Positions 1 to 64,000 of a stretch of 64,000 nt of DNA are shown here, piece after piece; position 1 is the first letter of the stretch; each line of letters opens with the position of its first letter. Under the pieces are notes generated by a model, which was not told the origin of the DNA, did no database searches, and saw only the letters and a list, made by a program, of their open reading frames with translations. The DNA lies in NCBI GenBank assembly GCA_947306475.1, contig CAMZGS010000005.1, positions 1-64,000 on the forward strand, in the 5' to 3' direction. The stretch comes from an uncultured Comamonas sp. Lineage in GTDB: Bacteria > Pseudomonadota > Gammaproteobacteria > Burkholderiales > Burkholderiaceae_C. The translations under genes were made by a program, and so were the position numbers.

Positions 1-123
1 GGGACATGTATGCCGAGACGGCGATCCCCGGCCATGGGGATGCTGCGCTGGATATGGAAGATTGAAGGAACAAAGGCTGTTGAAGGCCAGTATTGGGGCT
101 GGCCATGCCTGCTGCATGCTGTT

Positions 124-138
124 CCCCAGCATAGGGTT
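124..138 (+). promoter_or_regulatory. Degenerate upstream copy of the phage TAGGGTT motif
   Basis: CCCCAGCATAGGGTT, matching the other copies at the CCCC and TAGGGTT blocks. It lies 47 bp before the better copy at 171-185. It has no start codon at the usual 41-45 nt distance, so it may be a spare promoter or regulator site rather than a start-linked one. Confidence 0.5.
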
Positions 139-170
139 TGGCGCTGCAGAGGCAAGGCTGCGAGCGTTAG

Positions 171-219
171 TCCCCGGCTAGGGTTCGCCCATTGAGGTGC
201 TGCTCGGCAGAGTGGGGGC
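171..219 (+). promoter_or_regulatory. Phage motif copy 1: putative promoter and leader of the giant gene
   Basis: Core TCCCCGGCTAGGGTT (171-185); the T of TAGGG at 179 is 41 nt before the ATG at 220. The second block is degenerate here (AGAGTGG at 209, against ACACTGC in other copies). A GGGGG run 1-6 nt before the ATG is the only Shine-Dalgarno-like sequence. The function as a phage promoter is inferred from its recurrence before five transcription units. Confidence 0.6.
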
Positions 220-3200
220 ATGAGCACACCAACTTCCAAGCCTTGGGAACAGTTCTCCCTTCAAGAAGATACTCCGCATGCCTCAGAGCCGTGGTTGAGC
301 TTCCAAACACCTGGGGTAGCAGCCTCAAATCCCAAGCGCTCCCTTGTGAGCGCCATCAACGACAACGTAATCGAGGCCGCCAACGCTGCTGCAGGCACCG
401 CCTCGGCAGTGGCCAACTTCGTTCGCCCTGGCAATGCGCTGTCGGACTACATCGACAAGAACATCATTGAGGCTGGCAACGCTAAGCAGTCCGATGTCGT
501 CAAAGCCGAGAAGGCACGCTACGCCCAGGAGATGGAGCAAGCCCAAGGCTTTGGCGATGAGGTGTCTGCCACGTTGGGTTACGTGGCGCGTAACCCGCTA
601 CTGGCTGCAGCCCAGGCGGCGGGCTCGTTTGCTGGGCCAGGTCTGGCGGTGGGTGGTGCACGTGCAGCAGCAGGTGCTCTGGGTATGGTGGGCAAGGCGG
701 CAACGCGCACAGGCTTGGCCGCTGGTGCTGGATTTGGCATGGCATCTGCCGGTGGCGATGCAGCTGGCACGGCCTATGAGCTGTCGCGCCAAGGTGGTGC
801 CACGGATGAGCAAGCGTTGGCGGCTGCCCGTGGTGCCAGTGTGATTCCCGCAGCCATTGGCGCTGCTGGCGGCTTGGTAGGGGCCGAGCGCCTGGTGGCC
901 GGTGCCAAGGGCTTTACCGGCGGCTTGGCCGCGCGCGCTCTGAAGACTGGGGCTGTGGAGGGCGCACAAGAGGCGCTGGAAGAAGGTGTGACCCAGTACG
1001 AAGGCCAGCGTGCAGCGGTGCCTTTCAACCCTGATCTTGACCCGACAAAGGGCGTAGCAGGGGCGGCCACGATGGGCGCGGTGCTGGGCGGCATGACCGG
1101 TGGCGGGACTTCGCTGCTGACCAGGCAAAACCAGCCCGCCCGCAAGCCCAGCGAGGATTTGGGCCTGAACCCTGACAGTGGCCCCATCTCCAAGGTGGCC
1201 GCTGTTGCTGTGGACGGAGGGCGAGCTGCTGTGCCAGTGCAGCCTGAGCAACCCGCACAGCCCGAGGACGGCCTAAGCCTAGCACCAGAGGAACAGGCAC
1301 AACCCCAAGGCCCCACCCTGGAAGAGCGCTTGGCGGCACTGCCAGAGCAAGCCCGCGCCCAGGCCGAACAGCTGCTGCGCGAAATCGCTGACGAGCGTGT
1401 GCCTGCAGGCGTCAAACGCTTTCGGGCGCATGAGCTGCAACAGATACTGGATGCATATCCAGTGCCCGAGAAAACCGACACCATCACCCCGGAAGAGCGT
1501 GCGGCCATCGGCCCCATCGTGCGCGGCTATGACCCGGCCACGGGCGAGGCGCCTGGCCGCCCGCTGGAGCTGGAGGGCGAGCGCTACCAAGATGGCATCG
1601 ACTTCACCACCGATGAGCAGCCCAGCCAAAGCGCCTATCAGGATGCGATCAACCGCATTGCGCTGGAGAGCTACCAGACGCCCGGCCAGCCCCTGGCTAT
1701 GGAGCAGGCCAGCCGTTTGCGCGATGCAGCGCAAGAGCAGGGCATCCCGGCCACTATCGTGCCGCACCCATCGGGCAAAGGGTTTGATGTGCAGGCCACA
1801 GCGGTGCTGCCTGAAGACGCACGCCAGCAAGTGGCCCAAGACCCCGTGGCTGCGGCCTTGCCCTACGACAACAGCCCCACGGGGCGCATGGTGGCCGATG
1901 CCCAGGGCAATGCCCGTCCAGAGCTGCGCCCGGAGGCGGTGGAGCGCGAGGTGCGCTGGAACCAAGAGCTGGCGCAGATGGATGCAGAGGCACGCCGCCG
2001 TGCTGAGTTGGGGCTGAGCAACCGCACGCCGGTAACGCCTCTGCAGGAAGATGCTGCGCCCCAGCAGCCGCAAAGCTCAGGAGGGCCACTGGCCCCGCAA
2101 GGTGGCCGCCAGCCTGTAGCCAAGCAGCAACCGCAGGATGTGCAGTTTCAGGCATCGACGGGCCGCGATGTGGCTGTGCGCAATGTGCCAGGCTTGGAGA
2201 ACGCGCCCATTGATGTTGAGGCCAGCGAGGTGCACCCCAATCCAGCGCTGGGCATGACGCGCCGCTTGAGCTATGGCGGCGATGGACAACGCCTGGAGCA
2301 GGGGCAGGGCGCTGCTGCGCAGCCAGGGCCTGGCCGTGCTGGCACCCAGCAGCAGACACCACCGGCCTTGCCTGCGCCCAGCAACCTGCGCGAGCGCATC
2401 GAGGCGTTCCGCCAAAAGCAAGCCGAGGCGGCGCGCATGGCGCAGCAGGTTGGGCAAGCCCAAAAAAACAGCGCGCAACCGGCGCAGGCAGGCCAGCCAG
2501 CAGGACAAGTAGCTGCCGCCGCTGGCACGACGATGAACACTGCCAGCAATGATGCCAAGGGTGACACAACTCGCCTTGACGGCGGCACGGCTGCTAGTGT
2601 ACCCGCACAGATCACTGCACGCCAAGCCCAGCAGGCAGGGGCCAAGGCGCGCCAGCAAGCCAAGCAGGCCCAGCGCCAGGCAGAGCGTGCCCAGGCTGCG
2701 CCAGAAGAAACCGGCCTGCGTGTTGGCGTAGCGCCAGGCAGCGCTGACCCTGTGACGGTGCGCGATGGCGTGGTGCACATTGGCGAGTACGAGGCGGTGA
2801 ACTATGACAGCGGCGAGCCGGTCACCGTGCCCAAGGGCAGCACGCGCGCCGATGTGGCGCGTGCGCTTAAGGATGCCGGGGTGCTGAGCAGCCGCCAGAA
2901 GATGTTTGGTTTGAGTGAGAAGGCTCAGGAGGTGATGTTTAGCCGCAGTGCCATGAAGTCCACCGAGGCAAACATTGCGCGTGGGCGTGAATCGCTGGCG
3001 AAGGCACTCAACGAGAAAACAACGGCGCACCGGGCCATGTTCCGCAACGGACTAGGGTGGGTAGATTTTGTGTGGGGCGCCGAGGGTACTGTAAAGCCAA
3101 GCGGTCGAACCAAAGGAGCGATGGGTCTTGCCCACGTGTTGGAGGCAAGGCAGCGTAAAGATGGATATTCGCGTTCAGAAGCCGTTGAATTTCTGAACAG

Positions 3201-6200
3201 CATTGTGGATACGATCGCGCGAGGTTCTGAATTTGATCGCAAAGAAGTAGCGCAGTCCACGCGCGTCGGACTGATTCACCAAGAGACGATTGTTTGGCTG
3301 TCGAGGCACAAAGGCTCCAATGCCTGGGTTGTCACCGGGTACGAAAAAACCCCCAGTGGTACAGCTGCGGGGAGAGCCACTGCTGTACCTACACACGATG
3401 CTGCTTCGCTTACCCGCAGCACCGAGGAGGGGGTAGCGCCGATTATGGGTGAGCAGCACGCAATTAGCAACCCTGCTGGGTTCAGCCAAGAAGGCAAAGG
3501 AGCAAAAATTCTCTGGAGCGGGAGCGAACCCCGCTCGGCTGCCACCGGACGGCAGCCCCTGTATGCTGGCAGTCCTGATGCTATGTCCGGTCAGGATGCC
3601 CCCATCGCTCAGGGAGAGAATTCTGAAAATGAATCGCTTTGGAGCAGGTACCCTGTTCCTGCTGACGCGTCCAGTGTATCTGCACGCGACACTGATGCCA
3701 ACCCCGACATCCTCTACAGCAAGAGCGCCAAGCCCGTAACCAACCCAACCGCCGTCAAGATGCGCCGCGCCATGGTGCAGCGCACGGTGGACGCACTGAC
3801 CAAGGGCTGGGCCAAGGCTCCCAACGTCACCGTTGTGGACAGTATGCAGGATGAGCGCGTGCCTGAGGCAGTGCGCAAGGCCGATGCGGCGCAGCGCTCT
3901 CAGGGCGCTATGGGTGAGCCAGAGGGCTTTTGGTACCGGGGGCAGGTGTACTTGGTGGCCAGCGCATTGCCCACGTCGGCAGATGCTGCCCGCGTGCTGT
4001 ACCACGAGGTGCTGGGCCACCACGGGCTGCGTGGCCACTTTGGCAAGGATCTGGACCGCGTGCTGGACCAGGTGATCAAGCTGCGCCGCAAGGATGTGCA
4101 GGCCAAGGCCCAAGAGTACGGCCTGGACATGGGCAACCCGGTGCATGCTGGCCATGCGGCCGAGGAGGTGTTGGCCGAACTGGCGCAGTCACGGCCCGAC
4201 CTGGGGTTTGTGCAGCGGGCCATTGCGGCCATTCGCAATTTCCTGCGCGCCCATGTGCCCGGATTCAAAGCGCTGGAACTGACGGATGCGGACATTGTGC
4301 AGGGCTATTTGCTGCCTGCGCGTGGCTGGGTGGAGCGTGGAGGGGTGCGTGGCGCAGTGAATGGCGATACTCGCTTTAGCTTTGCTGGTGAGCGGGCCAA
4401 GGCTGGCGCTGACACCATCGACCAAACCGATACCGCAGCCTTCAAGCGCTGGTTTGGGGACAGCAAAGTGGTGGATGCCGATGGCAAGCCGCTGGTGGTG
4501 TATCACGGCTCAAGATTTGGTGGCTTCAGTGTGTTTATGCGTAGTGCTGGCGGGTTCATATACACAACCCCCAATGCTGACTACGCATCTAGGTTTTCGG
4601 GGTCGTCTGATGGTTCTGCCGTGTACCCTGTGTATGTCAGCATCAAGAAGCCTCTTGACCTAACGCATCTTGGTGAGCGCAGTATGTCTGCCGAAGAAGC
4701 TCGCGTAGAGTTGAGGCGACTTGGGGTCAATCTAGATGAGGTGCGGCCTTGGGAAGGTGCTCCAGCCGAGTCGGTGAAGTTGTATGGCGATGGCCCCATC
4801 TGGCGACTGATCCGAGAGGATCGCTTTTCCATTGCCGCCAAGAACGCTGGATTCGATGGAATCAAGATTAATGAAGGTGATGGTGAGGTTGCATGGGTTG
4901 CGTTTGAGTCCAATCAGCTTAAATCCGCCACCGGCAACAATGGCAACTTCGACCCAGAAAACCCGGACATTCGCTTCAGCCGCTCCCAGTCCGCAGACGC
5001 AATCCGCTCCAGCATGGGCGCCCTGACGCCTGACCAGGAGGCTGCCTGGAAGAAAGTGGCCGGCCTAGAGAAGGTGCCCACTCTGCGTGAGCGCTGGGAG
5101 AGCATCAAGGCCAACTTGGGCACGCGCATGAAACAGGCGCTGGTGGATCAGTTCGCCCCTATCGCAGAGCTGGATCAGCATGCCTACATGCTGGCGCGTA
5201 TGTCTAAGGGTAGCGACGGCACGCTGGAGGCAGCGCTGTTGTATGGCCGTCCCTTCTTGCGCGATGGCGTGCCGGATGTGGACGTGAAGGAAGGCGGCTT
5301 TGCCAAGGTGCTGGCCGATCTCAAAGGGGAGCAAGACCGCTTTCTGATGTGGGTAGCTGCACAGCGCGCCGAGCGCCTGAAGGCCGAAGGCAAGGAGAAT
5401 CTGTTCTCTGACCAGGACATTTCCAGCCTGAAGACGCTCAACGACGGCCAGATGCCGGACGGCTCCAGCCGTAAGCAGGCTTATGCCAAGGCGCTGATAC
5501 AGCTCAACAGCTTCAACGAAAGCGTGCTGCGTATGGCCAAGGAGTCTGGCTTGATTGACCAGGCTGCCTACGAGCTGATGAAAGACCAGCCCTATGTGCC
5601 TTTCTATCGCCTGATGGAGGATGAAGGCGGGTTGCAAGGACCGACCTTCTCCAAAGGGCTGACCAACCAGAAGGCTTGGAAGAAGCTCAAGGGCGGCACC
5701 CAGCAACTGAACGCCGATTTGCTACAGAACATGCTGCTGAACTGGGGCAACCTGTATGCCGCCTCTGCGCGCAACCGTGCTGCGCTGGCGACGATGGATG
5801 CTGCCGAGAAGATGGCCATCGCCTACAAGGTGCCTAGCGATACAAAGGGTGCAGCCAAGGTGATGCGTGATGGCGTGACGGAGTACTGGATGGTGGAAGA
5901 CCCATACCTACTGGAAGCCATCAGCGCATTGAACTACCAGGCCAGTCCGCTGATGAAGCCTCTGGCTGCGGCCAAAAAGTGGCTCACCCTGGGCGTGACG
6001 GTGAACCCCACGTTCAAGGTGCGCAACCTGATCCGCGATGTGGTGTCGTCCATGGCCATGGCCGACCTGAGCTACAACCCTGCGGCCAATGTCGCCAAAG
6101 GCTGGAAGCTGACCGCACGCGATTCGCAGGTCTATGCCTCGATGCTGGCCTCTGGTGGTGTGATCCGGTTTGGCACGCAGGAGCAGACCGACCGTGCCCG

Positions 6201-7497
6201 CAGGCAGGTGGCCAAGCTCTCGGGCGTGGTGCTGGACCAGACAGCATGGAAAAAGCTCTGGGGCCAGCTTAAAGCGCTGTATGAGGCCTATGACGATTTT
6301 GGCGACCGCACTGAAAACATCAACCGTGCTGCACTGTATGAGCGTTTGATCCAGAAGGGGCACAGCCATGCTGAGGCATCGTTCATGGCACGCGACCTAA
6401 TGGACTTCTCCATGAGCGGTAGCGCCCCGGTGGTGCGCTTCCTGACGCAATCGGTGCCGTTCCTGAATGCCCGTATGCAGGGCCTGTACAAGCTGGGGCG
6501 TGCCGCCAAGGAAGATCCGCGCCGGTTTGCCACCGTGGCCATGGCCGTGAGCATGGCTTCGCTGGGGCTGCTGGCAGCCTATGCCGATGATGAAGACTGG
6601 AAGCGCCGCGAAGACTGGGACCGTGACAGCTACTGGTGGTTCAAGATTGGGCAGACGGCCTACCGCATTCCCAAGCCGTTTGAGGTGGGCGCCATCGGCA
6701 CCCTGGCAGAGCGCACGGCAGAGGCTATGTTCGATGACGAAATGGACAGCAAGCGGTTCATGGAGCGCATCAGCCACATGGTCAGTCAGACGTTTGCTTT
6801 CGACCCGGTGCCCCAGGCAGTAAAGCCCCTGCTGGACATCTACGCCAACAAGGACAGCTTTACGGGCCGCGCCATCGAAAGCATGGCCGACCAGCGCCTG
6901 CGGCCACAGGACCGCTACAACGAGAAAACCTCGGAAGTGGCGCGCCTGTTGGGCCAGATGGGATTGCCTGACCCTGCGCAGTTGATCAAGGGTGAGTACG
7001 TGGGCCTGAGCCCCAAGCAGATTGACCATCTGCTGCGCGGCTACTTCTCATGGATGGCAACGGCTGCAACCATGACCAGCGATATGCTGCTGCGGAGTAC
7101 AGTGGTGGATCGCGGTGAGGCGCCAGATATGCGCCTGAAGGACATGCCCTTGGTGGGCAATTTTGCGGAAAGCCTGCCTGCTGGTGGCAGCCGCTACGTG
7201 ACGGCTTTGTACGAGCAGTCACGGGCTATCGAGCAAGCCTATGCCTCATACCAGGATGCCCTGAAGTCTGGGGAGCGAGACAAGGCAGCGGAGATCATGG
7301 AGTCTGAGGGTGACAAGATTCGCTCGCGCAGCTCTGTGGCTGCGGCAACCAAGTTGCTGAGCCAGTTGAACGCCCAGGCCAAACGGATTCAGGAAGACCC
7401 GGTAATGAGCGGCGAGGAAAAGCGCGCACGCCTGACGCAGCTTGAACAGAGGCGTCATGAGATTGCCAAGCGTGTGATGGGTCGCCAGACTACTTGA
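220..7497 (+). CDS. Giant polyvalent virion (probably injected) protein, 2425 aa
   Basis: A multi-domain phage protein of the large polyvalent protein class, probably packaged in the capsid and ejected with the DNA. Residues about 125-215 are Gly/Ala-rich and hydrophobic, possibly membrane-channel forming; 340-900 are Pro/Gln/Ala-rich linker. About 930-1042 resemble phage barnase/EndoU/colicin-E5-like nucleases (GLGWVDFVWG, WVVTGYEK). About 1200-1380 look like a zinc metallopeptidase (HEVLGHHG from H1262). About 1400-1582 resemble a polyvalent-protein ADP-ribosyltransferase (FKRWFGDSKVVD, VVYHGS, YTTPNADYAS). The long C-terminus (1950-2400) resembles the LPD38 domain. Short (D/V)x(R/L/M)(F/Y)S(R/K/F) motifs at 905, 1163, 1383 and 1583 separate the modules. 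The ATG at 220 was chosen because it follows the conserved phage leader. Activities are inferred from motifs only. Confidence 0.85.
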   Translation: MSTPTSKPWEQFSLQEDTPHASEPWLSFQTPGVAASNPKRSLVSAINDNVIEAANAAAGTASAVANFVRPGNALSDYIDKNIIEAGNAKQSDVVKAEKARYAQEMEQAQGFGDEVSATLGYVARNPLLAAAQAAGSFAGPGLAVGGARAAAGALGMVGKAATRTGLAAGAGFGMASAGGDAAGTAYELSRQGGATDEQALAAARGASVIPAAIGAAGGLVGAERLVAGAKGFTGGLAARALKTGAVEGAQEALEEGVTQYEGQRAAVPFNPDLDPTKGVAGAATMGAVLGGMTGGGTSLLTRQNQPARKPSEDLGLNPDSGPISKVAAVAVDGGRAAVPVQPEQPAQPEDGLSLAPEEQAQPQGPTLEERLAALPEQARAQAEQLLREIADERVPAGVKRFRAHELQQILDAYPVPEKTDTITPEERAAIGPIVRGYDPATGEAPGRPLELEGERYQDGIDFTTDEQPSQSAYQDAINRIALESYQTPGQPLAMEQASRLRDAAQEQGIPATIVPHPSGKGFDVQATAVLPEDARQQVAQDPVAAALPYDNSPTGRMVADAQGNARPELRPEAVEREVRWNQELAQMDAEARRRAELGLSNRTPVTPLQEDAAPQQPQSSGGPLAPQGGRQPVAKQQPQDVQFQASTGRDVAVRNVPGLENAPIDVEASEVHPNPALGMTRRLSYGGDGQRLEQGQGAAAQPGPGRAGTQQQTPPALPAPSNLRERIEAFRQKQAEAARMAQQVGQAQKNSAQPAQAGQPAGQVAAAAGTTMNTASNDAKGDTTRLDGGTAASVPAQITARQAQQAGAKARQQAKQAQRQAERAQAAPEETGLRVGVAPGSADPVTVRDGVVHIGEYEAVNYDSGEPVTVPKGSTRADVARALKDAGVLSSRQKMFGLSEKAQEVMFSRSAMKSTEANIARGRESLAKALNEKTTAHRAMFRNGLGWVDFVWGAEGTVKPSGRTKGAMGLAHVLEARQRKDGYSRSEAVEFLNSIVDTIARGSEFDRKEVAQSTRVGLIHQETIVWLSRHKGSNAWVVTGYEKTPSGTAAGRATAVPTHDAASLTRSTEEGVAPIMGEQHAISNPAGFSQEGKGAKILWSGSEPRSAATGRQPLYAGSPDAMSGQDAPIAQGENSENESLWSRYPVPADASSVSARDTDANPDILYSKSAKPVTNPTAVKMRRAMVQRTVDALTKGWAKAPNVTVVDSMQDERVPEAVRKADAAQRSQGAMGEPEGFWYRGQVYLVASALPTSADAARVLYHEVLGHHGLRGHFGKDLDRVLDQVIKLRRKDVQAKAQEYGLDMGNPVHAGHAAEEVLAELAQSRPDLGFVQRAIAAIRNFLRAHVPGFKALELTDADIVQGYLLPARGWVERGGVRGAVNGDTRFSFAGERAKAGADTIDQTDTAAFKRWFGDSKVVDADGKPLVVYHGSRFGGFSVFMRSAGGFIYTTPNADYASRFSGSSDGSAVYPVYVSIKKPLDLTHLGERSMSAEEARVELRRLGVNLDEVRPWEGAPAESVKLYGDGPIWRLIREDRFSIAAKNAGFDGIKINEGDGEVAWVAFESNQLKSATGNNGNFDPENPDIRFSRSQSADAIRSSMGALTPDQEAAWKKVAGLEKVPTLRERWESIKANLGTRMKQALVDQFAPIAELDQHAYMLARMSKGSDGTLEAALLYGRPFLRDGVPDVDVKEGGFAKVLADLKGEQDRFLMWVAAQRAERLKAEGKENLFSDQDISSLKTLNDGQMPDGSSRKQAYAKALIQLNSFNESVLRMAKESGLIDQAAYELMKDQPYVPFYRLMEDEGGLQGPTFSKGLTNQKAWKKLKGGTQQLNADLLQNMLLNWGNLYAASARNRAALATMDAAEKMAIAYKVPSDTKGAAKVMRDGVTEYWMVEDPYLLEAISALNYQASPLMKPLAAAKKWLTLGVTVNPTFKVRNLIRDVVSSMAMADLSYNPAANVAKGWKLTARDSQVYASMLASGGVIRFGTQEQTDRARRQVAKLSGVVLDQTAWKKLWGQLKALYEAYDDFGDRTENINRAALYERLIQKGHSHAEASFMARDLMDFSMSGSAPVVRFLTQSVPFLNARMQGLYKLGRAAKEDPRRFATVAMAVSMASLGLLAAYADDEDWKRREDWDRDSYWWFKIGQTAYRIPKPFEVGAIGTLAERTAEAMFDDEMDSKRFMERISHMVSQTFAFDPVPQAVKPLLDIYANKDSFTGRAIESMADQRLRPQDRYNEKTSEVARLLGQMGLPDPAQLIKGEYVGLSPKQIDHLLRGYFSWMATAATMTSDMLLRSTVVDRGEAPDMRLKDMPLVGNFAESLPAGGSRYVTALYEQSRAIEQAYASYQDALKSGERDKAAEIMESEGDKIRSRSSVAAATKLLSQLNAQAKRIQEDPVMSGEEKRARLTQLEQRRHEIAKRVMGRQTT

Positions 7498-7810
7498 GCT
7501 TTTCCCAGCAGAACTGCAAGAAGCTGACCAAAAACACGAGACAGGCAAGCACAAAAGCCCACTTAAATGTGACGATCAGCCAGCCGACGAAGATGCACGC
7601 GGCTAGGCTGGTCCAGCCTTTGGTGCGACTGACCTTAAACCCATCTCGAACAATGACGTACACAAGAAACGCATAAAAGAACAGGACTATGCTCAAAGCG
7701 TCACCACGCCCGAAATCCTGATCTGCCTGCCACTGCGCGATGGCGGTAAACGGTATGGCTGCAAGTAGATAGGCGATGCACTTGGTCATGTGGGCCATTA
7801 TGTATTCCAA
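7490..7810 (-). CDS. Small three-helix membrane protein, phage moron candidate
   Basis: A 106-residue frame on the strand opposite the structural genes, filling the gap between two + strand units. It has three or four hydrophobic stretches: an N-terminal signal-like segment (about 9-27) and segments around 40-55, 66-80 and 83-100. The tail end is basic/aromatic (FCWEKLK). The stop overlaps the end of the giant gene by 8 bp in convergent orientation. Starts are ambiguous (M1, M5 or M8; M5 at 7798 has GGA at a plausible spacing). I do not recognise a family. Superinfection exclusion or another lysogenic-conversion role would fit the position but is speculative. It could be a spurious frame. Confidence 0.5.
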   Translation of the reverse strand: MEYIMAHMTKCIAYLLAAIPFTAIAQWQADQDFGRGDALSIVLFFYAFLVYVIVRDGFKVSRTKGWTSLAACIFVGWLIVTFKWAFVLACLVFLVSFLQFCWEKLK

Positions 7811-7824
7811 CTCTACGGCTCTAG

Positions 7825-7873
7825 CCCCCGGCTAGGGTTTTGTTGTTTCTGCGCCCAAGTAGATGCTTGGGCC
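7825..7873 (+). promoter_or_regulatory. Phage motif copy 2: putative promoter and leader of the tail block
   Basis: Core CCCCCGGCTAGGGTT (7825-7839); the T of TAGGG at 7833 is exactly 41 nt before the ATG at 7874. The ACACTGC block is missing, but the leader contains a 7-bp hairpin (GCCCAAG/CTTGGGC, 7852-7871) ending just before the start codon, and there is no clear Shine-Dalgarno sequence. Confidence 0.65.
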
Positions 7874-9136
7874 ATGTCCTCCAAACGCATTGGCCCGTTC
7901 CTGGGCCTGAACAACCAAGCCCCTGCCACCAAGATGGTGCGCGGGGGCGATGCGCCTGGGCACTGGCTGCGCTCTGCTGACAACGTGGATGTGACCGATG
8001 CGGGCACGCTGCGCCGTCGTCAGGGCTGGGTCAAGCGCGCGGGCGGCACACAGATGCGCGGCTTGTTCGCGCTGGCCGATGGCTCTGCCCTGGTGGCCGA
8101 CTACAACCAGCTGTGCCGCCTGACCTATGAGGATGGCCAGCTGTCCAAGCAGGCGCTGATGGCCGATTTGCGCCCGGGCGCGCCGATTTCCTACACCGAT
8201 ACCCCCATGGGCACGTACCTGAGCGATGGCTACGGCCTGTGGGTGTACCGCGCTGGCCAAGCGCTGCGCGCGACGATGGATGTGCCCAACGCCCCCGATG
8301 TGCAGGCCGATACCGGCGGCTCTTTGCCCGGCGGTCTGTACCAAGTGGCATGCACGTTTGTGCAGCAAGACGGCACCCAGTCTTGCGCCAGCGTGGTGGC
8401 CCAAGTTTCGGTGCCAGACAAGGGCTTGCTGCGCATTGGCCTGCCCACCAGCCTGCAGCCTTTGGCAGCAGCGGTGAATGTGTACGTGTCGCCTGTCGAT
8501 GGCGATGTGCTGTTTTTGGCAGAGCAGCTGCCCATGGGCACCACGCAAACCACGCTGTATGTGCCGCCCATGGAGGGTAGTCGCTGCTTCACCCTGCACA
8601 TGGCGCCGATGCCTGCTGGCCAGATCGTGCGCCAGCACCAGGGCCGCTTGCTGGTAGCGCGCGGCGCGGTGGTGTTCACCAGCCAGCCCTACGCCTACGG
8701 CATCTACGACCCAGCAGAGGACTTCATGCAGTTTCCCGCTGAGGTGACGCTGCTGGAGCCAGTGCGCGATGGCCTTTTTATCGTGGCCGACAAGACGTAC
8801 TTCCTGCCCAACGAGCAGGGCGCGCCCATGACAGAGGTGCTGCCCTATGGGGCGCCACGCGGCGCAGCCGTGCAGCGCGGTGAGGGCGGGGGCATTTACT
8901 GGATGGGCGAGCGCGGGCTGGTGCATGCCACCGAGGACGGGCAAGCCAAGAACATGAATGACGGGGTGCTGGCCCTGCCCAAGCCACACAGCGCGGCGCT
9001 GCTGGTGCGCGAGCAAGACGGGATGGAGCAGATCGTGGCCGCCACGCAAGCGCGCCCTGGCGCGAGTTTGGCCCAGGCGCGCAGCTTTATGGATGCGCAA
9101 GTAATCAAGCAAGGAGTTTTGAGCGATGGAATCTAA
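7874..9136 (+). CDS. Phage virion protein, tail-hub/stabilisation-like, 420 aa
   Basis: The ATG at 7874 follows the conserved phage leader; an in-frame start 84 bp upstream would run through the motif and is rejected. The N-terminal pattern (DNVDVTDAGTLRRRQGWVK) and the following series of short beta-strand-like segments (GLFALADGSALVAD, YQVACTF, GLFIVADKTYFL) recall phage proteins of the P22 gp10/T7 gp12 kind that form a beta-propeller hub at the tail. It is first in a block of tail and adhesin genes and overlaps the next gene by 11 bp, implying translational coupling. A virion role is well supported by context; the exact tail position is inference. Confidence 0.7.
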   Translation: MSSKRIGPFLGLNNQAPATKMVRGGDAPGHWLRSADNVDVTDAGTLRRRQGWVKRAGGTQMRGLFALADGSALVADYNQLCRLTYEDGQLSKQALMADLRPGAPISYTDTPMGTYLSDGYGLWVYRAGQALRATMDVPNAPDVQADTGGSLPGGLYQVACTFVQQDGTQSCASVVAQVSVPDKGLLRIGLPTSLQPLAAAVNVYVSPVDGDVLFLAEQLPMGTTQTTLYVPPMEGSRCFTLHMAPMPAGQIVRQHQGRLLVARGAVVFTSQPYAYGIYDPAEDFMQFPAEVTLLEPVRDGLFIVADKTYFLPNEQGAPMTEVLPYGAPRGAAVQRGEGGGIYWMGERGLVHATEDGQAKNMNDGVLALPKPHSAALLVREQDGMEQIVAATQARPGASLAQARSFMDAQVIKQGVLSDGI

Positions 9137-9623
9137 AGGTAAGTGCGGCTTCGTCTATACGGTGGAGACGCTGGACAAGGACGGCAATTTGCTGGAGCGC
9201 GAGCGCGTCCACAACGTTATGCCGGTGGAGGTGCTGAACTACATCGTCAGTGCCGCCTTTAAGCAAGGCCCGCAGTTTGGGCAGTGGTATGCCGGTCTGT
9301 ACCAAGGCAGCTACACGCCTACAGGCCAAGAAGAGATGGCCACTTTCCCCAGCATGGCCCAAGAGTTCACAGGCTACGACGGTGCTAGCCGCCCAGCTGT
9401 TGTGTTCGGCCCGGTAGCCAATGGCCGTGTGGACAACATGGCCAGCCCCATTGAGCTGACTTTCACGCAGGACGTGGAGGTGCGCGGCGGCTTTGTGACC
9501 AATGGCTCAGGCAAGGGCAGTACGTCGGGCCTGTGCGCCAGTGTGGTGCGCTTTTCCAGCCCCAAGCGCCCAGGCGTAGGCGGCGTGCTGCGCATCTACA
9601 TCGCTCAAGAGTTTTACAGCTGA
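9126..9623 (+). CDS. Phage virion protein, 165 aa
   Basis: Starts inside the end of the preceding gene (ATG at 9126), with AAGGAG at 9110-9115. The protein is predicted mainly beta, has no signal peptide or membrane segment, and contains phrases common in phage tail-associated proteins of this operon type (LNYIVSAAFKQGPQFGQWYAGLY). I do not recognise a characterised family. Its place between the hub-like protein and another small virion protein suggests a structural or assembly role. Confidence 0.65.
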   Translation: MESKGKCGFVYTVETLDKDGNLLERERVHNVMPVEVLNYIVSAAFKQGPQFGQWYAGLYQGSYTPTGQEEMATFPSMAQEFTGYDGASRPAVVFGPVANGRVDNMASPIELTFTQDVEVRGGFVTNGSGKGSTSGLCASVVRFSSPKRPGVGGVLRIYIAQEFYS

Positions 9624-9645
9624 TTTTTTATAGGAGTGTCCCAAG

Positions 9646-10092
9646 ATGATCAAAATTTCCACTGGCTTGGTCGATGCCATGATGAACGATGTGGGCGCTA
9701 CTGCTGCGCTCAACGCTGCAGATCTGGAGCTGCGCATCTTCTCTGGTCCTGAGCCGCTGACAGCCGACGCGGCGCTGGCCGATGAAACATTGCTGGTCAC
9801 CATCCAGGTCAATGGTGGGGGAGGCATGCAGTTTGCCTTTGCTGGCGAGGGCACCCTCATGAAGGACATTGACCAGTCTTGGCTGGGCAATGTGCAGGCC
9901 ACTGGCACGCCCACCTATTACCGCCTGTGCCCGATGGATGACGACAACACGGAAAGCACCACGGCTGTGCGCGTTCAGGGCTCTGTGGGTGTAACCGGTG
10001 ATTTGAAGCTGGGCACCACCACACTGGCTACGGGCAACCCGCAGTCCATTGACTTTTACCAGCTGCGCTTGCCGCAATACCTGGGGGCGTAA
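9646..10092 (+). CDS. Phage virion-associated protein, 148 aa
   Basis: Preceded by AGGAG at 9631-9635, 10 nt before the ATG. It encodes a soluble, Gly/Ala/Thr-rich protein with repeated short beta-like segments (ETLLVTIQVNGGGGMQFAF, VGVTGDLKLGTTTLATG). No catalytic motif is visible. It lies in the same run of + strand genes as its neighbours, three nucleotides before the next start, so it is probably a minor tail or fibre component. The exact function is unknown. Confidence 0.65.
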   Translation: MIKISTGLVDAMMNDVGATAALNAADLELRIFSGPEPLTADAALADETLLVTIQVNGGGGMQFAFAGEGTLMKDIDQSWLGNVQATGTPTYYRLCPMDDDNTESTTAVRVQGSVGVTGDLKLGTTTLATGNPQSIDFYQLRLPQYLGA

Positions 10093-10095
10093 GCT

Positions 10096-10647
10096 GTGCA
10101 AGCGCCTGGCGATGCCTTCCTCGCAAGCACGTTGAGTTACTTCCAGGGCCGACAGACTATCGAGCACTTTACCTGGTCGCAGAAACAAACTCTGGAATCA
10201 GCAGTTTCATTCAGCATACACCCAAAAGAGTATGTCCGCGTGACCATCGACGATGAAGGACTCTCGACGGGCGCGTACATAGAGTTCGATATCGATGGCA
10301 GTTTTCCGCTCGTACTGCGAGAGGTGATCCCTCCCAGCCATCCCGATGGCGAATATACTGTGGTGGAGACCCCCCTCATTATGTGCGAGGGTTCTGGGCG
10401 TTATGGCGTAGAACTGCGACCTGAATTTATTCGTGGCGGCTTAATTGGTGGGGCAGATGTCGTTACGTCGGCTGCGCCATCAACACCTCACTACTGGACA
10501 AGTGCGCTTACTTTCGCGATCGGGCGTATTGGTGAAAGTGCTAATAATTTCTTCGTTTATCTGTGCGCTGGCGAGGCAAAACCTAAACCATTCTGGACTG
10601 ATGGCCGGGGCTGCAATTACGTCATCCAGGCGGGGGTGAATCGATGA
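10096..10647 (+). CDS. Phage protein of unknown function, 183 aa
   Basis: Uses a GTG start at 10096, three nucleotides after the previous stop, with GGGGGC just upstream as a ribosome binding site. The product is mixed alpha/beta with many acidic and aromatic residues and no recognised motif. Its stop overlaps the next start by ATGA, showing translational coupling. From about 10,150 to 10,650 the base composition is visibly more AT-rich than in the flanking virion genes, which suggests separate acquisition. A tail-associated or receptor-binding accessory role is possible. Confidence 0.6.
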   Translation: MQAPGDAFLASTLSYFQGRQTIEHFTWSQKQTLESAVSFSIHPKEYVRVTIDDEGLSTGAYIEFDIDGSFPLVLREVIPPSHPDGEYTVVETPLIMCEGSGRYGVELRPEFIRGGLIGGADVVTSAAPSTPHYWTSALTFAIGRIGESANNFFVYLCAGEAKPKPFWTDGRGCNYVIQAGVNR

Positions 10648-10865
10648 GTTTCTTGAAGAAAAACGGCCGGCGTGTCTGGGTGCCAGAAGTCATGGGGCGG
10701 AAGTACGTACCGGGTTATTGGTACACGTACACCGAATACGTGCCCAAGTACGTCTCGGGCGGGAGCGGTGGCAGCGCATCTGGCCCCAAGACCGAAGACA
10801 GGCACCTGAATTTTGACCACGGCCTGGGCGGCAGTGATCCTTCCGGTGTCATCGTGGATTACTAA
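10644..10865 (+). CDS. Small Tyr/Trp/Pro-rich phage protein with a PGYW motif, 73 aa
   Basis: Begins at an ATGA overlap with the previous gene. The N-terminal half is dense in aromatic residues (WVPEVMGRKYVPGYWYTYTEYVP), followed by a Gly/Ser linker and an acidic end. The PGYW-YT element recurs at the start of the next gene product (IPGYWAEYTAESGYWAP). The two may share a short binding module, or one may have arisen by partial duplication. No family recognised. Confidence 0.6.
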   Translation: MSFLKKNGRRVWVPEVMGRKYVPGYWYTYTEYVPKYVSGGSGGSASGPKTEDRHLNFDHGLGGSDPSGVIVDY

Positions 10866-10869
10866 GGCC

Positions 10870-12615
<1,746 letters not shown>

Positions 12616-12617
12616 GC

Positions 12618-14681
12618 ATGCTCTACAAGAAGTTTGGCGGCGACAACTTTCCAGCGCAGATGGTCGGTGAGGCCAAGCTGCGCCAGCTGGAGGGCGTGGA
12701 CGCACCGTACCTCTCTGCCAGCGGGCCTGGGTTCCTTGCCAAAAAGCGTGGCGATCACAGGGAGGTGCATCTGGAAGATGTGCCGCTTGCGCTGCCCAAA
12801 GGCGACATTCAGTATGCCGTGATTGGGTCGGCAGAACACTCTTTTGCTGGGGTGACGCTGCGCACACCTTTTCAGAAAAAGAAACTGTGGACTGGGGAGT
12901 ACATCGGGCGCGGCAAGACCTTCTCTTGCGTCTTGCCGCAGCTGCGCCTTCACAACCGATCAAGCACCACGCGCCCTATGTATGAGGCCCAAAAGCCTGG
13001 GGCGCTGTATTTCAGGAGCTTGTTCAAGACGGAGATTGAGGCGGGCTTCTACATTCAGGCTGACACGAGAATCATCGCGCGCGCTGAACTGCCTTGGGAT
13101 ATTTCGCAAGGCAATTATGGCCAGCCGCCCATTGCTGGCGGGAGTGTGACGTGGGAGGACTCGATGAATGTGCGCTCCACGCTGTACCCAGCTTTTTGGA
13201 GCGGTCGGACTGCGTTCGTCGGCTGGGTAGGGGGTTGGCAGGTTTATGCCACACCCAACACGATTTGGGATGGTAGCGCCGATGCCACAGGCGCCTATCG
13301 CGGCAAGGCCGTTATCGACATCACGATTTACCGCTCCCAGGCAAGCGCAGAGGCGTTTCAGCACCGTGTCGAGCTGCAGTTTCCACAGGGGATGGCAGGG
13401 GCCAATGAGGTTGCGGGGACGATTACGGTTTTGCGCCCCGGCGTGTTTGTGGTGCTGGCGGGGCAGTCTTTGGTGACGCAGGACGGCAAGGACACGACCG
13501 ATGGGCAGATGGCCCTTTGGCACAACACCATCACCGTCGAGAACGACGGAGAGGATTGGTTTGTCGGTGTGCAGGCCAACAAGCTGCGGGAGGGGGAGGG
13601 CACGCTTTGGAGCACCACCGATCCCCGCTACGACAAGAGCAAGTTTATCTACCGTGCGGCGCGGCTGGCCTCCCAGGCTCCTGGCGTGCTGTGTTCGGAC
13701 GGCCAATCCATCCTGTACGCCGTCGGCTCCCCTTGGTACGAAATGATGGACGAGAACATCGTCAGGGGTTCGCGTGATTTTGGGGTGGCCTACGTGCGTG
13801 TGGGTGTGGATGGGGTGATTCACTCGGGTGCCATCACCACGCCAGAGATATTGAAGGCCCACACGGTTATGGAGGGCGAAGACGTGTATCGCGACAAGGC
13901 ATCTGGCAGTATGCCTGCATGCGATTTGCTCTATTGCGGTCAGAGGCCACGCCGCGCAAGCGATGCGCCAGATAGCCTGCGCGGCGTGATTTTGTGCCGC
14001 GTGCGCGAGTTTGTGAGCCAAGAAGTGGTGGTGCCGTCAACAGGCGCCCCGCACTCCTGGCCGATCAATAACGCGCCACCTTTGCCAAGATTCAATCGGG
14101 TGGAGCTTTGGCGCACAGAGGACGATGGCCGCACTTGGGAAAAACTGCCAGAGGGCATTGGCCTGCCGGATGGCCTCAATGTGGCCAACATTGGGGTGCC
14201 CAGCGTGGTCAAGATGCAGGAGCAGGGCTTGGCGCAACTGGTCGTGCCTATACGCGACAGGCAGGATGGCCCAATCAGGCTCGCAAGGTCTAAGGATGCT
14301 GGCTTGAGCTGGAAAAAACTGGGGGGGGGCTACCCATCCATAGTCAACGATCCTGCTGCAAATGGTGGCACTGGCGTTGATCTATTTGCACTGCGCGGCG
14401 GCGGCCTTGTGAATGCTGGTGATGCCCACCTTTTCCTGAACATTGGCACCGATGTGCTGCACAGCTACAGCGGTGAGCAGCCGCCCATTGTCAGTACGCG
14501 GCCAGGCTATCAGGTGTCAGGCGATATGAGTGGCACCGCCATAGTGAACCGCCTTTATCCAGCCTATGACAAGGCGCTCAAAGAGGTTGTACGGGTGAAG
14601 ATGGGCCGCAAGGATGCCCCCAAGGATTTAGTCCGCCCCTGGATTTACGACTCAGCTTACGAAAAACCAAAGGAACCTTAA
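12618..14681 (+). CDS. BNR/Asp-box beta-propeller phage protein (tail fibre or sialidase-like), 687 aa
   Basis: Contains two clear Asp-box (BNR) motifs of the S/T-x-D-x-G-x-x-W type: TEDDGRTW at about residue 500 and SKDAGLSW at about 558. The surrounding sequence reads like a bladed propeller (FNRVELWRTEDD, LVVPIRDRQDGPIRLARSKD). The N-terminal 350 residues are beta-rich with no recognised motif. Asp boxes are found in sialidases and other glycan-processing or glycan-binding proteins. I cannot point to the full sialidase arginine triad, so binding rather than cleavage may be its role. It starts two nucleotides after the previous stop, and its own stop codon directly precedes the next ATG. 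Confidence 0.7.
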   Translation: MLYKKFGGDNFPAQMVGEAKLRQLEGVDAPYLSASGPGFLAKKRGDHREVHLEDVPLALPKGDIQYAVIGSAEHSFAGVTLRTPFQKKKLWTGEYIGRGKTFSCVLPQLRLHNRSSTTRPMYEAQKPGALYFRSLFKTEIEAGFYIQADTRIIARAELPWDISQGNYGQPPIAGGSVTWEDSMNVRSTLYPAFWSGRTAFVGWVGGWQVYATPNTIWDGSADATGAYRGKAVIDITIYRSQASAEAFQHRVELQFPQGMAGANEVAGTITVLRPGVFVVLAGQSLVTQDGKDTTDGQMALWHNTITVENDGEDWFVGVQANKLREGEGTLWSTTDPRYDKSKFIYRAARLASQAPGVLCSDGQSILYAVGSPWYEMMDENIVRGSRDFGVAYVRVGVDGVIHSGAITTPEILKAHTVMEGEDVYRDKASGSMPACDLLYCGQRPRRASDAPDSLRGVILCRVREFVSQEVVVPSTGAPHSWPINNAPPLPRFNRVELWRTEDDGRTWEKLPEGIGLPDGLNVANIGVPSVVKMQEQGLAQLVVPIRDRQDGPIRLARSKDAGLSWKKLGGGYPSIVNDPAANGGTGVDLFALRGGGLVNAGDAHLFLNIGTDVLHSYSGEQPPIVSTRPGYQVSGDMSGTAIVNRLYPAYDKALKEVVRVKMGRKDAPKDLVRPWIYDSAYEKPKEP

Positions 14682-15770
14682 ATGGCTACCACTCCCCCTT
14701 ATCGACCACAAGAAATAAGCCCATTCCCCAGCCCTCATGAAGTCGTCGGCGCGGCCTGGGCAAAGGCCGAGCAGATGACGGTGCGTTACGACCAGATTGT
14801 GAACGGCAACTTCGAGGAGGCGATGCGCCGTGCCCAGGGCGGGGCCAGTATGCTCCCTGCATATCTGCAGTTTGATGCCGAGGTGCCTGTGCCAGATGTG
14901 GAAATCCCCCGGCTTGCCGAGGGCGCCTCGCTGGAGATGTTCGACAACTGGTGGAACGGCATTATCGACAAGCTGGCAGGGCTGTATGCCGGGTACATGG
15001 ACAGGTACTTTCCCAACGACTGCGAATACCTCAAGCACGCCCAGCACTGGATATGCAATGCCATCACACAGGGCGGCACGGGCCTGAACCCCGTGGTGGA
15101 GGGTCAGATTTGGGACAGGGATCGCTCGCGCATCCTGCGCGATGCCACGCGCGCCGAGCAAGAGGCCGTGAGTGCGTTTGCCGCGCGCGGCTTTCCGCTG
15201 CCGCCTGGTGCGCTCAACGGCACGCTGCAGCGCATCCAGGCCGACACGCGCGACAAGCTGGCCCAGGCCAGCCGCGATGTGGCGATCAAGCAGGCGCAGA
15301 TGGAAGTGGAGAACGTGCGCTTTGCCATCGAGCAGGCCATTGATCTGTACGGCACGGCTGTGGGCGCTGCCAAGGACTACATGATGGCCATGGCCGGTTC
15401 GGCCAACTCCCCAGTGCAGCTGCTGCCCAGCGTGACCGATAGCCAGTCGCGCCTGATTGCTGCGGCATCGGACTACTATCGCAGCCGCATCGCGGCCAAG
15501 GAGCTGCAGCTCAAAGCGGCCATGCCCAATGCCGAGTACCAGCAGCAGGCCAATAGCAAAAACTTGGATGCGCGCATGCAGACGATCAAAAACTCGGTGG
15601 ATACCGCGGTCGAGGCTGCAAAGGCTTTGGCCACCCAGGCTGCGGCGCTGCTGAACTCGGTGCATACAAGCGCCAGCATTTCTGGCAGCCGTGGTTACAG
15701 CAACTCTGTGGGCTACAGCTACAGCGGTGACGTTACCAGGGACGTCGAACCCATGACCTATCCGGCCTAA
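14682..15770 (+). CDS. Alpha-helical phage virion protein, 362 aa
   Basis: Starts immediately after the previous stop codon. The protein is largely helical and Ala/Gln-rich, with a coiled-coil-like middle (about 170-245) and a Ser/Gly/Tyr-rich tail (SISGSRGYSNSVGYSYSG). There is no signal peptide or enzyme motif. It is the last gene of its unit and is followed by a terminator. An internal or tail-associated structural role is inferred from position only. Confidence 0.65.
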   Translation: MATTPPYRPQEISPFPSPHEVVGAAWAKAEQMTVRYDQIVNGNFEEAMRRAQGGASMLPAYLQFDAEVPVPDVEIPRLAEGASLEMFDNWWNGIIDKLAGLYAGYMDRYFPNDCEYLKHAQHWICNAITQGGTGLNPVVEGQIWDRDRSRILRDATRAEQEAVSAFAARGFPLPPGALNGTLQRIQADTRDKLAQASRDVAIKQAQMEVENVRFAIEQAIDLYGTAVGAAKDYMMAMAGSANSPVQLLPSVTDSQSRLIAAASDYYRSRIAAKELQLKAAMPNAEYQQQANSKNLDARMQTIKNSVDTAVEAAKALATQAAALLNSVHTSASISGSRGYSNSVGYSYSGDVTRDVEPMTYPA

Positions 15771-15783
15771 CCGGCCCCGCCTC

Positions 15784-15810
15784 AACCCGGCCTTTGCGCC
15801 GGGTTTTTTT
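15784..15810 (+). terminator. Rho-independent terminator after the tail/adhesin block
   Basis: Stem CCCGGC/GCCGGG with loop CTTTGC, then seven T. It is followed within five bases by the next copy of the phage TAGGGTT motif, so one unit ends and the next begins here. Confidence 0.9.
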
Positions 15811-15814
15811 GCGT

Positions 15815-15863
15815 CCCCCGTATAGGGTTTTGGCCAAGTGCTGTAGTTGTGGACACTGCTGGC
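15815..15863 (+). promoter_or_regulatory. Phage motif copy 3: putative promoter and leader of the head gene block
   Basis: Core CCCCCGTATAGGGTT (15815-15829). ACACTGC begins at 15853, 30 nt after the T of TAGGG, and an ATGAGC start codon at 15864 lies 41 nt after it. It sits directly behind a terminator, as expected of a promoter. GCCAAGTG and CACTGCTGGC can form an imperfect hairpin before the start codon. Confidence 0.7.
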
Positions 15864-15944
15864 ATGAGCAATACAGCAAAAGTCTCCACCACGAGTCAGC
15901 GAGGATGTAAACCCAGTTATCTTTGGAGGGTAGTGCCGCAATGA
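15864..15944 (+). CDS. 26-codon leader ORF overlapping the terminase start
   Basis: ATGAGC at 15864 stands at the same distance from the TAGGGTT motif as the start codons of full-length phage genes and opens a 26-codon frame ending in TGA at 15942-15944. That stop overlaps the terminase ATG at 15941 (ATGA). The peptide is Ser/Thr/Arg-rich, with two cysteine-poor halves and no known motif. It may be a leader peptide that couples translation into the terminase gene, or the remnant of a small-terminase gene. Not proven to be translated. Confidence 0.45.
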   Translation: MSNTAKVSTTSQRGCKPSYLWRVVPQ

Positions 15945-17401
15945 GCGCTTTGTCCGAATACTTGCAACCAGAAAAGCAGGCAGCGCTGCTGGCTATGGTG
16001 GAGCGTGAGCTGTCGTTTCGGCAGCTGGAGCAGTACGCGGCTTATGCCAAGCAGCGCGAGTTCCACGCAGCTGGCGCGCATTTCAATGAACGCCTGTTCA
16101 TGGCGGGCAACCAGCTTGGCAAGACCAAAGCCGGTGGCGCAGAGTGGGCTATGCACCTGACGGGCCGCTATCCAGACTGGTGGGATGGCGCCGTTTTCGA
16201 GAAACCCGTGATCTTCTGGGCTGGCTCGGTGACCAGCGAAGCCACGCGCGACAACCCACAGCGCATGCTGATTGGGCCGCCTGCGATACCGGATTTATGG
16301 GGCTCAGGCATGGTGCCGCGTGATGCGCTCAAGGACTACACCCGAGCAATGGGCGTGGCCAACCTGCTGGACAGTGCCGTGATTCGTTGGGGTGGCGGTG
16401 GTGATGTGCAGGCCGGTGAGAGCCTGATTGCCTTCAAATCCTACGAAAAAGGCCGCGAGAAGTGGCAGGGTCCTACGATTGATGGCGTTTGGTTTGACGA
16501 GGAGCCACCCGAGGACATCTACGCAGAGGGGCTGACCCGTACCAACAATGGCCAGCGCGGGCAGTTTGCCCAGACCACGTTCACCCCACTGCTGGGCATG
16601 TCCAAGGTGGTGACGCGCTTTCTGATGCCGGAGGCAAGCGACCTGGGCGCCAAGGCGCGCAAGGTCATAAGCATGACGATCTGGGACGTGGACCACTACA
16701 CCCAGGAGCAAAAAGAGACCATCGTGGCCAGCTACCCGGCGCACGAGCGCGATGCCCGCTCCAAGGGCATCCCAACGCTGGGCAGTGGCCGCATCTTCCC
16801 TGTGGCCGAGGAGCTGATCAAAGTCACCCCCTTTGCTATTCCGGCGCACTGGCCGCGCATCAACGGCGTGGATTTTGGCTGGGATCACCCCGCAGCTGCA
16901 GTGCAGCTGGCTTGGGACCGCGACAACGACTGCATTTACGTTACCAACGCCCACCGCCAAAGCGAGGCGGTGCCGGCCATCCATGCCATGGCTATCAAGG
17001 CTTGGGGCGACTGGGTGCCAACGGCGTGGCCGCATGACGGCCTGCAGCACGACAAAGGCTCGGGCGAGCAGCTGGCTATGCAGTACGCCAAGGCTGGTGT
17101 GCGGATGCTCAAGGACAGAGCCACGTTTGAAGATGGTAGCAACGGTGTAGAAGCCGGTCTGATGGACATGCTAGAGCGCATGCAGACCGGACGCTGGAAG
17201 GTTTTCAGTCACTTGGAGGATTGGTTCCAAGAGTTCCGCCTGTACCACCGCAAGGACGGAAAGATCGTCAAGCTCAAAGACGACCTGATAAGCGCCAGCC
17301 GCTACGCACTGATGATGAAGCGCAAGGCCATCACCAAGCCTGCACCAGCCCGCCCTGTGAGCGGTGGCTGGGCACCTTTAGACCGCGAGATTGGGTACTG
17401 A
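15941..17401 (+). CDS. terL: Terminase large subunit
   Basis: The DNA-packaging motor: an ATPase plus a nuclease that cuts concatemers. Walker A is GNQLGKT at residues 56-62, Walker B with catalytic Glu is VWFDEE (D186, E187), and the RNase H-like nuclease domain starts near GVDFGWDHP (D311). The length of 486 aa is typical. The ATG at 15941 was chosen because GGAGGG lies 10 nt upstream; a TTG start 18 bp upstream would run through that ribosome binding site. The portal gene follows after one nucleotide. No small terminase subunit is recognised next to it. Confidence 0.95.
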   Translation: MSALSEYLQPEKQAALLAMVERELSFRQLEQYAAYAKQREFHAAGAHFNERLFMAGNQLGKTKAGGAEWAMHLTGRYPDWWDGAVFEKPVIFWAGSVTSEATRDNPQRMLIGPPAIPDLWGSGMVPRDALKDYTRAMGVANLLDSAVIRWGGGGDVQAGESLIAFKSYEKGREKWQGPTIDGVWFDEEPPEDIYAEGLTRTNNGQRGQFAQTTFTPLLGMSKVVTRFLMPEASDLGAKARKVISMTIWDVDHYTQEQKETIVASYPAHERDARSKGIPTLGSGRIFPVAEELIKVTPFAIPAHWPRINGVDFGWDHPAAAVQLAWDRDNDCIYVTNAHRQSEAVPAIHAMAIKAWGDWVPTAWPHDGLQHDKGSGEQLAMQYAKAGVRMLKDRATFEDGSNGVEAGLMDMLERMQTGRWKVFSHLEDWFQEFRLYHRKDGKIVKLKDDLISASRYALMMKRKAITKPAPARPVSGGWAPLDREIGY

Positions 17402-17402
17402 C

Positions 17403-19592
17403 ATGCAAGCAACCATCAATCAAGGGGGTTTGCAGCCCCACGACGACGACACACCTGCCTTTGACGACCGCCAGGTGCTGCTGCAAAACCTGCTGGCCAA
17501 GCGCCGCGAGGCTATTGCGGGGCGTGCAGGATCGGGCATCGAGGAGGAGTGGACCGAGGACGAGGAGCACTACCAAGGCATTGACGATGCCAACCGGGCT
17601 TTCCAGGCGTCGAACATGCTGTACCGCAGCAGGTCCAAGGCCGTGCTGGGCAATGAGCGAAAGAGCGAGCAAGCGACACGCTCTGTGGTGTTCCTGAACA
17701 TCACCCGGCCATACGTGGATGCGGCCAGCGCGCGGGTGTCCGACATGCTGCTGCCCACGGATGACCGCGCCTGGGAGATCAAGGCCACGCCATTGCCTAC
17801 GCTGAGCCAGCACCAGCTTGCGCAGCTGGCCCAGGCCATGCAGATGGATGACCCTGCGCAGGTCCAGCAGGCGCTGGAGCTGCAGGCAGAGCAAGCCGCC
17901 GAGGCAGCCAAGAAGATGCAGAAGGCCATTGAGGACCCGTTGGTGGAGAGCAACTGGCATGGGGAGGTGCGCCAGGTCATTGAAGATGCTGCACGCTGTG
18001 GCTCTGGCGTGCTCAAGGGCCCGTATCCCGTGATGCGCACGGTGCGCATGACCCGTGAAGACCCGGTGACGAAGATCAAGTCGCAGATCAAGCTGGACGA
18101 GATCAAGCCCGGCTCCAAGCGCATCGACTTTTGGAATTTTTTCCCCGACCCGGCCTGCGGCGAGAACATCCACAACGGCAGCTACACCTGGGAGCGCGAG
18201 TACATCGGCAAGCGCCAGCTCAAGGAAATGCTCAAGGACCAGAGCTACGACCGAGCAGAGCTGATGGCTGCGCTGCTGGAAGGCCCCGCCAAGACGCGCG
18301 AGGGCACAGAAGCTGCGTACCGCCACAGCGACGATGAGTATGAGATGTGGATTTTTCACGGCCACTGCATGCGCCAGCAGTTGCAGGCTATGGGGGTGGA
18401 ACTGGATGAGGGTGCCGATGAGCAGCTGCCCGCAATGGCGGTGATGATCAATGACCGCCTGGTCAAGTGCGTGCTCAGTCCCATCGAGAGCGGTGAGTTT
18501 CCGTATGACGTGCTGGCCTGGCAGCGCCGCCCTGGTATGCCGTGGGGCATGGGCATCAGTCGCCAGATTCGCACGGTGCAGCGCATGCTCAACGGCGCCG
18601 TGCGGGCCATGATGGACAACTCTGGCCTGTCGGCATCGCCCCAGGTGGTCATTGGCAACGGTATCACGCCGGCGGATGGCAAATGGACGCTGCGCCCAGG
18701 CAAGGTGTGGCGGGCAGAGACGGGCAGCGATGTACCGGATGTGCGTGGTGCTTTTGCCAGCTTTGCCGTCACCAGCGTGCAGGCCGAGCTGATGAACATC
18801 ATCAACTTCGCGCTCAAGATGGCCGAGGACACCACCGGCATGCCGGCCATGCTGCAGGGCATCCGCGGCGATGCACCCAACACGCTGGGCGGCATGCAGA
18901 TGCAAAACAACAACGCCACGAGCGTGCTGCGCCGCTTGGCCAAGCGCTTTGACGACTACATGACGCGCCCGCATATCCAGCGCTATTTCGACTGGATGAT
19001 GGCCTACAGCGAGGACGAGAGCATTAAGGGGGACTTCCAAATCGAAGTGCGTGCATCGTCGGCGCTGGTCGAGCGTGACGCGCAGCAGCAGTTCCTGATG
19101 AGCCTGCTGCAGGCGTCGGCAAATCCTGTGTATGAGCTGGACCCGGCCAAGCTGGCAGCCGAGCTGTGCCGTGGCCAGCGCCTGGACCCCAAGAACTTCC
19201 AGCTGTCCGAGGAGAAGAAGGCCCAGCAAGCGCAGCAAGGGCAAGACCCCACGCTACAGGCCAAGACCAAGCTGCTGGAGGCCCAGGCCACCAAGGTGCA
19301 GGCCGAAGCCGTCAACAAGGCCGTGGAGGCGCAGTACGGCGCGGTGCAGGCTGCACAGGTGATCGAGCAGATTCCGGCCACGGCCACCACGGCAGACGGG
19401 CTGCTGCGTTCTGCGGGCTACGAAGACCACGATGCCGCCCCCATCGTGCCGCAGGCGGCAGGCCCAGGGCAGGAGATAGAGCTGCCCAGCAATACCAACC
19501 CGCTGACACCGGCAAATCCCGCGGTGGGGTTGCTGCAAGGCATCGAGACGCCTGGGGCTGATGGCGTGCAGCCGGGAGAGTCCCCCGGCTAG
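17403..19592 (+). CDS. Portal (head-tail connector) protein
   Basis: A 729-residue podovirus-type portal, forming the ring through which DNA enters and leaves the capsid. The N-terminal part carries phrases typical of these portals (SVVFLNITRPYVDAASARVSDMLLP, FWNFFPDPACGENI). The region around residue 380-410 (PWGMGISRQIRTVQRMLNGAVRAMMDN) is characteristic. The C-terminal 120 residues are Ala/Gln-rich helix followed by a Pro/Gly tail. Its TAG stop codon (19590-19592) is part of the next TAGGGTT motif, so the motif is embedded in the end of the coding sequence. Confidence 0.93.
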   Translation: MQATINQGGLQPHDDDTPAFDDRQVLLQNLLAKRREAIAGRAGSGIEEEWTEDEEHYQGIDDANRAFQASNMLYRSRSKAVLGNERKSEQATRSVVFLNITRPYVDAASARVSDMLLPTDDRAWEIKATPLPTLSQHQLAQLAQAMQMDDPAQVQQALELQAEQAAEAAKKMQKAIEDPLVESNWHGEVRQVIEDAARCGSGVLKGPYPVMRTVRMTREDPVTKIKSQIKLDEIKPGSKRIDFWNFFPDPACGENIHNGSYTWEREYIGKRQLKEMLKDQSYDRAELMAALLEGPAKTREGTEAAYRHSDDEYEMWIFHGHCMRQQLQAMGVELDEGADEQLPAMAVMINDRLVKCVLSPIESGEFPYDVLAWQRRPGMPWGMGISRQIRTVQRMLNGAVRAMMDNSGLSASPQVVIGNGITPADGKWTLRPGKVWRAETGSDVPDVRGAFASFAVTSVQAELMNIINFALKMAEDTTGMPAMLQGIRGDAPNTLGGMQMQNNNATSVLRRLAKRFDDYMTRPHIQRYFDWMMAYSEDESIKGDFQIEVRASSALVERDAQQQFLMSLLQASANPVYELDPAKLAAELCRGQRLDPKNFQLSEEKKAQQAQQGQDPTLQAKTKLLEAQATKVQAEAVNKAVEAQYGAVQAAQVIEQIPATATTADGLLRSAGYEDHDAAPIVPQAAGPGQEIELPSNTNPLTPANPAVGLLQGIETPGADGVQPGESPG

Positions 19593-19631
19593 GGTTCGCG
19601 CCATGCTGTGTAAATGGGAACACTGCGGGGT
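19582..19631 (+). promoter_or_regulatory. Phage motif copy 4: putative internal promoter before the scaffold/capsid genes
   Basis: Core CCCCCGGCTAGGGTT (19582-19596), overlapping the portal stop codon. ACACTGC begins at 19620, again 30 nt after the T of TAGGG, and the ATG at 19632 lies 42 nt after it. The position would give separate high-level expression of scaffold and capsid. Confidence 0.7.
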
Positions 19632-19847
19632 ATGAGTACACCAGCTATCGATTTCACATCCCCCACCTGGCATGCCATCCAGACGCTGGCTGCCCAGAAG
19701 GTGGCGCAGCTGCGTGAGCAAAACGATAGCCCGACGCTGGATGCCATAGCCACCGCCAACAAGCGGGGCCGCATTGCAGCGTGGAAAGAGTTGCTGGCGC
19801 TGGCTGAACCAAAGCCAGCCCCAGAGCAAGAGCCCGCCGCCTACTAA
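19632..19847 (+). CDS. Small phage protein, 71 aa
   Basis: ATG at 19632 follows the conserved phage leader; an in-frame ATG 18 bp upstream would cut into it. The product is soluble and helical with an acidic, Pro-rich tail (PKPAPEQEPAAY). The first codons resemble those of the giant gene (both MSTP), reflecting conservation of the leader into the coding sequence. No family recognised. It lies between portal and scaffold, so a head-assembly role is possible. Confidence 0.65.
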   Translation: MSTPAIDFTSPTWHAIQTLAAQKVAQLREQNDSPTLDAIATANKRGRIAAWKELLALAEPKPAPEQEPAAY

Positions 19848-19885
19848 GGCCGAGGGTGAACCGTGAAAACAGGAGTGCATGAAGC

Positions 19886-20815
19886 ATGAGCGTAGAAGAC
19901 CAGCAAGCAGAAGACGCCGCGTTTGAGCAGGGTTTTGCCCAAGCCAGCGGCCAGCCCATCCCCGCATCCGAGGCGACAGCAGCCGATGCAGGGGTGGATA
20001 CGGCCACGGAAGGTGCGCAGCCTGATGCCTCCGCCACCACCGAAGCCGTCGATGACCAGTCCGAAGCCAGCAATCATCAGCCCGAAGGCGCCCAGGTGCC
20101 CGAAGGTCAAGAGGGTGGCGACGACCTGGAAGACGACCCGGTGGTGCTGGATGGCTTCAAGCGCAGCGAAGTCAAGCGCTTGCTGGAGCAGGCATCGAAG
20201 GTGACCGACCTCGAACAGCAGCTGCGTAAAGCGCACGGGAAGATCGGCGAGCTCAACAGCAAGTTGCAAGCGCCGCCCGTGCAGCAGGCAGCGCCGGCGC
20301 ACACCGCTGCGCCCGAGTTGCCACCAGAGCTGAAGCAGTTCGAGCAGGACTTCCCTGAATTTGCCGCCTACGCCAAAGCGCTGTTCCAAGCCCAACAACC
20401 AGCCGCACAGGCAGCGCCGCCAGCGCAGGAAGAGCAGACCGTGGCCACGGCTGCAGCTCCAGCGTCGGCCGAGCTGGATCCCTTGGCGATTGAGTTGGCG
20501 GTCATGGATCGCATGCACAGCGGCTGGCGCGAAAAAATCGCAGGCCAAGAGTTTGGCTTGTGGCTGGCTGCCCAAAGCCCGGACGTGCAAGCAGCCTTTA
20601 ATGCAGCGGATACCGCGCAGGCGCTGGCCGAAGTGATTGGCCAGTTTGACCAGTGGAGCGCTGCCAAGGCGGCCCAGGCGCAAAAGCATGCCAAGGGCAA
20701 GCAGCGCTTGGCTGCCGCCGTCACGCCTCAAGGCAACGCGCCGCAGCCTCAAGCCGCGCTGACCGAAGAACAGGCCTTTGAAATGGGCTTCAACGCAATC
20801 ATGGGCCGCCGCTAA
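19886..20815 (+). CDS. Capsid scaffolding protein
   Basis: 309 residues between portal and major capsid, the canonical place for a scaffold. It is acidic at the N-terminus (AEDAAFEQGFAQ, long Asp/Glu/Ala/Gln stretches), has a short coiled coil near residues 95-125 (VKRLLEQASKVTDLEQQLRKAHGKIGELNSK split by turns), a Pro/Ala-rich hinge, and a basic C-terminal helix (AAKAAQAQKHAKGKQRLAAA), the usual capsid-binding end. AGGAG lies 10 nt before the ATG. Scaffolds diverge quickly, so the call rests on composition and position. Confidence 0.85.
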   Translation: MSVEDQQAEDAAFEQGFAQASGQPIPASEATAADAGVDTATEGAQPDASATTEAVDDQSEASNHQPEGAQVPEGQEGGDDLEDDPVVLDGFKRSEVKRLLEQASKVTDLEQQLRKAHGKIGELNSKLQAPPVQQAAPAHTAAPELPPELKQFEQDFPEFAAYAKALFQAQQPAAQAAPPAQEEQTVATAAAPASAELDPLAIELAVMDRMHSGWREKIAGQEFGLWLAAQSPDVQAAFNAADTAQALAEVIGQFDQWSAAKAAQAQKHAKGKQRLAAAVTPQGNAPQPQAALTEEQAFEMGFNAIMGRR

Positions 20816-20841
20816 AGCGGTAGGCCCGCAAGGAGAACATC

Positions 20842-21876
20842 ATGGCTCAATTTAAGAGCACTGATCCAGCCGCACGCATTGGCAAGATCAAGGGCGAGAT
20901 TCTGGCCCACGCCATTGCCATCGAAGTGCTGGGCATCTGCGGGCAGCAAAAAGCACTGCCCAAAAACCAAGGCAAGACGGTGGTGTACCGCCGCTATCTG
21001 CCGCATGGCGCGCTCAACACCAACTGGGACACCCGCAACCGCCCCGTGGTGGATGCAGCCGCCCATGAGCTGACCGAGGGCGTGACGCCCACGGCAGATA
21101 GCCTGACCCCGCAGGACATTACCGCTGTGATCAAGCAGTACGGCTGCCTGTATCAGCTGACTGACCAGGTGGTGGATACCTACGAGGACGATGTGCCCGC
21201 CGAGATGAAAAAGCACTGCGGCGAGCGCGTGGGCCTGCTGCGCGAAATGATCCGCTACGGCGTGGTCAAGGGCTGCACCAACGTGTTCTACGCAGGCGGC
21301 AGCTCGCGCGCCACGGTGGCTGAGGCTATTTCGCTGAACCTGCTGCGCAAGATCAGCCGCAACCTGCAGGCCAACCATGCCAAGCGCATTACCGGCGTGC
21401 TGGATGCCAGCCCCAGGATTGCCACGCGCCCCGTGGAGGCCTCGTACTTGGTGTTTGTGCATACGGATGCCGAGGCTGATGTGCGCGACCTCAAGGGCTT
21501 TATCCACGTGAGCGAGTACGGCAACCGCAAGCCTGTGCACGCCCAAGAGCTGGGCAGCTGCGAGAACTTCCGCTTCATCACCTCGCCTGAGCTGGCTCCC
21601 TATGCGGGCGCTGGCGCAGACATCGGCACTACCGGCCTGACCGGCACCACCAAGGTGGACGTGTACCCATTCATCGTGTGCGGTGAGGATGCCTGGGGTC
21701 AGCTGGCTTTGCGTGGTACGGACTCGATCGATCCGACCTACATCCCCCCTGGCCAGAAGGACAAGTCCGACCCGCTGGGCCAGCGCGGCTACATCGGTGC
21801 CAAGTTCTACATGAACGCGGTGCTGCTCAACGAGGGCTGGATGGCCATCGCTGAGGCGGGTGTGTCGGCGCTCTAA
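20842..21876 (+). CDS. Major capsid protein, N4-gp56 family
   Basis: 344 residues forming the icosahedral shell, HK97 fold by family knowledge. Family-typical phrases are GKTVVYRRYLPHGALNTN, ITAVIKQYGCLYQLTDQVVDTYEDD and ASYLVFVHTDAEADVRDLKGFIHVSEYG. AAGGAG lies 8 nt upstream of the ATG. It follows the scaffold gene by 26 bp. Confidence 0.93.
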   Translation: MAQFKSTDPAARIGKIKGEILAHAIAIEVLGICGQQKALPKNQGKTVVYRRYLPHGALNTNWDTRNRPVVDAAAHELTEGVTPTADSLTPQDITAVIKQYGCLYQLTDQVVDTYEDDVPAEMKKHCGERVGLLREMIRYGVVKGCTNVFYAGGSSRATVAEAISLNLLRKISRNLQANHAKRITGVLDASPRIATRPVEASYLVFVHTDAEADVRDLKGFIHVSEYGNRKPVHAQELGSCENFRFITSPELAPYAGAGADIGTTGLTGTTKVDVYPFIVCGEDAWGQLALRGTDSIDPTYIPPGQKDKSDPLGQRGYIGAKFYMNAVLLNEGWMAIAEAGVSAL

Positions 21877-21943
21877 CCACAGACCAACCCAAGACCCGGC
21901 GCGCCCTTGTGTGCGCTGGGCCAGTATTCAAGGAAAACTCAGC

Positions 21944-22432
21944 ATGGCAACCCGAAACCGAACCACTCCCATCATCAGCACCAGCGGCAAGCAAATCGAT
22001 GCAGGCGCCGAATACCTGGGCGACGAACAGGCCGGCACGATTGGCGAAATCACCGGCGTGGCCGGCATTGACGTGGTGGACAAGCCGATGCCCAAGGGGG
22101 CTTTGGAGATGGAGGCTTTTCTCAATGAGCTGGTCACCATCGTTATCAACCCTTCCCAAGACCCCGAAGACCCCAAGCTGGTGCAGGTGGGGGTAAACGG
22201 CACAACCCAATTCATTCCCCGTGGCGAGCCATTCACCGTCAAGCGCAAGTACGTGGAGGTGCTGGCCCGTGCCAAACGCACAGACTTTGGCCAAACCCTG
22301 GATGAACGCTTGGGTGAACGCATGAACCACCTGCACGCGATGCACTCGCTGCGCTATCCCTTCAGCGTGGTACGTGACCCTAACCCCAATGGTGGCGCCT
22401 GGCTGGTGGGCGTCTTGGCTGAAGCACGCTAG
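21944..22432 (+). CDS. Phage head-associated protein (decoration-like), 162 aa
   Basis: The start at 21944 has AAGGAAA upstream and follows the capsid gene by 67 bp; the longer frame beginning at 21860 overlaps the capsid end and is rejected. It is a soluble mixed alpha/beta protein with the phrase GEPFTVKRKYVEVLARAK, which I associate with small proteins found directly after N4-gp56-type capsid genes. A decoration or assembly role is inferred. Confidence 0.7.
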   Translation: MATRNRTTPIISTSGKQIDAGAEYLGDEQAGTIGEITGVAGIDVVDKPMPKGALEMEAFLNELVTIVINPSQDPEDPKLVQVGVNGTTQFIPRGEPFTVKRKYVEVLARAKRTDFGQTLDERLGERMNHLHAMHSLRYPFSVVRDPNPNGGAWLVGVLAEAR

Positions 22433-22440
22433 GGCAGGCC

Positions 22441-23085
22441 ATGACCCTGGGCGAACTGATCGCGCTGTATCGCGCACAGGCAGGCGACACGGCAGAGCCT
22501 TACTTCTGCGATGACGAGCTGCTGACCATCTATGCCAATGAGGCGCAGATGGAGGCATGCCGCCGTGGCCAGCTGCTGCTGGATGCATCGCGCGTGCAGC
22601 TGCAGGCTGGGCAGGAGATGGTCAAGCTGACATCTACGGCACTGCGCGTGACCCGTGCATTTGTGGATGGCCATGCTGTGAGTCTGATCGGCGCTGAGCA
22701 AATGGATGGCCTGTACCCCGGCTGGCAGTTCGACGACCCGCAGCGCCAGGTGCAGCACCTGGTGTTTGGTGTTGCAACCGGGGCTTTGTACCTGTGGCCG
22801 CGCCCAAGCCAGGCTGGTGAATTGCACATGACGGTGCAGCGCCTGCCCAAGATGCCAATGGCGGATGCACAGGACGAGCCAGAGATTCGCCAAGAAGCGC
22901 ATTCCGCCCTGGTGCACTGGATGCTGTGGCGCGCCTACAGCCGCATGGACACCGACCTCTACAACGATGCCAAGGCCGCGATTGCGCTGCAGCAGTTTGA
23001 GGCCGAGTTTGGCAGCAAGGCATCGGTGCGCAATGAGGAGTGGGTGCGCAGTGGCGCTGCCCTGATGCCGGGGCCCATTGCCTGA
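22441..23085 (+). CDS. Head-tail adaptor protein, 214 aa
   Basis: The N-terminal MTLGELIALYRAQAGDTAEPYFCDDELLTIYANEAQMEACRRG is typical of the adaptor/connector proteins of podovirus-like phages, which bind below the portal ring and start the tail. A helical N-terminus is followed by a beta-rich middle with MTVQRLP and a helical C-terminus, as in that family. It follows the decoration-like gene by 8 bp. Confidence 0.8.
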   Translation: MTLGELIALYRAQAGDTAEPYFCDDELLTIYANEAQMEACRRGQLLLDASRVQLQAGQEMVKLTSTALRVTRAFVDGHAVSLIGAEQMDGLYPGWQFDDPQRQVQHLVFGVATGALYLWPRPSQAGELHMTVQRLPKMPMADAQDEPEIRQEAHSALVHWMLWRAYSRMDTDLYNDAKAAIALQQFEAEFGSKASVRNEEWVRSGAALMPGPIA

Positions 23086-23111
23086 TTTCCTTATGGATAA
23101 AGGTTTGCAGC

Positions 23112-24695
23112 ATGAATACCTATTTCAAAAACCCCAATGTTCCCCCTGAAGGCTCTGCAGAAGCGCGTGCATTTCGTGCGCAGCGTGCGGCGCAGCAGTC
23201 AGGAGTTACCACCCCAGCCCCTGGGCCTGCACCGGCACCCAATGCGCCTGCTGGTGGCTGGGCTGCACGTGCACGCAGTGCCATGCCCCAAAACCTGGGG
23301 CGCACTGGTTTGGCTGCAGCAGCATTTGGCGCAATACCGGAAATTGCCGATACAGCCAAGGTTGCGCAAGACAAAAACTCAACGGGGATGGATGTGGCCA
23401 CGCAGGCTGCAGAAGGTGCTGGTCGATGGGGTGCAACCACCGCTGGCGCGGTTATGGGTGCCAAAGGCGGCGCTACATTGGGTGCCATGACTGGCCCTTT
23501 TGCGCCTGTTGCAATACCTGTCGGCACTGCGCTTGGAGGGTTGGCTGGTGCTGCGCTTGGCAGCTGGGGGGCAGATAAAGCTATTCGGTCGGGCAGGGAG
23601 TTGACGGGTGTTGATGCTGCCAGCCCTGTAGATCGGGTGGTTGGGCAATCGTCCAGTGCACCTGAAAATGCCAGCGCAGGTGTTACTGCTACGCCGCCTG
23701 AGCAACTGGCCAAGCAGCTTGGCCCCAGCCCAAGTGCGCCTGCTGGTACACCGCAAACACAGTCCCTGGTGAATGCCGAGGAGATGCAGCGCAGACAAGC
23801 TGTTCAACCCACCGGTCAACAGGTGTCCGGCCTATCCGGCGTGTACAAGCATGGCCACGGCCAGTACAGCGACAACCCCAACGGCATGGGCTTGCCGCAG
23901 AACTTGGGTCAACCCAGTGCACAGAACATGGCTGCAGCGGATGCTTTGGCGGGCCAGCAGCAGAAGCGCTCTTTGATTGATGCCATGTACGCCCAGCAGG
24001 CGCAGCAGACCTCTATGCAGCCACGTGGCTTTGCAACGCCAGAAATCAGCCACAGTGGTAACGACTGGAGCACGCGCAACGAGCTGCGCAGCCTGCGCAT
24101 GGCGGCAGAGCGCGCGATGGAGAACGCGCCGCGCAAGCGCTTTGCAGCCCAGCACCCCGCTGTGCAGGCTTACCAGGCAGCACTGCAAGCCGACATGGCT
24201 GCGCGCACAGGTGGGCAAGCGGCCTTGCAGGCCAAGACCAACGACACCAATGCAGGCCTGGTGCGCGAGCAAATGCAGCAAGAAGGGGCCAATCAGCGGG
24301 AGCTGCCACGCACCATGATGGATGCCGCGCGCCTAGAAATGGAGCGCAAGAACCAAGAGTTGGTAAACCGCCCGCGCACCATGATTGCAGCACTGCAGGA
24401 GCAGATTGCCGCAGAGCAAGATGCCGCCAGGCGCAATAGCTTGGTGCAGCGCATGCGGGATATTGAGGGGCGCAGCGGTGAGGCGGGCAACCTGAGCAAC
24501 AACTTCATGCGCCGCAAGGCTCCCGTGCTCGATGAAAAGGGATTGCCGACGGGCCAGGAGCGCGAGGAAATTGTGGATCTACGCACGGGCAGGGTGTTGG
24601 GTGCGCCAGTCACCCCGGCAGCAGGTGCTGTGATGGGTGGTTATCGCTTTAAGGGTGGAGACCCGGCTGACCGAAATAACTGGGAAGCCGTTTAA
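23112..24695 (+). CDS. Internal/ejection virion protein candidate, 527 aa
   Basis: ATG at 23112; the longer frame from 23040 runs back through the adaptor gene and is rejected. Residues about 55-160 are Gly/Ala-rich and hydrophobic (ATTAGAVMGAKGGATLGAMTG, AIPVGTALGGLAGAALGS), resembling the membrane-active segment of the giant protein. The C-terminal half is Gln/Ala/Arg-rich and helical with many methionines. Composition and position suit a protein carried inside the head and ejected with the DNA. No enzymatic motif is visible. Confidence 0.7.
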   Translation: MNTYFKNPNVPPEGSAEARAFRAQRAAQQSGVTTPAPGPAPAPNAPAGGWAARARSAMPQNLGRTGLAAAAFGAIPEIADTAKVAQDKNSTGMDVATQAAEGAGRWGATTAGAVMGAKGGATLGAMTGPFAPVAIPVGTALGGLAGAALGSWGADKAIRSGRELTGVDAASPVDRVVGQSSSAPENASAGVTATPPEQLAKQLGPSPSAPAGTPQTQSLVNAEEMQRRQAVQPTGQQVSGLSGVYKHGHGQYSDNPNGMGLPQNLGQPSAQNMAAADALAGQQQKRSLIDAMYAQQAQQTSMQPRGFATPEISHSGNDWSTRNELRSLRMAAERAMENAPRKRFAAQHPAVQAYQAALQADMAARTGGQAALQAKTNDTNAGLVREQMQQEGANQRELPRTMMDAARLEMERKNQELVNRPRTMIAALQEQIAAEQDAARRNSLVQRMRDIEGRSGEAGNLSNNFMRRKAPVLDEKGLPTGQEREEIVDLRTGRVLGAPVTPAAGAVMGGYRFKGGDPADRNNWEAV

Positions 24696-25009
24696 CGAAA
24701 CTGCAGCCAGGGACCACCCTCGTCGTCATACAGCTTGCGACAGGCAAAGCCAATGAACTGAGCAGCCTTTGCGCTTCTCGTGTCTCTGGCTTTGTCTGCA
24801 ATGCACTCAGTGCTGCTGGCGTATCCGAAGAAGCCTCGGCCCGACCCTTGTTTGACATCCTCTGGATATTTTTCGAGGCAACTGTTGTACACAGCCTGAG
24901 CCGCCACGTCGTTGGCTACGCCGGGCATCTTATCCAGGATGCAGGTTGCGTAGTTGGCGGCGAAGGCGGGAGCGGCGGTTAGCAGGAGTAGGGGGAGGGT
25001 GGTGCGCAT
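24692..25009 (-). CDS. Secreted small cysteine-containing protein, phage moron
   Basis: 105 residues on the strand opposite the structural genes, meeting the end of the previous gene with a 4-bp overlap. The ATG at 25009 gives a clear signal peptide (MRTTLPLLLLTAAPAFA, cleavage after AFA), leaving a mature domain of about 88 residues with several cysteines (CILDKMPG, NSCLEKY, STECIADK, FACRKLY) that could pair in the periplasm. Longer frames upstream lack the signal peptide. Opposite orientation and export suggest a lysogenic-conversion gene expressed in the prophage state. Similar short proteins occur in Burkholderiales; the function is unknown. Confidence 0.7.
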   Translation of the reverse strand: MRTTLPLLLLTAAPAFAANYATCILDKMPGVANDVAAQAVYNSCLEKYPEDVKQGSGRGFFGYASSTECIADKARDTRSAKAAQFIGFACRKLYDDEGGPWLQFR

Positions 25010-25149
25010 GGGGGGGGAATTTAGCAGAGGGACACACTGGGGAGGTATGACCATTTCGGCAATACCCGGGCCGAACCACTGCCCGATCTTTAGCCCAACC
25101 TGCGATGTGCTGTACAAAAAACCAGTTGAAAAATTCTCAAAAATGCAGA

Positions 25150-25190
25150 ATTTATCCACTTATCCCCAGCATCCACAAGGCATCCACAGG
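25150..25190 (+). repeat. Cluster of DnaA-box-like ATCCNCA repeats
   Basis: Four related elements within 40 bp: TTATCCACT (25152), TTATCCCCA (25160), CATCCACA (25170) and CATCCACA (25181), next to an A/T-rich run at 25115-25150. The first two are one mismatch from TTATCCACA. They lie upstream of the hicBA pair. They could be DnaA boxes, iterons or a regulator array; the role is unproven. Confidence 0.4.
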
Positions 25191-25235
25191 AACAACGGTG
25201 TAGAGTTCGCGCTCATATAAGCAGGAGGAAGAGCA

Positions 25236-25520
25236 ATGGTTCGAGTTGGTTTTCCAGGATGGAAACTACTTGCCCGATTTGGCTTGCCTGTTCGTGTACG
25301 TGTGGTCGTGCATTTCGACAACGAGAGCAAGTCATTCTGGGCAGAGAGCCCTGACTTGGCAGGGTTTGCTGTCGCAGGCGAAAGCCTAGAGGAATTGAAG
25401 CGTGAGGCCGATGCAGTTGCCCGGGCTTTGGTTGATCTGGAGTTGGGCGGCGTCAAGAAATCGCATGGTGCTGTGGTAACCAAGCCAAGCTTGGCGGAAG
25501 TCGATCCCTGCACTGCATGA
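25236..25520 (+). CDS. hicB: HicB-family antitoxin
   Basis: 94 residues with the HicB-type partial RNase-H fold sequence VRVVVHFDNESKSFWAESPDLAGFAVAGESLEELKREAD. There is no obvious C-terminal DNA-binding domain. AGGAGG lies 7 nt upstream of the ATG. Its stop overlaps the start of the hicA-like gene by ATGA. The antitoxin-first order is the reverse of the common hicAB order but is known. It would neutralise the toxin and may help keep the prophage. Confidence 0.85.
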   Translation: MVRVGFPGWKLLARFGLPVRVRVVVHFDNESKSFWAESPDLAGFAVAGESLEELKREADAVARALVDLELGGVKKSHGAVVTKPSLAEVDPCTA

Positions 25521-25705
25521 ATGGCTACTACAGCTTAGTGGTAGCCGTGCTCAAACAGCACGGCTACCTTTTTTTACGCCAAGCCGGTGGCTCACATGAG
25601 ATTTGGAGCAATGGATCTCATCATCAAACTGTGTCTAAAAACATGCCCTCGCGCCACATGGCGAATGCCATCATGAAGCAGGCGGGCATCGATCACCACT
25701 TCTAA
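25517..25705 (+). CDS. hicA: HicA-family mRNA interferase toxin
   Basis: 62 residues, the usual HicA size, with the dsRNA-binding-like fold and the family signature: GYLFLRQAGGSHEIW containing the catalytic histidine (GGSH), followed by VSKNMPSRHMANAIMKQAGI. HicA toxins cleave mRNA independently of ribosomes in many cases. Translation is coupled to the upstream antitoxin by the ATGA overlap. Confidence 0.88.
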   Translation: MNGYYSLVVAVLKQHGYLFLRQAGGSHEIWSNGSHHQTVSKNMPSRHMANAIMKQAGIDHHF

Positions 25706-25748
25706 AACACCCGCAAAGCGAGACGGTTACCCTTTGCCTGCACGTAAC

Positions 25749-25772
25749 AAAGCCCTCGCAAGAGGGCTTTTT
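25749..25772. terminator. Bidirectional terminator between hicA and the Arc-like repressor
   Basis: Perfect stem AAGCCCTC/GAGGGCTT with GCAA loop followed by T residues on the + strand and preceded by A residues, placed between convergent genes. Confidence 0.85.
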
Positions 25773-25780
25773 CATGTGGG

Positions 25781-26287
25781 TCAGTTTTGACTTAGGTCTT
25801 GTTCGGCAGTCGACGCGCTGCTCTGCATACCAGTGATGGCTTCACGAAGCTGTGTGATCTGATCTAGTACCACAGTTCGTTCCTCGGCTATTTTTTCCAG
25901 CTCAATGCCCACGGCATCCATATCGTCCTCAGTGGTGCGCATGGCTTGCAACTTGGCTTCGGCCAGCTCGAAGTCGTGATCTGTTTTTGCTTGCTTGGCG
26001 AGCAGGGCAGCTTCCGCACCCAGAGCAGCATGGCGTTCAGCGAGAGATTGCTGGCGCAGCTTAACCATCTGTATCTGCATGTCCAGCATTGCTACTTTGT
26101 TGTAGAGACTTGTGGCTTGCAGGATGGCCTGCCAATTGGTGCTGTCGCTGGCGCGACCAGCAAAGCTTTCTTCCAGGCGGGCAACGATCTCGGCGTTCAA
26201 GCTCCTGTTGGACGATTCCGCTGACGCTTTCAGCTTTTCGTACAGAGAGTGGGGAAGTCTGAACTGGCTTCTAAAAATTTCTTGCAT
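25781..26287 (-). CDS. Arc-type ribbon-helix-helix repressor with long coiled coil, 168 aa
   Basis: Residues 5-43 (FRSQFRLPHSLYEKLKASA, NRSLNAEIVARLEESF) match the Arc/Mnt ribbon-helix-helix fold: a beta-strand with basic/polar contacts and then two helices. After that comes a long helical region (about 55-160) rich in Leu/Glu/Lys/Ala heptads, much longer than Arc itself (53 aa) and likely to set oligomerisation. It is transcribed divergently from a second Arc-type gene across a 19-bp palindrome, which resembles the mnt position in the phage P22 immI region. It probably represses the facing promoter and its own. Confidence 0.8.
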   Translation of the reverse strand: MQEIFRSQFRLPHSLYEKLKASAESSNRSLNAEIVARLEESFAGRASDSTNWQAILQATSLYNKVAMLDMQIQMVKLRQQSLAERHAALGAEAALLAKQAKTDHDFELAEAKLQAMRTTEDDMDAVGIELEKIAEERTVVLDQITQLREAITGMQSSASTAEQDLSQN

Positions 26288-26351
26288 GTCACTATGTTGA
26301 CACTACAAAGTGTTCTTTGTATAGTGACACTGTGTCACTAAAAAGGAGTTG
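26288..26351. promoter_or_regulatory. Divergent promoter/operator region of the Arc-KilA-N module
   Basis: On the + strand a near-consensus sigma70 promoter: TTGACA (26298-26303), 16 bp, TATAGT (26320-26325). A perfect 19-bp palindrome TAGTGACACTGTGTCACTA (26322-26340, single T centre) overlaps the -10 and start site, the expected place for a repressor. Further half-sites TGTCACTA (26288) and TGACACTA (26298) stand in direct repeat nearer the minus-strand gene, suggesting a second operator for that side. AAGGAG (26343-26348) is the ribosome binding site of the + strand gene. Confidence 0.8.
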
Positions 26352-26354
26352 ATG

Positions 26355-26522
26355 ATGAACACACCAATCGGCAAGGTGCCCCCATTGGGGCTGCGTCTCC
26401 CACCTGATCTGAAGGCTTGGGTTGCGGAGCAGGCAAAAAAGGAGCGTCGCAGCGTCAATAGCTGGCTGACCATTCTCATTGAGCAGAAGAAAGCAGAGGC
26501 CCAGCATGAAAAGCAGGCCTGA
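26355..26522 (+). CDS. Small Arc-type ribbon-helix-helix protein, 55 aa
   Basis: Size and sequence match P22 Arc: LGLRLPPDLKAWVAEQA (strand and helix 1), RRSVNSWLTILIEQKK (turn and helix 2). ATG at 26355 has AAGGAG 6 nt upstream; ATG at 26352 would be too close. It is the first gene of a unit with the KilA-N protein behind it, as arc precedes ant in P22. It probably represses this promoter to limit the antirepressor. Confidence 0.82.
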   Translation: MNTPIGKVPPLGLRLPPDLKAWVAEQAKKERRSVNSWLTILIEQKKAEAQHEKQA

Positions 26523-26598
26523 AAAAGGAAACGCCCCGATGGCTGCAACCACCGAGGCGTCGAGTGAAAAGTCCCAACACACTAAGAAAGGAACAATC

Positions 26599-27516
26599 GT
26601 GAGCAATTCTACAACACTGACCATCGCAGGTGTCGTCGTCCGTCAACTCAACGGCCTTTTCTCGCTCAACGACCTGCACAAGGCCGCTGGCGGTGAAGAA
26701 AACTTCAAGCCAGCTTTCTTCCTGCGCAACGACCAAACCAAAGCGCTGATTGCAGAAATCGCAAAAGGTGCAGATTTGCACCTTTTCCTGAACGCCACCA
26801 AAGGCCGCAACGGCGGCACCTACGCCTGCCGCGAACTGGTCATTGCCTACGCTGCTTGGATCAGCGCAGCGTTCCACCTCAAGGTGATTCGCGTGTTCTT
26901 GGCCGTGACCGCGCCCCAGCCCACGCCCTACACCGTCCAACCCGGCGACACCTTGAACGAAGCCCAGCAAATCGCCCTGCGCGCCATGCTGGAAAGCAAC
27001 GTCAAGCGCCTGCCACTGGAAAAGCGCGGCGAGGCAATGCGCCAGGGCTGGAGCAAACTCAAGTCGCACTTCAAAGTGCCCTATCGCCAGATACCAGCCA
27101 GCGAGTTTGAGGAAGCCCTGTCCATCATTGCCCGCCACGTTGCCCAGTGGGAGTTGGTGGATGAATCTACACAACCCGCCATCCAGAGTCAGGCAGCACT
27201 GCAACTGCCGCGTCTGGGTCTGCACATGCAGCCGCCCCCGGTTGGAACTTACCGCTACAACCCGGCCAACCCTTACCCGCGCAATGGCCGAACCATTGAA
27301 GTTGCCAAGAGCATTGCTCTGGATATCCTGAACTGGAGCGACCACCTGCCCACCGCCCAGGCCCGCCAAGATCTGCACGATGCAGCACAAACGCTGCACG
27401 ACCTACTGGTCAGTGGCTGGACCGAAGTGGATGAAGCATTGAGCAAGATGCACACTGCCATGCACTTCCTCAACCGCTGGCAGGGCCGAGGTGGTGCGGT
27501 GGGTAACTGCCAATAG
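26599..27516 (+). CDS. KilA-N domain protein, putative antirepressor
   Basis: The N-terminal KilA-N domain is clear: LTIAGVVVRQLNGLFSLNDLHKAAGGEENFKP, then GGTYACRELVIAYAAWISAAFHLKVIRVF. The C-terminal part (about 110-305) is helical and not recognised. The GTG at 26599 has AAAGGA 6 nt upstream; an ATG at 26539 (AGGA 10 nt upstream) would add 20 unconserved residues and is the alternative. Behind an Arc-type gene and a strong repressible promoter, it occupies the place of the P22 antirepressor and would be expected to relieve lysogenic repression when made. Function inferred from domain and context. Confidence 0.85.
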   Translation: MSNSTTLTIAGVVVRQLNGLFSLNDLHKAAGGEENFKPAFFLRNDQTKALIAEIAKGADLHLFLNATKGRNGGTYACRELVIAYAAWISAAFHLKVIRVFLAVTAPQPTPYTVQPGDTLNEAQQIALRAMLESNVKRLPLEKRGEAMRQGWSKLKSHFKVPYRQIPASEFEEALSIIARHVAQWELVDESTQPAIQSQAALQLPRLGLHMQPPPVGTYRYNPANPYPRNGRTIEVAKSIALDILNWSDHLPTAQARQDLHDAAQTLHDLLVSGWTEVDEALSKMHTAMHFLNRWQGRGGAVGNCQ

Positions 27517-27521
27517 AAATT

Positions 27522-27540
27522 CATAGCTGCCAGCGCTTCT
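27522..27540. repeat. Half copy of the host intergenic repeat inside the prophage
   Basis: CATAGCTGCCAGCGCTTCT matches the arm of the dyad repeat found between the chromosomal genes here (for example 45012-45024 and 59585-59600). It lies just after the KilA-N gene. Only one arm is present. Confidence 0.6.
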
Positions 27541-27576
27541 CCGGCAATGGCTAGAGGCGCATTTCGTAAAACCTAT

Positions 27577-27599
27577 AACCCGCCCCGGCGGGTTTTTTT
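27577..27599 (+). terminator. Rho-independent terminator after the KilA-N gene
   Basis: Stem CCCGCC/GGCGGG with a two-base CC centre, then seven T. The phage motif copy 5 begins two bases after the T run, as at 15784-15829. Confidence 0.85.
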
Positions 27600-27600
27600 G

Positions 27601-27653
27601 CCCCCGCCTAGGGTTTGTTGCGCTGGCGCCGCGTGGGGACACTGCACCCCATT
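27601..27653 (+). promoter_or_regulatory. Phage motif copy 5: putative promoter and leader of the lysis cassette
   Basis: Core CCCCCGCCTAGGGTT (27601-27615). ACACTGC starts at 27639, 30 nt after the T of TAGGG; the ATG at 27654 is 45 nt after it. TGGGG/CCCCA flank the ACACTGC block and could form a hairpin. It lies directly behind a terminator. Confidence 0.7.
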
Positions 27654-27953
27654 ATGAGCGCCAACCATTTTGACCAAACCGCCCTGGCCGTCAGCAAGGC
27701 CGTGACCATCACAGGCGGCACCACCGCTGTGATCGGCGGCCTGACCCTCTATGAGCTGGGGGTCTGGGTCGGGATTATTGGCGTGATCCTCGGGTACATC
27801 AGCGGCCAGTATTGGAGCTGGCGCAAGGACAGGCGCGAGCGCCTGGAGCAAGAGCAGCGCGAGCAGTTCCGCCGCAACGCCCTTGAGGCCATGAAGGCTG
27901 GCAAGTGGAGCACTTGGCAAGACCCAACAGACGGGGAGGCTCCCCGTGGCTGA
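27654..27953 (+). CDS. Holin, 99 aa
   Basis: Two transmembrane segments (about residues 16-36, ITGGTTAVIGGLTLYELG, and 39-57, VWVGIIGVILGYISGQYW), then a highly charged helical tail (RKDRRERLEQEQREQ): the layout of a two-helix (class II) holin. It is the first gene of the lysis cassette and overlaps the endolysin gene by 8 bp. It would trigger lysis timing by permeabilising or depolarising the inner membrane. ATG chosen from the phage leader; upstream in-frame starts cut into the motif. Confidence 0.85.
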   Translation: MSANHFDQTALAVSKAVTITGGTTAVIGGLTLYELGVWVGIIGVILGYISGQYWSWRKDRRERLEQEQREQFRRNALEAMKAGKWSTWQDPTDGEAPRG

Positions 27954-28581
27954 CCGTGTACCTCAAGCCCTTCGCACCATGCTGGTTGCCATGCTGACGG
28001 CCATCGGCGCAGGCGGCAGCGCCTACCTGGGCGAGCAGGATCGCGCCCTGGCCCGTACCCAGCTGACCGAATACCTACAGGCCGTTGCCGCAGACACCAG
28101 CACCAGCGATGCAATCAAGCTGGCCATGGTGCTGGGCAGCTACTACGAAAGCAGCTACCGCCACATTGGCACGCCCTACGTTGATCGTCTGGGCCGTGGC
28201 CAGCCCCTGACGGTGTGCAACGGCATCACGGGCAAAGAGGTCGTGGCCGGACGCTACTACACCCCCAGCGACTGCTACCGCCTGGAAAAAAACCGCTACC
28301 TGGAGGCAGAGGCATTTCTGAAGCAGTCGGCGGGGGCCGCCTACCGGCGCGCAAGCCCGCTACAGCAGGCAACGTATTTGGACTTCGTTCACAACATCGG
28401 CAGCGCAGGGTTCAGCGGTTCGACCATGCGCCGCAAGCTCCTGGCAGGGGATGTGGTTGGCGCCTGCCGCGAAAACCGCAGATGGGTTTACGGGACGATC
28501 AATGGGGCGAAAGTCGCTCTGCCAGGTTTGGTTATCCGCAGAAACGCAAACAGCGACTTGTGCGCAGAAGGGCTTGAATGA
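27946..28581 (+). CDS. Endolysin, lysozyme-like (GH24), probably signal-anchor-release type
   Basis: 211 residues, GTG start with GGGAGG 7 nt upstream. Residues 9-28 form a Gly/Ala-rich weakly hydrophobic N-terminal segment (ALRTMLVAMLTAIGAGGSAYL) typical of SAR endolysins, which leave the membrane when it is depolarised by the holin. The muramidase domain follows: YYESSY with candidate catalytic E68, D80, and PLTVCNGITG (T89), then YYTPSDC and LDFVHNIGSAGFSGSTMRRKL. E-D-T spacing is longer than in T4 lysozyme. Cysteines at 91 and in SDC could regulate activity. Confidence 0.88.
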   Translation: MADRVPQALRTMLVAMLTAIGAGGSAYLGEQDRALARTQLTEYLQAVAADTSTSDAIKLAMVLGSYYESSYRHIGTPYVDRLGRGQPLTVCNGITGKEVVAGRYYTPSDCYRLEKNRYLEAEAFLKQSAGAAYRRASPLQQATYLDFVHNIGSAGFSGSTMRRKLLAGDVVGACRENRRWVYGTINGAKVALPGLVIRRNANSDLCAEGLE

Positions 28582-28633
28582 ATCCGGTTTTAATGATGAT
28601 GCTGTGCGACCCGTTTTTATTCTGGAGGCTTGC

Positions 28634-29017
28634 ATGGCCTTACCAAGTCCCCGATTGATTGCCGCTAGCGCAGCCCTGGTGCTGGCCTTTGGGGCAGGGT
28701 GGTGGCTGCGCGGCCTGCAGGTCAAGGCCGCTATGGTCAAACAAGCCCAAGCCCAGGCCCAGGCCGACGTGCAGCAGGCGCAGCGCACGTCCGAAGCCGT
28801 TCAGGCCCACGCCCAAGCAAAAATCGAAACGGAGATCCGCTATGTCACTGTCACGCGCGAAGTTGAGAAGCTGGTGGAGCGCCCTGTGTATCTTGAGCGC
28901 TGTCTTGATGATGACGGGTTGCGCGCCCTCAATGCCCAAATCCTCGGCACCGATGCCCCAGGCCCTGGCCCAGCCCTGCCCGAAGCTGGCCACCCTACAG
29001 GGCACGACGGGGGCTGA
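28634..29017 (+). CDS. Rz: Rz-like inner-membrane spanin
   Basis: 127 residues; ATG at 28634 has GGAGG 6 nt upstream. One N-terminal transmembrane segment (LIAASAALVLAFGAGWWL) is followed by a long Gln/Ala-rich coiled coil (KQAQAQAQADVQQAQRTSE), the i-spanin design. The Rz1 gene is embedded in another frame. Together they span the periplasm and disrupt the outer membrane in the last lysis step. Confidence 0.88.
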   Translation: MALPSPRLIAASAALVLAFGAGWWLRGLQVKAAMVKQAQAQAQADVQQAQRTSEAVQAHAQAKIETEIRYVTVTREVEKLVERPVYLERCLDDDGLRALNAQILGTDAPGPGPALPEAGHPTGHDGG

Positions 29018-29105
29018 CATGCTGCGCTGGAGCACGGATACGGTGCGCAAGTACCAGCTGTGTGCAGCTCAAGTAGATGGACTGCGCGCGGCGTGGCCCA
29101 ATTGA
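28842..29105 (+). CDS. Rz1: Rz1-like outer-membrane lipoprotein spanin, embedded in Rz
   Basis: 87 residues in a different frame from Rz, starting inside it and ending 88 bp after it. The start MSLSRAKLRSWWSALCILSAVLMMTGC gives a lipoprotein signal peptide with lipobox MTGC, then a Pro-rich region (PSMPKSSAPMPQALAQPCPK) typical of Rz1. It binds the Rz C-terminus across the periplasm. The longer frame upstream has no export signal and is rejected. Confidence 0.85.
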   Translation: MSLSRAKLRSWWSALCILSAVLMMTGCAPSMPKSSAPMPQALAQPCPKLATLQGTTGADMLRWSTDTVRKYQLCAAQVDGLRAAWPN

Positions 29106-29202
29106 CGCACAGGCGGCAAAACACTTTTTTGCGCCAACTACGCGCCAAGCCATGCGCCTATTTCCATTCGTAACAATACGAACTCTTGCCGGCGCAAAAA
29201 GC

Positions 29203-29240
29203 AAAAAAGCCGCCAAGTGCTTGATACTTGCGGCCTTTTT
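29203..29240. terminator. Bidirectional terminator between phage lysis genes and tRNA-Leu
   Basis: GCCGCCAAGT/ACTTGCGGC stem with one bulged C, T run on the + strand side (29236-29240) and A run on the other (29203-29208). It serves the lysis unit and the minus-strand tRNA. Confidence 0.8.
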
Positions 29241-29255
29241 CTGATCTGACTTGCC

Positions 29256-29300
29256 TGGTGCCCGGGGCCGGAATCGAACCGGCACGCCTTGCGGCGGGGG
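29256..29300. other. Probable prophage attachment site (att) at the tRNA-Leu 3' end
   Basis: Phage lysis genes end 150 bp before an intact tRNA whose 3' end points to the prophage, the usual arrangement when a tyrosine integrase recombines in the 3' half of a tRNA gene. The partner copy of the core and the integrase would be beyond the left edge, so the core cannot be delimited here. Confidence 0.55.
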
Positions 29301-29340
29301 ATTTTGAGTCCCCTGCGTCTACCAATTTCACCACCCGGGC
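29256..29340 (-). tRNA. tRNA-Leu (anticodon CAA)
   Basis: An 85-nt class II tRNA on the minus strand. Acceptor stem GCCCGGG (29340-29334) pairs with CCCGGGC (29266-29260), discriminator A, and CCA is encoded (29258-29256). The T-loop GGTTCGATTCC, anticodon loop CTCAAAA with CAA at 29306-29304, and a long variable arm are present. It reads UUG codons. Its 3' end faces the prophage. Confidence 0.95.
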
Positions 29341-29379
29341 GACCAATCAGAGAAGCCGTGATTATGGCACATTTACGGT

Positions 29380-30288
29380 ATGCGAAAGAAATATCCATCG
29401 ATCGAATCGACAATTGGTGCCACCCCGCTGGTGGCGTTGCAGCGTATCGGCGCGCAGGACAATGCGCAGCGCGGGAACGTGGTGCTGGGCAAGCTGGAGG
29501 GCAACAACCCGGCCGGCTCCGTAAAGGATCGCCCGGCGCTGTCCATGATCCAGCAGGCCGAGGCGCGCGGCGAGATCCGGCCGGGCGACACGCTGATTGA
29601 GGCCACCTCCGGCAACACTGGTATTGCACTGGCCATGGCCGCAGCGATCAAGGGCTACCGCATGGTGCTGATCATGCCCGAGGACCTGTCCATCGAGCGT
29701 GCGCAGACCATGAAGGCCTATGGCGCCGAGCTGGTGCTCACGCCCAAGAGTGGTGGCATGGAGTACGCGCGCGATCTGGCGGCGCAGATGGTGGCCCAGG
29801 GCAAGGGCCGGGTGCTCGACCAGTTTGCCAACCCGGACAACCCGCTGGCGCATTACACCGGCACCGGCCCGGAGCTGTGGGAACAGACCGAGGGGCAGAT
29901 CACCCACTTTGTCAGCGCCATGGGCACCACCGGCACCATCACCGGCGTGGCCAGATTCCTGAAGGAGCGCAACCCGGCCATCCGCATCATCGGCGCCGAG
30001 CCGGCCGAGGGGTCGCGCATTCCCGGCATCCGCAAGTGGCCTGCGCAGTACCTGCCCAAGATCTACGACCCCAGCCTGGTCGATGAACTGGTCACCGTCA
30101 CCCAGGACGACGCCGAGGACATGGCCCGCCGCCTGGCGCGCGAGGAGGGGATTTTTGCCGGCATCTCCGCCGCAGGCGCCTGCTGGGTGGCCCAGCAGAT
30201 TGCCCAGCGCGAGAGCAATGCCACCATCGTGTTCGTGGTGTGCGACCGGGGCGACCGTTACCTGTCCACCGGTGTCTTTCCGGTATAA
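29380..30288 (+). CDS. cysM: Cysteine synthase B (O-acetylserine sulfhydrylase B)
   Basis: A PLP enzyme making cysteine (or S-sulfocysteine with thiosulfate) from O-acetylserine. 302 residues. The PLP lysine is in NPAGSVKDRP (K49), the phosphate/substrate loop is TSGNTG (76-81), a glycine-rich cofactor loop is GTTGTITG, and the ending CDRGDRYLSTGVF is typical of CysM rather than CysK. It is the first chromosomal gene after the tRNA used by the prophage. tusA follows 30 bp later, linking two sulfur genes. Confidence 0.95.
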   Translation: MRKKYPSIESTIGATPLVALQRIGAQDNAQRGNVVLGKLEGNNPAGSVKDRPALSMIQQAEARGEIRPGDTLIEATSGNTGIALAMAAAIKGYRMVLIMPEDLSIERAQTMKAYGAELVLTPKSGGMEYARDLAAQMVAQGKGRVLDQFANPDNPLAHYTGTGPELWEQTEGQITHFVSAMGTTGTITGVARFLKERNPAIRIIGAEPAEGSRIPGIRKWPAQYLPKIYDPSLVDELVTVTQDDAEDMARRLAREEGIFAGISAAGACWVAQQIAQRESNATIVFVVCDRGDRYLSTGVFPV

Positions 30289-30318
30289 CCCCGGCATTGC
30301 AGCTACGAGGTTGAAGCC

Positions 30319-30552
30319 ATGGAAATTCAGATCCACCAGGAAGTTGATGCACGCGGACTCAATTGCCCGCTGCCCATTTTGAAAGCCAAGAAGGCACTGG
30401 CCCAAATGCAAAGCGGTCAGGTGCTGAAAGTGATTGCCACGGATACCGGCTCGTTGAGCGATTTCAAGGCCTTTGCCAAGCAGACCGGCAATGAGTTGCT
30501 GGAGCAGAAGAGCGAAGGCGCGGAGTTTATCCACCTGCTGCGCCGCCGGTAG
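30319..30552 (+). CDS. tusA: TusA-family sulfurtransferase
   Basis: 77 residues with the family motif CPLP (C16) after DARGLNCPLP. The cysteine carries persulfide sulfur for tRNA thiolation or other sulfur relay. GAGG precedes the ATG. It follows cysM closely and is followed by a perfect 10-bp hairpin, so the two probably share a transcript. Confidence 0.92.
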   Translation: MEIQIHQEVDARGLNCPLPILKAKKALAQMQSGQVLKVIATDTGSLSDFKAFAKQTGNELLEQKSEGAEFIHLLRRR

Positions 30553-30586
30553 GCGCTGCCTGCACTAAGCCGCCAAAACCAAGAAA

Positions 30587-30610
30587 CAAGCCGCTTGAAA
30601 AAGCGGCTTG
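30587..30610. terminator. Hairpin between convergent tusA and galU
   Basis: Perfect inverted repeat CAAGCCGCTT/AAGCGGCTTG with a GAAA loop. T-rich sequence follows on both strands, though without a pure T run on the + strand. Confidence 0.75.
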
Positions 30611-30673
30611 TCTGTTTCTGGCGATGGTCAGCAACGCAATACAGCGCTTTGTGCAAAGGCCGCGGGCGATGGC

Positions 30674-31558
30674 TCAGACCTGAACGGTCTGCAAGTAAGC
30701 GCGGAAGGCCCCGCCCACTTGCGGGTGTTGCAGGGCCAGTTCCACCGTCGCTTCCAGAAAGCCTTCCTTGCTACCACAGTCGTAGCGCTTGCCGCTGTAC
30801 TGGTAAGCGTAAACGGCCTCATGCTGCATCAGACGGGCAATGGCGTCGGTCAGCTGGATCTCCCCACCCACGCCACGCGGCTGGTTGCAGATTTCCTCAA
30901 AAATGCGCGGCGTGAGCACATAGCGCCCGGCCACGCCCATGCGCGAAGGGGCTACTTCCGGATCGGGCTTTTCCACGATTTCATCGACGCGCAGCAGCGG
31001 GCCACCGGCAGGCTCGCCCCTGACGATGCCGTAACGCTTGGTGTGCTCCTGCGGCACTTCCTGCACCGCCAGCAGCGAGCGGCCCTGCTTTTCAAAAGCC
31101 GCCACCATCTGTGCCATCACGCCCGGGCCGCCGTTGCTGCCCACCATCAGATCGTCGGCCAGCAGCACGGCAAAGGGTTCGTTGCGCACCAGCGGCTCGG
31201 CGCACAGCACGGCGTGGCCCAGGCCCAGGCTGCGCGGCTGGCGCACGAACAGGCAGTTCATGTCCGCCGGGGCAATGCTGCGCACCAGAGCCAGCATTTC
31301 CTTTTTTCCGGCGGCTTCCAGCTCGCTTTCCAGTTCGTAGGCGGTATCGAAGTGGTCCTCAATGGCGCGCTTGCTGCGACCGGTGACGAAGACCATGTTG
31401 CGAATGCCGGCCTCGTAGGCTTCCTCCACGGCGTACTGGATCAGCGGCTTGTCCACCACGGGCAGCATTTCCTTGGGCGATGCCTTGGTAGCCGGCAGAA
31501 AACGGGTTCCCAGACCGGCAACGGGAAAGACGGCTGTGCGAACACGGGTGGATGTCAT
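30674..31558 (-). CDS. galU: UTP-glucose-1-phosphate uridylyltransferase
   Basis: Makes UDP-glucose for envelope polysaccharides and galactose metabolism. 294 residues. The nucleotide-binding signature is [25 protein letters not shown], with further GalU motifs [12 protein letters not shown] and [21 protein letters not shown] lies 6 nt upstream of the ATG. It stands alone on the minus strand between tusA and valS. Confidence 0.96.
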
Positions 31559-31581
31559 GAAAGCTCCTGTTTTAATGAAAA

Positions 31582-31663
31582 AGTGAGTACCTGGCGCTGA
31601 TACACAAAGGATTTCAGATGGTTTTCATTCTAAAAACCAATGTGCACCAGCGGAATCAGCTCT
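31582..31663. repeat. Degenerate intergenic dyad repeat
   Basis: Arms CTGGCGCTGAT (31590) and CACCAGCGGAATCAGCTC (31645) with the inner ATTTCAG typical of the other copies. It lies between galU and valS. Confidence 0.6.
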
Positions 31664-31680
31664 GTTTTTTGATGATTACC

Positions 31681-34542
31681 TCAACCCAGGCGGGCCAGCT
31701 GTTCCTGGATGCGGGCCAGCGTGGCGCCAAAGTCGGCCACGCGCTTGCGTTCCTGTTCGATGACGGCTGCCGGTGCCTTGGCGACAAAGGCCTCGTTGCC
31801 CAGCTTGCCGTTGGCCTTGGCGATCTCGCCCTGCAGGCGCGTCACTTCCTTGGACAGGCGGGCCTTTTCGGCGGCCACGTCGATTTCGACGAACAGCGCC
31901 AGGCGTGCGCCGCCGACCACGCTCACCGGAGCGTTCTGCGCTTCCTTTTCCCAAGCGGTGACATCGTCAAATACTTTGACTTCGCTGAGCTTGGCCAGAT
32001 TGCGCAGCACGTCGGTGTTGGCGCGCAGGAAGGCAGCCTCCTCGGCGTTGTCGGCCACAGCCAGCAGCGGCAGACGCTGGGCGGGGGAGACACCCATCTC
32101 GCCGCGCAGCGTGCGGCAGGCATCGACCATCTGCTTGAGGCGCTCGACATAGCCTTCGGCGGCTTCGTCGATCTTCCCGGCTTCGGCTTGCGGATAGGCA
32201 GCAATGACGATGGATTCCCCCGGCAGACCGGCCACCGGCGCCACCACCTGCCACAGCGCTTCGGTGACGAAGGGGATGATGGGGTGGGCCAGACGCAGGA
32301 TGGCTTCCAGCACGCGAATCAGCGTGCGGCGCGTGGCGCGCTGCTGGGCAGCGCTGCCGGTCTGCAGCTGCACCTTGGCAATTTCCAGGTACCAGTCGCA
32401 GAACTCATTCCAGACAAAGTCGTAGATGGTGTTGGCCACGTTGTCCAGACGGTAATCGGCAAAGCCCTTGGCGATTTCGGCCTCGACCTTTTGCAGGCGC
32501 GAGACGATCCAGCGGTCGGGCTGGCTGTAGGCCAGATCGTTGCCATCCAAACCGCAGTCGTAGCCCTCGCAGTTCATCAGCACAAAGCGCGAGGCGTTCC
32601 ACAGCTTGTTGCAGAAGTTGCGGTAGCCCTCGCAGCGCTTGCTGTCGAAGTTGATCGAGCGGCCCAGGCTGGCCAGCGCGGCAAAAGTGAAGCGCAGCGC
32701 GTCGGCGCCGTAAGCCGGGATGCCTTCGGGGAATTCCTTTTGCGTGGCCTGGCGCACCTTGGGTGCGGTCTCGGGGCGACGCAGGCCCTGGGTGCGTTTT
32801 TCCAGCAGGGGTTCGAGCGCAATGCCGTCGATCAGGTCCACGGGGTCGAGCACGTTGCCCTCGGACTTGCTCATCTTCTTGCCCTGCGCGTCCAGCACCA
32901 GGCCGTGGATATAGACGTGCCTGAACGGCACACGGCCCGTGAAGTGGGTGGTCATCATGATCATGCGTGCCACCCAGAAGAAGATGATGTCGTAGCCCGT
33001 CACCAGCACGGAGGAGGGCAGGTACAGGTTGTAGTCGTCGGTGGCGGCATCGCCCTGGTCGGGCCAGCCCATGGTGCTGAAGGGCACCAGCGCGCTGGAG
33101 TACCAGGTATCGAGCACGTCTGGGTCGCGCGTAAGCGTCCTGCCGGGGGCCTGCGCCTGGGCTTCGGCCTCACTCCTGGCGACGTACACGTTGCCGTCCT
33201 CGTCGTACCAGGCCGGAATCTGGTGGCCCCACCACAGCTGGCGCGAGATGCACCAGTCCTGGATGTTGTTCATCCACTGGTTGTAGGTATTGACCCAGTT
33301 TTCCGGCACGAACTGCACCTGGCCCGAGGCCACGGCATCGATGGCCTTTTGTGCAATGCTCTTGCCCGAGTCATCGCCCGTGCCCGGCCTGGCCACCTGG
33401 TTCACGGCAACAAACCACTGGTCGGTGAGCATGGGTTCGATGATCTGGCCAGTGCGTGTGCAGATCGGCACCATCAGCTTGTGCTTTTTGGTTTCCACCA
33501 GCAGCCCCAGCGCTTCCAGATCCGCCACGATGGCCTTGCGCGCCACGAAGCGGTCCATGCCGCGGTACTTTTCGGGCGCGTTGTCGTTGATGGTGGCCTG
33601 CAGCGTGAGCACACAGATCATGGGCAGCTGATGGCGTTGGCCCACCTGGTAGTCGTTGTGGTCGTGCGCGGGCGTCACTTTCACCACGCCGGTGCCGAAG
33701 CTGCGATCGACGTACTCGTCGGCAATCACCGGGATTTCACGGTCGCACAGCGGCAGCTTGACCATCCTGCCAATCAGGTGCTGGTAGCGCTCGTCCTCGG
33801 GGTGCACCATGACGGCCACGTCGCCCAGCATGGTTTCGGGACGCGTCGTGGCCACCACCAGCTGGCCCGAACCGTCGGCCAGCGGGTAGGCGATGTGCCA
33901 CAGCGAGCCGTCCTTTTCCTCGCTTTCCACTTCCAGGTCGGAGACGGCCGATTGCAGCTTGGGGTCCCAGTTGACCAGGCGCTTGCCGCGATAGATCAGG
34001 CCCTGCTGGTACAGCGTGACAAAGGTTTGCGTGACCACCTTGGAGAGATTGTCGTCCATGGTGAAATATTCGCGGCTCCAGTCCACGGTGTCGCCCAGGC
34101 GGCGCATCTGCGCGGTGATGGTGTTGCCGCTCTTTTCCTTCCACTCCCAGACCTTCTTCACAAATTCGGGGCGGCCCAGGTCGTAGCGGCTGATGCCTTG
34201 CTCCTGCAACTGGCGCTCCACCACGATCTGCGTGGCAATGCCGGCGTGGTCGGTGCCCGGCACCCAGGCGGTGTTGTGCCCCAGCATGCGGTGGTAGCGC
34301 GTGAGGCTGTCCATCACGGTCTGGTTGAAGGCATGGCCCATGTGCAGCGTGCCCGTCACATTGGGCGGGGGCAGCTGGATGGCAAACGCCGGGGCGTTGG
34401 CATCGGGCTGGCCGCTGCCGCGCACACCAGCGCGGCCATAGCCACGCTTTTCCCATTCGGGGCCCCAATGGGCCTCCAGATCGGCCGGTTCAAAGGATTT
34501 GGAGAGGGATTGCAGGCCCGGCTGGGCAAGTTCTTGAGTCAT
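31681..34542 (-). CDS. valS: Valyl-tRNA synthetase
   Basis: Class I aminoacyl-tRNA synthetase, 953 residues, typical length. The HIGH-type motif is [12 protein letters not shown] and the KMSKS motif is KKMSKSEGN. The editing domain (about 190-380) and C-terminal coiled-coil arm ([20 protein letters not shown]) are present. The start at 34542 ([12 protein letters not shown]) was chosen over a longer frame that runs through the hem terminator and into the next gene. Confidence 0.97.
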
Positions 34543-34588
34543 GACAAACGGAAGAAAAGCTGGAAAAGAAGCAAAACGGGAATAAAAA

Positions 34589-34611
34589 CGGCATCTGATC
34601 GCCAGATGCCG
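34589..34611 (-). terminator. Terminator of the hem gene cluster
   Basis: Stem CGGCATCTG/CAGATGCCG with 5-nt loop; on the minus strand followed by TTTTTATT. It separates hemY from valS. Confidence 0.85.
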
Positions 34612-34627
34612 CGCAATGTTGGGGATT

Positions 34628-35905
34628 TTAAGAGCTGGCCAGCGCCGCCTGGCGCCAGGCCTGTGCCGCCTGTGCCGCGTCCTCTCGTTGCTCGGCCAGG
34701 ATGGCCAGCGCACGCCAGGTGCTGGCGCGCAGGGCCGCATCGGGCAGGCCGGGCAGGCAACGGCGCAGCAGCTGCTCGGCTTTGCCCCACAGCTGCCGCT
34801 GTATGCAGGCCATGCCCCCCAGGTACTGCAGCAAGGCCTCCTTGGGATAGCGCTGCTGGGCTGCCTCGATGCGCTGCAGCCAGGCGGTGTCCAGATCTTC
34901 CAGGCAGTGTTGCAGGGTCAGGAACAAGCGCTTGGTGTGCTCTGCATCCAGCTGGTCCTGCATGTACATCTGCCAGATGGGCAGCAGCCAGGAGCGCGCC
35001 TGCTCGCCAGGCCCCTGCACATCGACCAGATGGCGCGCCGCCGCCAGGGCTACGCCGGGCATCCGCTGCTCGTGCGCGGGCAGCCGCTCCCACAGGCTGT
35101 GCAGCTGCTGGGCATCGCGGCACTGGCGGATCAGCTCCAGCAGCAGGCTGCCGATCAGGCTTTCGGCCACGCTGGGGCTAAAGCCCCCATGCTTGGCCAG
35201 CAGGCGGGTGGTCTCCAGGGCGGTGAGGTTGTCGCGCGCCATGCGGGCGGCCTTGAGCTTGATGCGCAGCGCCATGGTGCGCCGCCCGGCGCCTTGGGGC
35301 ATGTCGGCCAGGCGCTGCAGGCTCTCCTGCGGGTTGCGATCGTCCAGCGCCCAGCGTGCCGCACGCATCTGGGCACCTTCGCGCACCTCCTGCGCCAGGG
35401 CATCGGACGGGGACTGGGTGTCCTGCAGCAGGGCAGCGTAGTGCTGGTCGCGTGTGGACGGATCCTGCAGGGCATGGGCGCTGTCGGCAGCCAGCAGGTG
35501 GGCAATGGCGCGCAGGCTGGCGTCGTGGGGAACGGCAGCCTGGCTGCTGCGCAGGCTGTGGCTGTGTTGCAGCAACTCTTCAGCCGCCTTGCCGGCACGC
35601 ACAAAGCGCCCGGCCTGCAGGTGCGCCAGGCTGCTGACCAGGGCGCGATACAGGCTGCGCTCCCTTTGCTGCTGGCGCCAGCGCCGCGCCTGCAGGGGCA
35701 GCTGCCCGAGCACGGACAGGCCGCGCAGGCTGGCATAGCCCAGAAGGAACAGGCCCAGCAACGCCAGCAGCGCCGTGTTCAGCGAAACATCCAGACGGTA
35801 CGGTGGCCAGAACAGGCTCACCATTCCCTGATTGCTGCCCGCAAACAGGGCCAGGGCCACCGCCAGGGCGAACAGGCCGACAAACCAAAGCGCAGCACGC
35901 ATCAT
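34628..35905 (-). CDS. hemY: HemY-like membrane protein with TPR-type helical repeats
   Basis: 425 residues. Two N-terminal transmembrane segments (about 4-22 and 43-62) enclose a short [12 protein letters not shown] loop. A long cytoplasmic or periplasmic helical domain with TPR-like repeats follows ([35 protein letters not shown]). This is the hemX-hemY type HemY of proteobacteria, not protoporphyrinogen oxidase. It is last in hemC-hemD-hemX-hemY, 12 bp after hemX. Its molecular role is not well defined. Confidence 0.9.
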
Positions 35906-35917
35906 GGCGGTCTCCCC

Positions 35918-37039
35918 TTAGTCGTTGCCGGCCGTGGCAATCGCCAGGGCCGCAAAAGTGTCCTGCAGATTGGGCTGCTGCGCGGTGCGCAGCTGTTCCT
36001 GCAGCTGGGCCAGGGTCTGCTGGACGTGGTGGGTGCGCTGCGCTTCGGCGGCAAAGTATTTGTCGATGTGCTCCTGGGACGTGCTCAGGTTGGCACGGGC
36101 CGCGTCGTGCTGGCGTGCCAGCAGCGCCAGGCGGGCATTGAGCAGCTGCAATTTGAGGTTTTCGCGCAGGAACAGCCCTTGCTCGGGGGCGAGCAAGGCT
36201 GCTTCGGGCGAAGAGATGCGGCTGATGCGCAGCACATCATGGGTCTGGCTGCGCACACCCTCCCACAGCTGCTGGGCACGGGCACGCCACCAGGCCCATT
36301 GCGTGGGGCCGGTGGCTGCGGCATCGGCACCTTCCTCGGCCTGCGCCGCGGCGCCCTCGCCAGCCTGGCGCACAGGCACCCGTTCGGCAGGCGGCTGCGG
36401 CGTGCCGTTTTGCAGGGGCAGGTCGTCGATCTGGCGCAGCACATCGTCCAGGCGGGTGAGCAGGCTGGCGGCATCCAGCGTCGGGGTCTGCAACAGACGC
36501 TCCAGGTCACGCTCCATGGCTTGCTGCACCGCCACCAGGCGCGGCTGCGCCGAGTTTTCTATGCGTTTGCTGGCGCTTTTGAGGCTGGCAATCAGCGGCT
36601 CGGTGCTGCCGGTCAGCTGGGCCTGCTGCACCGCCAGACGCATGGCTGCCTCCAGGTCCAGCGCCAGGGTGTCCTCCTGCGAGCGCGAGAGGCTGCGCAC
36701 CAGCTCCTCCAGCTGGCCGCGCTGCAGGCTGACTTCGGCCATGCGCGCTTCCAGCACCGTCACGCGCGTGTTGGCTGCCAGCACCTGCTCCTGCGCCTCC
36801 TTGGCCAGGGTGCGCGACTCCACCGCCTGAGCGCTCGCCTGGCTGGTCTGCTGCGCCAGCAGCTCCTGCATGCCACTGACCTTGTTCCACAACAGGGCCG
36901 AGGTGCCCAGACCGACAGAGCCAATCAGCAAGCTCAGCCACGTCCAGCCCGGGGCAGCCGGAGGGTGGGCAGAGGCGGGCGCAGGAACGCCCTCCGGAGG
37001 ATGTTCGTGCGAATAGGGGGAAGTGCTGTCGGTGCTCAT
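35918..37039 (-). CDS. hemX: HemX-like membrane-anchored protein (uroporphyrinogen-III methyltransferase-annotated family)
   Basis: 373 residues: a Pro-rich N-terminus, one transmembrane segment (about 32-50, WTWLSLLIGSVGLGTSALLW) and a long coiled-coil domain. It has no SAM-binding SUMT motifs, so the common label uroporphyrinogen-III C-methyltransferase is historical and not supported by the sequence. It overlaps the hemD stop by ATGA, implying coupled translation. Confidence 0.9.
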   Translation of the reverse strand: MSTDSTSPYSHEHPPEGVPAPASAHPPAAPGWTWLSLLIGSVGLGTSALLWNKVSGMQELLAQQTSQASAQAVESRTLAKEAQEQVLAANTRVTVLEARMAEVSLQRGQLEELVRSLSRSQEDTLALDLEAAMRLAVQQAQLTGSTEPLIASLKSASKRIENSAQPRLVAVQQAMERDLERLLQTPTLDAASLLTRLDDVLRQIDDLPLQNGTPQPPAERVPVRQAGEGAAAQAEEGADAAATGPTQWAWWRARAQQLWEGVRSQTHDVLRISRISSPEAALLAPEQGLFLRENLKLQLLNARLALLARQHDAARANLSTSQEHIDKYFAAEAQRTHHVQQTLAQLQEQLRTAQQPNLQDTFAALAIATAGND

Positions 37040-37884
37040 GGCAGAGATTGTATGCAGCGGTGCAAGTCACTCAGGGCAGGGCGGCTCTCCAGCACCTGCG
37101 CAAAATTCAGGGCGCGGGCCTGTTGGGCAATGCGTGGGTGGGTCGCCAGGGCCAGGTGTGTCTGCCAGGGGCCGCCCTGGGCAGGGTCCCAGGGGGTATT
37201 GCGGATCAACAGCCGCAGGTTTTGCACACACTCGCTGCTGCTGAACAGCCACAGCGCCGGCTGCGCCAGACAGGCCTGCAGCTGCTCCAGCCAGGCAGGC
37301 GTGGCCAGCGGTGGGCAGCGCTCATACACCGGGGCAAACACCGCCTGCGCCTGGTGCAGGGCCAGTTGCTGTGCCAGCCAGGCGCGCCCCGTGCCCTGGG
37401 CGGGCTGGGCGCCGCCACCAGGCTCGGCGCCGCGCACGATCAGCACCCGATCACCTTGCTGAACCTGCTGTGCCACTTGCTGCCACAAGGTCTCGGACTC
37501 AAATTGCGCGGCATCGGCGGCGGGAGCATCGATCAATTCGGGCGCAACCCCTGCAGCCAGCAGGGCCTTGCTGGTGCCTGGCCCGGGCGACCAGCAACGC
37601 AGCGCCAGCGCCTCGGGCACAATACCCGCCGCCTGCACCAGGGGGTGTTGAAAAAAGTAACGCACCGCATTGGCGCTGACGAACATCAGCGCGCGGTAGC
37701 ACGGCCAGTGCGCCAGCGCCTGGGTGAGGGCCGCCAGCGCCTCGGGATGGGTGCTGGGGGCAATCTCCATCAGCGGCAGACTGAGCGTGCGATGCCCCAG
37801 CGCCTGCAACTGGGCCGCCCACAGCTGGTTGTCCGGCTCAGGGCGGGTGATGACCAGGGGCCGGGGAGGGTGCCGGGCTGTCAT
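37036..37884 (-). CDS. hemD: Uroporphyrinogen-III synthase
   Basis: Cyclises hydroxymethylbilane with inversion of ring D. 282 residues, a little longer than usual. The family is weakly conserved; supporting phrases are PLVITRPEPDNQLWAAQLQALGHRTLSLPLMEI at the start, MFVSANAVRYFF and LFSSSECVQNLRLL. It lies 6 bp after hemC in the same direction, the usual hemCD pair. Confidence 0.93.
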   Translation of the reverse strand: MTARHPPRPLVITRPEPDNQLWAAQLQALGHRTLSLPLMEIAPSTHPEALAALTQALAHWPCYRALMFVSANAVRYFFQHPLVQAAGIVPEALALRCWSPGPGTSKALLAAGVAPELIDAPAADAAQFESETLWQQVAQQVQQGDRVLIVRGAEPGGGAQPAQGTGRAWLAQQLALHQAQAVFAPVYERCPPLATPAWLEQLQACLAQPALWLFSSSECVQNLRLLIRNTPWDPAQGGPWQTHLALATHPRIAQQARALNFAQVLESRPALSDLHRCIQSLP

Positions 37885-37890
37885 GCGTGC

Positions 37891-38841
37891 TCAGTGCGCA
37901 CCATCCACCGGCGGGCGTGCACCAGCGGCCTGCAGGGCCTGGGCCACGGCCAGCCCCAGCGCATCGGCCTGCTCCAGGGTGGTGATGCTGGCGCTTTGTT
38001 CCACGCGCACCAAGGCATTTTTGCCTTCGGGATCGCCCCAGGCGGCACGCAGGCGCAGCTGCGTGCCATCCAGCGTGGCAAAGGCCGCCAGCGGCACCGA
38101 GCAGCTGCCACCCATGCCACGGCTGACTGCCCGCTCGGCAGTGACACGCAACCACGTGGGCATATCCACCAAGGGCTGCAAAGCGGCGTGCAGATCGTTG
38201 CGCTCGCTGCGGATTTCAATGCCCAGGGCGCCCTGGCCGGCGGCCGGCAGCATCTGCTCTGGCTCGAAGATATGGCGAATGCGCTCCTGCAGGCCCAGGC
38301 GCTTGAGGCCCGCAGCGGCCAGTACGATGGCGTCGTACTGCCCCTCGTCGAGCTTGCGCAGGCGCGTGTCCAGATTGCCGCGCAGCGGCACGATCTTCAG
38401 ATCCGGGCGCAGGTCCTGCAGCAACACCTGGCGGCGCAGGCTGGAGGTACCCACCACCGCGCCCTGGGGCAAATCCTCCAGGCGCGCATAGCGCGGCGAG
38501 ACAAAGGCATCGCGCGGGTCTTCGCGCTCCATCACGCAGGCCAGGGTGAAGCCCTGGGGCAACTCCATGGGCACGTCCTTGAGCGAGTGCACGGCGATAT
38601 GGGCGCGGCCTTCTTCCAGGGCCACTTCCAGTTCCTTGACGAACAGGCCCTTGCCGCCCACCTTGGAGAGGGTGCGATCCAGGATCTGGTCGCCCTTGGT
38701 GGTCATGCCCAGCAGCTCCACCTGCAGCCCCTGGGCGCGCAACAGTGCCTGGACGTGGTGGGCCTGCCACAGGGCCAGACGGCTTTCGCGGGTGGCGATG
38801 ATGAGTTCAGAGTTTTTCAAAACGGTGTTCATAGAGTTCAT
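37891..38841 (-). CDS. hemC: Porphobilinogen deaminase (hydroxymethylbilane synthase)
   Basis: 316 residues. Dipyrromethane cofactor cysteine in GGSCSVP (C247), active-site HSLKDVP (D89), and GTSSLRRQ. It assembles four porphobilinogens into hydroxymethylbilane. The ATG at 38841 has AAGGGGG 7 nt upstream; an ATG 9 bp downstream is an alternative. The open frame extends upstream across the whole ppc gene on the other strand, but that part is a shadow. First gene of hemCDXY, divergent from ppc. Confidence 0.96.
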
Positions 38842-38919
38842 GCTCAAGCCCCCTTGCGGGCTTGCAGGGGATGCTAGCATGCGGCGCTGCAACATCCAGA
38901 CCTTGGAGTATTTCAAGCC
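38842..38919. promoter_or_regulatory. Divergent hemC/ppc promoter region
   Basis: 78 bp between the two start codons. It contains a 7-bp inverted repeat CAAGCCC/GGGCTTG (38846-38865) close to the hemC start. No strong sigma70 hexamers are obvious by eye. Confidence 0.5.
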
Positions 38920-41751
38920 ATGACGCTGACAGAAAAGACAAGTGCGGTGCCCACGGCATCGCTCATGGAGAAGGAAAAGCCCCTGCAGGAAGACATCCGC
39001 CTGCTGGGCCGCATCCTGGGAGACATCATCCGCGAGCAGGAGGGACAGTCCACCTTTGCCCTGATCGAGCAGGTACGCCAGCTCTCGGTGGGCTTTCGCC
39101 GTGACCACGACCCCGAGGCCGACCGCCAGCTCAAGCAGCTGCTCACCAGCCTCTCCACCGATCAGACGGTGGTGGTGATCCGCGCCTTCACCTATTTCAG
39201 TCACCTGGCCAATCTGGCCGAAGACCGGCACCACATCCGCCGCCGCGCCATCCACGAGCGCTCGGGCAGCCTGCAGGAGGGCAGCATCGAAGTGACGCTC
39301 TCGCGCCTGCAGCAGGCCGGCATCACCCCCAGCGCCATCGCCCAGACGCTGGCCCAGGCCTATGTGGCCCCGGTGCTCACTGCCCACCCCACCGAAGTGC
39401 AGCGCCAGAGCATCCTGCAGGCCGAGCGCGACATTGCCCGCCTGCTGGCTGAGCGCGACGACATCCTGGCTCGTGGCCAGCAGTTCATTGGCGGCAAGGA
39501 CGCCCTGACGCCGCGCGAACTGGCTGCCAACGAAGCCCGGCTGCGCGCCCGCGTGGCCCAGCTGTGGCAGACGCGCCTGCTGCGCTACACCAAGCTGACG
39601 GTGGCCGACGAAATCGAAAACGCGCTGGTCTATTACGAGAGCACCTTCCTGCGCGAGCTGCCCAAGCTGTATGCCAGCCTGGAAGAGGCACTGCCGGGCC
39701 AGGAGATCCACAGCTTCCTGCGCATGGGCCAGTGGATCGGCGGCGACCGCGATGGCAACCCCAACGTCACCGCTGAAACGCTGGAGCGCGCTCTGCGCCG
39801 CCAGAGCGAGGTGGCCCTGCGCCATTACCTCAAAGAGGTGCATCTGCTCGGCGGCGAGCTGTCCATGTCGGCGCTGCTGGTCAAGGTATCGCCCGCCATG
39901 CAGGTGCTGGCCCTGGCCTCGCCCGACACCAACACCCACCGCCAGGACGAGCCCTATCGCCGTGCGCTGACCGGCGTCTATGCCCGCCTGTCGGCCACCC
40001 TGACGCTGCTGACCGCTGGCGTTCAGGCCGAGCGCCACGCCGTGGTCGAGCAGCAGCCCTATACCGACGCGGCCGAGTTCCTGCGCGACCTGCAGACCAT
40101 CGACGCCTCGCTGTCGCGCCACCATGGCGAAGCGCTGGCCCTGCAGCGCCTGCGCCCGCTGATTCGCGCGGTGCAGGTGTTCGGCTTTCACTTGGCAACG
40201 GTGGACCTGCGCCAAAGCTCGGACAAGCACGAGGCCGTCATCGCCGACCTGCTGCGCGCTGCGCGCATCGAGGACAACTACCTGGCCCTGGACGAAGCCG
40301 CGCGCTGCGCGCTGCTGCAGCGCATGCTGTGCGATGCGCGCCCGCTGCGCGTGGTCGGCGCGCAATACGAGCCGCTGACCGTCAGCGAAATGGCGATTTT
40401 CGAAACCGCCCGCAGCATGCTGCAGCGCTATGGACGCGAAGCCATCCGCCACTACATCATCAGCCACACCGAAACCGTCAGCGACCTGCTCGAAGTGCTG
40501 CTGCTGCAAAAGGAAGTGGGCCTGATGCAGGGCACGCTGGACAGCAGCACCTCGCAAGTGCAGCTCATCGTCGTGCCGCTGTTCGAGACCATTGGCGACC
40601 TGCGCGCCGCTGCCACCATCATGCGCGATTACTACGCCGTGCCTGGCGTGGCCCAGCTGATGCAGCGCAGCGGGGGCGAGCAGGACATCATGCTTGGCTA
40701 CTCCGACAGCAACAAGGACGGCGGCATCTTCACCAGCAACTGGGAGCTGTACCAGGCCGAGCTGGCCCTGGTGGAAGTGTTTGACCGCCTGGCTGCCGAC
40801 TACGGCCTGCGCCTGCGCATGTTCCACGGCCGTGGCGGCACGGTGGGGCGCGGCGGTGGTCCCAGCTACCAGGCCATCCTGGCGCAGCCACCGGGCACGG
40901 TGCGCGGCCAGATTCGCCTGACGGAGCAGGGCGAGGTCATCGCCTCCAAATACGCCAACCCGGACATTGGCCGACGCAACCTGGAGACGCTGGCCGCCGC
41001 CATGCTCGAAGCCACCCTGCTGCAGCCCACCAAGCCCGCCACGCCGGAGTTCCTGGCCGCCGCGCAGCAGCTGTCCAACGCCAGCATGGCCGCCTACCGC
41101 CAGCTGGTCTATGAAACCCCGGGCTTTGCCGAGTACTTCTTCACCGCCACGCCGATTCGCGAAATTGCCGAGCTGAACATCGGCTCGCGCCCGGCTTCGC
41201 GCAAGGCCACGCAGGCCATTGAAGACCTGCGCGCCATCCCCTGGGGCTTCAGCTGGGGGCAGTGCCGCCTGACGCTGCCCGGCTGGCTGGGCTTTGGCTC
41301 GGCAGTGGAGCAGTTCCTGCAGGCACCTGGCAGCACGCGCGAGCAGCAGCTGCAACTGCTGCAGGCCATGTACCAGCAGTGGCCGTTCTTCCGCACGCTG
41401 CTCTCGAACATCGACATGGTGCTGGCCAAGAGCGATCTGGCCCTGGCCTCGTGCTACAGCGAACTGGTGGCCGACCCCGAGCTGCGCCAGCGCATCTTTG
41501 GTGCCATCAGCGCCGAATGGCAACGCACCGTGGACATGCTGGCCCTGGTCACCGGCGAGAGCGACCGCCTGGCCAGCAACCCGGCCCTGGCCCGCTCCAT
41601 CCGCCATCGCTTCCCCTATATCGATCCGCTGCACCTGCTGCAGGTCGAACTGGTGCGCCGCTGGCGTGCCGGGCAAAGCGACGACCGCCTGAAAAACGGC
41701 ATCCACATCAGCATCAACGGTATTGCCGCCGGGCTGCGCAATACCGGTTGA
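38920..41751 (+). CDS. ppc: Phosphoenolpyruvate carboxylase
   Basis: Anaplerotic formation of oxaloacetate from PEP and bicarbonate. 943 residues, normal length. The active-site histidine is in [13 protein letters not shown] (H156), the glycine-rich [19 protein letters not shown] (H636) forms the catalytic loop, and the C-terminus ends RNTG as expected. Divergent from hemC. A dyad repeat and a terminator follow it. Confidence 0.97.
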
Positions 41752-41766
41752 GATACGCAAATATAA

Positions 41767-41856
41767 AAAGATGAGCTGCTGGCGCTTGCTGGATCAGGGT
41801 TTCAGATAAAAAGATTTTTGAAAACCTTGTCTGGCAAGCACCAGCAGCTCTTTTTA
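41767..41856. repeat. Intergenic dyad repeat downstream of ppc
   Basis: Best-preserved long hairpin of the family: GAGCTGCTGGCGCTTGC (41773-41789) pairs with GCAAGCACCAGCAGCTC (41834-41850), 16 of 17 matching, about 44 nt apart, with the inner GTTTCAG segment. T-rich flanks could help termination. Confidence 0.85.
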
Positions 41857-41870
41857 GAGCAATAGCCCAC

Positions 41871-41897
41871 AAAAAAACCGCGCCGAGGCGCGGTTTT
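41871..41897. terminator. Bidirectional terminator between ppc and the cytochrome c peroxidase gene
   Basis: CCGCGC/GCGCGG stem with CGAG loop, A7 on one side and T4 on the other; strongest for the minus-strand peroxidase gene. Confidence 0.88.
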
Positions 41898-41923
41898 GCA
41901 TGGCTTGTGCCTTGCGTGCCGGA

Positions 41924-42937
41924 TTACTTCTTGGCGAAGGGCTCGGGACGCGGGGTCTTGTCGCTCGAAGGCGGCAGGATGGGCATGGTCAGCTGCGGCT
42001 GCTCGCCGGTCAGGGTCTTCAGGAAGGCCACGATCTTGGCGTTTTCTTCAGGCGTGAACTTCTTGCCCAGCTGGATGCGGCCCATGGTGTCCACGGCTTC
42101 GCTCAGGGTGTCGGCAGCACCGTCGTGGAAGTAGGGGTAGGTCAGTTCCACATTGCGCAGGGTCGGCACCTTGAAGTTGAAGCGGTCGGCATCTGCGCCG
42201 GTCACGGCCACGCGGCCCTCAGCCGGGTTGTCGGTCTTGTAGGGCTCCACCAGACCCATGCGCTGGAAGGAGTTGCCCCCCACAGCCGCACCGTTGTGGC
42301 AGGCCACGCAGCCGCTGTCGCGGAACAGCTTGTAGCCTTCCAGCTCGTCCTTGGTCAGAGCCTTCTGGTCGCCCTTGAGCCACTTGTCAAAGCGCGAGTT
42401 GGGGGTCACCAGGGTTTCTTCAAAGGCAGCCAGCGCGTCGGTCACCTGGTCGATGTCGATCTTGTCCTTGTCAAAGACCTTCTTGAACTCGGCCTGATAG
42501 CCTGGGATGGAGTTCAGCATATCCACGGCCAGCTCGTGCGTGAAGGCCATCTCCATGGGGTTGGCGATGGGGCCACCGGCCTGCTCCTTCAGGTTGGCGG
42601 CACGGCCGTCCCAGAACTGCGCCACGTTCAGGCTGGAGTTCAGCACGGTGGGCGAGTTGATGGGGCCTTCGGCCCAGTTGTGACCGATGGAGGTCTTCAG
42701 GTTGTCGCTGCCGCCCATGGACAGGTTGTGGCAGGAGTTGCAGGAAATGAAGCCGGACTTGGACAGGCGGGGGTCAAACCACAGCTTCTTGCCCAGCTCA
42801 ACCATGGCGGGGTTGGTCACCTTGGCGGGTTCAATGGGCGCGATGGGCTCGTTGTCGGGCTTCATGGCCCAGGCTGCGGCAGATGCGCCTGCGGCCAGCA
42901 AAACGGCCAGGGCAAGGGGGCGGAGAGTGTTTTTCAT
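41924..42937 (-). CDS. Di-heme cytochrome c peroxidase (MauG/CcpA family)
   Basis: Periplasmic reduction of hydrogen peroxide with electrons from c-type cytochromes. 337 residues. The signal peptide is MKNTLRPLALAVLLAAGASAAAWA. Two heme-binding sites are CNSCH (C66, C69, H70) and CVACH (C210, C213, H214). The start at 42937 has GGAG 7 nt upstream; an adjacent ATG at 42940 is possible. The frame extends upstream to 43030 without an export signal, so that part is rejected. Confidence 0.95.
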   Translation of the reverse strand: MKNTLRPLALAVLLAAGASAAAWAMKPDNEPIAPIEPAKVTNPAMVELGKKLWFDPRLSKSGFISCNSCHNLSMGGSDNLKTSIGHNWAEGPINSPTVLNSSLNVAQFWDGRAANLKEQAGGPIANPMEMAFTHELAVDMLNSIPGYQAEFKKVFDKDKIDIDQVTDALAAFEETLVTPNSRFDKWLKGDQKALTKDELEGYKLFRDSGCVACHNGAAVGGNSFQRMGLVEPYKTDNPAEGRVAVTGADADRFNFKVPTLRNVELTYPYFHDGAADTLSEAVDTMGRIQLGKKFTPEENAKIVAFLKTLTGEQPQLTMPILPPSSDKTPRPEPFAKK

Positions 42938-42940
42938 CAT

Positions 42941-43235
42941 TGGACTCCAGGTTCCTGAATGGATGGTCGTACTTGCGTTTTTGCGGCTTACACCAAGGCG
43001 CCGAGCGATGCGCGAGAGCTTATACGTCAAACGCAGGCTCTTATGCGGTTACCATCCGGCTCGGCCTTATCGTTAACCCGTAAATTGAGTGTATTTCAAA
43101 CCCTACAATAAGTCCGGTTATTCCAGATTGATTTGCTATGGAATCCATAGAAGGTGCTTGACGTGCAGCGGCTTTTTTCGGGCAAGGAGACCCTTCTTTT
43201 CAATTAATTTTTCAGCCACAAGGAAGACAAAGTAG
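42941..43235. promoter_or_regulatory. Divergent regulatory region, peroxidase / acyl-CoA synthetase
   Basis: About 295 bp without a gene, more AT-rich than its flanks. It contains a perfect 15-bp palindrome CTATGGAATCCATAG (43136-43150), 86 bp before the acyl-CoA synthetase start, a likely regulator site. AAGGAAG (43219) is the ribosome binding site of the + strand gene. Confidence 0.6.
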
Positions 43236-44882
43236 ATGACAAGTCCATTCAATCAGCATCTTGACCGCAACGAAGCCAACTTCGCGGCGCTGACGCCCCT
43301 GAGCCACATCGAGCGCTCGGCCGCCATCTATCCCGATCGCCTGGCCATCGTGCACGGCGAGCTGCGCCAGACCTGGGCGCAGACCTATGCCCGTTGCCGT
43401 CAGCTGGCCCACGCCTTGCAAAAGGCCGGGATTGGCAAGAACGATACCGTGGCCGTGATCCTGCCCAACACCCCGCCAATGGTGGAAGCGCACTTTGGCA
43501 TTCCCATGGCTGGTGCCGTGCTCAACACCCTGAACACCCGTCTGGACCCCGAAGCCATCGCCTTCATGCTGGACCACGGTGAGGCCAAGGCGCTGATCGT
43601 CGATCCGGAATTCACCTCCCTGGTGGCCAAGGCCCTGAAGCTGCGCGAGCGCACCGAGCCGCTGCTGGTCATCCAGACGGAAGACGAGCTGTACGGCCCC
43701 GCCGCCGTGCAGGTGGGCAGCATCACCTACGAAGACTTCCTGACCCAGGGCGATCCGGACTTTGCCTGGCAGCTGCCCGAGGACGAATGGGACGCCATTG
43801 CCCTGAACTACACCAGCGGCACCACCGGCAACCCCAAGGGCGTGGTCTATCACCACCGTGGCGCGGCCATCAATGCCGTGAGCAACGTGCTGGAGTGGGA
43901 CATGCCCAAGCACAGCGTCTATCTGTGGACGCTGCCCATGTTCCACTGCAACGGCTGGTGCTTCCCCTGGACCGTGGCAGCACGCGCCGGCGTCAACGTC
44001 TGCCTGCGCCGCGTCGAGGCCAAGGCCATCTTTGATGCCATCCGCAACCACGGTGTGACGCACTACTGCGGCGCGCCCATCGTGCAGTCGCTGCTCATCA
44101 ACGCCCCGGCCGAGCTGAAGGTCGGCATCCCCGCTGGCGTCAAGGCCATGGTGGCTGGCGCCGCACCACCGGCTTCGATGATCGAAGGCATGGAAGAGAT
44201 GGGCTTTGACCTGACCCACGTCTATGGCCTGACCGAGGTCTATGGCCCGGCCACCGTGTGCGCCAAGCACGACGCGTGGAACGAGCTGGACATCGGCGAA
44301 CGTGCGCGCCTGAACGCCCGCCAGGGCGTGCGCTACCACCTGCAGCGCGATGTGCGCGTGCTCAACCCCGAAACCATGGAGCCCGTGCCGATGGACGGCG
44401 AGACCATGGGCGAGATCATGTTCCGCGGCAACATCACCATGAAGGGTTACCTGAAGAACCCCAGCGCCACCGACGAAGCCTTCCGTGGCGGCTGGTTCCA
44501 CTCGGGCGACCTGGCGGTGCAGTACCCCGACGGCTACATCAAGATCAAGGACCGCAGCAAGGACATCATCATCTCCGGCGGCGAAAACATCTCCTCGATC
44601 GAAGTGGAAGACGTGCTCTATCGCCACCCCGCCGTGCTGGCCGCCGCTGTCGTGGCCAAGCCCGACGAGAAGTGGGGCGAGACGCCGTGCGCCTTCCTGG
44701 AAATCAAGCCCGGCGCCCAGGTGACCGAAGAGGACATCATCGCCCACTGCAAGCAACACCTGGCTGGCTACAAGGTGCCGCGCCACATCGTCTTTGGCGA
44801 CCTGCCCAAGACCAGCACCGGCAAGATCCAGAAGTTCGAGCTGCGCAAGCAGGTTGGCTCCAGCTCGGCCATTTCCAGCTGA
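43236..44882 (+). CDS. Acyl-CoA synthetase (AMP-forming)
   Basis: Activates a fatty or other carboxylic acid to its CoA thioester through an acyl-adenylate. 548 residues. ATP-binding signature YTSGTTGNPKG (192-202), later motifs YGLTEVYGP, GWFHSGDLAV and KDIIISGGENISS, and the C-terminal catalytic lysine in TSTGKIQKFELR. Similar proteins are annotated as medium- or long-chain acyl-CoA synthetase or 3-methylthiopropionyl-CoA ligase; the substrate cannot be told from sequence. Confidence 0.93.
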   Translation: MTSPFNQHLDRNEANFAALTPLSHIERSAAIYPDRLAIVHGELRQTWAQTYARCRQLAHALQKAGIGKNDTVAVILPNTPPMVEAHFGIPMAGAVLNTLNTRLDPEAIAFMLDHGEAKALIVDPEFTSLVAKALKLRERTEPLLVIQTEDELYGPAAVQVGSITYEDFLTQGDPDFAWQLPEDEWDAIALNYTSGTTGNPKGVVYHHRGAAINAVSNVLEWDMPKHSVYLWTLPMFHCNGWCFPWTVAARAGVNVCLRRVEAKAIFDAIRNHGVTHYCGAPIVQSLLINAPAELKVGIPAGVKAMVAGAAPPASMIEGMEEMGFDLTHVYGLTEVYGPATVCAKHDAWNELDIGERARLNARQGVRYHLQRDVRVLNPETMEPVPMDGETMGEIMFRGNITMKGYLKNPSATDEAFRGGWFHSGDLAVQYPDGYIKIKDRSKDIIISGGENISSIEVEDVLYRHPAVLAAAVVAKPDEKWGETPCAFLEIKPGAQVTEEDIIAHCKQHLAGYKVPRHIVFGDLPKTSTGKIQKFELRKQVGSSSAISS

Positions 44883-44938
44883 TCTCCCCCCGGGCTGCTG
44901 CTGATGGCGCCGTAGCCGTCTGAGCGCCCGGGCACTTC

Positions 44939-45034
44939 CAAAAAAGAAGCTGCCACCGCTTGATCTGCATTGGTTTTGCTGGGTTATTTCCCGTAAAACC
45001 TTGTGGAAAGAGCGCTGGCAGCTCTTGTTTTTGA
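44939..45034. repeat. Intergenic dyad repeat downstream of the acyl-CoA synthetase gene
   Basis: Arms GAAGCTGCCACCGCT (44946) and AGCGCTGGCAGCTC (45011) with A-rich and T-rich flanks, so it may also end transcription. Confidence 0.8.
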
Positions 45035-45081
45035 ATCATTCCACCCCAGGCTGGCGTGGCAGCCGCGGCTGGCTATACTCG

Positions 45082-45208
45082 CTGCTGCTCCGGGGTGCAC
45101 GAGGCAATGGCGTTTTGACCATGGCCAGGCGTGCTGAGATGGTGGGCCAACCCACTGGAACCGCGAACTTGATCTGGTTAGTACCAGCGTAAGAAGAGCT
45201 GCAGCAGG
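45082..45208 (+). promoter_or_regulatory. TPP riboswitch (thi-box) upstream of thiC
   Basis: Conserved blocks in order: CCGGGGTGC (45091), GCTGAGA (45134), CCAACCCACTGGAACC, then CTTGATCTGGTTAGTACCAGCG (45169-45190, split motif) and GTAAG. The P1 helix can form between GCTGCTGCTC (45082) and GAGCTGCAGCAG (45197). It binds thiamine pyrophosphate and switches off thiC, here probably by hiding the ribosome binding site or by termination in the 90 nt that follow. Confidence 0.93.
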
Positions 45209-45294
45209 ATGATTTTCCGGGCCAGGGTGCGTCTGCGCGCCGTGCTACCCGTGCGCATCCTGCCGATTGCGGAGCATTGCCTGTCATTTTTTAA

Positions 45295-47187
<1,893 letters not shown>

Positions 47188-47201
47188 AAACTACCAAATC
47201 C

Positions 47202-47281
47202 ATAGCTGCTTGCGCTGGGTATTTGCTGGTTTTCAGGTCATTTATGGCTAAAAACCAGATGTAGCCAGCGTCTGCAGCTAT
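47202..47281. repeat. Intergenic dyad repeat downstream of thiC
   Basis: Arms ATAGCTGCTTGCGCTGG (47202) and CCAGCGTCTGCAGCTAT (47265) with the inner GTTTTCAGGTCATTT segment shared with other copies. Confidence 0.85.
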
Positions 47282-47335
47282 CTAAATAAAATTTCTGCCA
47301 ATGGCATGATGCCGCTCTTACCTAGGAGACAAACC

Positions 47336-48451
47336 ATGCCATCGGCAGCATCCACCACCGCATCAACACCCCACAGCGCCACGCCCAGCGTGGCCACTTT
47401 TTCCACCACCGGCTACGCCGCCCATTCGCCCACCAGTGGCTTGGGCCTGTTCACGTTTGAACGGCGCCAGCCGCGTGCCAACGACGTGCTGATCGAAATC
47501 AGTTACTGCGGCGTCTGCCACTCGGACGTGCATTGCGTGCACAACGACTGGGGCAGCGCACGCTACCCGATGGTGCCAGGGCACGAAATCGTTGGCCGGG
47601 TGCTGCAGGTGGGCGAGCAAGTCACGCGCTTCAAGGTGGGCGACCGCGTGGGCGTGGGCTGTATGGTCGATGCCTGCCGCCACTGCACGCCGTGCCGCAA
47701 AGGCTGGCAGCAGTACTGCGAAAGCGGCGCCACCTACACCTACAACCACCGCGACCGCATCGATGGCCTGCGCACCTACGGCGGCTACAGTGAAAAGATC
47801 GTGGTGACCGAGGACTTTGTGCTCAAGATCCCCGATGCGCTGGAGCTACCCGGCGCAGCGCCACTGCTGTGCGCGGGCATCACCATGTATGCGCCACTGC
47901 GCCAGTGGCAGGCCGGGCCGGGCAAGCGCGTGGCCATTGTCGGCCTGGGTGGGCTGGGGCACATGGGCCTGAAGCTGGCGCGCGCCATGGGGGCAGAGGT
48001 GACGCTGATCACCCGCTCGCCAGGCAAGGAGCAGGATGCACGCAGCCTAGGCGCCAGCCAGGTGCTGATCAGCAGCGACGCTGCGCAGATGCAGGCGGTG
48101 GCCGGGCAGTTCGACCTGATCGTCGACACGGTGCCCTACCAGCACGACGTCAACCCCTATCTGCCGCTGTTGGCCACCGGCGGCACGCTGGTGATGGTCG
48201 GCTACATGGGCCCGCAGGAGCCGCCCCTGAACACCAGCCTGCTGGTGTTTGGCAACCGCGCACTGGCCGGATCGCTCATCGGCGGCATCGCGCAGACGCA
48301 GGAGATGCTGGACTTTTGCGGCCAGCATGGCATCCATGCCGACATCGAGCTGATCCCCATCCAGGCCATCAATCAGGCCTACGAGCGCATGCTGCGCGCC
48401 GATGTGCACTATCGCTTTGTGATCGATATGGCATCGCTACAGCAGCAATAG
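47336..48451 (+). CDS. Zinc-dependent alcohol dehydrogenase (cinnamyl-alcohol/YahK-like)
   Basis: NAD(P)-dependent medium-chain dehydrogenase reducing aldehydes or oxidising alcohols. 371 residues. Catalytic zinc ligands are in YCGVCHSDVH (C58) and GHEIVG; structural zinc cysteines are in ACRHCTPCRKGWQQYC; the Rossmann motif is GLGGLGHMGLK. The ATG at 47336 has GGAG 8 nt upstream; the in-frame ATG 30 bp earlier precedes that site. Convergent with the mltB-like gene. Confidence 0.93.
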   Translation: MPSAASTTASTPHSATPSVATFSTTGYAAHSPTSGLGLFTFERRQPRANDVLIEISYCGVCHSDVHCVHNDWGSARYPMVPGHEIVGRVLQVGEQVTRFKVGDRVGVGCMVDACRHCTPCRKGWQQYCESGATYTYNHRDRIDGLRTYGGYSEKIVVTEDFVLKIPDALELPGAAPLLCAGITMYAPLRQWQAGPGKRVAIVGLGGLGHMGLKLARAMGAEVTLITRSPGKEQDARSLGASQVLISSDAAQMQAVAGQFDLIVDTVPYQHDVNPYLPLLATGGTLVMVGYMGPQEPPLNTSLLVFGNRALAGSLIGGIAQTQEMLDFCGQHGIHADIELIPIQAINQAYERMLRADVHYRFVIDMASLQQQ

Positions 48452-48483
48452 CAGCACGCGCAGTGCCGGTGCGGGCCACGCCC

Positions 48484-49719
48484 TCAATACGTGGGGGCGG
48501 GCTCTGCTGCTGGTGCGCCCTCTTGCAGGGCAGCGCCGGCTGTGCCCAGCTCCTCGGGCGGCGGGGCAGGCACTGGCTGCACGGTGGCCGACGCAGTACC
48601 GGTGCGCGCAGCGGCCACTTCCTGACCCAGGTCGTACACCGCCAGGGCGTAGTAGCTGGACCAGTTGTAGCGCGTGATGGCATAGAAGTTTTGCGTGCCC
48701 ACGATGTAGCTGGGCGGATTGTTGCCGTTTTTCAGCTCCACCAACGCCAGCAGGCCTGGGTGCTGCATGCCGCCCTGGGGAATGACGCCGTGATGCACCA
48801 TGTCTGCTGCGCTGAAGGTGGGCAAGATGTCCGGCGCCAACAGCGTGGCCAGATCCACGCCCAGGCTGCTGAACATGGGCGCGTACCACACCGGCTGACC
48901 GGCCTGCCAGCCGTGGGCGCGTAGATAGTTGGCCACCGAGCCGATGGCATCCTGCGCACTGTGGAACAGATCAACACGCCCGTCGCCATCAAAATCCACG
49001 GCCCATTTCTCGATGCTGCTGGGCATGAACTGGCCCAGCCCCATGGCCCCGGCGTAGCTGCCGCGTGGCTCGGTGGGGTCACGGCGTTCCCTCCAGGCGG
49101 TGAGCAGGAATTGCTCCAGCTCACCACGGAAATAGGCCTGGCGCTGCGCGGCGCGCGGGTGGGCGCTGGGAAAGTCAAAGGCCAGGGTGCTCAGGCTGTC
49201 GAGCACGCGCAGCTTGCCCATCTGCTGGCCGTACAGCGTCTCCACGCCAATGATGCCGACGATGACGCTGGCCGGCACGCCGTAGGTGGCCTCGGCACGC
49301 GCCAGGGTATCGGCGTGTTGGTCCCAGAAACGCACCCCGGCACGGATGCGCGTGGCATCGATCAGGCGGCTGCGGTAGCTGCCCCAGTCGGGGGCGGTGC
49401 TGGTAGCCTTGGGCGCCGGGGTCATCAGGCGCGGCACCTGGGGCAAAAAGCGGGCCCTGGCCAGCTGCTGCTGCAGCCAGTCCAGGTCAATGCCCAGGCG
49501 CTGCGACACCTCCTGCGCCCAGGACTGGGCATCGGCGCGCTGGCCGTAGCTGAGCATGGCGGAAGAGGCTGGGGCTGTGGGTTTGGCTGGGGGGGATGCG
49601 TGGGCCACTGGGGCAGTCACCAAGGCCAGGCAGTACGCCAGGCCGATGGTGGCACCCACAGCAGCCCGCCGGGTGGCCCCAAGGGGTCGGCGGGGCAGGG
49701 GGAGGCAGTGTGAAGTCAT
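48484..49719 (-). CDS. mltB: Lytic murein transglycosylase B
   Basis: Cleaves peptidoglycan between MurNAc and GlcNAc. 411 residues. An N-terminal export segment (about 21-41, GATIGLAYCLALVTAPVAHA) is followed by the SLT/MltB domain with catalytic glutamate in IIGVETLYGQQMG, and AGAMGLGQFMPSS, DGDGRVDLFHSAQDAIGSVANYL. The C-terminal tail is Pro/Ala-rich. No lipobox is clear. The longer frame upstream overlaps the transglutaminase gene and is rejected. It begins 4 bp after that gene's stop, so it is probably the last gene of the moxR-like operon. Confidence 0.92.
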   Translation of the reverse strand: MTSHCLPLPRRPLGATRRAAVGATIGLAYCLALVTAPVAHASPPAKPTAPASSAMLSYGQRADAQSWAQEVSQRLGIDLDWLQQQLARARFLPQVPRLMTPAPKATSTAPDWGSYRSRLIDATRIRAGVRFWDQHADTLARAEATYGVPASVIVGIIGVETLYGQQMGKLRVLDSLSTLAFDFPSAHPRAAQRQAYFRGELEQFLLTAWRERRDPTEPRGSYAGAMGLGQFMPSSIEKWAVDFDGDGRVDLFHSAQDAIGSVANYLRAHGWQAGQPVWYAPMFSSLGVDLATLLAPDILPTFSAADMVHHGVIPQGGMQHPGLLALVELKNGNNPPSYIVGTQNFYAITRYNWSSYYALAVYDLGQEVAAARTGTASATVQPVPAPPPEELGTAGAALQEGAPAAEPAPTY

Positions 49720-49723
49720 GCAA

Positions 49724-51763
49724 TCAATCGGGAGTGCGCCAGCGCAGCGCCCTGAAGCGGCGGCGCAAGGCCTGCAGGCTGGTGCGCGCGGAAGCTGCTG
49801 GCGCGTACCGCCATTGTTCCATGTCCAGCAACCACCTTTGGGCCTGCCGGCTTTGCGCATCCGTGCACGCCTGCAAGGCTGCAGCCAGCTGACGCGGCCC
49901 CCAGTGGGCCGTCTGCGCGGTGTCGATCAGCCCCTGCTCGGCCATGCGCTGGCGTGCCTGGTCCAGCAGGCGCAGCCAGGGGTCGCGCTGCCGCTGCTGA
50001 TGCAGCCGCAACCCGGCAGCAGCCAGCAGCCCCAGCAGGACGACGACGCCCAGGCCCACGCCCAGATGGTTCAGGTTCAGCTGCTCCAGCCCCAGGCTGC
50101 CCAGCAGCTCACCCTGGGCATCGCTGTTGTAGTTGAGCACCCAGTCGTTCCAGCGGTGGTTGAGCGCTTCCCAGTTGGCCTGCAGGCGCAGCAAGGTGCT
50201 GTTGCCCACCACGCGCCCCACAGTGCTGCCGATCAGGGTGGGCGGCGGTTGCAGGCGCTGCAGCAGGTCGGTGCGCGCCGGCGCCACCGAGGCCGTGGGA
50301 TCGATGCGCTGCCAGCCCTGTTCGGGCAGCCACACCTCCGTCCAGGCGTGGGCGTCGCTCTGGCGCACGGTCCACAGGCCATCGACGGGGTTGCGCTCGC
50401 CCCCCTGGTAGCCGGTGACCACGCGCGCCGGGATGTCGGCTGCGCGCATCAGCACGGCAAAGGCCGAGGCAATGTGCTCGCAAAAGCCCTGTTTACGGTC
50501 GAACCAGAAGGTGTCGGCGGTGTGCTGGGGGTAGGCCCCAGGCTCCAGCGTGTAGGTGTAGCCACCCGTGCGCAGGTGGTGCAGTGCCGCCCGGACGATG
50601 GCGGCATCATCTGCACCGTGCTCTGCGCGCAGCTGCTCGGCCCAGGCGCGGGTGCGCGGATCAAAGCCTTCGGGCAGATGGCGCAGCGATTGCAGCGTGT
50701 GTGCCGGCAGGTCGTGACCATAGCGGTAGTGCAGCATGGCCTGTGCCTGGTAGCGCAGCACCTCGGTGACCGGCTGCGGCGTGAACCACTGCAGCTGCTG
50801 GCTGGAGAGCAGGCGCCGCTGCGCCAGGTCGGGCGGCTCGATGGTGGCCTCCAGCGTCAGCAGCCAGCGCTGGCGGTGTGGCTCCAGCGTGACCTCGTAG
50901 TCCAGCGGGCGGGCGCTGCCTGCCGCCGCAGCGGCTGGATCGGCCTGCGCCTGCACCGGGCCATTGGGCGGCCAGTGCGGGCTGCCGGCGCGCCAGTTGC
51001 GCCCGTCAAACAGCGTGAGCACCGGCCCCCGAAAGTACAGCAGGCGCTGCGGCGGCGGCTGTTCGCCCGCAAAGCGCACGCGCAGGGCCACGCTGCCGTC
51101 CTGCGCCAGGCTGGCCACCTGGCCCACTTCCATGTCTTCCGACAGGCCGGTGCGCCCTTGCAGCTGCTCGGTGGGCAGACCCCACAGCGGCGGCAGACGC
51201 GGAAAGAAGATGAACAGCACCAGCATCAGCGGCATGGCCCACAGCAGCAACTGCCCTGACTGGGCCAGCAGCTGCCGCAGCGTCGGCTGGCCCGCCGGGC
51301 GGTGGGCATTGACCAGGGCAGTCAGCAGCGCCCAAAGCGCCAGCAGCGCCGCCAGGGCAGTGGGCAGGCTTTGCGAGTGCAGGAACACCGTCACCAGGCT
51401 GAAGAACCCGAGGAAGAAGATCACCATGGCATCGCGGCGGGCGCGCATCTCCAGGGTCTTGAGGGCCAGCAGCAAGGCCAGCAGCACCACCCCGGCGTCG
51501 GGGCCGACGATGGTGCGAAACTGCAACCAAGTGCCACCCACGACCACAGCCAGCACGGCAGCCACACCCCAGCGCCCCGGCAGCGCACGCTGCTGCCAGG
51601 CCAGACGGGCGCGCCACAGCAGCATGCACAGGCCCAGGACGCTGGCCCAGATGGGCAGATGCACCACCTGGGGCAGCAGCACCAGTGCCACGGCCAGCAG
51701 CACCAGCAGGGTGTCGCGCGTCTCGCGGGGCAGGGTGGAGAGTTTGGAAACTTTCATTTTCAT
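49724..51763 (-). CDS. DUF3488/transglutaminase-like membrane protein
   Basis: 679 residues. An N-terminal cluster of about six transmembrane helices (residues 15-190), a periplasmic transglutaminase-like domain with catalytic triad residues in QGFCEHIASAFAVLMR (Cys), SDAHAWTEVW (His) and RIDPTAS (Asp), another membrane helix near 560-580 (LGVGLGVVVLLGLLAAAG), and a cytoplasmic C-terminus. It forms a standard module with MoxR and DUF58 proteins. Its ribosome binding site and first codon fall inside a host repeat arm. Confidence 0.92.
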   Translation of the reverse strand: MKMKVSKLSTLPRETRDTLLVLLAVALVLLPQVVHLPIWASVLGLCMLLWRARLAWQQRALPGRWGVAAVLAVVVGGTWLQFRTIVGPDAGVVLLALLLALKTLEMRARRDAMVIFFLGFFSLVTVFLHSQSLPTALAALLALWALLTALVNAHRPAGQPTLRQLLAQSGQLLLWAMPLMLVLFIFFPRLPPLWGLPTEQLQGRTGLSEDMEVGQVASLAQDGSVALRVRFAGEQPPPQRLLYFRGPVLTLFDGRNWRAGSPHWPPNGPVQAQADPAAAAAGSARPLDYEVTLEPHRQRWLLTLEATIEPPDLAQRRLLSSQQLQWFTPQPVTEVLRYQAQAMLHYRYGHDLPAHTLQSLRHLPEGFDPRTRAWAEQLRAEHGADDAAIVRAALHHLRTGGYTYTLEPGAYPQHTADTFWFDRKQGFCEHIASAFAVLMRAADIPARVVTGYQGGERNPVDGLWTVRQSDAHAWTEVWLPEQGWQRIDPTASVAPARTDLLQRLQPPPTLIGSTVGRVVGNSTLLRLQANWEALNHRWNDWVLNYNSDAQGELLGSLGLEQLNLNHLGVGLGVVVLLGLLAAAGLRLHQQRQRDPWLRLLDQARQRMAEQGLIDTAQTAHWGPRQLAAALQACTDAQSRQAQRWLLDMEQWRYAPAASARTSLQALRRRFRALRWRTPD

Positions 51764-51780
51764 AGCTTCCAGCGCTTGCT
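51761..51780. repeat. Half copy of the intergenic repeat at the transglutaminase gene start
   Basis: CATAGCTTCCAGCGCTTGCT. On the minus strand it reads AGCAAGCGCTGGAAGCTATG, supplying GGAAG and the first ATG of the downstream gene. Confidence 0.65.
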
Positions 51781-51812
51781 GTGCAAGGGCAAAACTGGTT
51801 TTTTATGCATTT

Positions 51813-52835
51813 TTACTGTCCCAACCCATCCAGCGCCAGGGCACGCAGGCAGGCGTGCAGGTGGGCCGCTCCACTGTCCGGCTGCAGGATGTGGCCGCTG
51901 GGCAGGCGCAGCCCCCAGCAGTGGCCTTGCTCATGGACGTGCAGCACCCAGGCGGTCAGGCGGGCAATCTGCGCCTCGGTATCCGGCAGGGCTGTGGCCC
52001 GCGCATCCAGCCACAGCTGCTGCGGGGGCGCGGCCTGGCCGCTGCGCACCACCAGCGTGCCGTGGCCGCTGGCCAGCACAGGGGCCGACTTTTTCCAGGC
52101 GATGTCGCGCAGGCGGTCGCCACGCTGGTAGGGGCGCACATTGTCCTGGGCCTGCTGACCGTGACTGCTTGCGGGAGCGGTGCTTTGCACGAGCGGGCTG
52201 TCGGGCGCATCGGGCTGCTGCAGTGGCGGACAGGGCGACTCGGGCGCAGGATAGACCAGCAGGCGCGCACTGGGTTGCCAGTAGCTCCACAACCGGAAGA
52301 CCCCCAGCGGGTAGTGCGATTGCAGCTGCAACCGGGGCAGGGCCTGCCAGCCGCGCTGCTGCGGGGTGTAGGTGAGGGTGACGGTCTGGCTGTGGCCGGC
52401 AGCGATGTCGGCATGGCTCCAGGCCAGGGCAGTACCCCGGCTGCGCTGTGCGGGCAGCAGCGCCAGGGCCACGGCAAAGCGCGCGCACCCACCAGCGTGC
52501 AGCACGATGGGCAGCAGCGCCGCCTGGTGGGCAAACACCGGCTCCAGCGCACCCAGGCGCACCCGCAACCCACGCAGGTTGCGATGTCCCTGCCAGACAC
52601 TGGCCAGGGCCGCCGCCAGCAACCAGAAGGTGAGCAGATAACCCAGATTGAGCTGGAAGTTGATCGAAGCCAGCAGCAGCAGTGCCAGCGTCACCCCCAG
52701 AAAGCCCCCCGCCTTGCTGGGCAACACGTAGATGGTGCGTTGCGTGAGCATCTGCTCGCTGCTGGCCGGATGGCGCCGCGCAGCCCAGGCCTGCCACTGC
52801 CGCTGCCACCAGCGGGGCGAAGCGGACGCCTTCAT
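51813..52835 (-). CDS. DUF58 domain protein
   Basis: 340 residues. Two transmembrane segments near the N-terminus (about 46-63 and 66-84) are followed by a domain with the DUF58 signature RPYQRGDRLRDIAWKKSA. It is usually found with MoxR-type ATPases and transglutaminase-like proteins, as here. The start at 52835 overlaps the MoxR stop by ATGA. The exact role is unknown; a part in cell-envelope protein handling is suggested for the module. Confidence 0.92.
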   Translation of the reverse strand: MKASASPRWWQRQWQAWAARRHPASSEQMLTQRTIYVLPSKAGGFLGVTLALLLLASINFQLNLGYLLTFWLLAAALASVWQGHRNLRGLRVRLGALEPVFAHQAALLPIVLHAGGCARFAVALALLPAQRSRGTALAWSHADIAAGHSQTVTLTYTPQQRGWQALPRLQLQSHYPLGVFRLWSYWQPSARLLVYPAPESPCPPLQQPDAPDSPLVQSTAPASSHGQQAQDNVRPYQRGDRLRDIAWKKSAPVLASGHGTLVVRSGQAAPPQQLWLDARATALPDTEAQIARLTAWVLHVHEQGHCWGLRLPSGHILQPDSGAAHLHACLRALALDGLGQ

Positions 52836-53749
52836 GGCAGGGGCGTGGCCGCCAGCATGGCCTGACACTGTTCACGACTGCCACGGCCCGCCTGGGCCAC
52901 GGGCTGCAGGCGGTGCGCCATGGTTTGCACAAAGACGGCCTGCACATCGTCCGGCGCCACGTAGTCGCGCCCGGCAATCAGTGCATGCGCCTTGGCCGCA
53001 CGCAGCAGGGCAATGCCGGCGCGTGGCGACAGGCCCTGGACAAACCACTGACCGCTGCGCGATGCCTCCAGCAAATCCTGCACATAGTGCAGCAGCGGCA
53101 TGGCCGCATGCACCTGCAGCACCGCCGCCTGCAGGCGCGCCAGCCCGTCTGCCGTGAGTTGGGGTTGCAGCTGGTCGGCCATGCGCCGGTGGCCATTGTC
53201 CTGCAGCAGTTGCAGCTCGGCCTCGCGGCTGGGGTAGCCCAGGCTGATGCGCATCAGAAAGCGGTCGAGCTGGCTCTCCGGCAGCGGGTAGGTGCCCAGC
53301 TGCTCCTGCGGGTTCTGGGTGGCGATGACGAAAAACGGCTCGGGCAGGGGGCGGGTCTGGCCTTCGACGCTGACCTGTTTTTCCTCCATGGCTTCCAGCA
53401 GGGCGCTCTGCGTCTTGGGGCTGGCGCGGTTGATTTCGTCGGCCAGCAGGATCTGGGTGAATACCGGGCCAGGATGGAAGACAAACTCCTGACTGGCCTG
53501 CTCGAAAATGCTCACGCCCGTCAGGTCGCTGGGCATGAGGTCCGAGGTGAATTGCACCCGCGCAAACCGCAGGCCAAAGCTGTGTGCCAACGCATGGGCC
53601 AGCGTGGTTTTGCCCACGCCGGGTACGTCTTCAATCAGCAAATGTCCCCCGGCCAACAAACACGTCACGCAGTCGCGGACTTGCTGCTTTTTGCCCACGA
53701 CTACCGTGTTAAGCTGCTGAAGAAGTGATGGGATAGTGTGTGCAGGCAT
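52832..53749 (-). CDS. MoxR-family AAA+ ATPase
   Basis: 305 residues. Walker A is DVPGVGKTTLA (G46, K47, T48), Walker B LLADEINRASPKTQSALLEAMEE, sensor FFVIATQNPQEQLGTYPLPESQLDRFL. It acts as a chaperone-like ATPase, often with DUF58/VWA partners. First gene of a probable operon moxR-DUF58-transglutaminase-mltB, divergent from the deacetylase gene. Confidence 0.95.
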   Translation of the reverse strand: MPAHTIPSLLQQLNTVVVGKKQQVRDCVTCLLAGGHLLIEDVPGVGKTTLAHALAHSFGLRFARVQFTSDLMPSDLTGVSIFEQASQEFVFHPGPVFTQILLADEINRASPKTQSALLEAMEEKQVSVEGQTRPLPEPFFVIATQNPQEQLGTYPLPESQLDRFLMRISLGYPSREAELQLLQDNGHRRMADQLQPQLTADGLARLQAAVLQVHAAMPLLHYVQDLLEASRSGQWFVQGLSPRAGIALLRAAKAHALIAGRDYVAPDDVQAVFVQTMAHRLQPVAQAGRGSREQCQAMLAATPLP

Positions 53750-53794
53750 GCGCGAAACCTATCTGAAAACAAGGAGAAGCTGGAGGCATTGGAT

Positions 53795-54748
53795 ATGAGC
53801 AAAACCGGTTATTACACCCACGATCTCTGCCGCAAACACGACATGGGCCCAGGCCATCCGGAGTGCCCGGATCGTATTTCGGCGATAGAGGATCGTTTAC
53901 TCATCAGTGGCGTATTCGATGCGCTGGAGCGCATGGACAGCCCCCCAGCCAGCTACAGCGATATCGAACTGGCCCACGATCGTATGTACATCGCAGCCAT
54001 TCGAGGCTTGACCGACCGGCTCATCGAGGAGCAGCAGGCCGGTGGCCCCGAGTATGCCCAGATCGACACCGACACTTCGATCAACGCCTACACTTTTGAT
54101 GCCGCGCGCCGCTCCGCCGGCGCCGCCCTGGCCGCCACCGATGCGGTGATCTCCGGCCAGCTGGAAAATGCCTTCTGCGCCGTGCGCCCGCCAGGGCACC
54201 ACGCCATGCGCGAAAAGGCCATGGGGTTCTGCTTTTTCAATAACGTGGCCATCGCCGCCCTGCATGCCCTGCAGCGCCGTGGCCTCAAGCGCGTGGCCGT
54301 GATCGACTTTGACGTGCACCACGGCAACGGCACGGAAGACATCCTGGCCGGCGACGAACGCGTGCTGATGGTCAGCTTCTTCCAGCACCCGTTCTATCCG
54401 TTCTCCGGCGACAAGAACCCGGCGCCCAACATGCTCAACGTGCCCGTTCCGGCCTACACCAAGGGCATGGAAATCCGCGAACTGGTGGAGATGATGTGGA
54501 TTCCGCGCCTGGAGGAGTTCAAGCCGGAGATGATCTTCATCAGTGCCGGCTTCGACGCCCACCGCGAGGACGACATGGGGCAGCTCGGCCTGACGGAAAA
54601 CGACTACACCTGGATCACCGAACGCCTCAAGGACGTGGCGCGGCGCTTCTGCCAGGGGCGCATCGTCTCCTGCCTGGAGGGCGGCTACATGATGAGTCCG
54701 CTGGCGCGCAGCGTGGAAGCGCACCTGCGCGTGCTGGCGGATGTGTGA
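53795..54748 (+). CDS. Histone deacetylase family protein
   Basis: Zinc-dependent amidohydrolase of the HDAC/acetoin utilisation family; in bacteria it may act on acetylpolyamines or other acetylated amines. 317 residues. Active-site phrases are CAVRPPGHHAMREKAMGFCFFNNVA, VIDFDVHHGNGTEDI (metal Asp and His) and ISAGFDAHREDDMG. The ATG at 53795 has GGAGG 8 nt upstream; the longer frame is rejected because it crosses the moxR start. The enoyl-CoA hydratase gene follows by 12 bp. Confidence 0.93.
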   Translation: MSKTGYYTHDLCRKHDMGPGHPECPDRISAIEDRLLISGVFDALERMDSPPASYSDIELAHDRMYIAAIRGLTDRLIEEQQAGGPEYAQIDTDTSINAYTFDAARRSAGAALAATDAVISGQLENAFCAVRPPGHHAMREKAMGFCFFNNVAIAALHALQRRGLKRVAVIDFDVHHGNGTEDILAGDERVLMVSFFQHPFYPFSGDKNPAPNMLNVPVPAYTKGMEIRELVEMMWIPRLEEFKPEMIFISAGFDAHREDDMGQLGLTENDYTWITERLKDVARRFCQGRIVSCLEGGYMMSPLARSVEAHLRVLADV

Positions 54749-54760
54749 CAACAAGGAGAT

Positions 54761-55579
54761 ATGTCTGCAATGACCGACAAGACAACCGACGCTGCCACCA
54801 CCGACGAGCTGGTGCTGCTGCAGCGCGATGCGCGTGGCGTGGCCACCCTGACGCTGAACGACCCCAAGCGCTTCAACGCCCTGGGCCAGGAGATGCTGGC
54901 GGCCGTGCAGCGCACCCTGGATGCACTGGCCCGGGACGAGCAATTGCGCGTGGTGGTGTTGGCCGGCAGCGGCAAGGCCTTTTGCGCCGGGCACAACCTC
55001 AAGGAAATGTCGGCCCATCCCGAGCTGGCCTGGTACCAGCAGCTGTTCAGCCAGTGCTCGCGCATGATGCTGTCCATCCAGAACCTGCCGGTACCGGTCA
55101 TCGCGCGCGTGCACGGCATGGCCACGGCAGCGGGTTGCCAGATCGTGGCCCAGTGTGATCTGGCGGTGGCCAGCACCGAGGCCAGCTTTGCCACCAGCGG
55201 CATCAACTACGGGCTGTTCTGCTCGACCCCCAGCGTCCCCCTGGTGCGCAACATGCCCATCAAGCGCGCCATGGAGATGCTGCTCACCGGTGACTTCATC
55301 GACGCCCAGACTGCGCTGGAGCAGGGGCTGGTCAACCGCGTGGTGCCTCCTGCCAGGCTGGACGCTGAAGTGCAGAAGCTGGTGGACTCCATCCTGCTCA
55401 AGCCGCCAACAGCCGTGCGTATGGGCAAGGCCATGCTGTACCGCCAGCGCGAAATGGGGCTGGAGGCCGCCTACCAGCTGGCCGGTCACACCATGGCCGT
55501 CAACATGATGGACGAACAGGCCCAGGAGGGCGCCCGGGCATTTGCCGAAAAGCGCACCCCGGCCTGGCGCAGCGCCTGA
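54761..55579 (+). CDS. Enoyl-CoA hydratase/isomerase family protein
   Basis: Crotonase-fold enzyme, 272 residues: oxyanion-hole segment GKAFCAGHNLKEM, second loop HGMATAAGCQIVAQCDLAVAS, and SGINYGLFCSTP. The sequence resembles the ECHDC3-like subgroup, so hydration of enoyl-CoA is likely but not certain. It is 12 bp after the deacetylase gene with AAGGAGA upstream. An internal ATG 9 bp later has better spacing and could be the real start. Confidence 0.9.
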   Translation: MSAMTDKTTDAATTDELVLLQRDARGVATLTLNDPKRFNALGQEMLAAVQRTLDALARDEQLRVVVLAGSGKAFCAGHNLKEMSAHPELAWYQQLFSQCSRMMLSIQNLPVPVIARVHGMATAAGCQIVAQCDLAVASTEASFATSGINYGLFCSTPSVPLVRNMPIKRAMEMLLTGDFIDAQTALEQGLVNRVVPPARLDAEVQKLVDSILLKPPTAVRMGKAMLYRQREMGLEAAYQLAGHTMAVNMMDEQAQEGARAFAEKRTPAWRSA

Positions 55580-55863
55580 GCAACGGCCATTCGCCCCGTC
55601 GCTCAGGCACGGGGCGAATGCATCGCACCCAAGGGTAATCCCTTGAAGAAGGGGCCGCAAATGTTGCACAGGGCACGCGGTAGGTGATTAGAATAGAACG
55701 ACCGTTCTTTTTCTGAACATCGAATGCGGTTTTGCAGAAATTCCCGAAAAAATTTCCGCTTTCCCTGCAATCGACCCCTTTGTGGCCCGGAAGCGTCCGC
55801 TTCCTGCCCTAGAATGTACAGTTTACGTTAACGTCAATTTGAAGACAGACAAGGAGCCGCAGC
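55580..55863 (+). promoter_or_regulatory. Regulatory region of etfBA
   Basis: 284 bp without a gene. It contains the inverted repeat AGAACGACCGTTCT (55695-55708), of the kind bound by TetR-type regulators, and TTTACGTTAACGTCAA (55822-55837) with a perfect ACGTTAACGT core, resembling LiuR-type (MerR family) sites that control branched-chain amino acid and fatty acid breakdown. AAGGAG stands 8 nt before the etfB ATG. Confidence 0.6.
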
Positions 55864-56613
55864 ATGAAGGTATTGGTCCCAGTCAAGCGCGTGGTGGACT
55901 ACAACGTCAAGGTTCGCGTGAAATCGGACGGCACGGGTGTAGATATCGCCAACGTGAAGATGAGCATGAACCCCTTTGACGAAATTGCCGTTGAAGAGGC
56001 CGTGCGCCTGAAGGAAAAAGGCGTTGCCACCGAAGTCATCGCCGTCTCGTGCGGCGTGGCCCAGTGCCAGGAAACCCTGCGCACGGCCATGGCCATCGGT
56101 GCCGACCGCGCCATCCTGGTGCAGACCGATGCCGAGCTGCAACCCCTGGCCGTGGCCAAGCTGCTCAAGGCCCTGGTGGACAAGGAGCAGCCCAGCCTGG
56201 TGATCCTGGGCAAGCAGGCCATTGACGACGATGCCAACCAGACCGGTCAGATGCTGGCCGCGCTGGCCGATCTGCCCCAGGCCACCTTTGCCTCCAAGGT
56301 GGAAGTGGCCGACGGCAAGGCCCAGGTGACCCGCGAGGTCGATGGCGGCATGGAAACCCTGAGCCTGAGCCTGCCCGCCGTGGTGACCACCGACCTGCGC
56401 CTGAACGAGCCGCGCTACGTCACCCTGCCCAACATCATGAAGGCCAAGAAGAAGCCGCTGGAAACCATCACCCCCGAAGACCTGGGCGTGGACGTGACCC
56501 CGCGCATCAAGACCCTGAAGGTGGCCGAACCTGCCGGCCGTCAGGCTGGTGTGAAGGTGCCCGATGTGGCCACCCTGGTTGACAAGCTGAAGAACGAAGC
56601 CAAGGTGATCTAA
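55864..56613 (+). CDS. etfB: Electron transfer flavoprotein, beta subunit
   Basis: 249 residues. Signature [20 protein letters not shown] and the AMP-binding region [31 protein letters not shown]. Pairs with EtfA to carry electrons from acyl-CoA dehydrogenases to ETF-ubiquinone oxidoreductase. etfA follows after 13 bp with AAGGAGG between. Confidence 0.97.
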
Positions 56614-56626
56614 GGAGGATATGGAC

Positions 56627-57559
56627 ATGACCGCACTCGTTATTGCTGAACACGACAACGCCTCCCTGAAGGGCGCCACGCTCAACACCGTCACGGCCGC
56701 TGCTGCCTGCGGTGGCGATGTGCACGTGCTGGTGGCCGGTGAGAATGCCGCCGCCGTGGCCCAGGCCGCTGCCCAGATCGCCGGTGTGAGCAAGGTGCTG
56801 CACGCCGATGGCGCTGCGCTCAAGGATGGTCTGGCCGAGAACCTGGCCGCCCAGGTGCTGGCCGTGGCCGGCAACTACAGCCACATCCTGTTCCCCGCCA
56901 CCGCCAGCGGCAAGAACGCCGCCCCGCGCGTGGCTGCCAAGCTGGACGTGGCCCAGATCTCCGACATCACCAAGGTGGTGAGCGCCGACACCTTCGAGCG
57001 CCCCATCTACGCCGGCAACGCCATTGCCACCGTGCAATCGAGCGACGCCGTCAAGGTCATCACCGTGCGCGGTACCGGCTTTGATGCCGCTGCTGCCACC
57101 GGTGGCAGCGCAGCCGTGGAAACCGTGGCTGCCGTGGCCGACAGCGGCAAGAGCAGCTTCGTGGGCCGTGAACTGTCCAAGAGCGATCGCCCCGAGCTGA
57201 CCGCCGCCAAGATCATCGTCTCCGGCGGCCGTGCCCTGGGCAGCGCCGAGAAGTTCCAGGAAGTCATCACCCCCCTGGCCGACAAGCTGGGCGCTGCCAT
57301 CGGTGCCTCGCGCGCTGCGGTGGATGCAGGCTATGCTCCCAACGACCTGCAAGTGGGTCAGACCGGCAAGATCGTCGCGCCCCAGCTGTACATCGCCTGC
57401 GGCATCTCGGGCGCCATCCAGCACTTGGCTGGTATGAAAGACTCCAAGGTCATCGTGGCCATCAACAAAGACCCCGAAGCACCGATCTTCTCGGTGGCCG
57501 ACTACAGCCTGGAAGCCGACCTGTTCGCTGCTGTGCCGGAACTGACCAAGGCGCTGTAA
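56627..57559 (+). CDS. etfA: Electron transfer flavoprotein, alpha subunit
   Basis: 310 residues; the FAD domain carries [36 protein letters not shown] and [36 protein letters not shown]. The ATG at 56627 was chosen because AAGGAGG lies 8 nt upstream; the ATG at 56621 is too close. Followed by a strong terminator. Confidence 0.97.
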
Positions 57560-57576
57560 GCGATTACGCGTCATCC

Positions 57577-57601
57577 AAAGGGGGGCAGCCCCCTTTTTTT
57601 T
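57577..57601 (+). terminator. Terminator after etfBA
   Basis: AAAGGGGG/CCCCCTTT stem with a four-base loop and eight or more T. Confidence 0.9.
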
Positions 57602-57687
57602 CGCGTGCAGCAGGCGCACGCACGACCGTTTGAATCCGAATTCGCTGTGAATTCAACCCATTGCTCGTCATTACAGGAGTTGCTGTC

Positions 57688-59478
57688 ATGAGTTTTTCCG
57701 CCCCCGTCAAAGACATGCTGTTTGCCATGGAGCACCTGGCCAACATCGAACAAGTGGCCCAGATCCCCGGCTTTGAGGATGCCGGTCTGGAAACCGCCCA
57801 GGCCGTGCTGGAAGAGTGCGCCAAGCTGTGTGAAGGCGCCATCGAGCCGCTGAACATCATTGGTGACACCCAGCCCTCCAGCCTCAAGGACGGCGTGGTC
57901 ACCACCACCCCCGGCTTCAAGGAGGCTTACCAGCAGTTTGTCGAAGGCGGCTGGCAGGGGCTGCAGCATCCGGTGGACTTTGGCGGCCAGGGCCTGCCCA
58001 AGACCATCGGCGCCGCATGCCTGGAAATGCTCAACAGCGCCAACCTGAGCTTTGCCCTGTGCCCGCTGCTGACCGACGGCGCCATCGAGGCCCTGCTGAC
58101 CGCTGGTGGCGACGAGCTCAAGGCCACCTATCTGGAAAAGCTCATCTCCGGCCAGTGGACCGGCACCATGAACCTGACCGAGCCCCAGGCTGGCTCCGAC
58201 CTGTCGCTGGTGCGCACCAAGGCCGAACCCCAGCCCGATGGCACCTACAAGATCTCCGGCACCAAGATCTTCATCACCTACGGTGAGCACGACATGGCCG
58301 AAAACATCGTCCACCTGGTGCTGGCACGCGTCAATGGCGCTCCCGAAGGTGTCAAGGGCATCAGCCTGTTTGTGGTGCCCAAGTTCCTGGTCAACGCCGA
58401 CGGCAGCCTGGGCGCGCGCAACGACGTGCACTGCGTCTCCATCGAGCACAAGATGGGTATCAAGGCCAGCCCCACGGCTGTGCTGCAGTTTGGCGACAAC
58501 GGCGGCGCCATCGGCTACCTGGTGGGCGAGGAAAACCGCGGCCTCGAATACATGTTCATCATGATGAACGCCGCCCGCTACGGCGTGGGCCTGCAGGGCG
58601 TGGCCATTGCCGAGCGCGCCTACCAGCGTGCCGTGCAGTACGCCCGCGAGCGCGTGCAAAGCCGCCCCGTCGATGGCAGCGTGGCCGGTGCCGCCAGCAT
58701 CATCCACCACCCCGACGTGCGCCGCATGCTGATGACCATGCGTGCCTACACCGAAGGCTGCCGCGCCATGGCCAGCACCGCCGCTGCGGCCTACGACGCC
58801 GCCCACCACCATCCCGATCCGGAAGTGCGCAAGGCCAACGCCACCTTCTACGAATTCATGGTGCCGCTGGTCAAGGGCTTCAGCACCGAGATGAGCCTGG
58901 AAGTGACCAGCCTGGGCGTGCAGGTGCACGGCGGCATGGGCTTCATTGAAGAAACCGGCGCTGCGCAGTACTACCGCGATGCCAAGATCCTGACCATCTA
59001 CGAAGGCACCACCGCCATCCAGGCCAACGACCTGGTCGGCCGCAAGACCGCGCGCGACGGTGGCGAGAACGCCCGCGCCATTGCCGCGCAGATCGCCAAG
59101 ACCGAAGAGGCCCTGCGCGCCAGCGGCACGCCCGCAGCCCTGTCGATGGCCGAGCGTCTGCAGGCCGCACGCGAAGCCTTCCTGCAGGCCGTGGACTTTG
59201 TCGCCGGCAAGGCCAAGGCTTCGCCCAATGCCGTGTACGCCGGCAGCGTGCCGTATCTGATGCTGACCGGCAACCTGGTGGCCGGCTGGCAGATGGGCCG
59301 CGCCCTGCTGGTGGCACAAGAGCAACTGGCCGTTGGCAACGACGTGGCGTTCATGCAGGCCAAGATCACTACGGCGCAGTTCTACGCCGAGCACATCCTG
59401 ACCAAGGTGCCCGGCCTGGCACACACCGTCTGCACGGGTGGTGAGAGTGCCTGCGCCCTGCCGCTGGATGCGTTCTGA
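57688..59478 (+). CDS. Acyl-CoA dehydrogenase
   Basis: 596 residues, the longer FadE-like type with a C-terminal extension. The FAD/substrate phrase MNLTEPQAGSDLSLVRTKA, GENRGLEYMFIMMNAARYGVGLQG-like segment, and catalytic glutamate in YEGTTAIQANDLVGRK are present. The ATG at 57688 has AGGAG 8 nt upstream; the longer frame is rejected. It lies 128 bp behind etfA and would feed electrons to that flavoprotein. Chain-length specificity is unknown. Confidence 0.95.
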   Translation: MSFSAPVKDMLFAMEHLANIEQVAQIPGFEDAGLETAQAVLEECAKLCEGAIEPLNIIGDTQPSSLKDGVVTTTPGFKEAYQQFVEGGWQGLQHPVDFGGQGLPKTIGAACLEMLNSANLSFALCPLLTDGAIEALLTAGGDELKATYLEKLISGQWTGTMNLTEPQAGSDLSLVRTKAEPQPDGTYKISGTKIFITYGEHDMAENIVHLVLARVNGAPEGVKGISLFVVPKFLVNADGSLGARNDVHCVSIEHKMGIKASPTAVLQFGDNGGAIGYLVGEENRGLEYMFIMMNAARYGVGLQGVAIAERAYQRAVQYARERVQSRPVDGSVAGAASIIHHPDVRRMLMTMRAYTEGCRAMASTAAAAYDAAHHHPDPEVRKANATFYEFMVPLVKGFSTEMSLEVTSLGVQVHGGMGFIEETGAAQYYRDAKILTIYEGTTAIQANDLVGRKTARDGGENARAIAAQIAKTEEALRASGTPAALSMAERLQAAREAFLQAVDFVAGKAKASPNAVYAGSVPYLMLTGNLVAGWQMGRALLVAQEQLAVGNDVAFMQAKITTAQFYAEHILTKVPGLAHTVCTGGESACALPLDAF

Positions 59479-59522
59479 GTCGCCTTGGCAACTCGGCATC
59501 TGAGCACTTGGTGCTAAAAACG

Positions 59523-59600
59523 TAGCTGTTGGCGCTTGTTGCTTCTTGATTTCAGGTACTTTTCCATTTGAAATCAAGAACTGGTAAGCGCTGGCAGCTA
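59523..59600. repeat. Intergenic dyad repeat downstream of the acyl-CoA dehydrogenase gene
   Basis: Arms TAGCTGTTGGCGCTTGTT (59523) and TAAGCGCTGGCAGCTA (59585), with inner TTGATTTCAGG/AATCAAG segments that also pair. A T7 run follows. Confidence 0.85.
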
Positions 59601-59634
59601 TTTTTTTATAAAACCCTTCAAGGAGACCCCGCCC

Positions 59635-60591
59635 ATGTCACGTTTGCCTGCTGCCCTGCAGAACCTGCGCCTGCCGCTCATCGGCTCCCCGTTGTTCATC
59701 ATCAGCAACCCGCAACTGGTGATTGCCCAATGCAAGGCGGGGATCGTCGGTTCCATGCCTGCACTCAACGCCCGCCCGGCAGCGCAGCTCGATGACTGGC
59801 TGGCCGAGATCACCGAAACCCTGGCCGCCTGGAATGCCGCCCATCCCGAGCAACCAGCAGCCCCCTTTGCCATCAACCAGATCGTGCACAAGAGCAACGA
59901 CCGGCTGGAGCAGGACATGCAGGTCTGCGCCAAATACAAGGTGCCGCTGGTCATCACCAGCCTGGGCGCGCGCGAGGACGTCAACCAGGGCGTGCACAGC
60001 TGGGGCGGGGTGGTGCTGCACGATGTGATCAACAATCGGTTCGCCCACAAAGCCATTGAAAAGGGCGCCGATGGCCTGATCGCCGTGGCCGCTGGTGCCG
60101 GTGGCCATGCGGGCAGCAAAAGCCCGTTTGCCCTGGTGCAGGAAATCCGCCAGTGGTTCGATGGCCCGCTGGCCCTCTCGGGTGCGATTGCCTCAGGCGG
60201 TGCCATCCTGGCTGCGCAGGCCATGGGCGCCGACTTTGCCTACATGGGCTCGGCCTTCATCGCCACGCACGAGGCCCGCGCCAGCCAGGCCTACAAGCAG
60301 GCCATCGTCGAGTGCAATTCGGACGACATCGTGTACACCAACCTGTTCACCGGCGTGCATGGCAACTATCTGGCACCGTCCATCCGCGCTGCGGGCCTGG
60401 ATCCGGAGCACTTGCCTGAGGCCGATCCGAGCAAGATGAACTTCGGCGGCAACACCGCTGCCAAGGCCTGGAAGGACATCTGGGGCTGCGGGCAGGGCAT
60501 TGGTGCCATCGACAAAATCCAGTCGGCCGCTGAGCTGATTGCCCAGCTGCAGGCCGAGTACCAGGCGGCACGCCAGCGCCTGCTGGGCTGA
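59635..60591 (+). CDS. Nitronate monooxygenase-family flavoprotein
   Basis: FMN-dependent TIM-barrel enzyme of the NMO/2-nitropropane dioxygenase family, 318 residues. N-terminal PLIGSPLFIISNPQLVIAQCKAGIVGSMPA, FMN-phosphate loop AVAAGAGGHAG, and ALSGAIASGGAILAAQAMGADFAYMGSAFIAT. AAGGAG lies 9 nt upstream. Family members oxidise nitronates or act as enoyl reductases; the substrate here is not shown. Confidence 0.92.
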   Translation: MSRLPAALQNLRLPLIGSPLFIISNPQLVIAQCKAGIVGSMPALNARPAAQLDDWLAEITETLAAWNAAHPEQPAAPFAINQIVHKSNDRLEQDMQVCAKYKVPLVITSLGAREDVNQGVHSWGGVVLHDVINNRFAHKAIEKGADGLIAVAAGAGGHAGSKSPFALVQEIRQWFDGPLALSGAIASGGAILAAQAMGADFAYMGSAFIATHEARASQAYKQAIVECNSDDIVYTNLFTGVHGNYLAPSIRAAGLDPEHLPEADPSKMNFGGNTAAKAWKDIWGCGQGIGAIDKIQSAAELIAQLQAEYQAARQRLLG

Positions 60592-60604
60592 ACACCGCCC
60601 AGAT

Positions 60605-60642
60605 GAAAAAACCTCCGGCGCTGCGCAGCGCCGGAGGTTTTT
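60605..60642. terminator. Bidirectional terminator between the NMO-like gene and glmM
   Basis: Perfect inverted repeat AAAAAACCTCCGGCGCTGC with its complement, ending in T6 on the + strand and A6 on the other, between convergent genes. Confidence 0.95.
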
Positions 60643-60677
60643 TGCAGGTGGTGTGCGAGGCAGGGGAGAAACCGCCC

Positions 60678-62009
60678 TCAGGCACGCAGGCTGTCGGCCA
60701 GGCGCTGTGCCCAGGTGCAGGCCAGCGCCTCATCCTGCGCCTCGACCATGATGCGCAGCAGTGGCTCGGTGCCGCTGGGGCGAATCAGCACCCGGCCTTG
60801 CCCCGCCAGCGCCGCCTCGGCCTCAGCACGCGCTGCCTGCAGGGCAGTGCTGCCTTGCCAGTCCTGCCCGGGGTAGAGGCGCACATTGATCAGCTCCTGC
60901 GGGAAGAGCTGCAAATCCTGCAGCAGCTGCGCCAGGGTCTTGCCGCTGCGCACGCAGGCCTGCAGCACCTGCAATGCGCTGATCAGGCCATCACCCGTGG
61001 AGTGCTTGTCCAGCGCCAGCAGGTGGCCCGAGCCTTCGCCGCCCAGCTGCCAGCCTTTGGCACACAATTGCTCCAGCACATAGCGGTCGCCCACCTTGGC
61101 GCGCACAAATTCCACCCCTTGCCGCTGCAGGGCCAGTTCCACCGCCATATTGGTCATCAGCGTGCCCACGGCGCCAGGCACCGGCTGGCCCTGCTGCAGG
61201 CGGTCCTGCACCATCAGGTAGAGCAGCTCATCGCCATTGAAGATGCGCCCCTGGGCATCGACCATGAGCAGGCGATCGGCATCGCCATCCAGGGCCACGC
61301 CGTAGTCGGCATGGTTGGCCCGCACGGCCAGCGCCAGGGCCTCGGGATGGGTGGCCCCCACCTGATCGTTGATGTTCAACCCGTTGGGCTGGCAGCCTAT
61401 GGCGATCACCTCTGCCCCCAGTTCGTGAAACACCTTGGGTGCAATGTGGTAGGCCGCGCCGTGGGCGGCATCGACCACGATCTTCAGACCGTGCAGGGAC
61501 AGGTCGCTGGCAAACGTGCTCTTGCAGAACTCGATGTAGCGGCCCGCAGCATCGTCCAGGCGCTGTGCCTTGCCCAGCTCGGCAGAGCCGACCCACTGCG
61601 GCTCTTCAGCCAGGGCCGCTTCCACATCTTCCTCCCACTGATCGGGCAGCTTGTTGCCCTGGGCGCTGAAGAACTTGATGCCGTTGTCGGGGTAGGGGTT
61701 GTGGCTGGCGCTGATGACGATGCCCAGCTGGGCACGCTGGGCGCGCGTCAGATAGGCCACCCCCGGCGTTGGCAGCGGGCCCAGCAGCATGACGCTGGCA
61801 CCTGCGGAGTTCAAACCAGACTCCAGCGCCGCCTCCAGCATGTAGCCGGAGATGCGTGTGTCCTTGCCGATGAGCACCAGGGGCTTGTCGTGGCTGCGTT
61901 TGAGCACGCGCCCCACCGCATTGCCCAGGCGCAGCACAAAGTCCGGGGTGATGGGCGCCTGCCCCACGGTGCCACGGATGCCATCGGTGCCAAAAAACTT
62001 GCGTGTCAT
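60678..62009 (-). CDS. glmM: Phosphoglucosamine mutase
   Basis: Converts glucosamine-6-phosphate to glucosamine-1-phosphate for peptidoglycan and LPS. 443 residues. N-terminus [10 protein letters not shown], active-site phosphoserine in [13 protein letters not shown] (S102), metal loop DGDADRLL, C-terminal [16 protein letters not shown]. The start at 62009 matches the family; the frame upstream overlaps folP. Conserved order ftsH-folP-glmM. Confidence 0.97.
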
Positions 62010-62029
62010 GGTGTTTGTCTCGTTGTGTG

Positions 62030-62866
62030 TCAAATGTCGTTGTCGTGCATGGCCTGCCACACCCTCAGCGCGGTCACGGTTTCGGCCACGTCGTGCACGC
62101 GCACGATACGGGCGCCACGCTCCACCGCCAGCAAGGCAGCGGCCACGCTGGGCAGCATGCGCTCCTGCACCGGCAGATCGCACACCTGGCCCAGTGAGCT
62201 CTTGCGCGACCAGCCTGCCAGGAGCGGAAATTCTGTGCCCAGCAGCTCCCTTTGCCGCGCCAGCAGGGCAAAGTTCTGGGCCACGCTCTTGCCAAAGCCG
62301 ATGCCGTAGTCCCAGACAATGCGGGCTGCATCGACCCCCAGGTCACGCAGCGCCTGCGTCTGCTGTTGCAGGAAATCAAGCACCTGTGGCACGGGATCGC
62401 CCTCCATGGGCTGCACCTGCATGTCCAGCGGGGTCTTGTGCATGTGCATCAGCACGATCCCACAGTTGGGGTGGTCTGCCACCACCGCCTGTGCCCCTGG
62501 CTGACGCAGCGCCCAGATGTCGTTGATGATGTCGGCCCCGGCATCCAGCACCGCCTGCATGACGGCGGCCTTGTTGGTATCGACGGAGATGGGCACGCCA
62601 AAGCGCACCGCCTCCTGCACCACGGGCAGAACGCGTTGCAGCTCCTCCTCCTCAGGCACTACGGGAGAGCCCGGCCGGGTGGACTCGCCGCCAATGTCCA
62701 GGATATGCGCCCCGTCCTTGAGCAGCTTTTCCGCATGCTGCAGGGCGGCGGCAATGCCGTGGTGGCGTCCGCCATCGGAAAAGGAGTCCGGGGTGTTGTT
62801 CACAATGCCCATCACCAATGGGCGCGTCAGGTCCAGGGAAAAACGTGTGGTCTGCCAGATGGCCAT
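62030..62866 (-). CDS. folP: Dihydropteroate synthase
   Basis: Condenses p-aminobenzoate with dihydropterin pyrophosphate; target of sulfonamides. 278 residues. Signatures [15 protein letters not shown] and [11 protein letters not shown], then [19 protein letters not shown] and GWSRKSS. The ATG at 62866 gives the family N-terminus; the frame continues upstream through the ftsH terminator and is rejected. glmM follows by 20 bp. Confidence 0.96.
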
Positions 62867-62890
62867 AGCAATAAAGCCCCAGGAAAAAAG

Positions 62891-62913
62891 AAAAAAGGGG
62901 CCAATGTGGCCCC
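62891..62913 (-). terminator. Terminator between ftsH and folP
   Basis: On the minus strand GGGGCC/GGCCCC with a 5-nt loop followed by T6CT6. It interrupts the ftsH-folP-glmM order, so folP-glmM need a nearby promoter or read-through. Confidence 0.85.
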
Positions 62914-62932
62914 AGGGGGAATGCACTACAAC

Positions 62933-64000
62933 TCAGGTTGCGCTGGGAGAGGGCGTGTGCGCTGCGGGCGTGCCGCCGCTGTCGTTGCCATCGTCCTTGG
63001 GCTGGCTGGGCTGGCGCGGCGTCCAGTCCTTGGGCGGGCTGGGCTCGCGGCCTTCCATGATGGCATCAAGCTGCTCCGCGTCGATGGTCTCCCACTCCAG
63101 CATGGCATTGGCCATGGCGTGCATCTTGTCCTTGTTCTCTTCGATGAGCCTGCGCGCCAGGGCGTACTGCTCGTCGATGATGCGACGCACCTCGGCATCG
63201 ACCTTCTGCATGGTTTCTTCGCTGATGTTGCTGGGCTTGCTCATGGAGCGGCCCAGGAACGGCTCGCCTTCCTGTTCGGCATAGACCATCGGCCCCAGGG
63301 CATCGCTCATGCCGTAGCGCGTCACCATGTCACGGGCGATTTGCGTGGCACGCTCGAAGTCGTTGCTGGCGCCCGTGGTCATCTGGTTCATGAACACTTC
63401 TTCGGCAATGCGGCCGCCGAACAGCATGGCGATCTGGTTGAGCATGTACTCCTTGTCGTAGGAGTAGCGGTCCTTCTCGGGCAGGCTCATGGTCACGCCC
63501 AGGGCACGGCCACGGGGGATGATGGTGACCTTGTGCACCGGATCGCACTTGGGCAGCAGGCGGCCAATCAGGGCGTGGCCCGCCTCGTGGTAGGCGGTGT
63601 TGCGGCGCTCCTCCTCGGGCATGACCATGCTCTTGCGCTCGGGGCCCATGATGATCTTGTCCTTGGCCTTTTCGAAGTCCTGCATCTCCACCACGCGGGC
63701 GTTGCGGCGCGCAGCCATCAGGGCGGCTTCGTTGCACAGGTTGGCCAGGTCGGCGCCGCTCATGCCGGGCGTGCCGCGTGCCAGCACGGAGGGGTTGACG
63801 TCCTCACCCACCGGGATCTTGCGCATGTGCACCGCCAGAATCTGCTCACGGCCGCGGATGTCGGGCAGGGTGACGTACACCTGACGGTCAAAGCGCCCCG
63901 GACGCAGCAGGGCTGCATCCAGAATGTCCGGGCGGTTGGTGGCAGCCACCACGATCACGCCCAGGTTGGTCTCAAAACCGTCCATTTCGACCAGCATCTG
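62933..64000 (-). CDS. ftsH: ATP-dependent zinc metalloprotease FtsH, C-terminal part (cut by window edge)
   Basis: Membrane-bound AAA+ protease degrading membrane proteins and regulators such as sigma32. Only about the last 355 residues are in the window: the end of the AAA module (VVAATNRPDILDAALLRPGRFDRQ, second region of homology), the zinc motif HEAGH, and the protease domain (EEVFMNQMTTGASNDFERATQIARDMV). The C-terminal tail is Pro/Ser-rich. The start lies beyond 64000 on the minus strand; the frame is open to the edge. Confidence 0.97.
   Translation of the reverse strand, partial: QMLVEMDGFETNLGVIVVAATNRPDILDAALLRPGRFDRQVYVTLPDIRGREQILAVHMRKIPVGEDVNPSVLARGTPGMSGADLANLCNEAALMAARRNARVVEMQDFEKAKDKIIMGPERKSMVMPEEERRNTAYHEAGHALIGRLLPKCDPVHKVTIIPRGRALGVTMSLPEKDRYSYDKEYMLNQIAMLFGGRIAEEVFMNQMTTGASNDFERATQIARDMVTRYGMSDALGPMVYAEQEGEPFLGRSMSKPSNISEETMQKVDAEVRRIIDEQYALARRLIEENKDKMHAMANAMLEWETIDAEQLDAIMEGREPSPPKDWTPRQPSQPKDDGNDSGGTPAAHTPSPSAT

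Follow-up and report, generated by a model that had tools for sequence, protein, structure and literature searches.

A putative activator-dependent late promoter with a mostly leaderless-type gene start in F116-like phages

Results

Sites and genes in the window

The window, i.e. the whole stretch of 64,000 nucleotides analysed here, harbors a prophage in which five gene-linked copies of a short motif precede gene modules. The features at these places are the following.

124..138, + strand: near-copy of the putative activator-site motif (sequence match, shuffle control)
171..185, + strand: putative activator site, candidate late promoter of the 2425-aa gene; one C changed to T
208..213, + strand: -10-like box CAGAGT, its A and T at +30 and +34 relative to the T of TAGGG
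220..7497, + strand: protein of 2425 aa and unknown function (phrog_18222), predicted to start leaderless at 220
7825..7839, + strand: putative activator site, candidate late promoter of the head-closure module; exact motif
7853..7872, + strand: inverted repeat GCCCAAG-tagatg-CTTGGGC, which encloses the -10 region and ends one base short of ATG 7874
7862..7867, + strand: -10-like box GATGCT, placed by its spacing from the T of TAGGG
7874..9136, + strand: head closure protein Hc3, phrog_8040; predicted leaderless start
15784..15805, + strand: intrinsic-terminator-like hairpin, directly upstream of the putative promoter at 15815
15815..15829, + strand: putative activator site, candidate late promoter of the terminase/portal module; exact motif
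15852..15857, + strand: -10-like box GACACT, placed by the same spacing
15864..15944, + strand: 26-codon frame with predicted leaderless start; ATGA overlap with the start of the terminase large subunit (ATG 15941)
19582..19596, + strand: putative activator site, candidate late promoter of the capsid module; the TAG of the motif also serves the portal gene as stop codon
19619..19624, + strand: -10-like box AACACT, placed by the same spacing
19632..19847, + strand: 71-aa frame, predicted to start leaderless; capsid genes downstream, major head protein phrog_1357 at 20842
27577..27594, + strand: intrinsic-terminator-like hairpin, directly upstream of the putative promoter at 27601
27601..27615, + strand: putative activator site, candidate late promoter of the lysis module; exact motif
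27634..27651, + strand: inverted repeat TGGGG-acactgca-CCCCA around the -10 box, 5 pairs only, two bases before the ATG
27638..27643, + strand: -10-like box GACACT, placed by the same spacing
27654..27953, + strand: holin-like protein, phrog_4237; its start codon follows 45 nt after the T of TAGGG

The motif CCCCNNNNTAGGGTT has five exact matches in the window (124, 7825, 15815, 19582 and 27601), all on the + strand, and none in 100 dinucleotide shuffles, which bears out the repeated motif reported in an earlier note on this DNA. Written as CCCC-N4-TAGGGTT, it occurs at five exact places, with 171 as a one-mismatch copy that begins TCCCC instead of the CCCCC of the first description. There, 171 had been counted among the main copies and 124 called degenerate: the former indeed has a gene start, whereas the latter matches CCCCNNNNTAGGGTT exactly but (T at 132) lacks both a -10 box and an ATG at the expected distance. 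It lies 47 bp ahead of the 171 copy and may be an additional site upstream of it or a copy that has decayed.

Throughout the genome (2.9 Mb) the strict motif has six exact matches, five in the window prophage and one beside phage genes on contig C13, and the reversed motif has none; the many host-chromosome matches that would have spoken against a phage element are thus not seen. Contig C13 and the window presumably contain parts of one prophage. Scanning the window with the originally described pattern at up to three mismatches gave 10 matches against 16 expected, which is not above chance, so that only the strict form stands out. An Rfam search returned a single tRNA only.

In the gene-linked copies the T of TAGGG is found at 179, 7833, 15823, 19590 and 27609. 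The distances from there to the ATG (41, 41, 41, 42 and 45 nt), the Met-Ser opening of all five frames and the position of the copies at 15815 and 27601 directly behind terminator-like hairpins are as first described. The sequence ACACTGC starts 30 nt past this T in three copies, as had been noted; it represents one variant of a degenerate A-N3-T box present in all five, the other two reading AGAGT and ATGCT. These window boxes diverge far from TATAAT, and a sigma70 promoter scan reported none of the window copies.

Proposed promoter architecture across phage sites

The bipartite pattern matched 61 stretches in 54 virus records. In the records searched whole, the short motif occurs 121 times (hand sum) in 47 of the 54, with up to five copies per record, against 2 for the reversed control, and it is one-stranded in 46 of the 47 (38 of the 39 with at least two copies). 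From these 121 sites 110 loci were retrieved (30 by pattern search, 80 afterwards). The 118 distinct sites compared include some host places; a curated set of 109 consists of the 118 minus ten rows taken out manually because they were doubtful or probably due to chance (L079, L080-L085, L087, L103, L109), plus L274, which is identical to a removed row over the compared stretch. Since two of the removed rows, L079 and L103, belong to prophage or virus records, this curation is not clean and counts for the full 118 are given alongside.

An A at +30 and a T at +34 from the T of TAGGG are present in 99 of the 118 distinct copies and in 98 of the curated 109, a set in which any other offset (8 to 49) gives at most 7. 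The virus records had been selected by a pattern containing ACACTGC, and this box is therefore enriched in part of them; among the 69 copies without ACACTGC at +30, counted apart, 50 nevertheless carry A30/T34. Some phage sites (L079/L245, L103 and L274) lack both the -10 box and the ATG.

An ATG is located at +41-43 in 92 of the 118 copies, and SD-like tetramers precede 6 of these 92 leaderless-type ATGs. Among the 92 encoded proteins 26 open with Met-Thr, 20 with Met-Ala, 18 with Met-Lys and 17 with Met-Ser, hence the Met-Ser start holds for the window but is no general rule beyond it. Among the 17 curated sites without an ATG at +41-43, which include window site 27601 (ATG at 45), 14 retain the -10 box and 9 show an SD sequence and a later ATG within the 39 bases read. 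Because most of these sites keep the box and about half have a conventional start, the fixed ATG distance elsewhere suggests leaderless mRNA.

A clear -35 box is absent: 17-18 bp before the -10 box the sequence is TCGCCC or TTCGCC, lying within the motif and matching TTGACA in at most 3 of 6 positions. Relative to the predicted start, the motif spans about -50 to -34. Its CCC-N6-GGG core is centered near -43.5 if +1 is 42 nt after the T; as the start is itself inferred, -42.5 is equally possible.

Relatives devoid of TAGGGTT have variant sites. Such sites mark late borders in F116, 8P, Y7, Shewanella Y11 and others, and 21 of 23 place A-N3-T at +29 to +31, a count that is not blind, the sites having been chosen by hand from printed borders and pattern lists, some of which already required the A-N3-T box. 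In F116 the box is at +29 and +31 for the TerS and capsid sites. The putative terminase promoters of Y7 and Y11 have no A-N3-T at 28-32, and a -10-like hexamer apparently lies 4-5 nt nearer.

Two other promoter assignments were rejected. TAGGGT itself does not qualify as -10 box, as the variants TGGGG and TGAGG swap A for G and keep GG, the -10 box and the ATG. An N4-type virion polymerase hairpin promoter had come into question since a remote N4-related domain is reported for the F116-like phage phiC725A (PMC5217972, available portion); the constant -10 box speaks against it.

A phage-specific promoter at fixed distance from the start codon, as originally proposed, thus gains comparative support. 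What had been described as a fixed leader would rather be the lack of one: the second block resembles a -10 box, and transcription would be expected to start on or next to the ATG and not at TAGGG itself, where the earlier note looked for support.

Distribution in host relatives

Across 41 host relatives the short motif occurs 31 times (hand sum) against 37 for its reversed control, i.e. without enrichment, and CCCN4TAGGGT is scattered through 51 of 53 genomes of the genus. With the short motif at control level, only the longer pattern separates: motif plus A/T box yields 30 sites in the genus, in 13 of the 53 genomes, compared with 2 for the reversed control. The counts of the short motif and of CCCN4TAGGGT, together with the looser pattern being common by chance, are what a chance or host-repeat origin could invoke. 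That reading is already contradicted by the absence of the strict motif from shuffles, its confinement to phage-type DNA in the genome, its one-strandedness and the enrichment of the longer pattern, and its likelihood is practically nil.

Inverted repeat before the start codon

Inverted-repeat stems of at least 6 pairs are present in 20 of the 56 leaderless-type clusters, as against at most 13 in 20000 re-pairings; the other 36 clusters lack such a stem. Covariation in the repeat before the ATG thus concerns about a third of the leaderless clusters. At the 17 sites without a leaderless-type ATG no such stem was found; the Fisher value for the repeat treats related sites as independent. An upstream terminator does not predict its presence (2 of 6 with a terminator, 17 of 50 without), and the ratio of G-T to C-A stem mismatches (6 to 3) does not separate an RNA hairpin from a DNA cruciform.

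The constant ATG distance, the lack of an SD sequence and the covarying repeat just before the ATG would all suit an RNA leader element, in which motif and second block control translation of a transcript begun farther upstream. We consider this very improbable, since the 30-nt spacing between motif and second block is kept where the ATG is elsewhere (14 of 17), two window copies directly follow terminators, and the second block holds its distance to the motif while the center of the inverted repeat shifts. Of the translational control suspected at the outset, only the inverted repeat around the -10 box survives.

The candidate activator phrog_8117

The protein family phrog_8117 is present in 30 of the 31 motif-bearing virus records of at least 45 kb, the exception being G070 (56 kb), which has a motif match. 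In the genus it is found in 26 of 53 genomes, and none of the 13 that have motif plus A/T box lacks it (Fisher 1.2e-5); 20 of the 30 genus sites are on the same contig as a phrog_8117 match, all 20 downstream on the same strand. The remaining 13 phrog_8117-bearing genomes give no match to motif plus A/T box, perhaps owing to degenerate sites. When the AP1 early-region proteins were compared with 10 sets, phrog_8117 was found in 6 and every other protein in at most 3; phage 8P was compared only up to base 50000, so its phrog_8117 was missed and found in a later search. Among 29 loci fetched by phrog_8117, 10 contain the exact +30 bipartite pattern (13 sites on the gene strand, 1 on the opposite, controls 0). 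Of the other 19, 15 are near-identical F116-like loci. At locus L350 phrog_8117 is present and the retrieved stretch holds no recognisable site. Since the same phages also share virion genes, the co-occurrence is confounded by shared descent.

For phrog_8117, whose member in F116 is gp37, structure prediction gives an N-terminal winged helix followed by a 65-residue C-terminal helix. The gene sits at the border of early and late regions in F116 and on C13, in the latter upstream of the terminase small subunit. Profile searches of Pfam, NCBIfam, PHROGs and PDB yielded no function, and fold searches returned unspecific matches, to winged helices among others, all at E of 0.001 or higher.

Judged from sequence, phrog_8117 is most likely the activator of these late promoters. 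Another phage or host factor might bind the motif instead, with phrog_8117 in a different role: co-occurrence does not demonstrate binding, other genes are common to these phages as well, PHROGs assigns the family no function and two phage records call it a putative AbiEi antitoxin. This is unlikely though it retains a real chance, given that no other AP1 early-region protein was as widespread in the compared sets and that the predicted DNA-binding domain, the early/late border position and the 13 of 13 genus genomes speak for phrog_8117.

Alternatively, phrog_8117 could be a processive antiterminator that loads at these promoters and allows run-through of terminators. Its gene follows NinB at the close of the early region, a position comparable to that of Q in phage lambda. 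Pseudomonas AlpA is likewise a predicted winged helix acting from a promoter element, which according to the available portion of its description is located between -10 and -35 (PMC7969949), whereas the motif here begins 30 nt upstream of the -10 box. Moreover, the up to five copies per phage record and the two window copies right behind terminators point to activation of each unit, the lack of a clear -35 box argues that an activator is needed, and among the 19 PDB matches listed for the phrog_8117 profile none is named AlpA or Q. We regard antitermination as quite unlikely.

Discussion

What the sequences show (the pattern itself, where and on which strand it lies, how it is spaced, and that it co-occurs with phrog_8117) makes it probable that the motif is the late promoter of F116-like phages, activated by phrog_8117 and mostly combined with a leaderless start; promoter activity, the start of transcription and binding by phrog_8117 are deduced from these observations. 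The phage activator, encoded near the end of the early region, would bind CCCCC-N3-TAGGGTTcG, its half-sites CCC-N6-GGG being centered about 43 bp upstream of the predicted start; the proposed phrog_8117 target is CCCCCGNNTAGGGTT. Once bound, it would replace the missing -35 box, and host sigma70 RNA polymerase would use the A-N3-T box 30 nt downstream as -10 element and begin transcription on the ATG or one base before it. Most late modules would be translated from leaderless mRNA, a minority from a short SD-bearing leader.

More tentatively, a phage lineage can be envisaged that has placed most of its late regulon in leaderless form under a new activator family, phrog_8117, with many promoters embedded in a covarying hairpin that hides the start codon in read-through transcripts. 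Only transcripts begun at the promoter would then be translated, and one element would gate both transcription and translation; we consider this possible, but doubtful.

The literature searched contains no description of the motif, of F116 late regulation or of leaderless late phage genes, and neither do the available portions of PMC4936722, PMC5567305, PMC11200629 and PMC3558961. If correct, the proposed late promoter would assign a role to a phage protein family so far annotated as unknown and explain the late-gene switch of F116-like transducing phages. Their late genes, mostly of the leaderless type, would offer a naturally occurring collection in which to study leaderless translation. Gene starts would be corrected as well: F116 TerS is annotated at 22851, and the predicted leaderless ATG is at 22776, 42 nt after the T at 22734.

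Comparison with known systems

P2 Ogr/Delta and staphylococcal RinA are phage-coded activators of late operons, which probably differ in site, position and protein family from the elements described here. With lambda Q and Pseudomonas AlpA (PMC7969949 for AlpA) the proposed system shares a phage-type regulator working via a promoter-linked element; unlike theirs, the element starts 30 nt ahead of the -10 box instead of lying between -35 and -10, and several promoters would be served.

Similar in architecture is the Mu Pm promoter with its activator Mor, for which the available portion of PMC4390567 describes a sigma70 -10 box and no -35 box; in its place a dimer of the activator occupies a short inverted repeat that has a 6-bp spacer and is centered at -43.5. 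As in Pm, and in the Mu late promoters with C, a -10-like box is present and the -35 box would be replaced, here by CCC-N6-GGG near -43.5 if the inferred +1 is T+42. Contrary to Mor, the predicted DNA-binding domain of phrog_8117 is N-terminal, and a Pfam search with two members of the family, at E up to 1, gave no match to Mor. Unlike in Mu Pm, there are up to five copies per phage record, mostly of the leaderless type.

In the T4 genes e, soc and I-TevI, late promoters are embedded in inhibitory hairpins, as reported in the available portions of PMC2988022 and PMC3014915. Similarly, the start-codon inverted repeat would be complete only in longer read-through transcripts, the putative late promoter lying in its 5' part. 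A covarying stem at the start codon with the putative promoter inside is, however, found at about a third of the clusters (20 of 56), the promoter type differs from that of T4, and the start codon is leaderless-type and lies outside the stem.

Occurrence of the motif in the window and its genome

The window contains five exact copies of the motif CCCC-N4-TAGGGTT, compared with none in 100 shuffles; the copy at 171, in which one C is changed, is additional to these. Counted from the T of TAGGG, as are all offsets below, the distances to ATG of 41, 41, 41, 42 and 45 nt given in the earlier note were reproduced, as were the Met-Ser gene starts and the presence of the block ACACTGC at +30 in three of the copies. 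The 2.9-Mb genome contains six exact matches, the five of the window and one on C13, another contig with phage-type DNA, with none for the reversed control. The C13 copy is located upstream of a phage gene (phrog_1084), close to genes for TerS, NinB, a helicase loader and phrog_8117; TerS was found on C13, separate from TerL. A second CCCC-AGCA-TAGGG[TC]T lies upstream of one promoter in each of the two contigs, and the doubled motif perhaps represents a tandem activator site:

Window, 124-185: second motif copy, 47 bp upstream of the promoter copy
C13 (locus L070), about 2660-2710, - strand: second motif copy, 31 bp away, at TerS

The copies in the window are followed by genes for a 2425-aa protein (phrog_18222, function unknown), for head closure Hc3 and structural proteins, for the terminase large subunit and portal, for the capsid module and for the holin, respectively. 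Except for the first, these units have clear late functions. Relatives in F116-like phages exist for the head-closure protein as well as for several others. The following features were also noted in this region:

15864-15944: 26-codon frame, by eye like the N-terminal part of phrog_1084 (150 aa) on C13, joined to the terminase gene by an ATGA overlap
19590-19592: TAG of TAGGG, doubling as the portal gene stop, so that promoter and gene end overlap
26297-26325: sigma70-like promoter TTGACA-17-TATAGT (11/12) inside the late region
26479-27516: antirepressor-like gene downstream of that promoter
29256-29340: tRNA-Leu (CAA)

Since a 61-bp alignment at 29253-29312 shows 98% identity to Acidovorax phage AP1 and adjoins the AP1 integrase, the tRNA-Leu segment (29253-29340) is probably the attachment site and the right prophage end.

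Spread in viruses and relatives

A search of viral contigs with the bipartite pattern yielded 61 stretches in 54 records. The short motif occurs in 121 copies in 47 of these 54 records, which were searched whole, compared with 2 for the reversed pattern; the copies are one-stranded in 46 of the 47 records, and in 38 of the 39 with at least two copies. AP1 has it ahead of three late units, two of which are terminase and head closure, and ATG stands at +42 in each; F116 harbors two exact copies of a shorter pattern, both intergenic. The short motif alone is unspecific, since over the genomes of 41 relatives no enrichment was observed (31 matches versus 37 for the reversed control). It becomes specific once the A/T box (A at +30, T at +34) is added, with 30 sites versus 2 in the control among 53 genus genomes.

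Anatomy of the proposed promoter

In the profile of 118 distinct copies the second block is dominated by A+30 (0.86), A+32 (0.69) and T+34 (0.87), which matches the key positions of a -10 box as judged from sequence. A30/T34 is present in 99 of the 118 copies, in 50 of 69 sites lacking the ACACTGC letters used in the search, and in 98 of 109 hand-curated sites, where other offsets from 8 to 49 reach at most 7 each. A clear -35 box is not seen in this profile, its expected place being occupied by the TTcG of the motif. ATG stands at +41 to +43 in 92 of the 118 copies, and only 6 of these 92 sites show Shine-Dalgarno-like tetramers. Where ATG lies elsewhere, the -10 box is kept (14/17) and a Shine-Dalgarno sequence followed by ATG is found in 9/17 within the 39 bases read. 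The two spacings are therefore separable: that from motif to -10 box is fixed, that from -10 box to ATG mainly at sites without a Shine-Dalgarno sequence. The simplest reading is a predicted transcript start at the ATG itself, which would center the core CCC-N6-GGG at -43.5 (or -42.5).

Inverted repeat preceding the start codon

Leaderless-type sites often carry an inverted repeat around the -10 box, the 3' arm of which ends just 5' of ATG. A stem of at least 6 is found in 34/92 of them versus 7% in shuffles, and in 0/17 of the other sites (Fisher 0.0009, relatedness ignored). After clustering, 20 of 56 clusters retain such a stem while the majority (36/56) are without; when arms were re-paired between clusters, none of 20000 trials gave more than 13. 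Of the window copies, that at 7825 has 7 pairs and that at 27601 has 5. As the arms differ between promoters, even inside one record (L269, L270 and L272 of virus record G059), it seems to be the structure that is conserved, not the sequence. A DNA structure aiding melting is the less preferred explanation; preferred is an RNA hairpin, which would hide the start codon in read-through transcripts.

Variant sites

A search for relatives of the window Hc3 led to phages F116 (also among the motif matches), 8P and Y7; one for relatives of phrog_8117 led to Shewanella Y11 and loci L322-L350. The site in 8P reads CCCCCTGTAGGGCT, those of Y7 and Y11 are like ACC/CCC-N-TGTAAGGTT, and the F116 TerS site has TAAGGTT with ATG at +42. 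Among 23 hand-picked variant sites, A-N3-T is found at exactly +30 in 14 and at +29 to +31 in 21, the two exceptions being located at TerS in Y7 and Y11; in F116 the box is at +29 (TerS) and +31 (capsid). A fixed pattern with the box at exactly +30 matches 10 of the 29 loci L322-L350, with 13 sites on the strand of the gene, 1 opposite and none in controls. The 19 loci missed comprise 15 near-identical F116-like ones and three (L324-L326) with variant sites; in L350 no site is visible on inspection.

GGA often stands 5' of the A-N3-T box, and a gene annotated as CsrA-like regulator lies in the late region of F116 (locus L068, 33363-33569) and 8P (locus L097, 9910-10122). A link between the two is speculative.

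A candidate activator

AP1 and F116 were each compared, frame by frame, with ten other sets from phages or prophages (11 in all). The most widespread early-region protein of AP1 is phrog_8117 (F116 gp37), found in 6/10 sets, every other early frame reaching at most 3. Pfam, PHROGs and NCBIfam assign no function to it. It is present in 35 of 50 records tried and in 30 of 31 motif-bearing virus records of at least 45 kb; all but one of the 15 records lacking it are fragments below 33 kb. Within the genus it occurs in 26/53 genomes, including all 13 with motif and A/T box (Fisher 1.2e-5); the other 13 of the 26 have no match to motif plus A/T box. Twenty of the 30 genus sites share a contig with a phrog_8117 match, always downstream on the same strand (20/20). 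In the class sample it is rare (7/369 genomes); two of the matches, with strong E-values, come from this genus, and the other five are weak and partial.

A structure model from 12 sequences (mean pLDDT 77.9, pTM 0.39) places a winged helix at residues 11-69 and ends in a C-terminal helix of 65 residues; fold searches returned mostly winged helices with E-values that are not significant. Co-occurrence, gene position and predicted fold make phrog_8117 a candidate activator.

Comparison with known systems

The Mor-activated promoter Pm of phage Mu has, according to PMC4390567, a -10 box, no -35 and a 16-bp site with 6-bp spacer centered at -43.5. The sites described here share this layout, with a -10 box, no clear -35 and a CCC-N6-GGG that would be centered at -43.5 (or -42.5) if transcription starts at ATG. 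Because the layout matches while phrog_8117 is not recognizable as Mor, we propose by analogy that the sites may work like a Mor-type activated promoter, kinship with the Mor family not being implied. The nearest rival as mechanism model is AlpA (PMC7969949). For the inverted repeat, PMC2988022 and PMC3014915 describe a hairpin over the start codon in read-through transcripts of the T4 genes e, soc and I-TevI, and the same concealment is proposed for the phage sites reported here.
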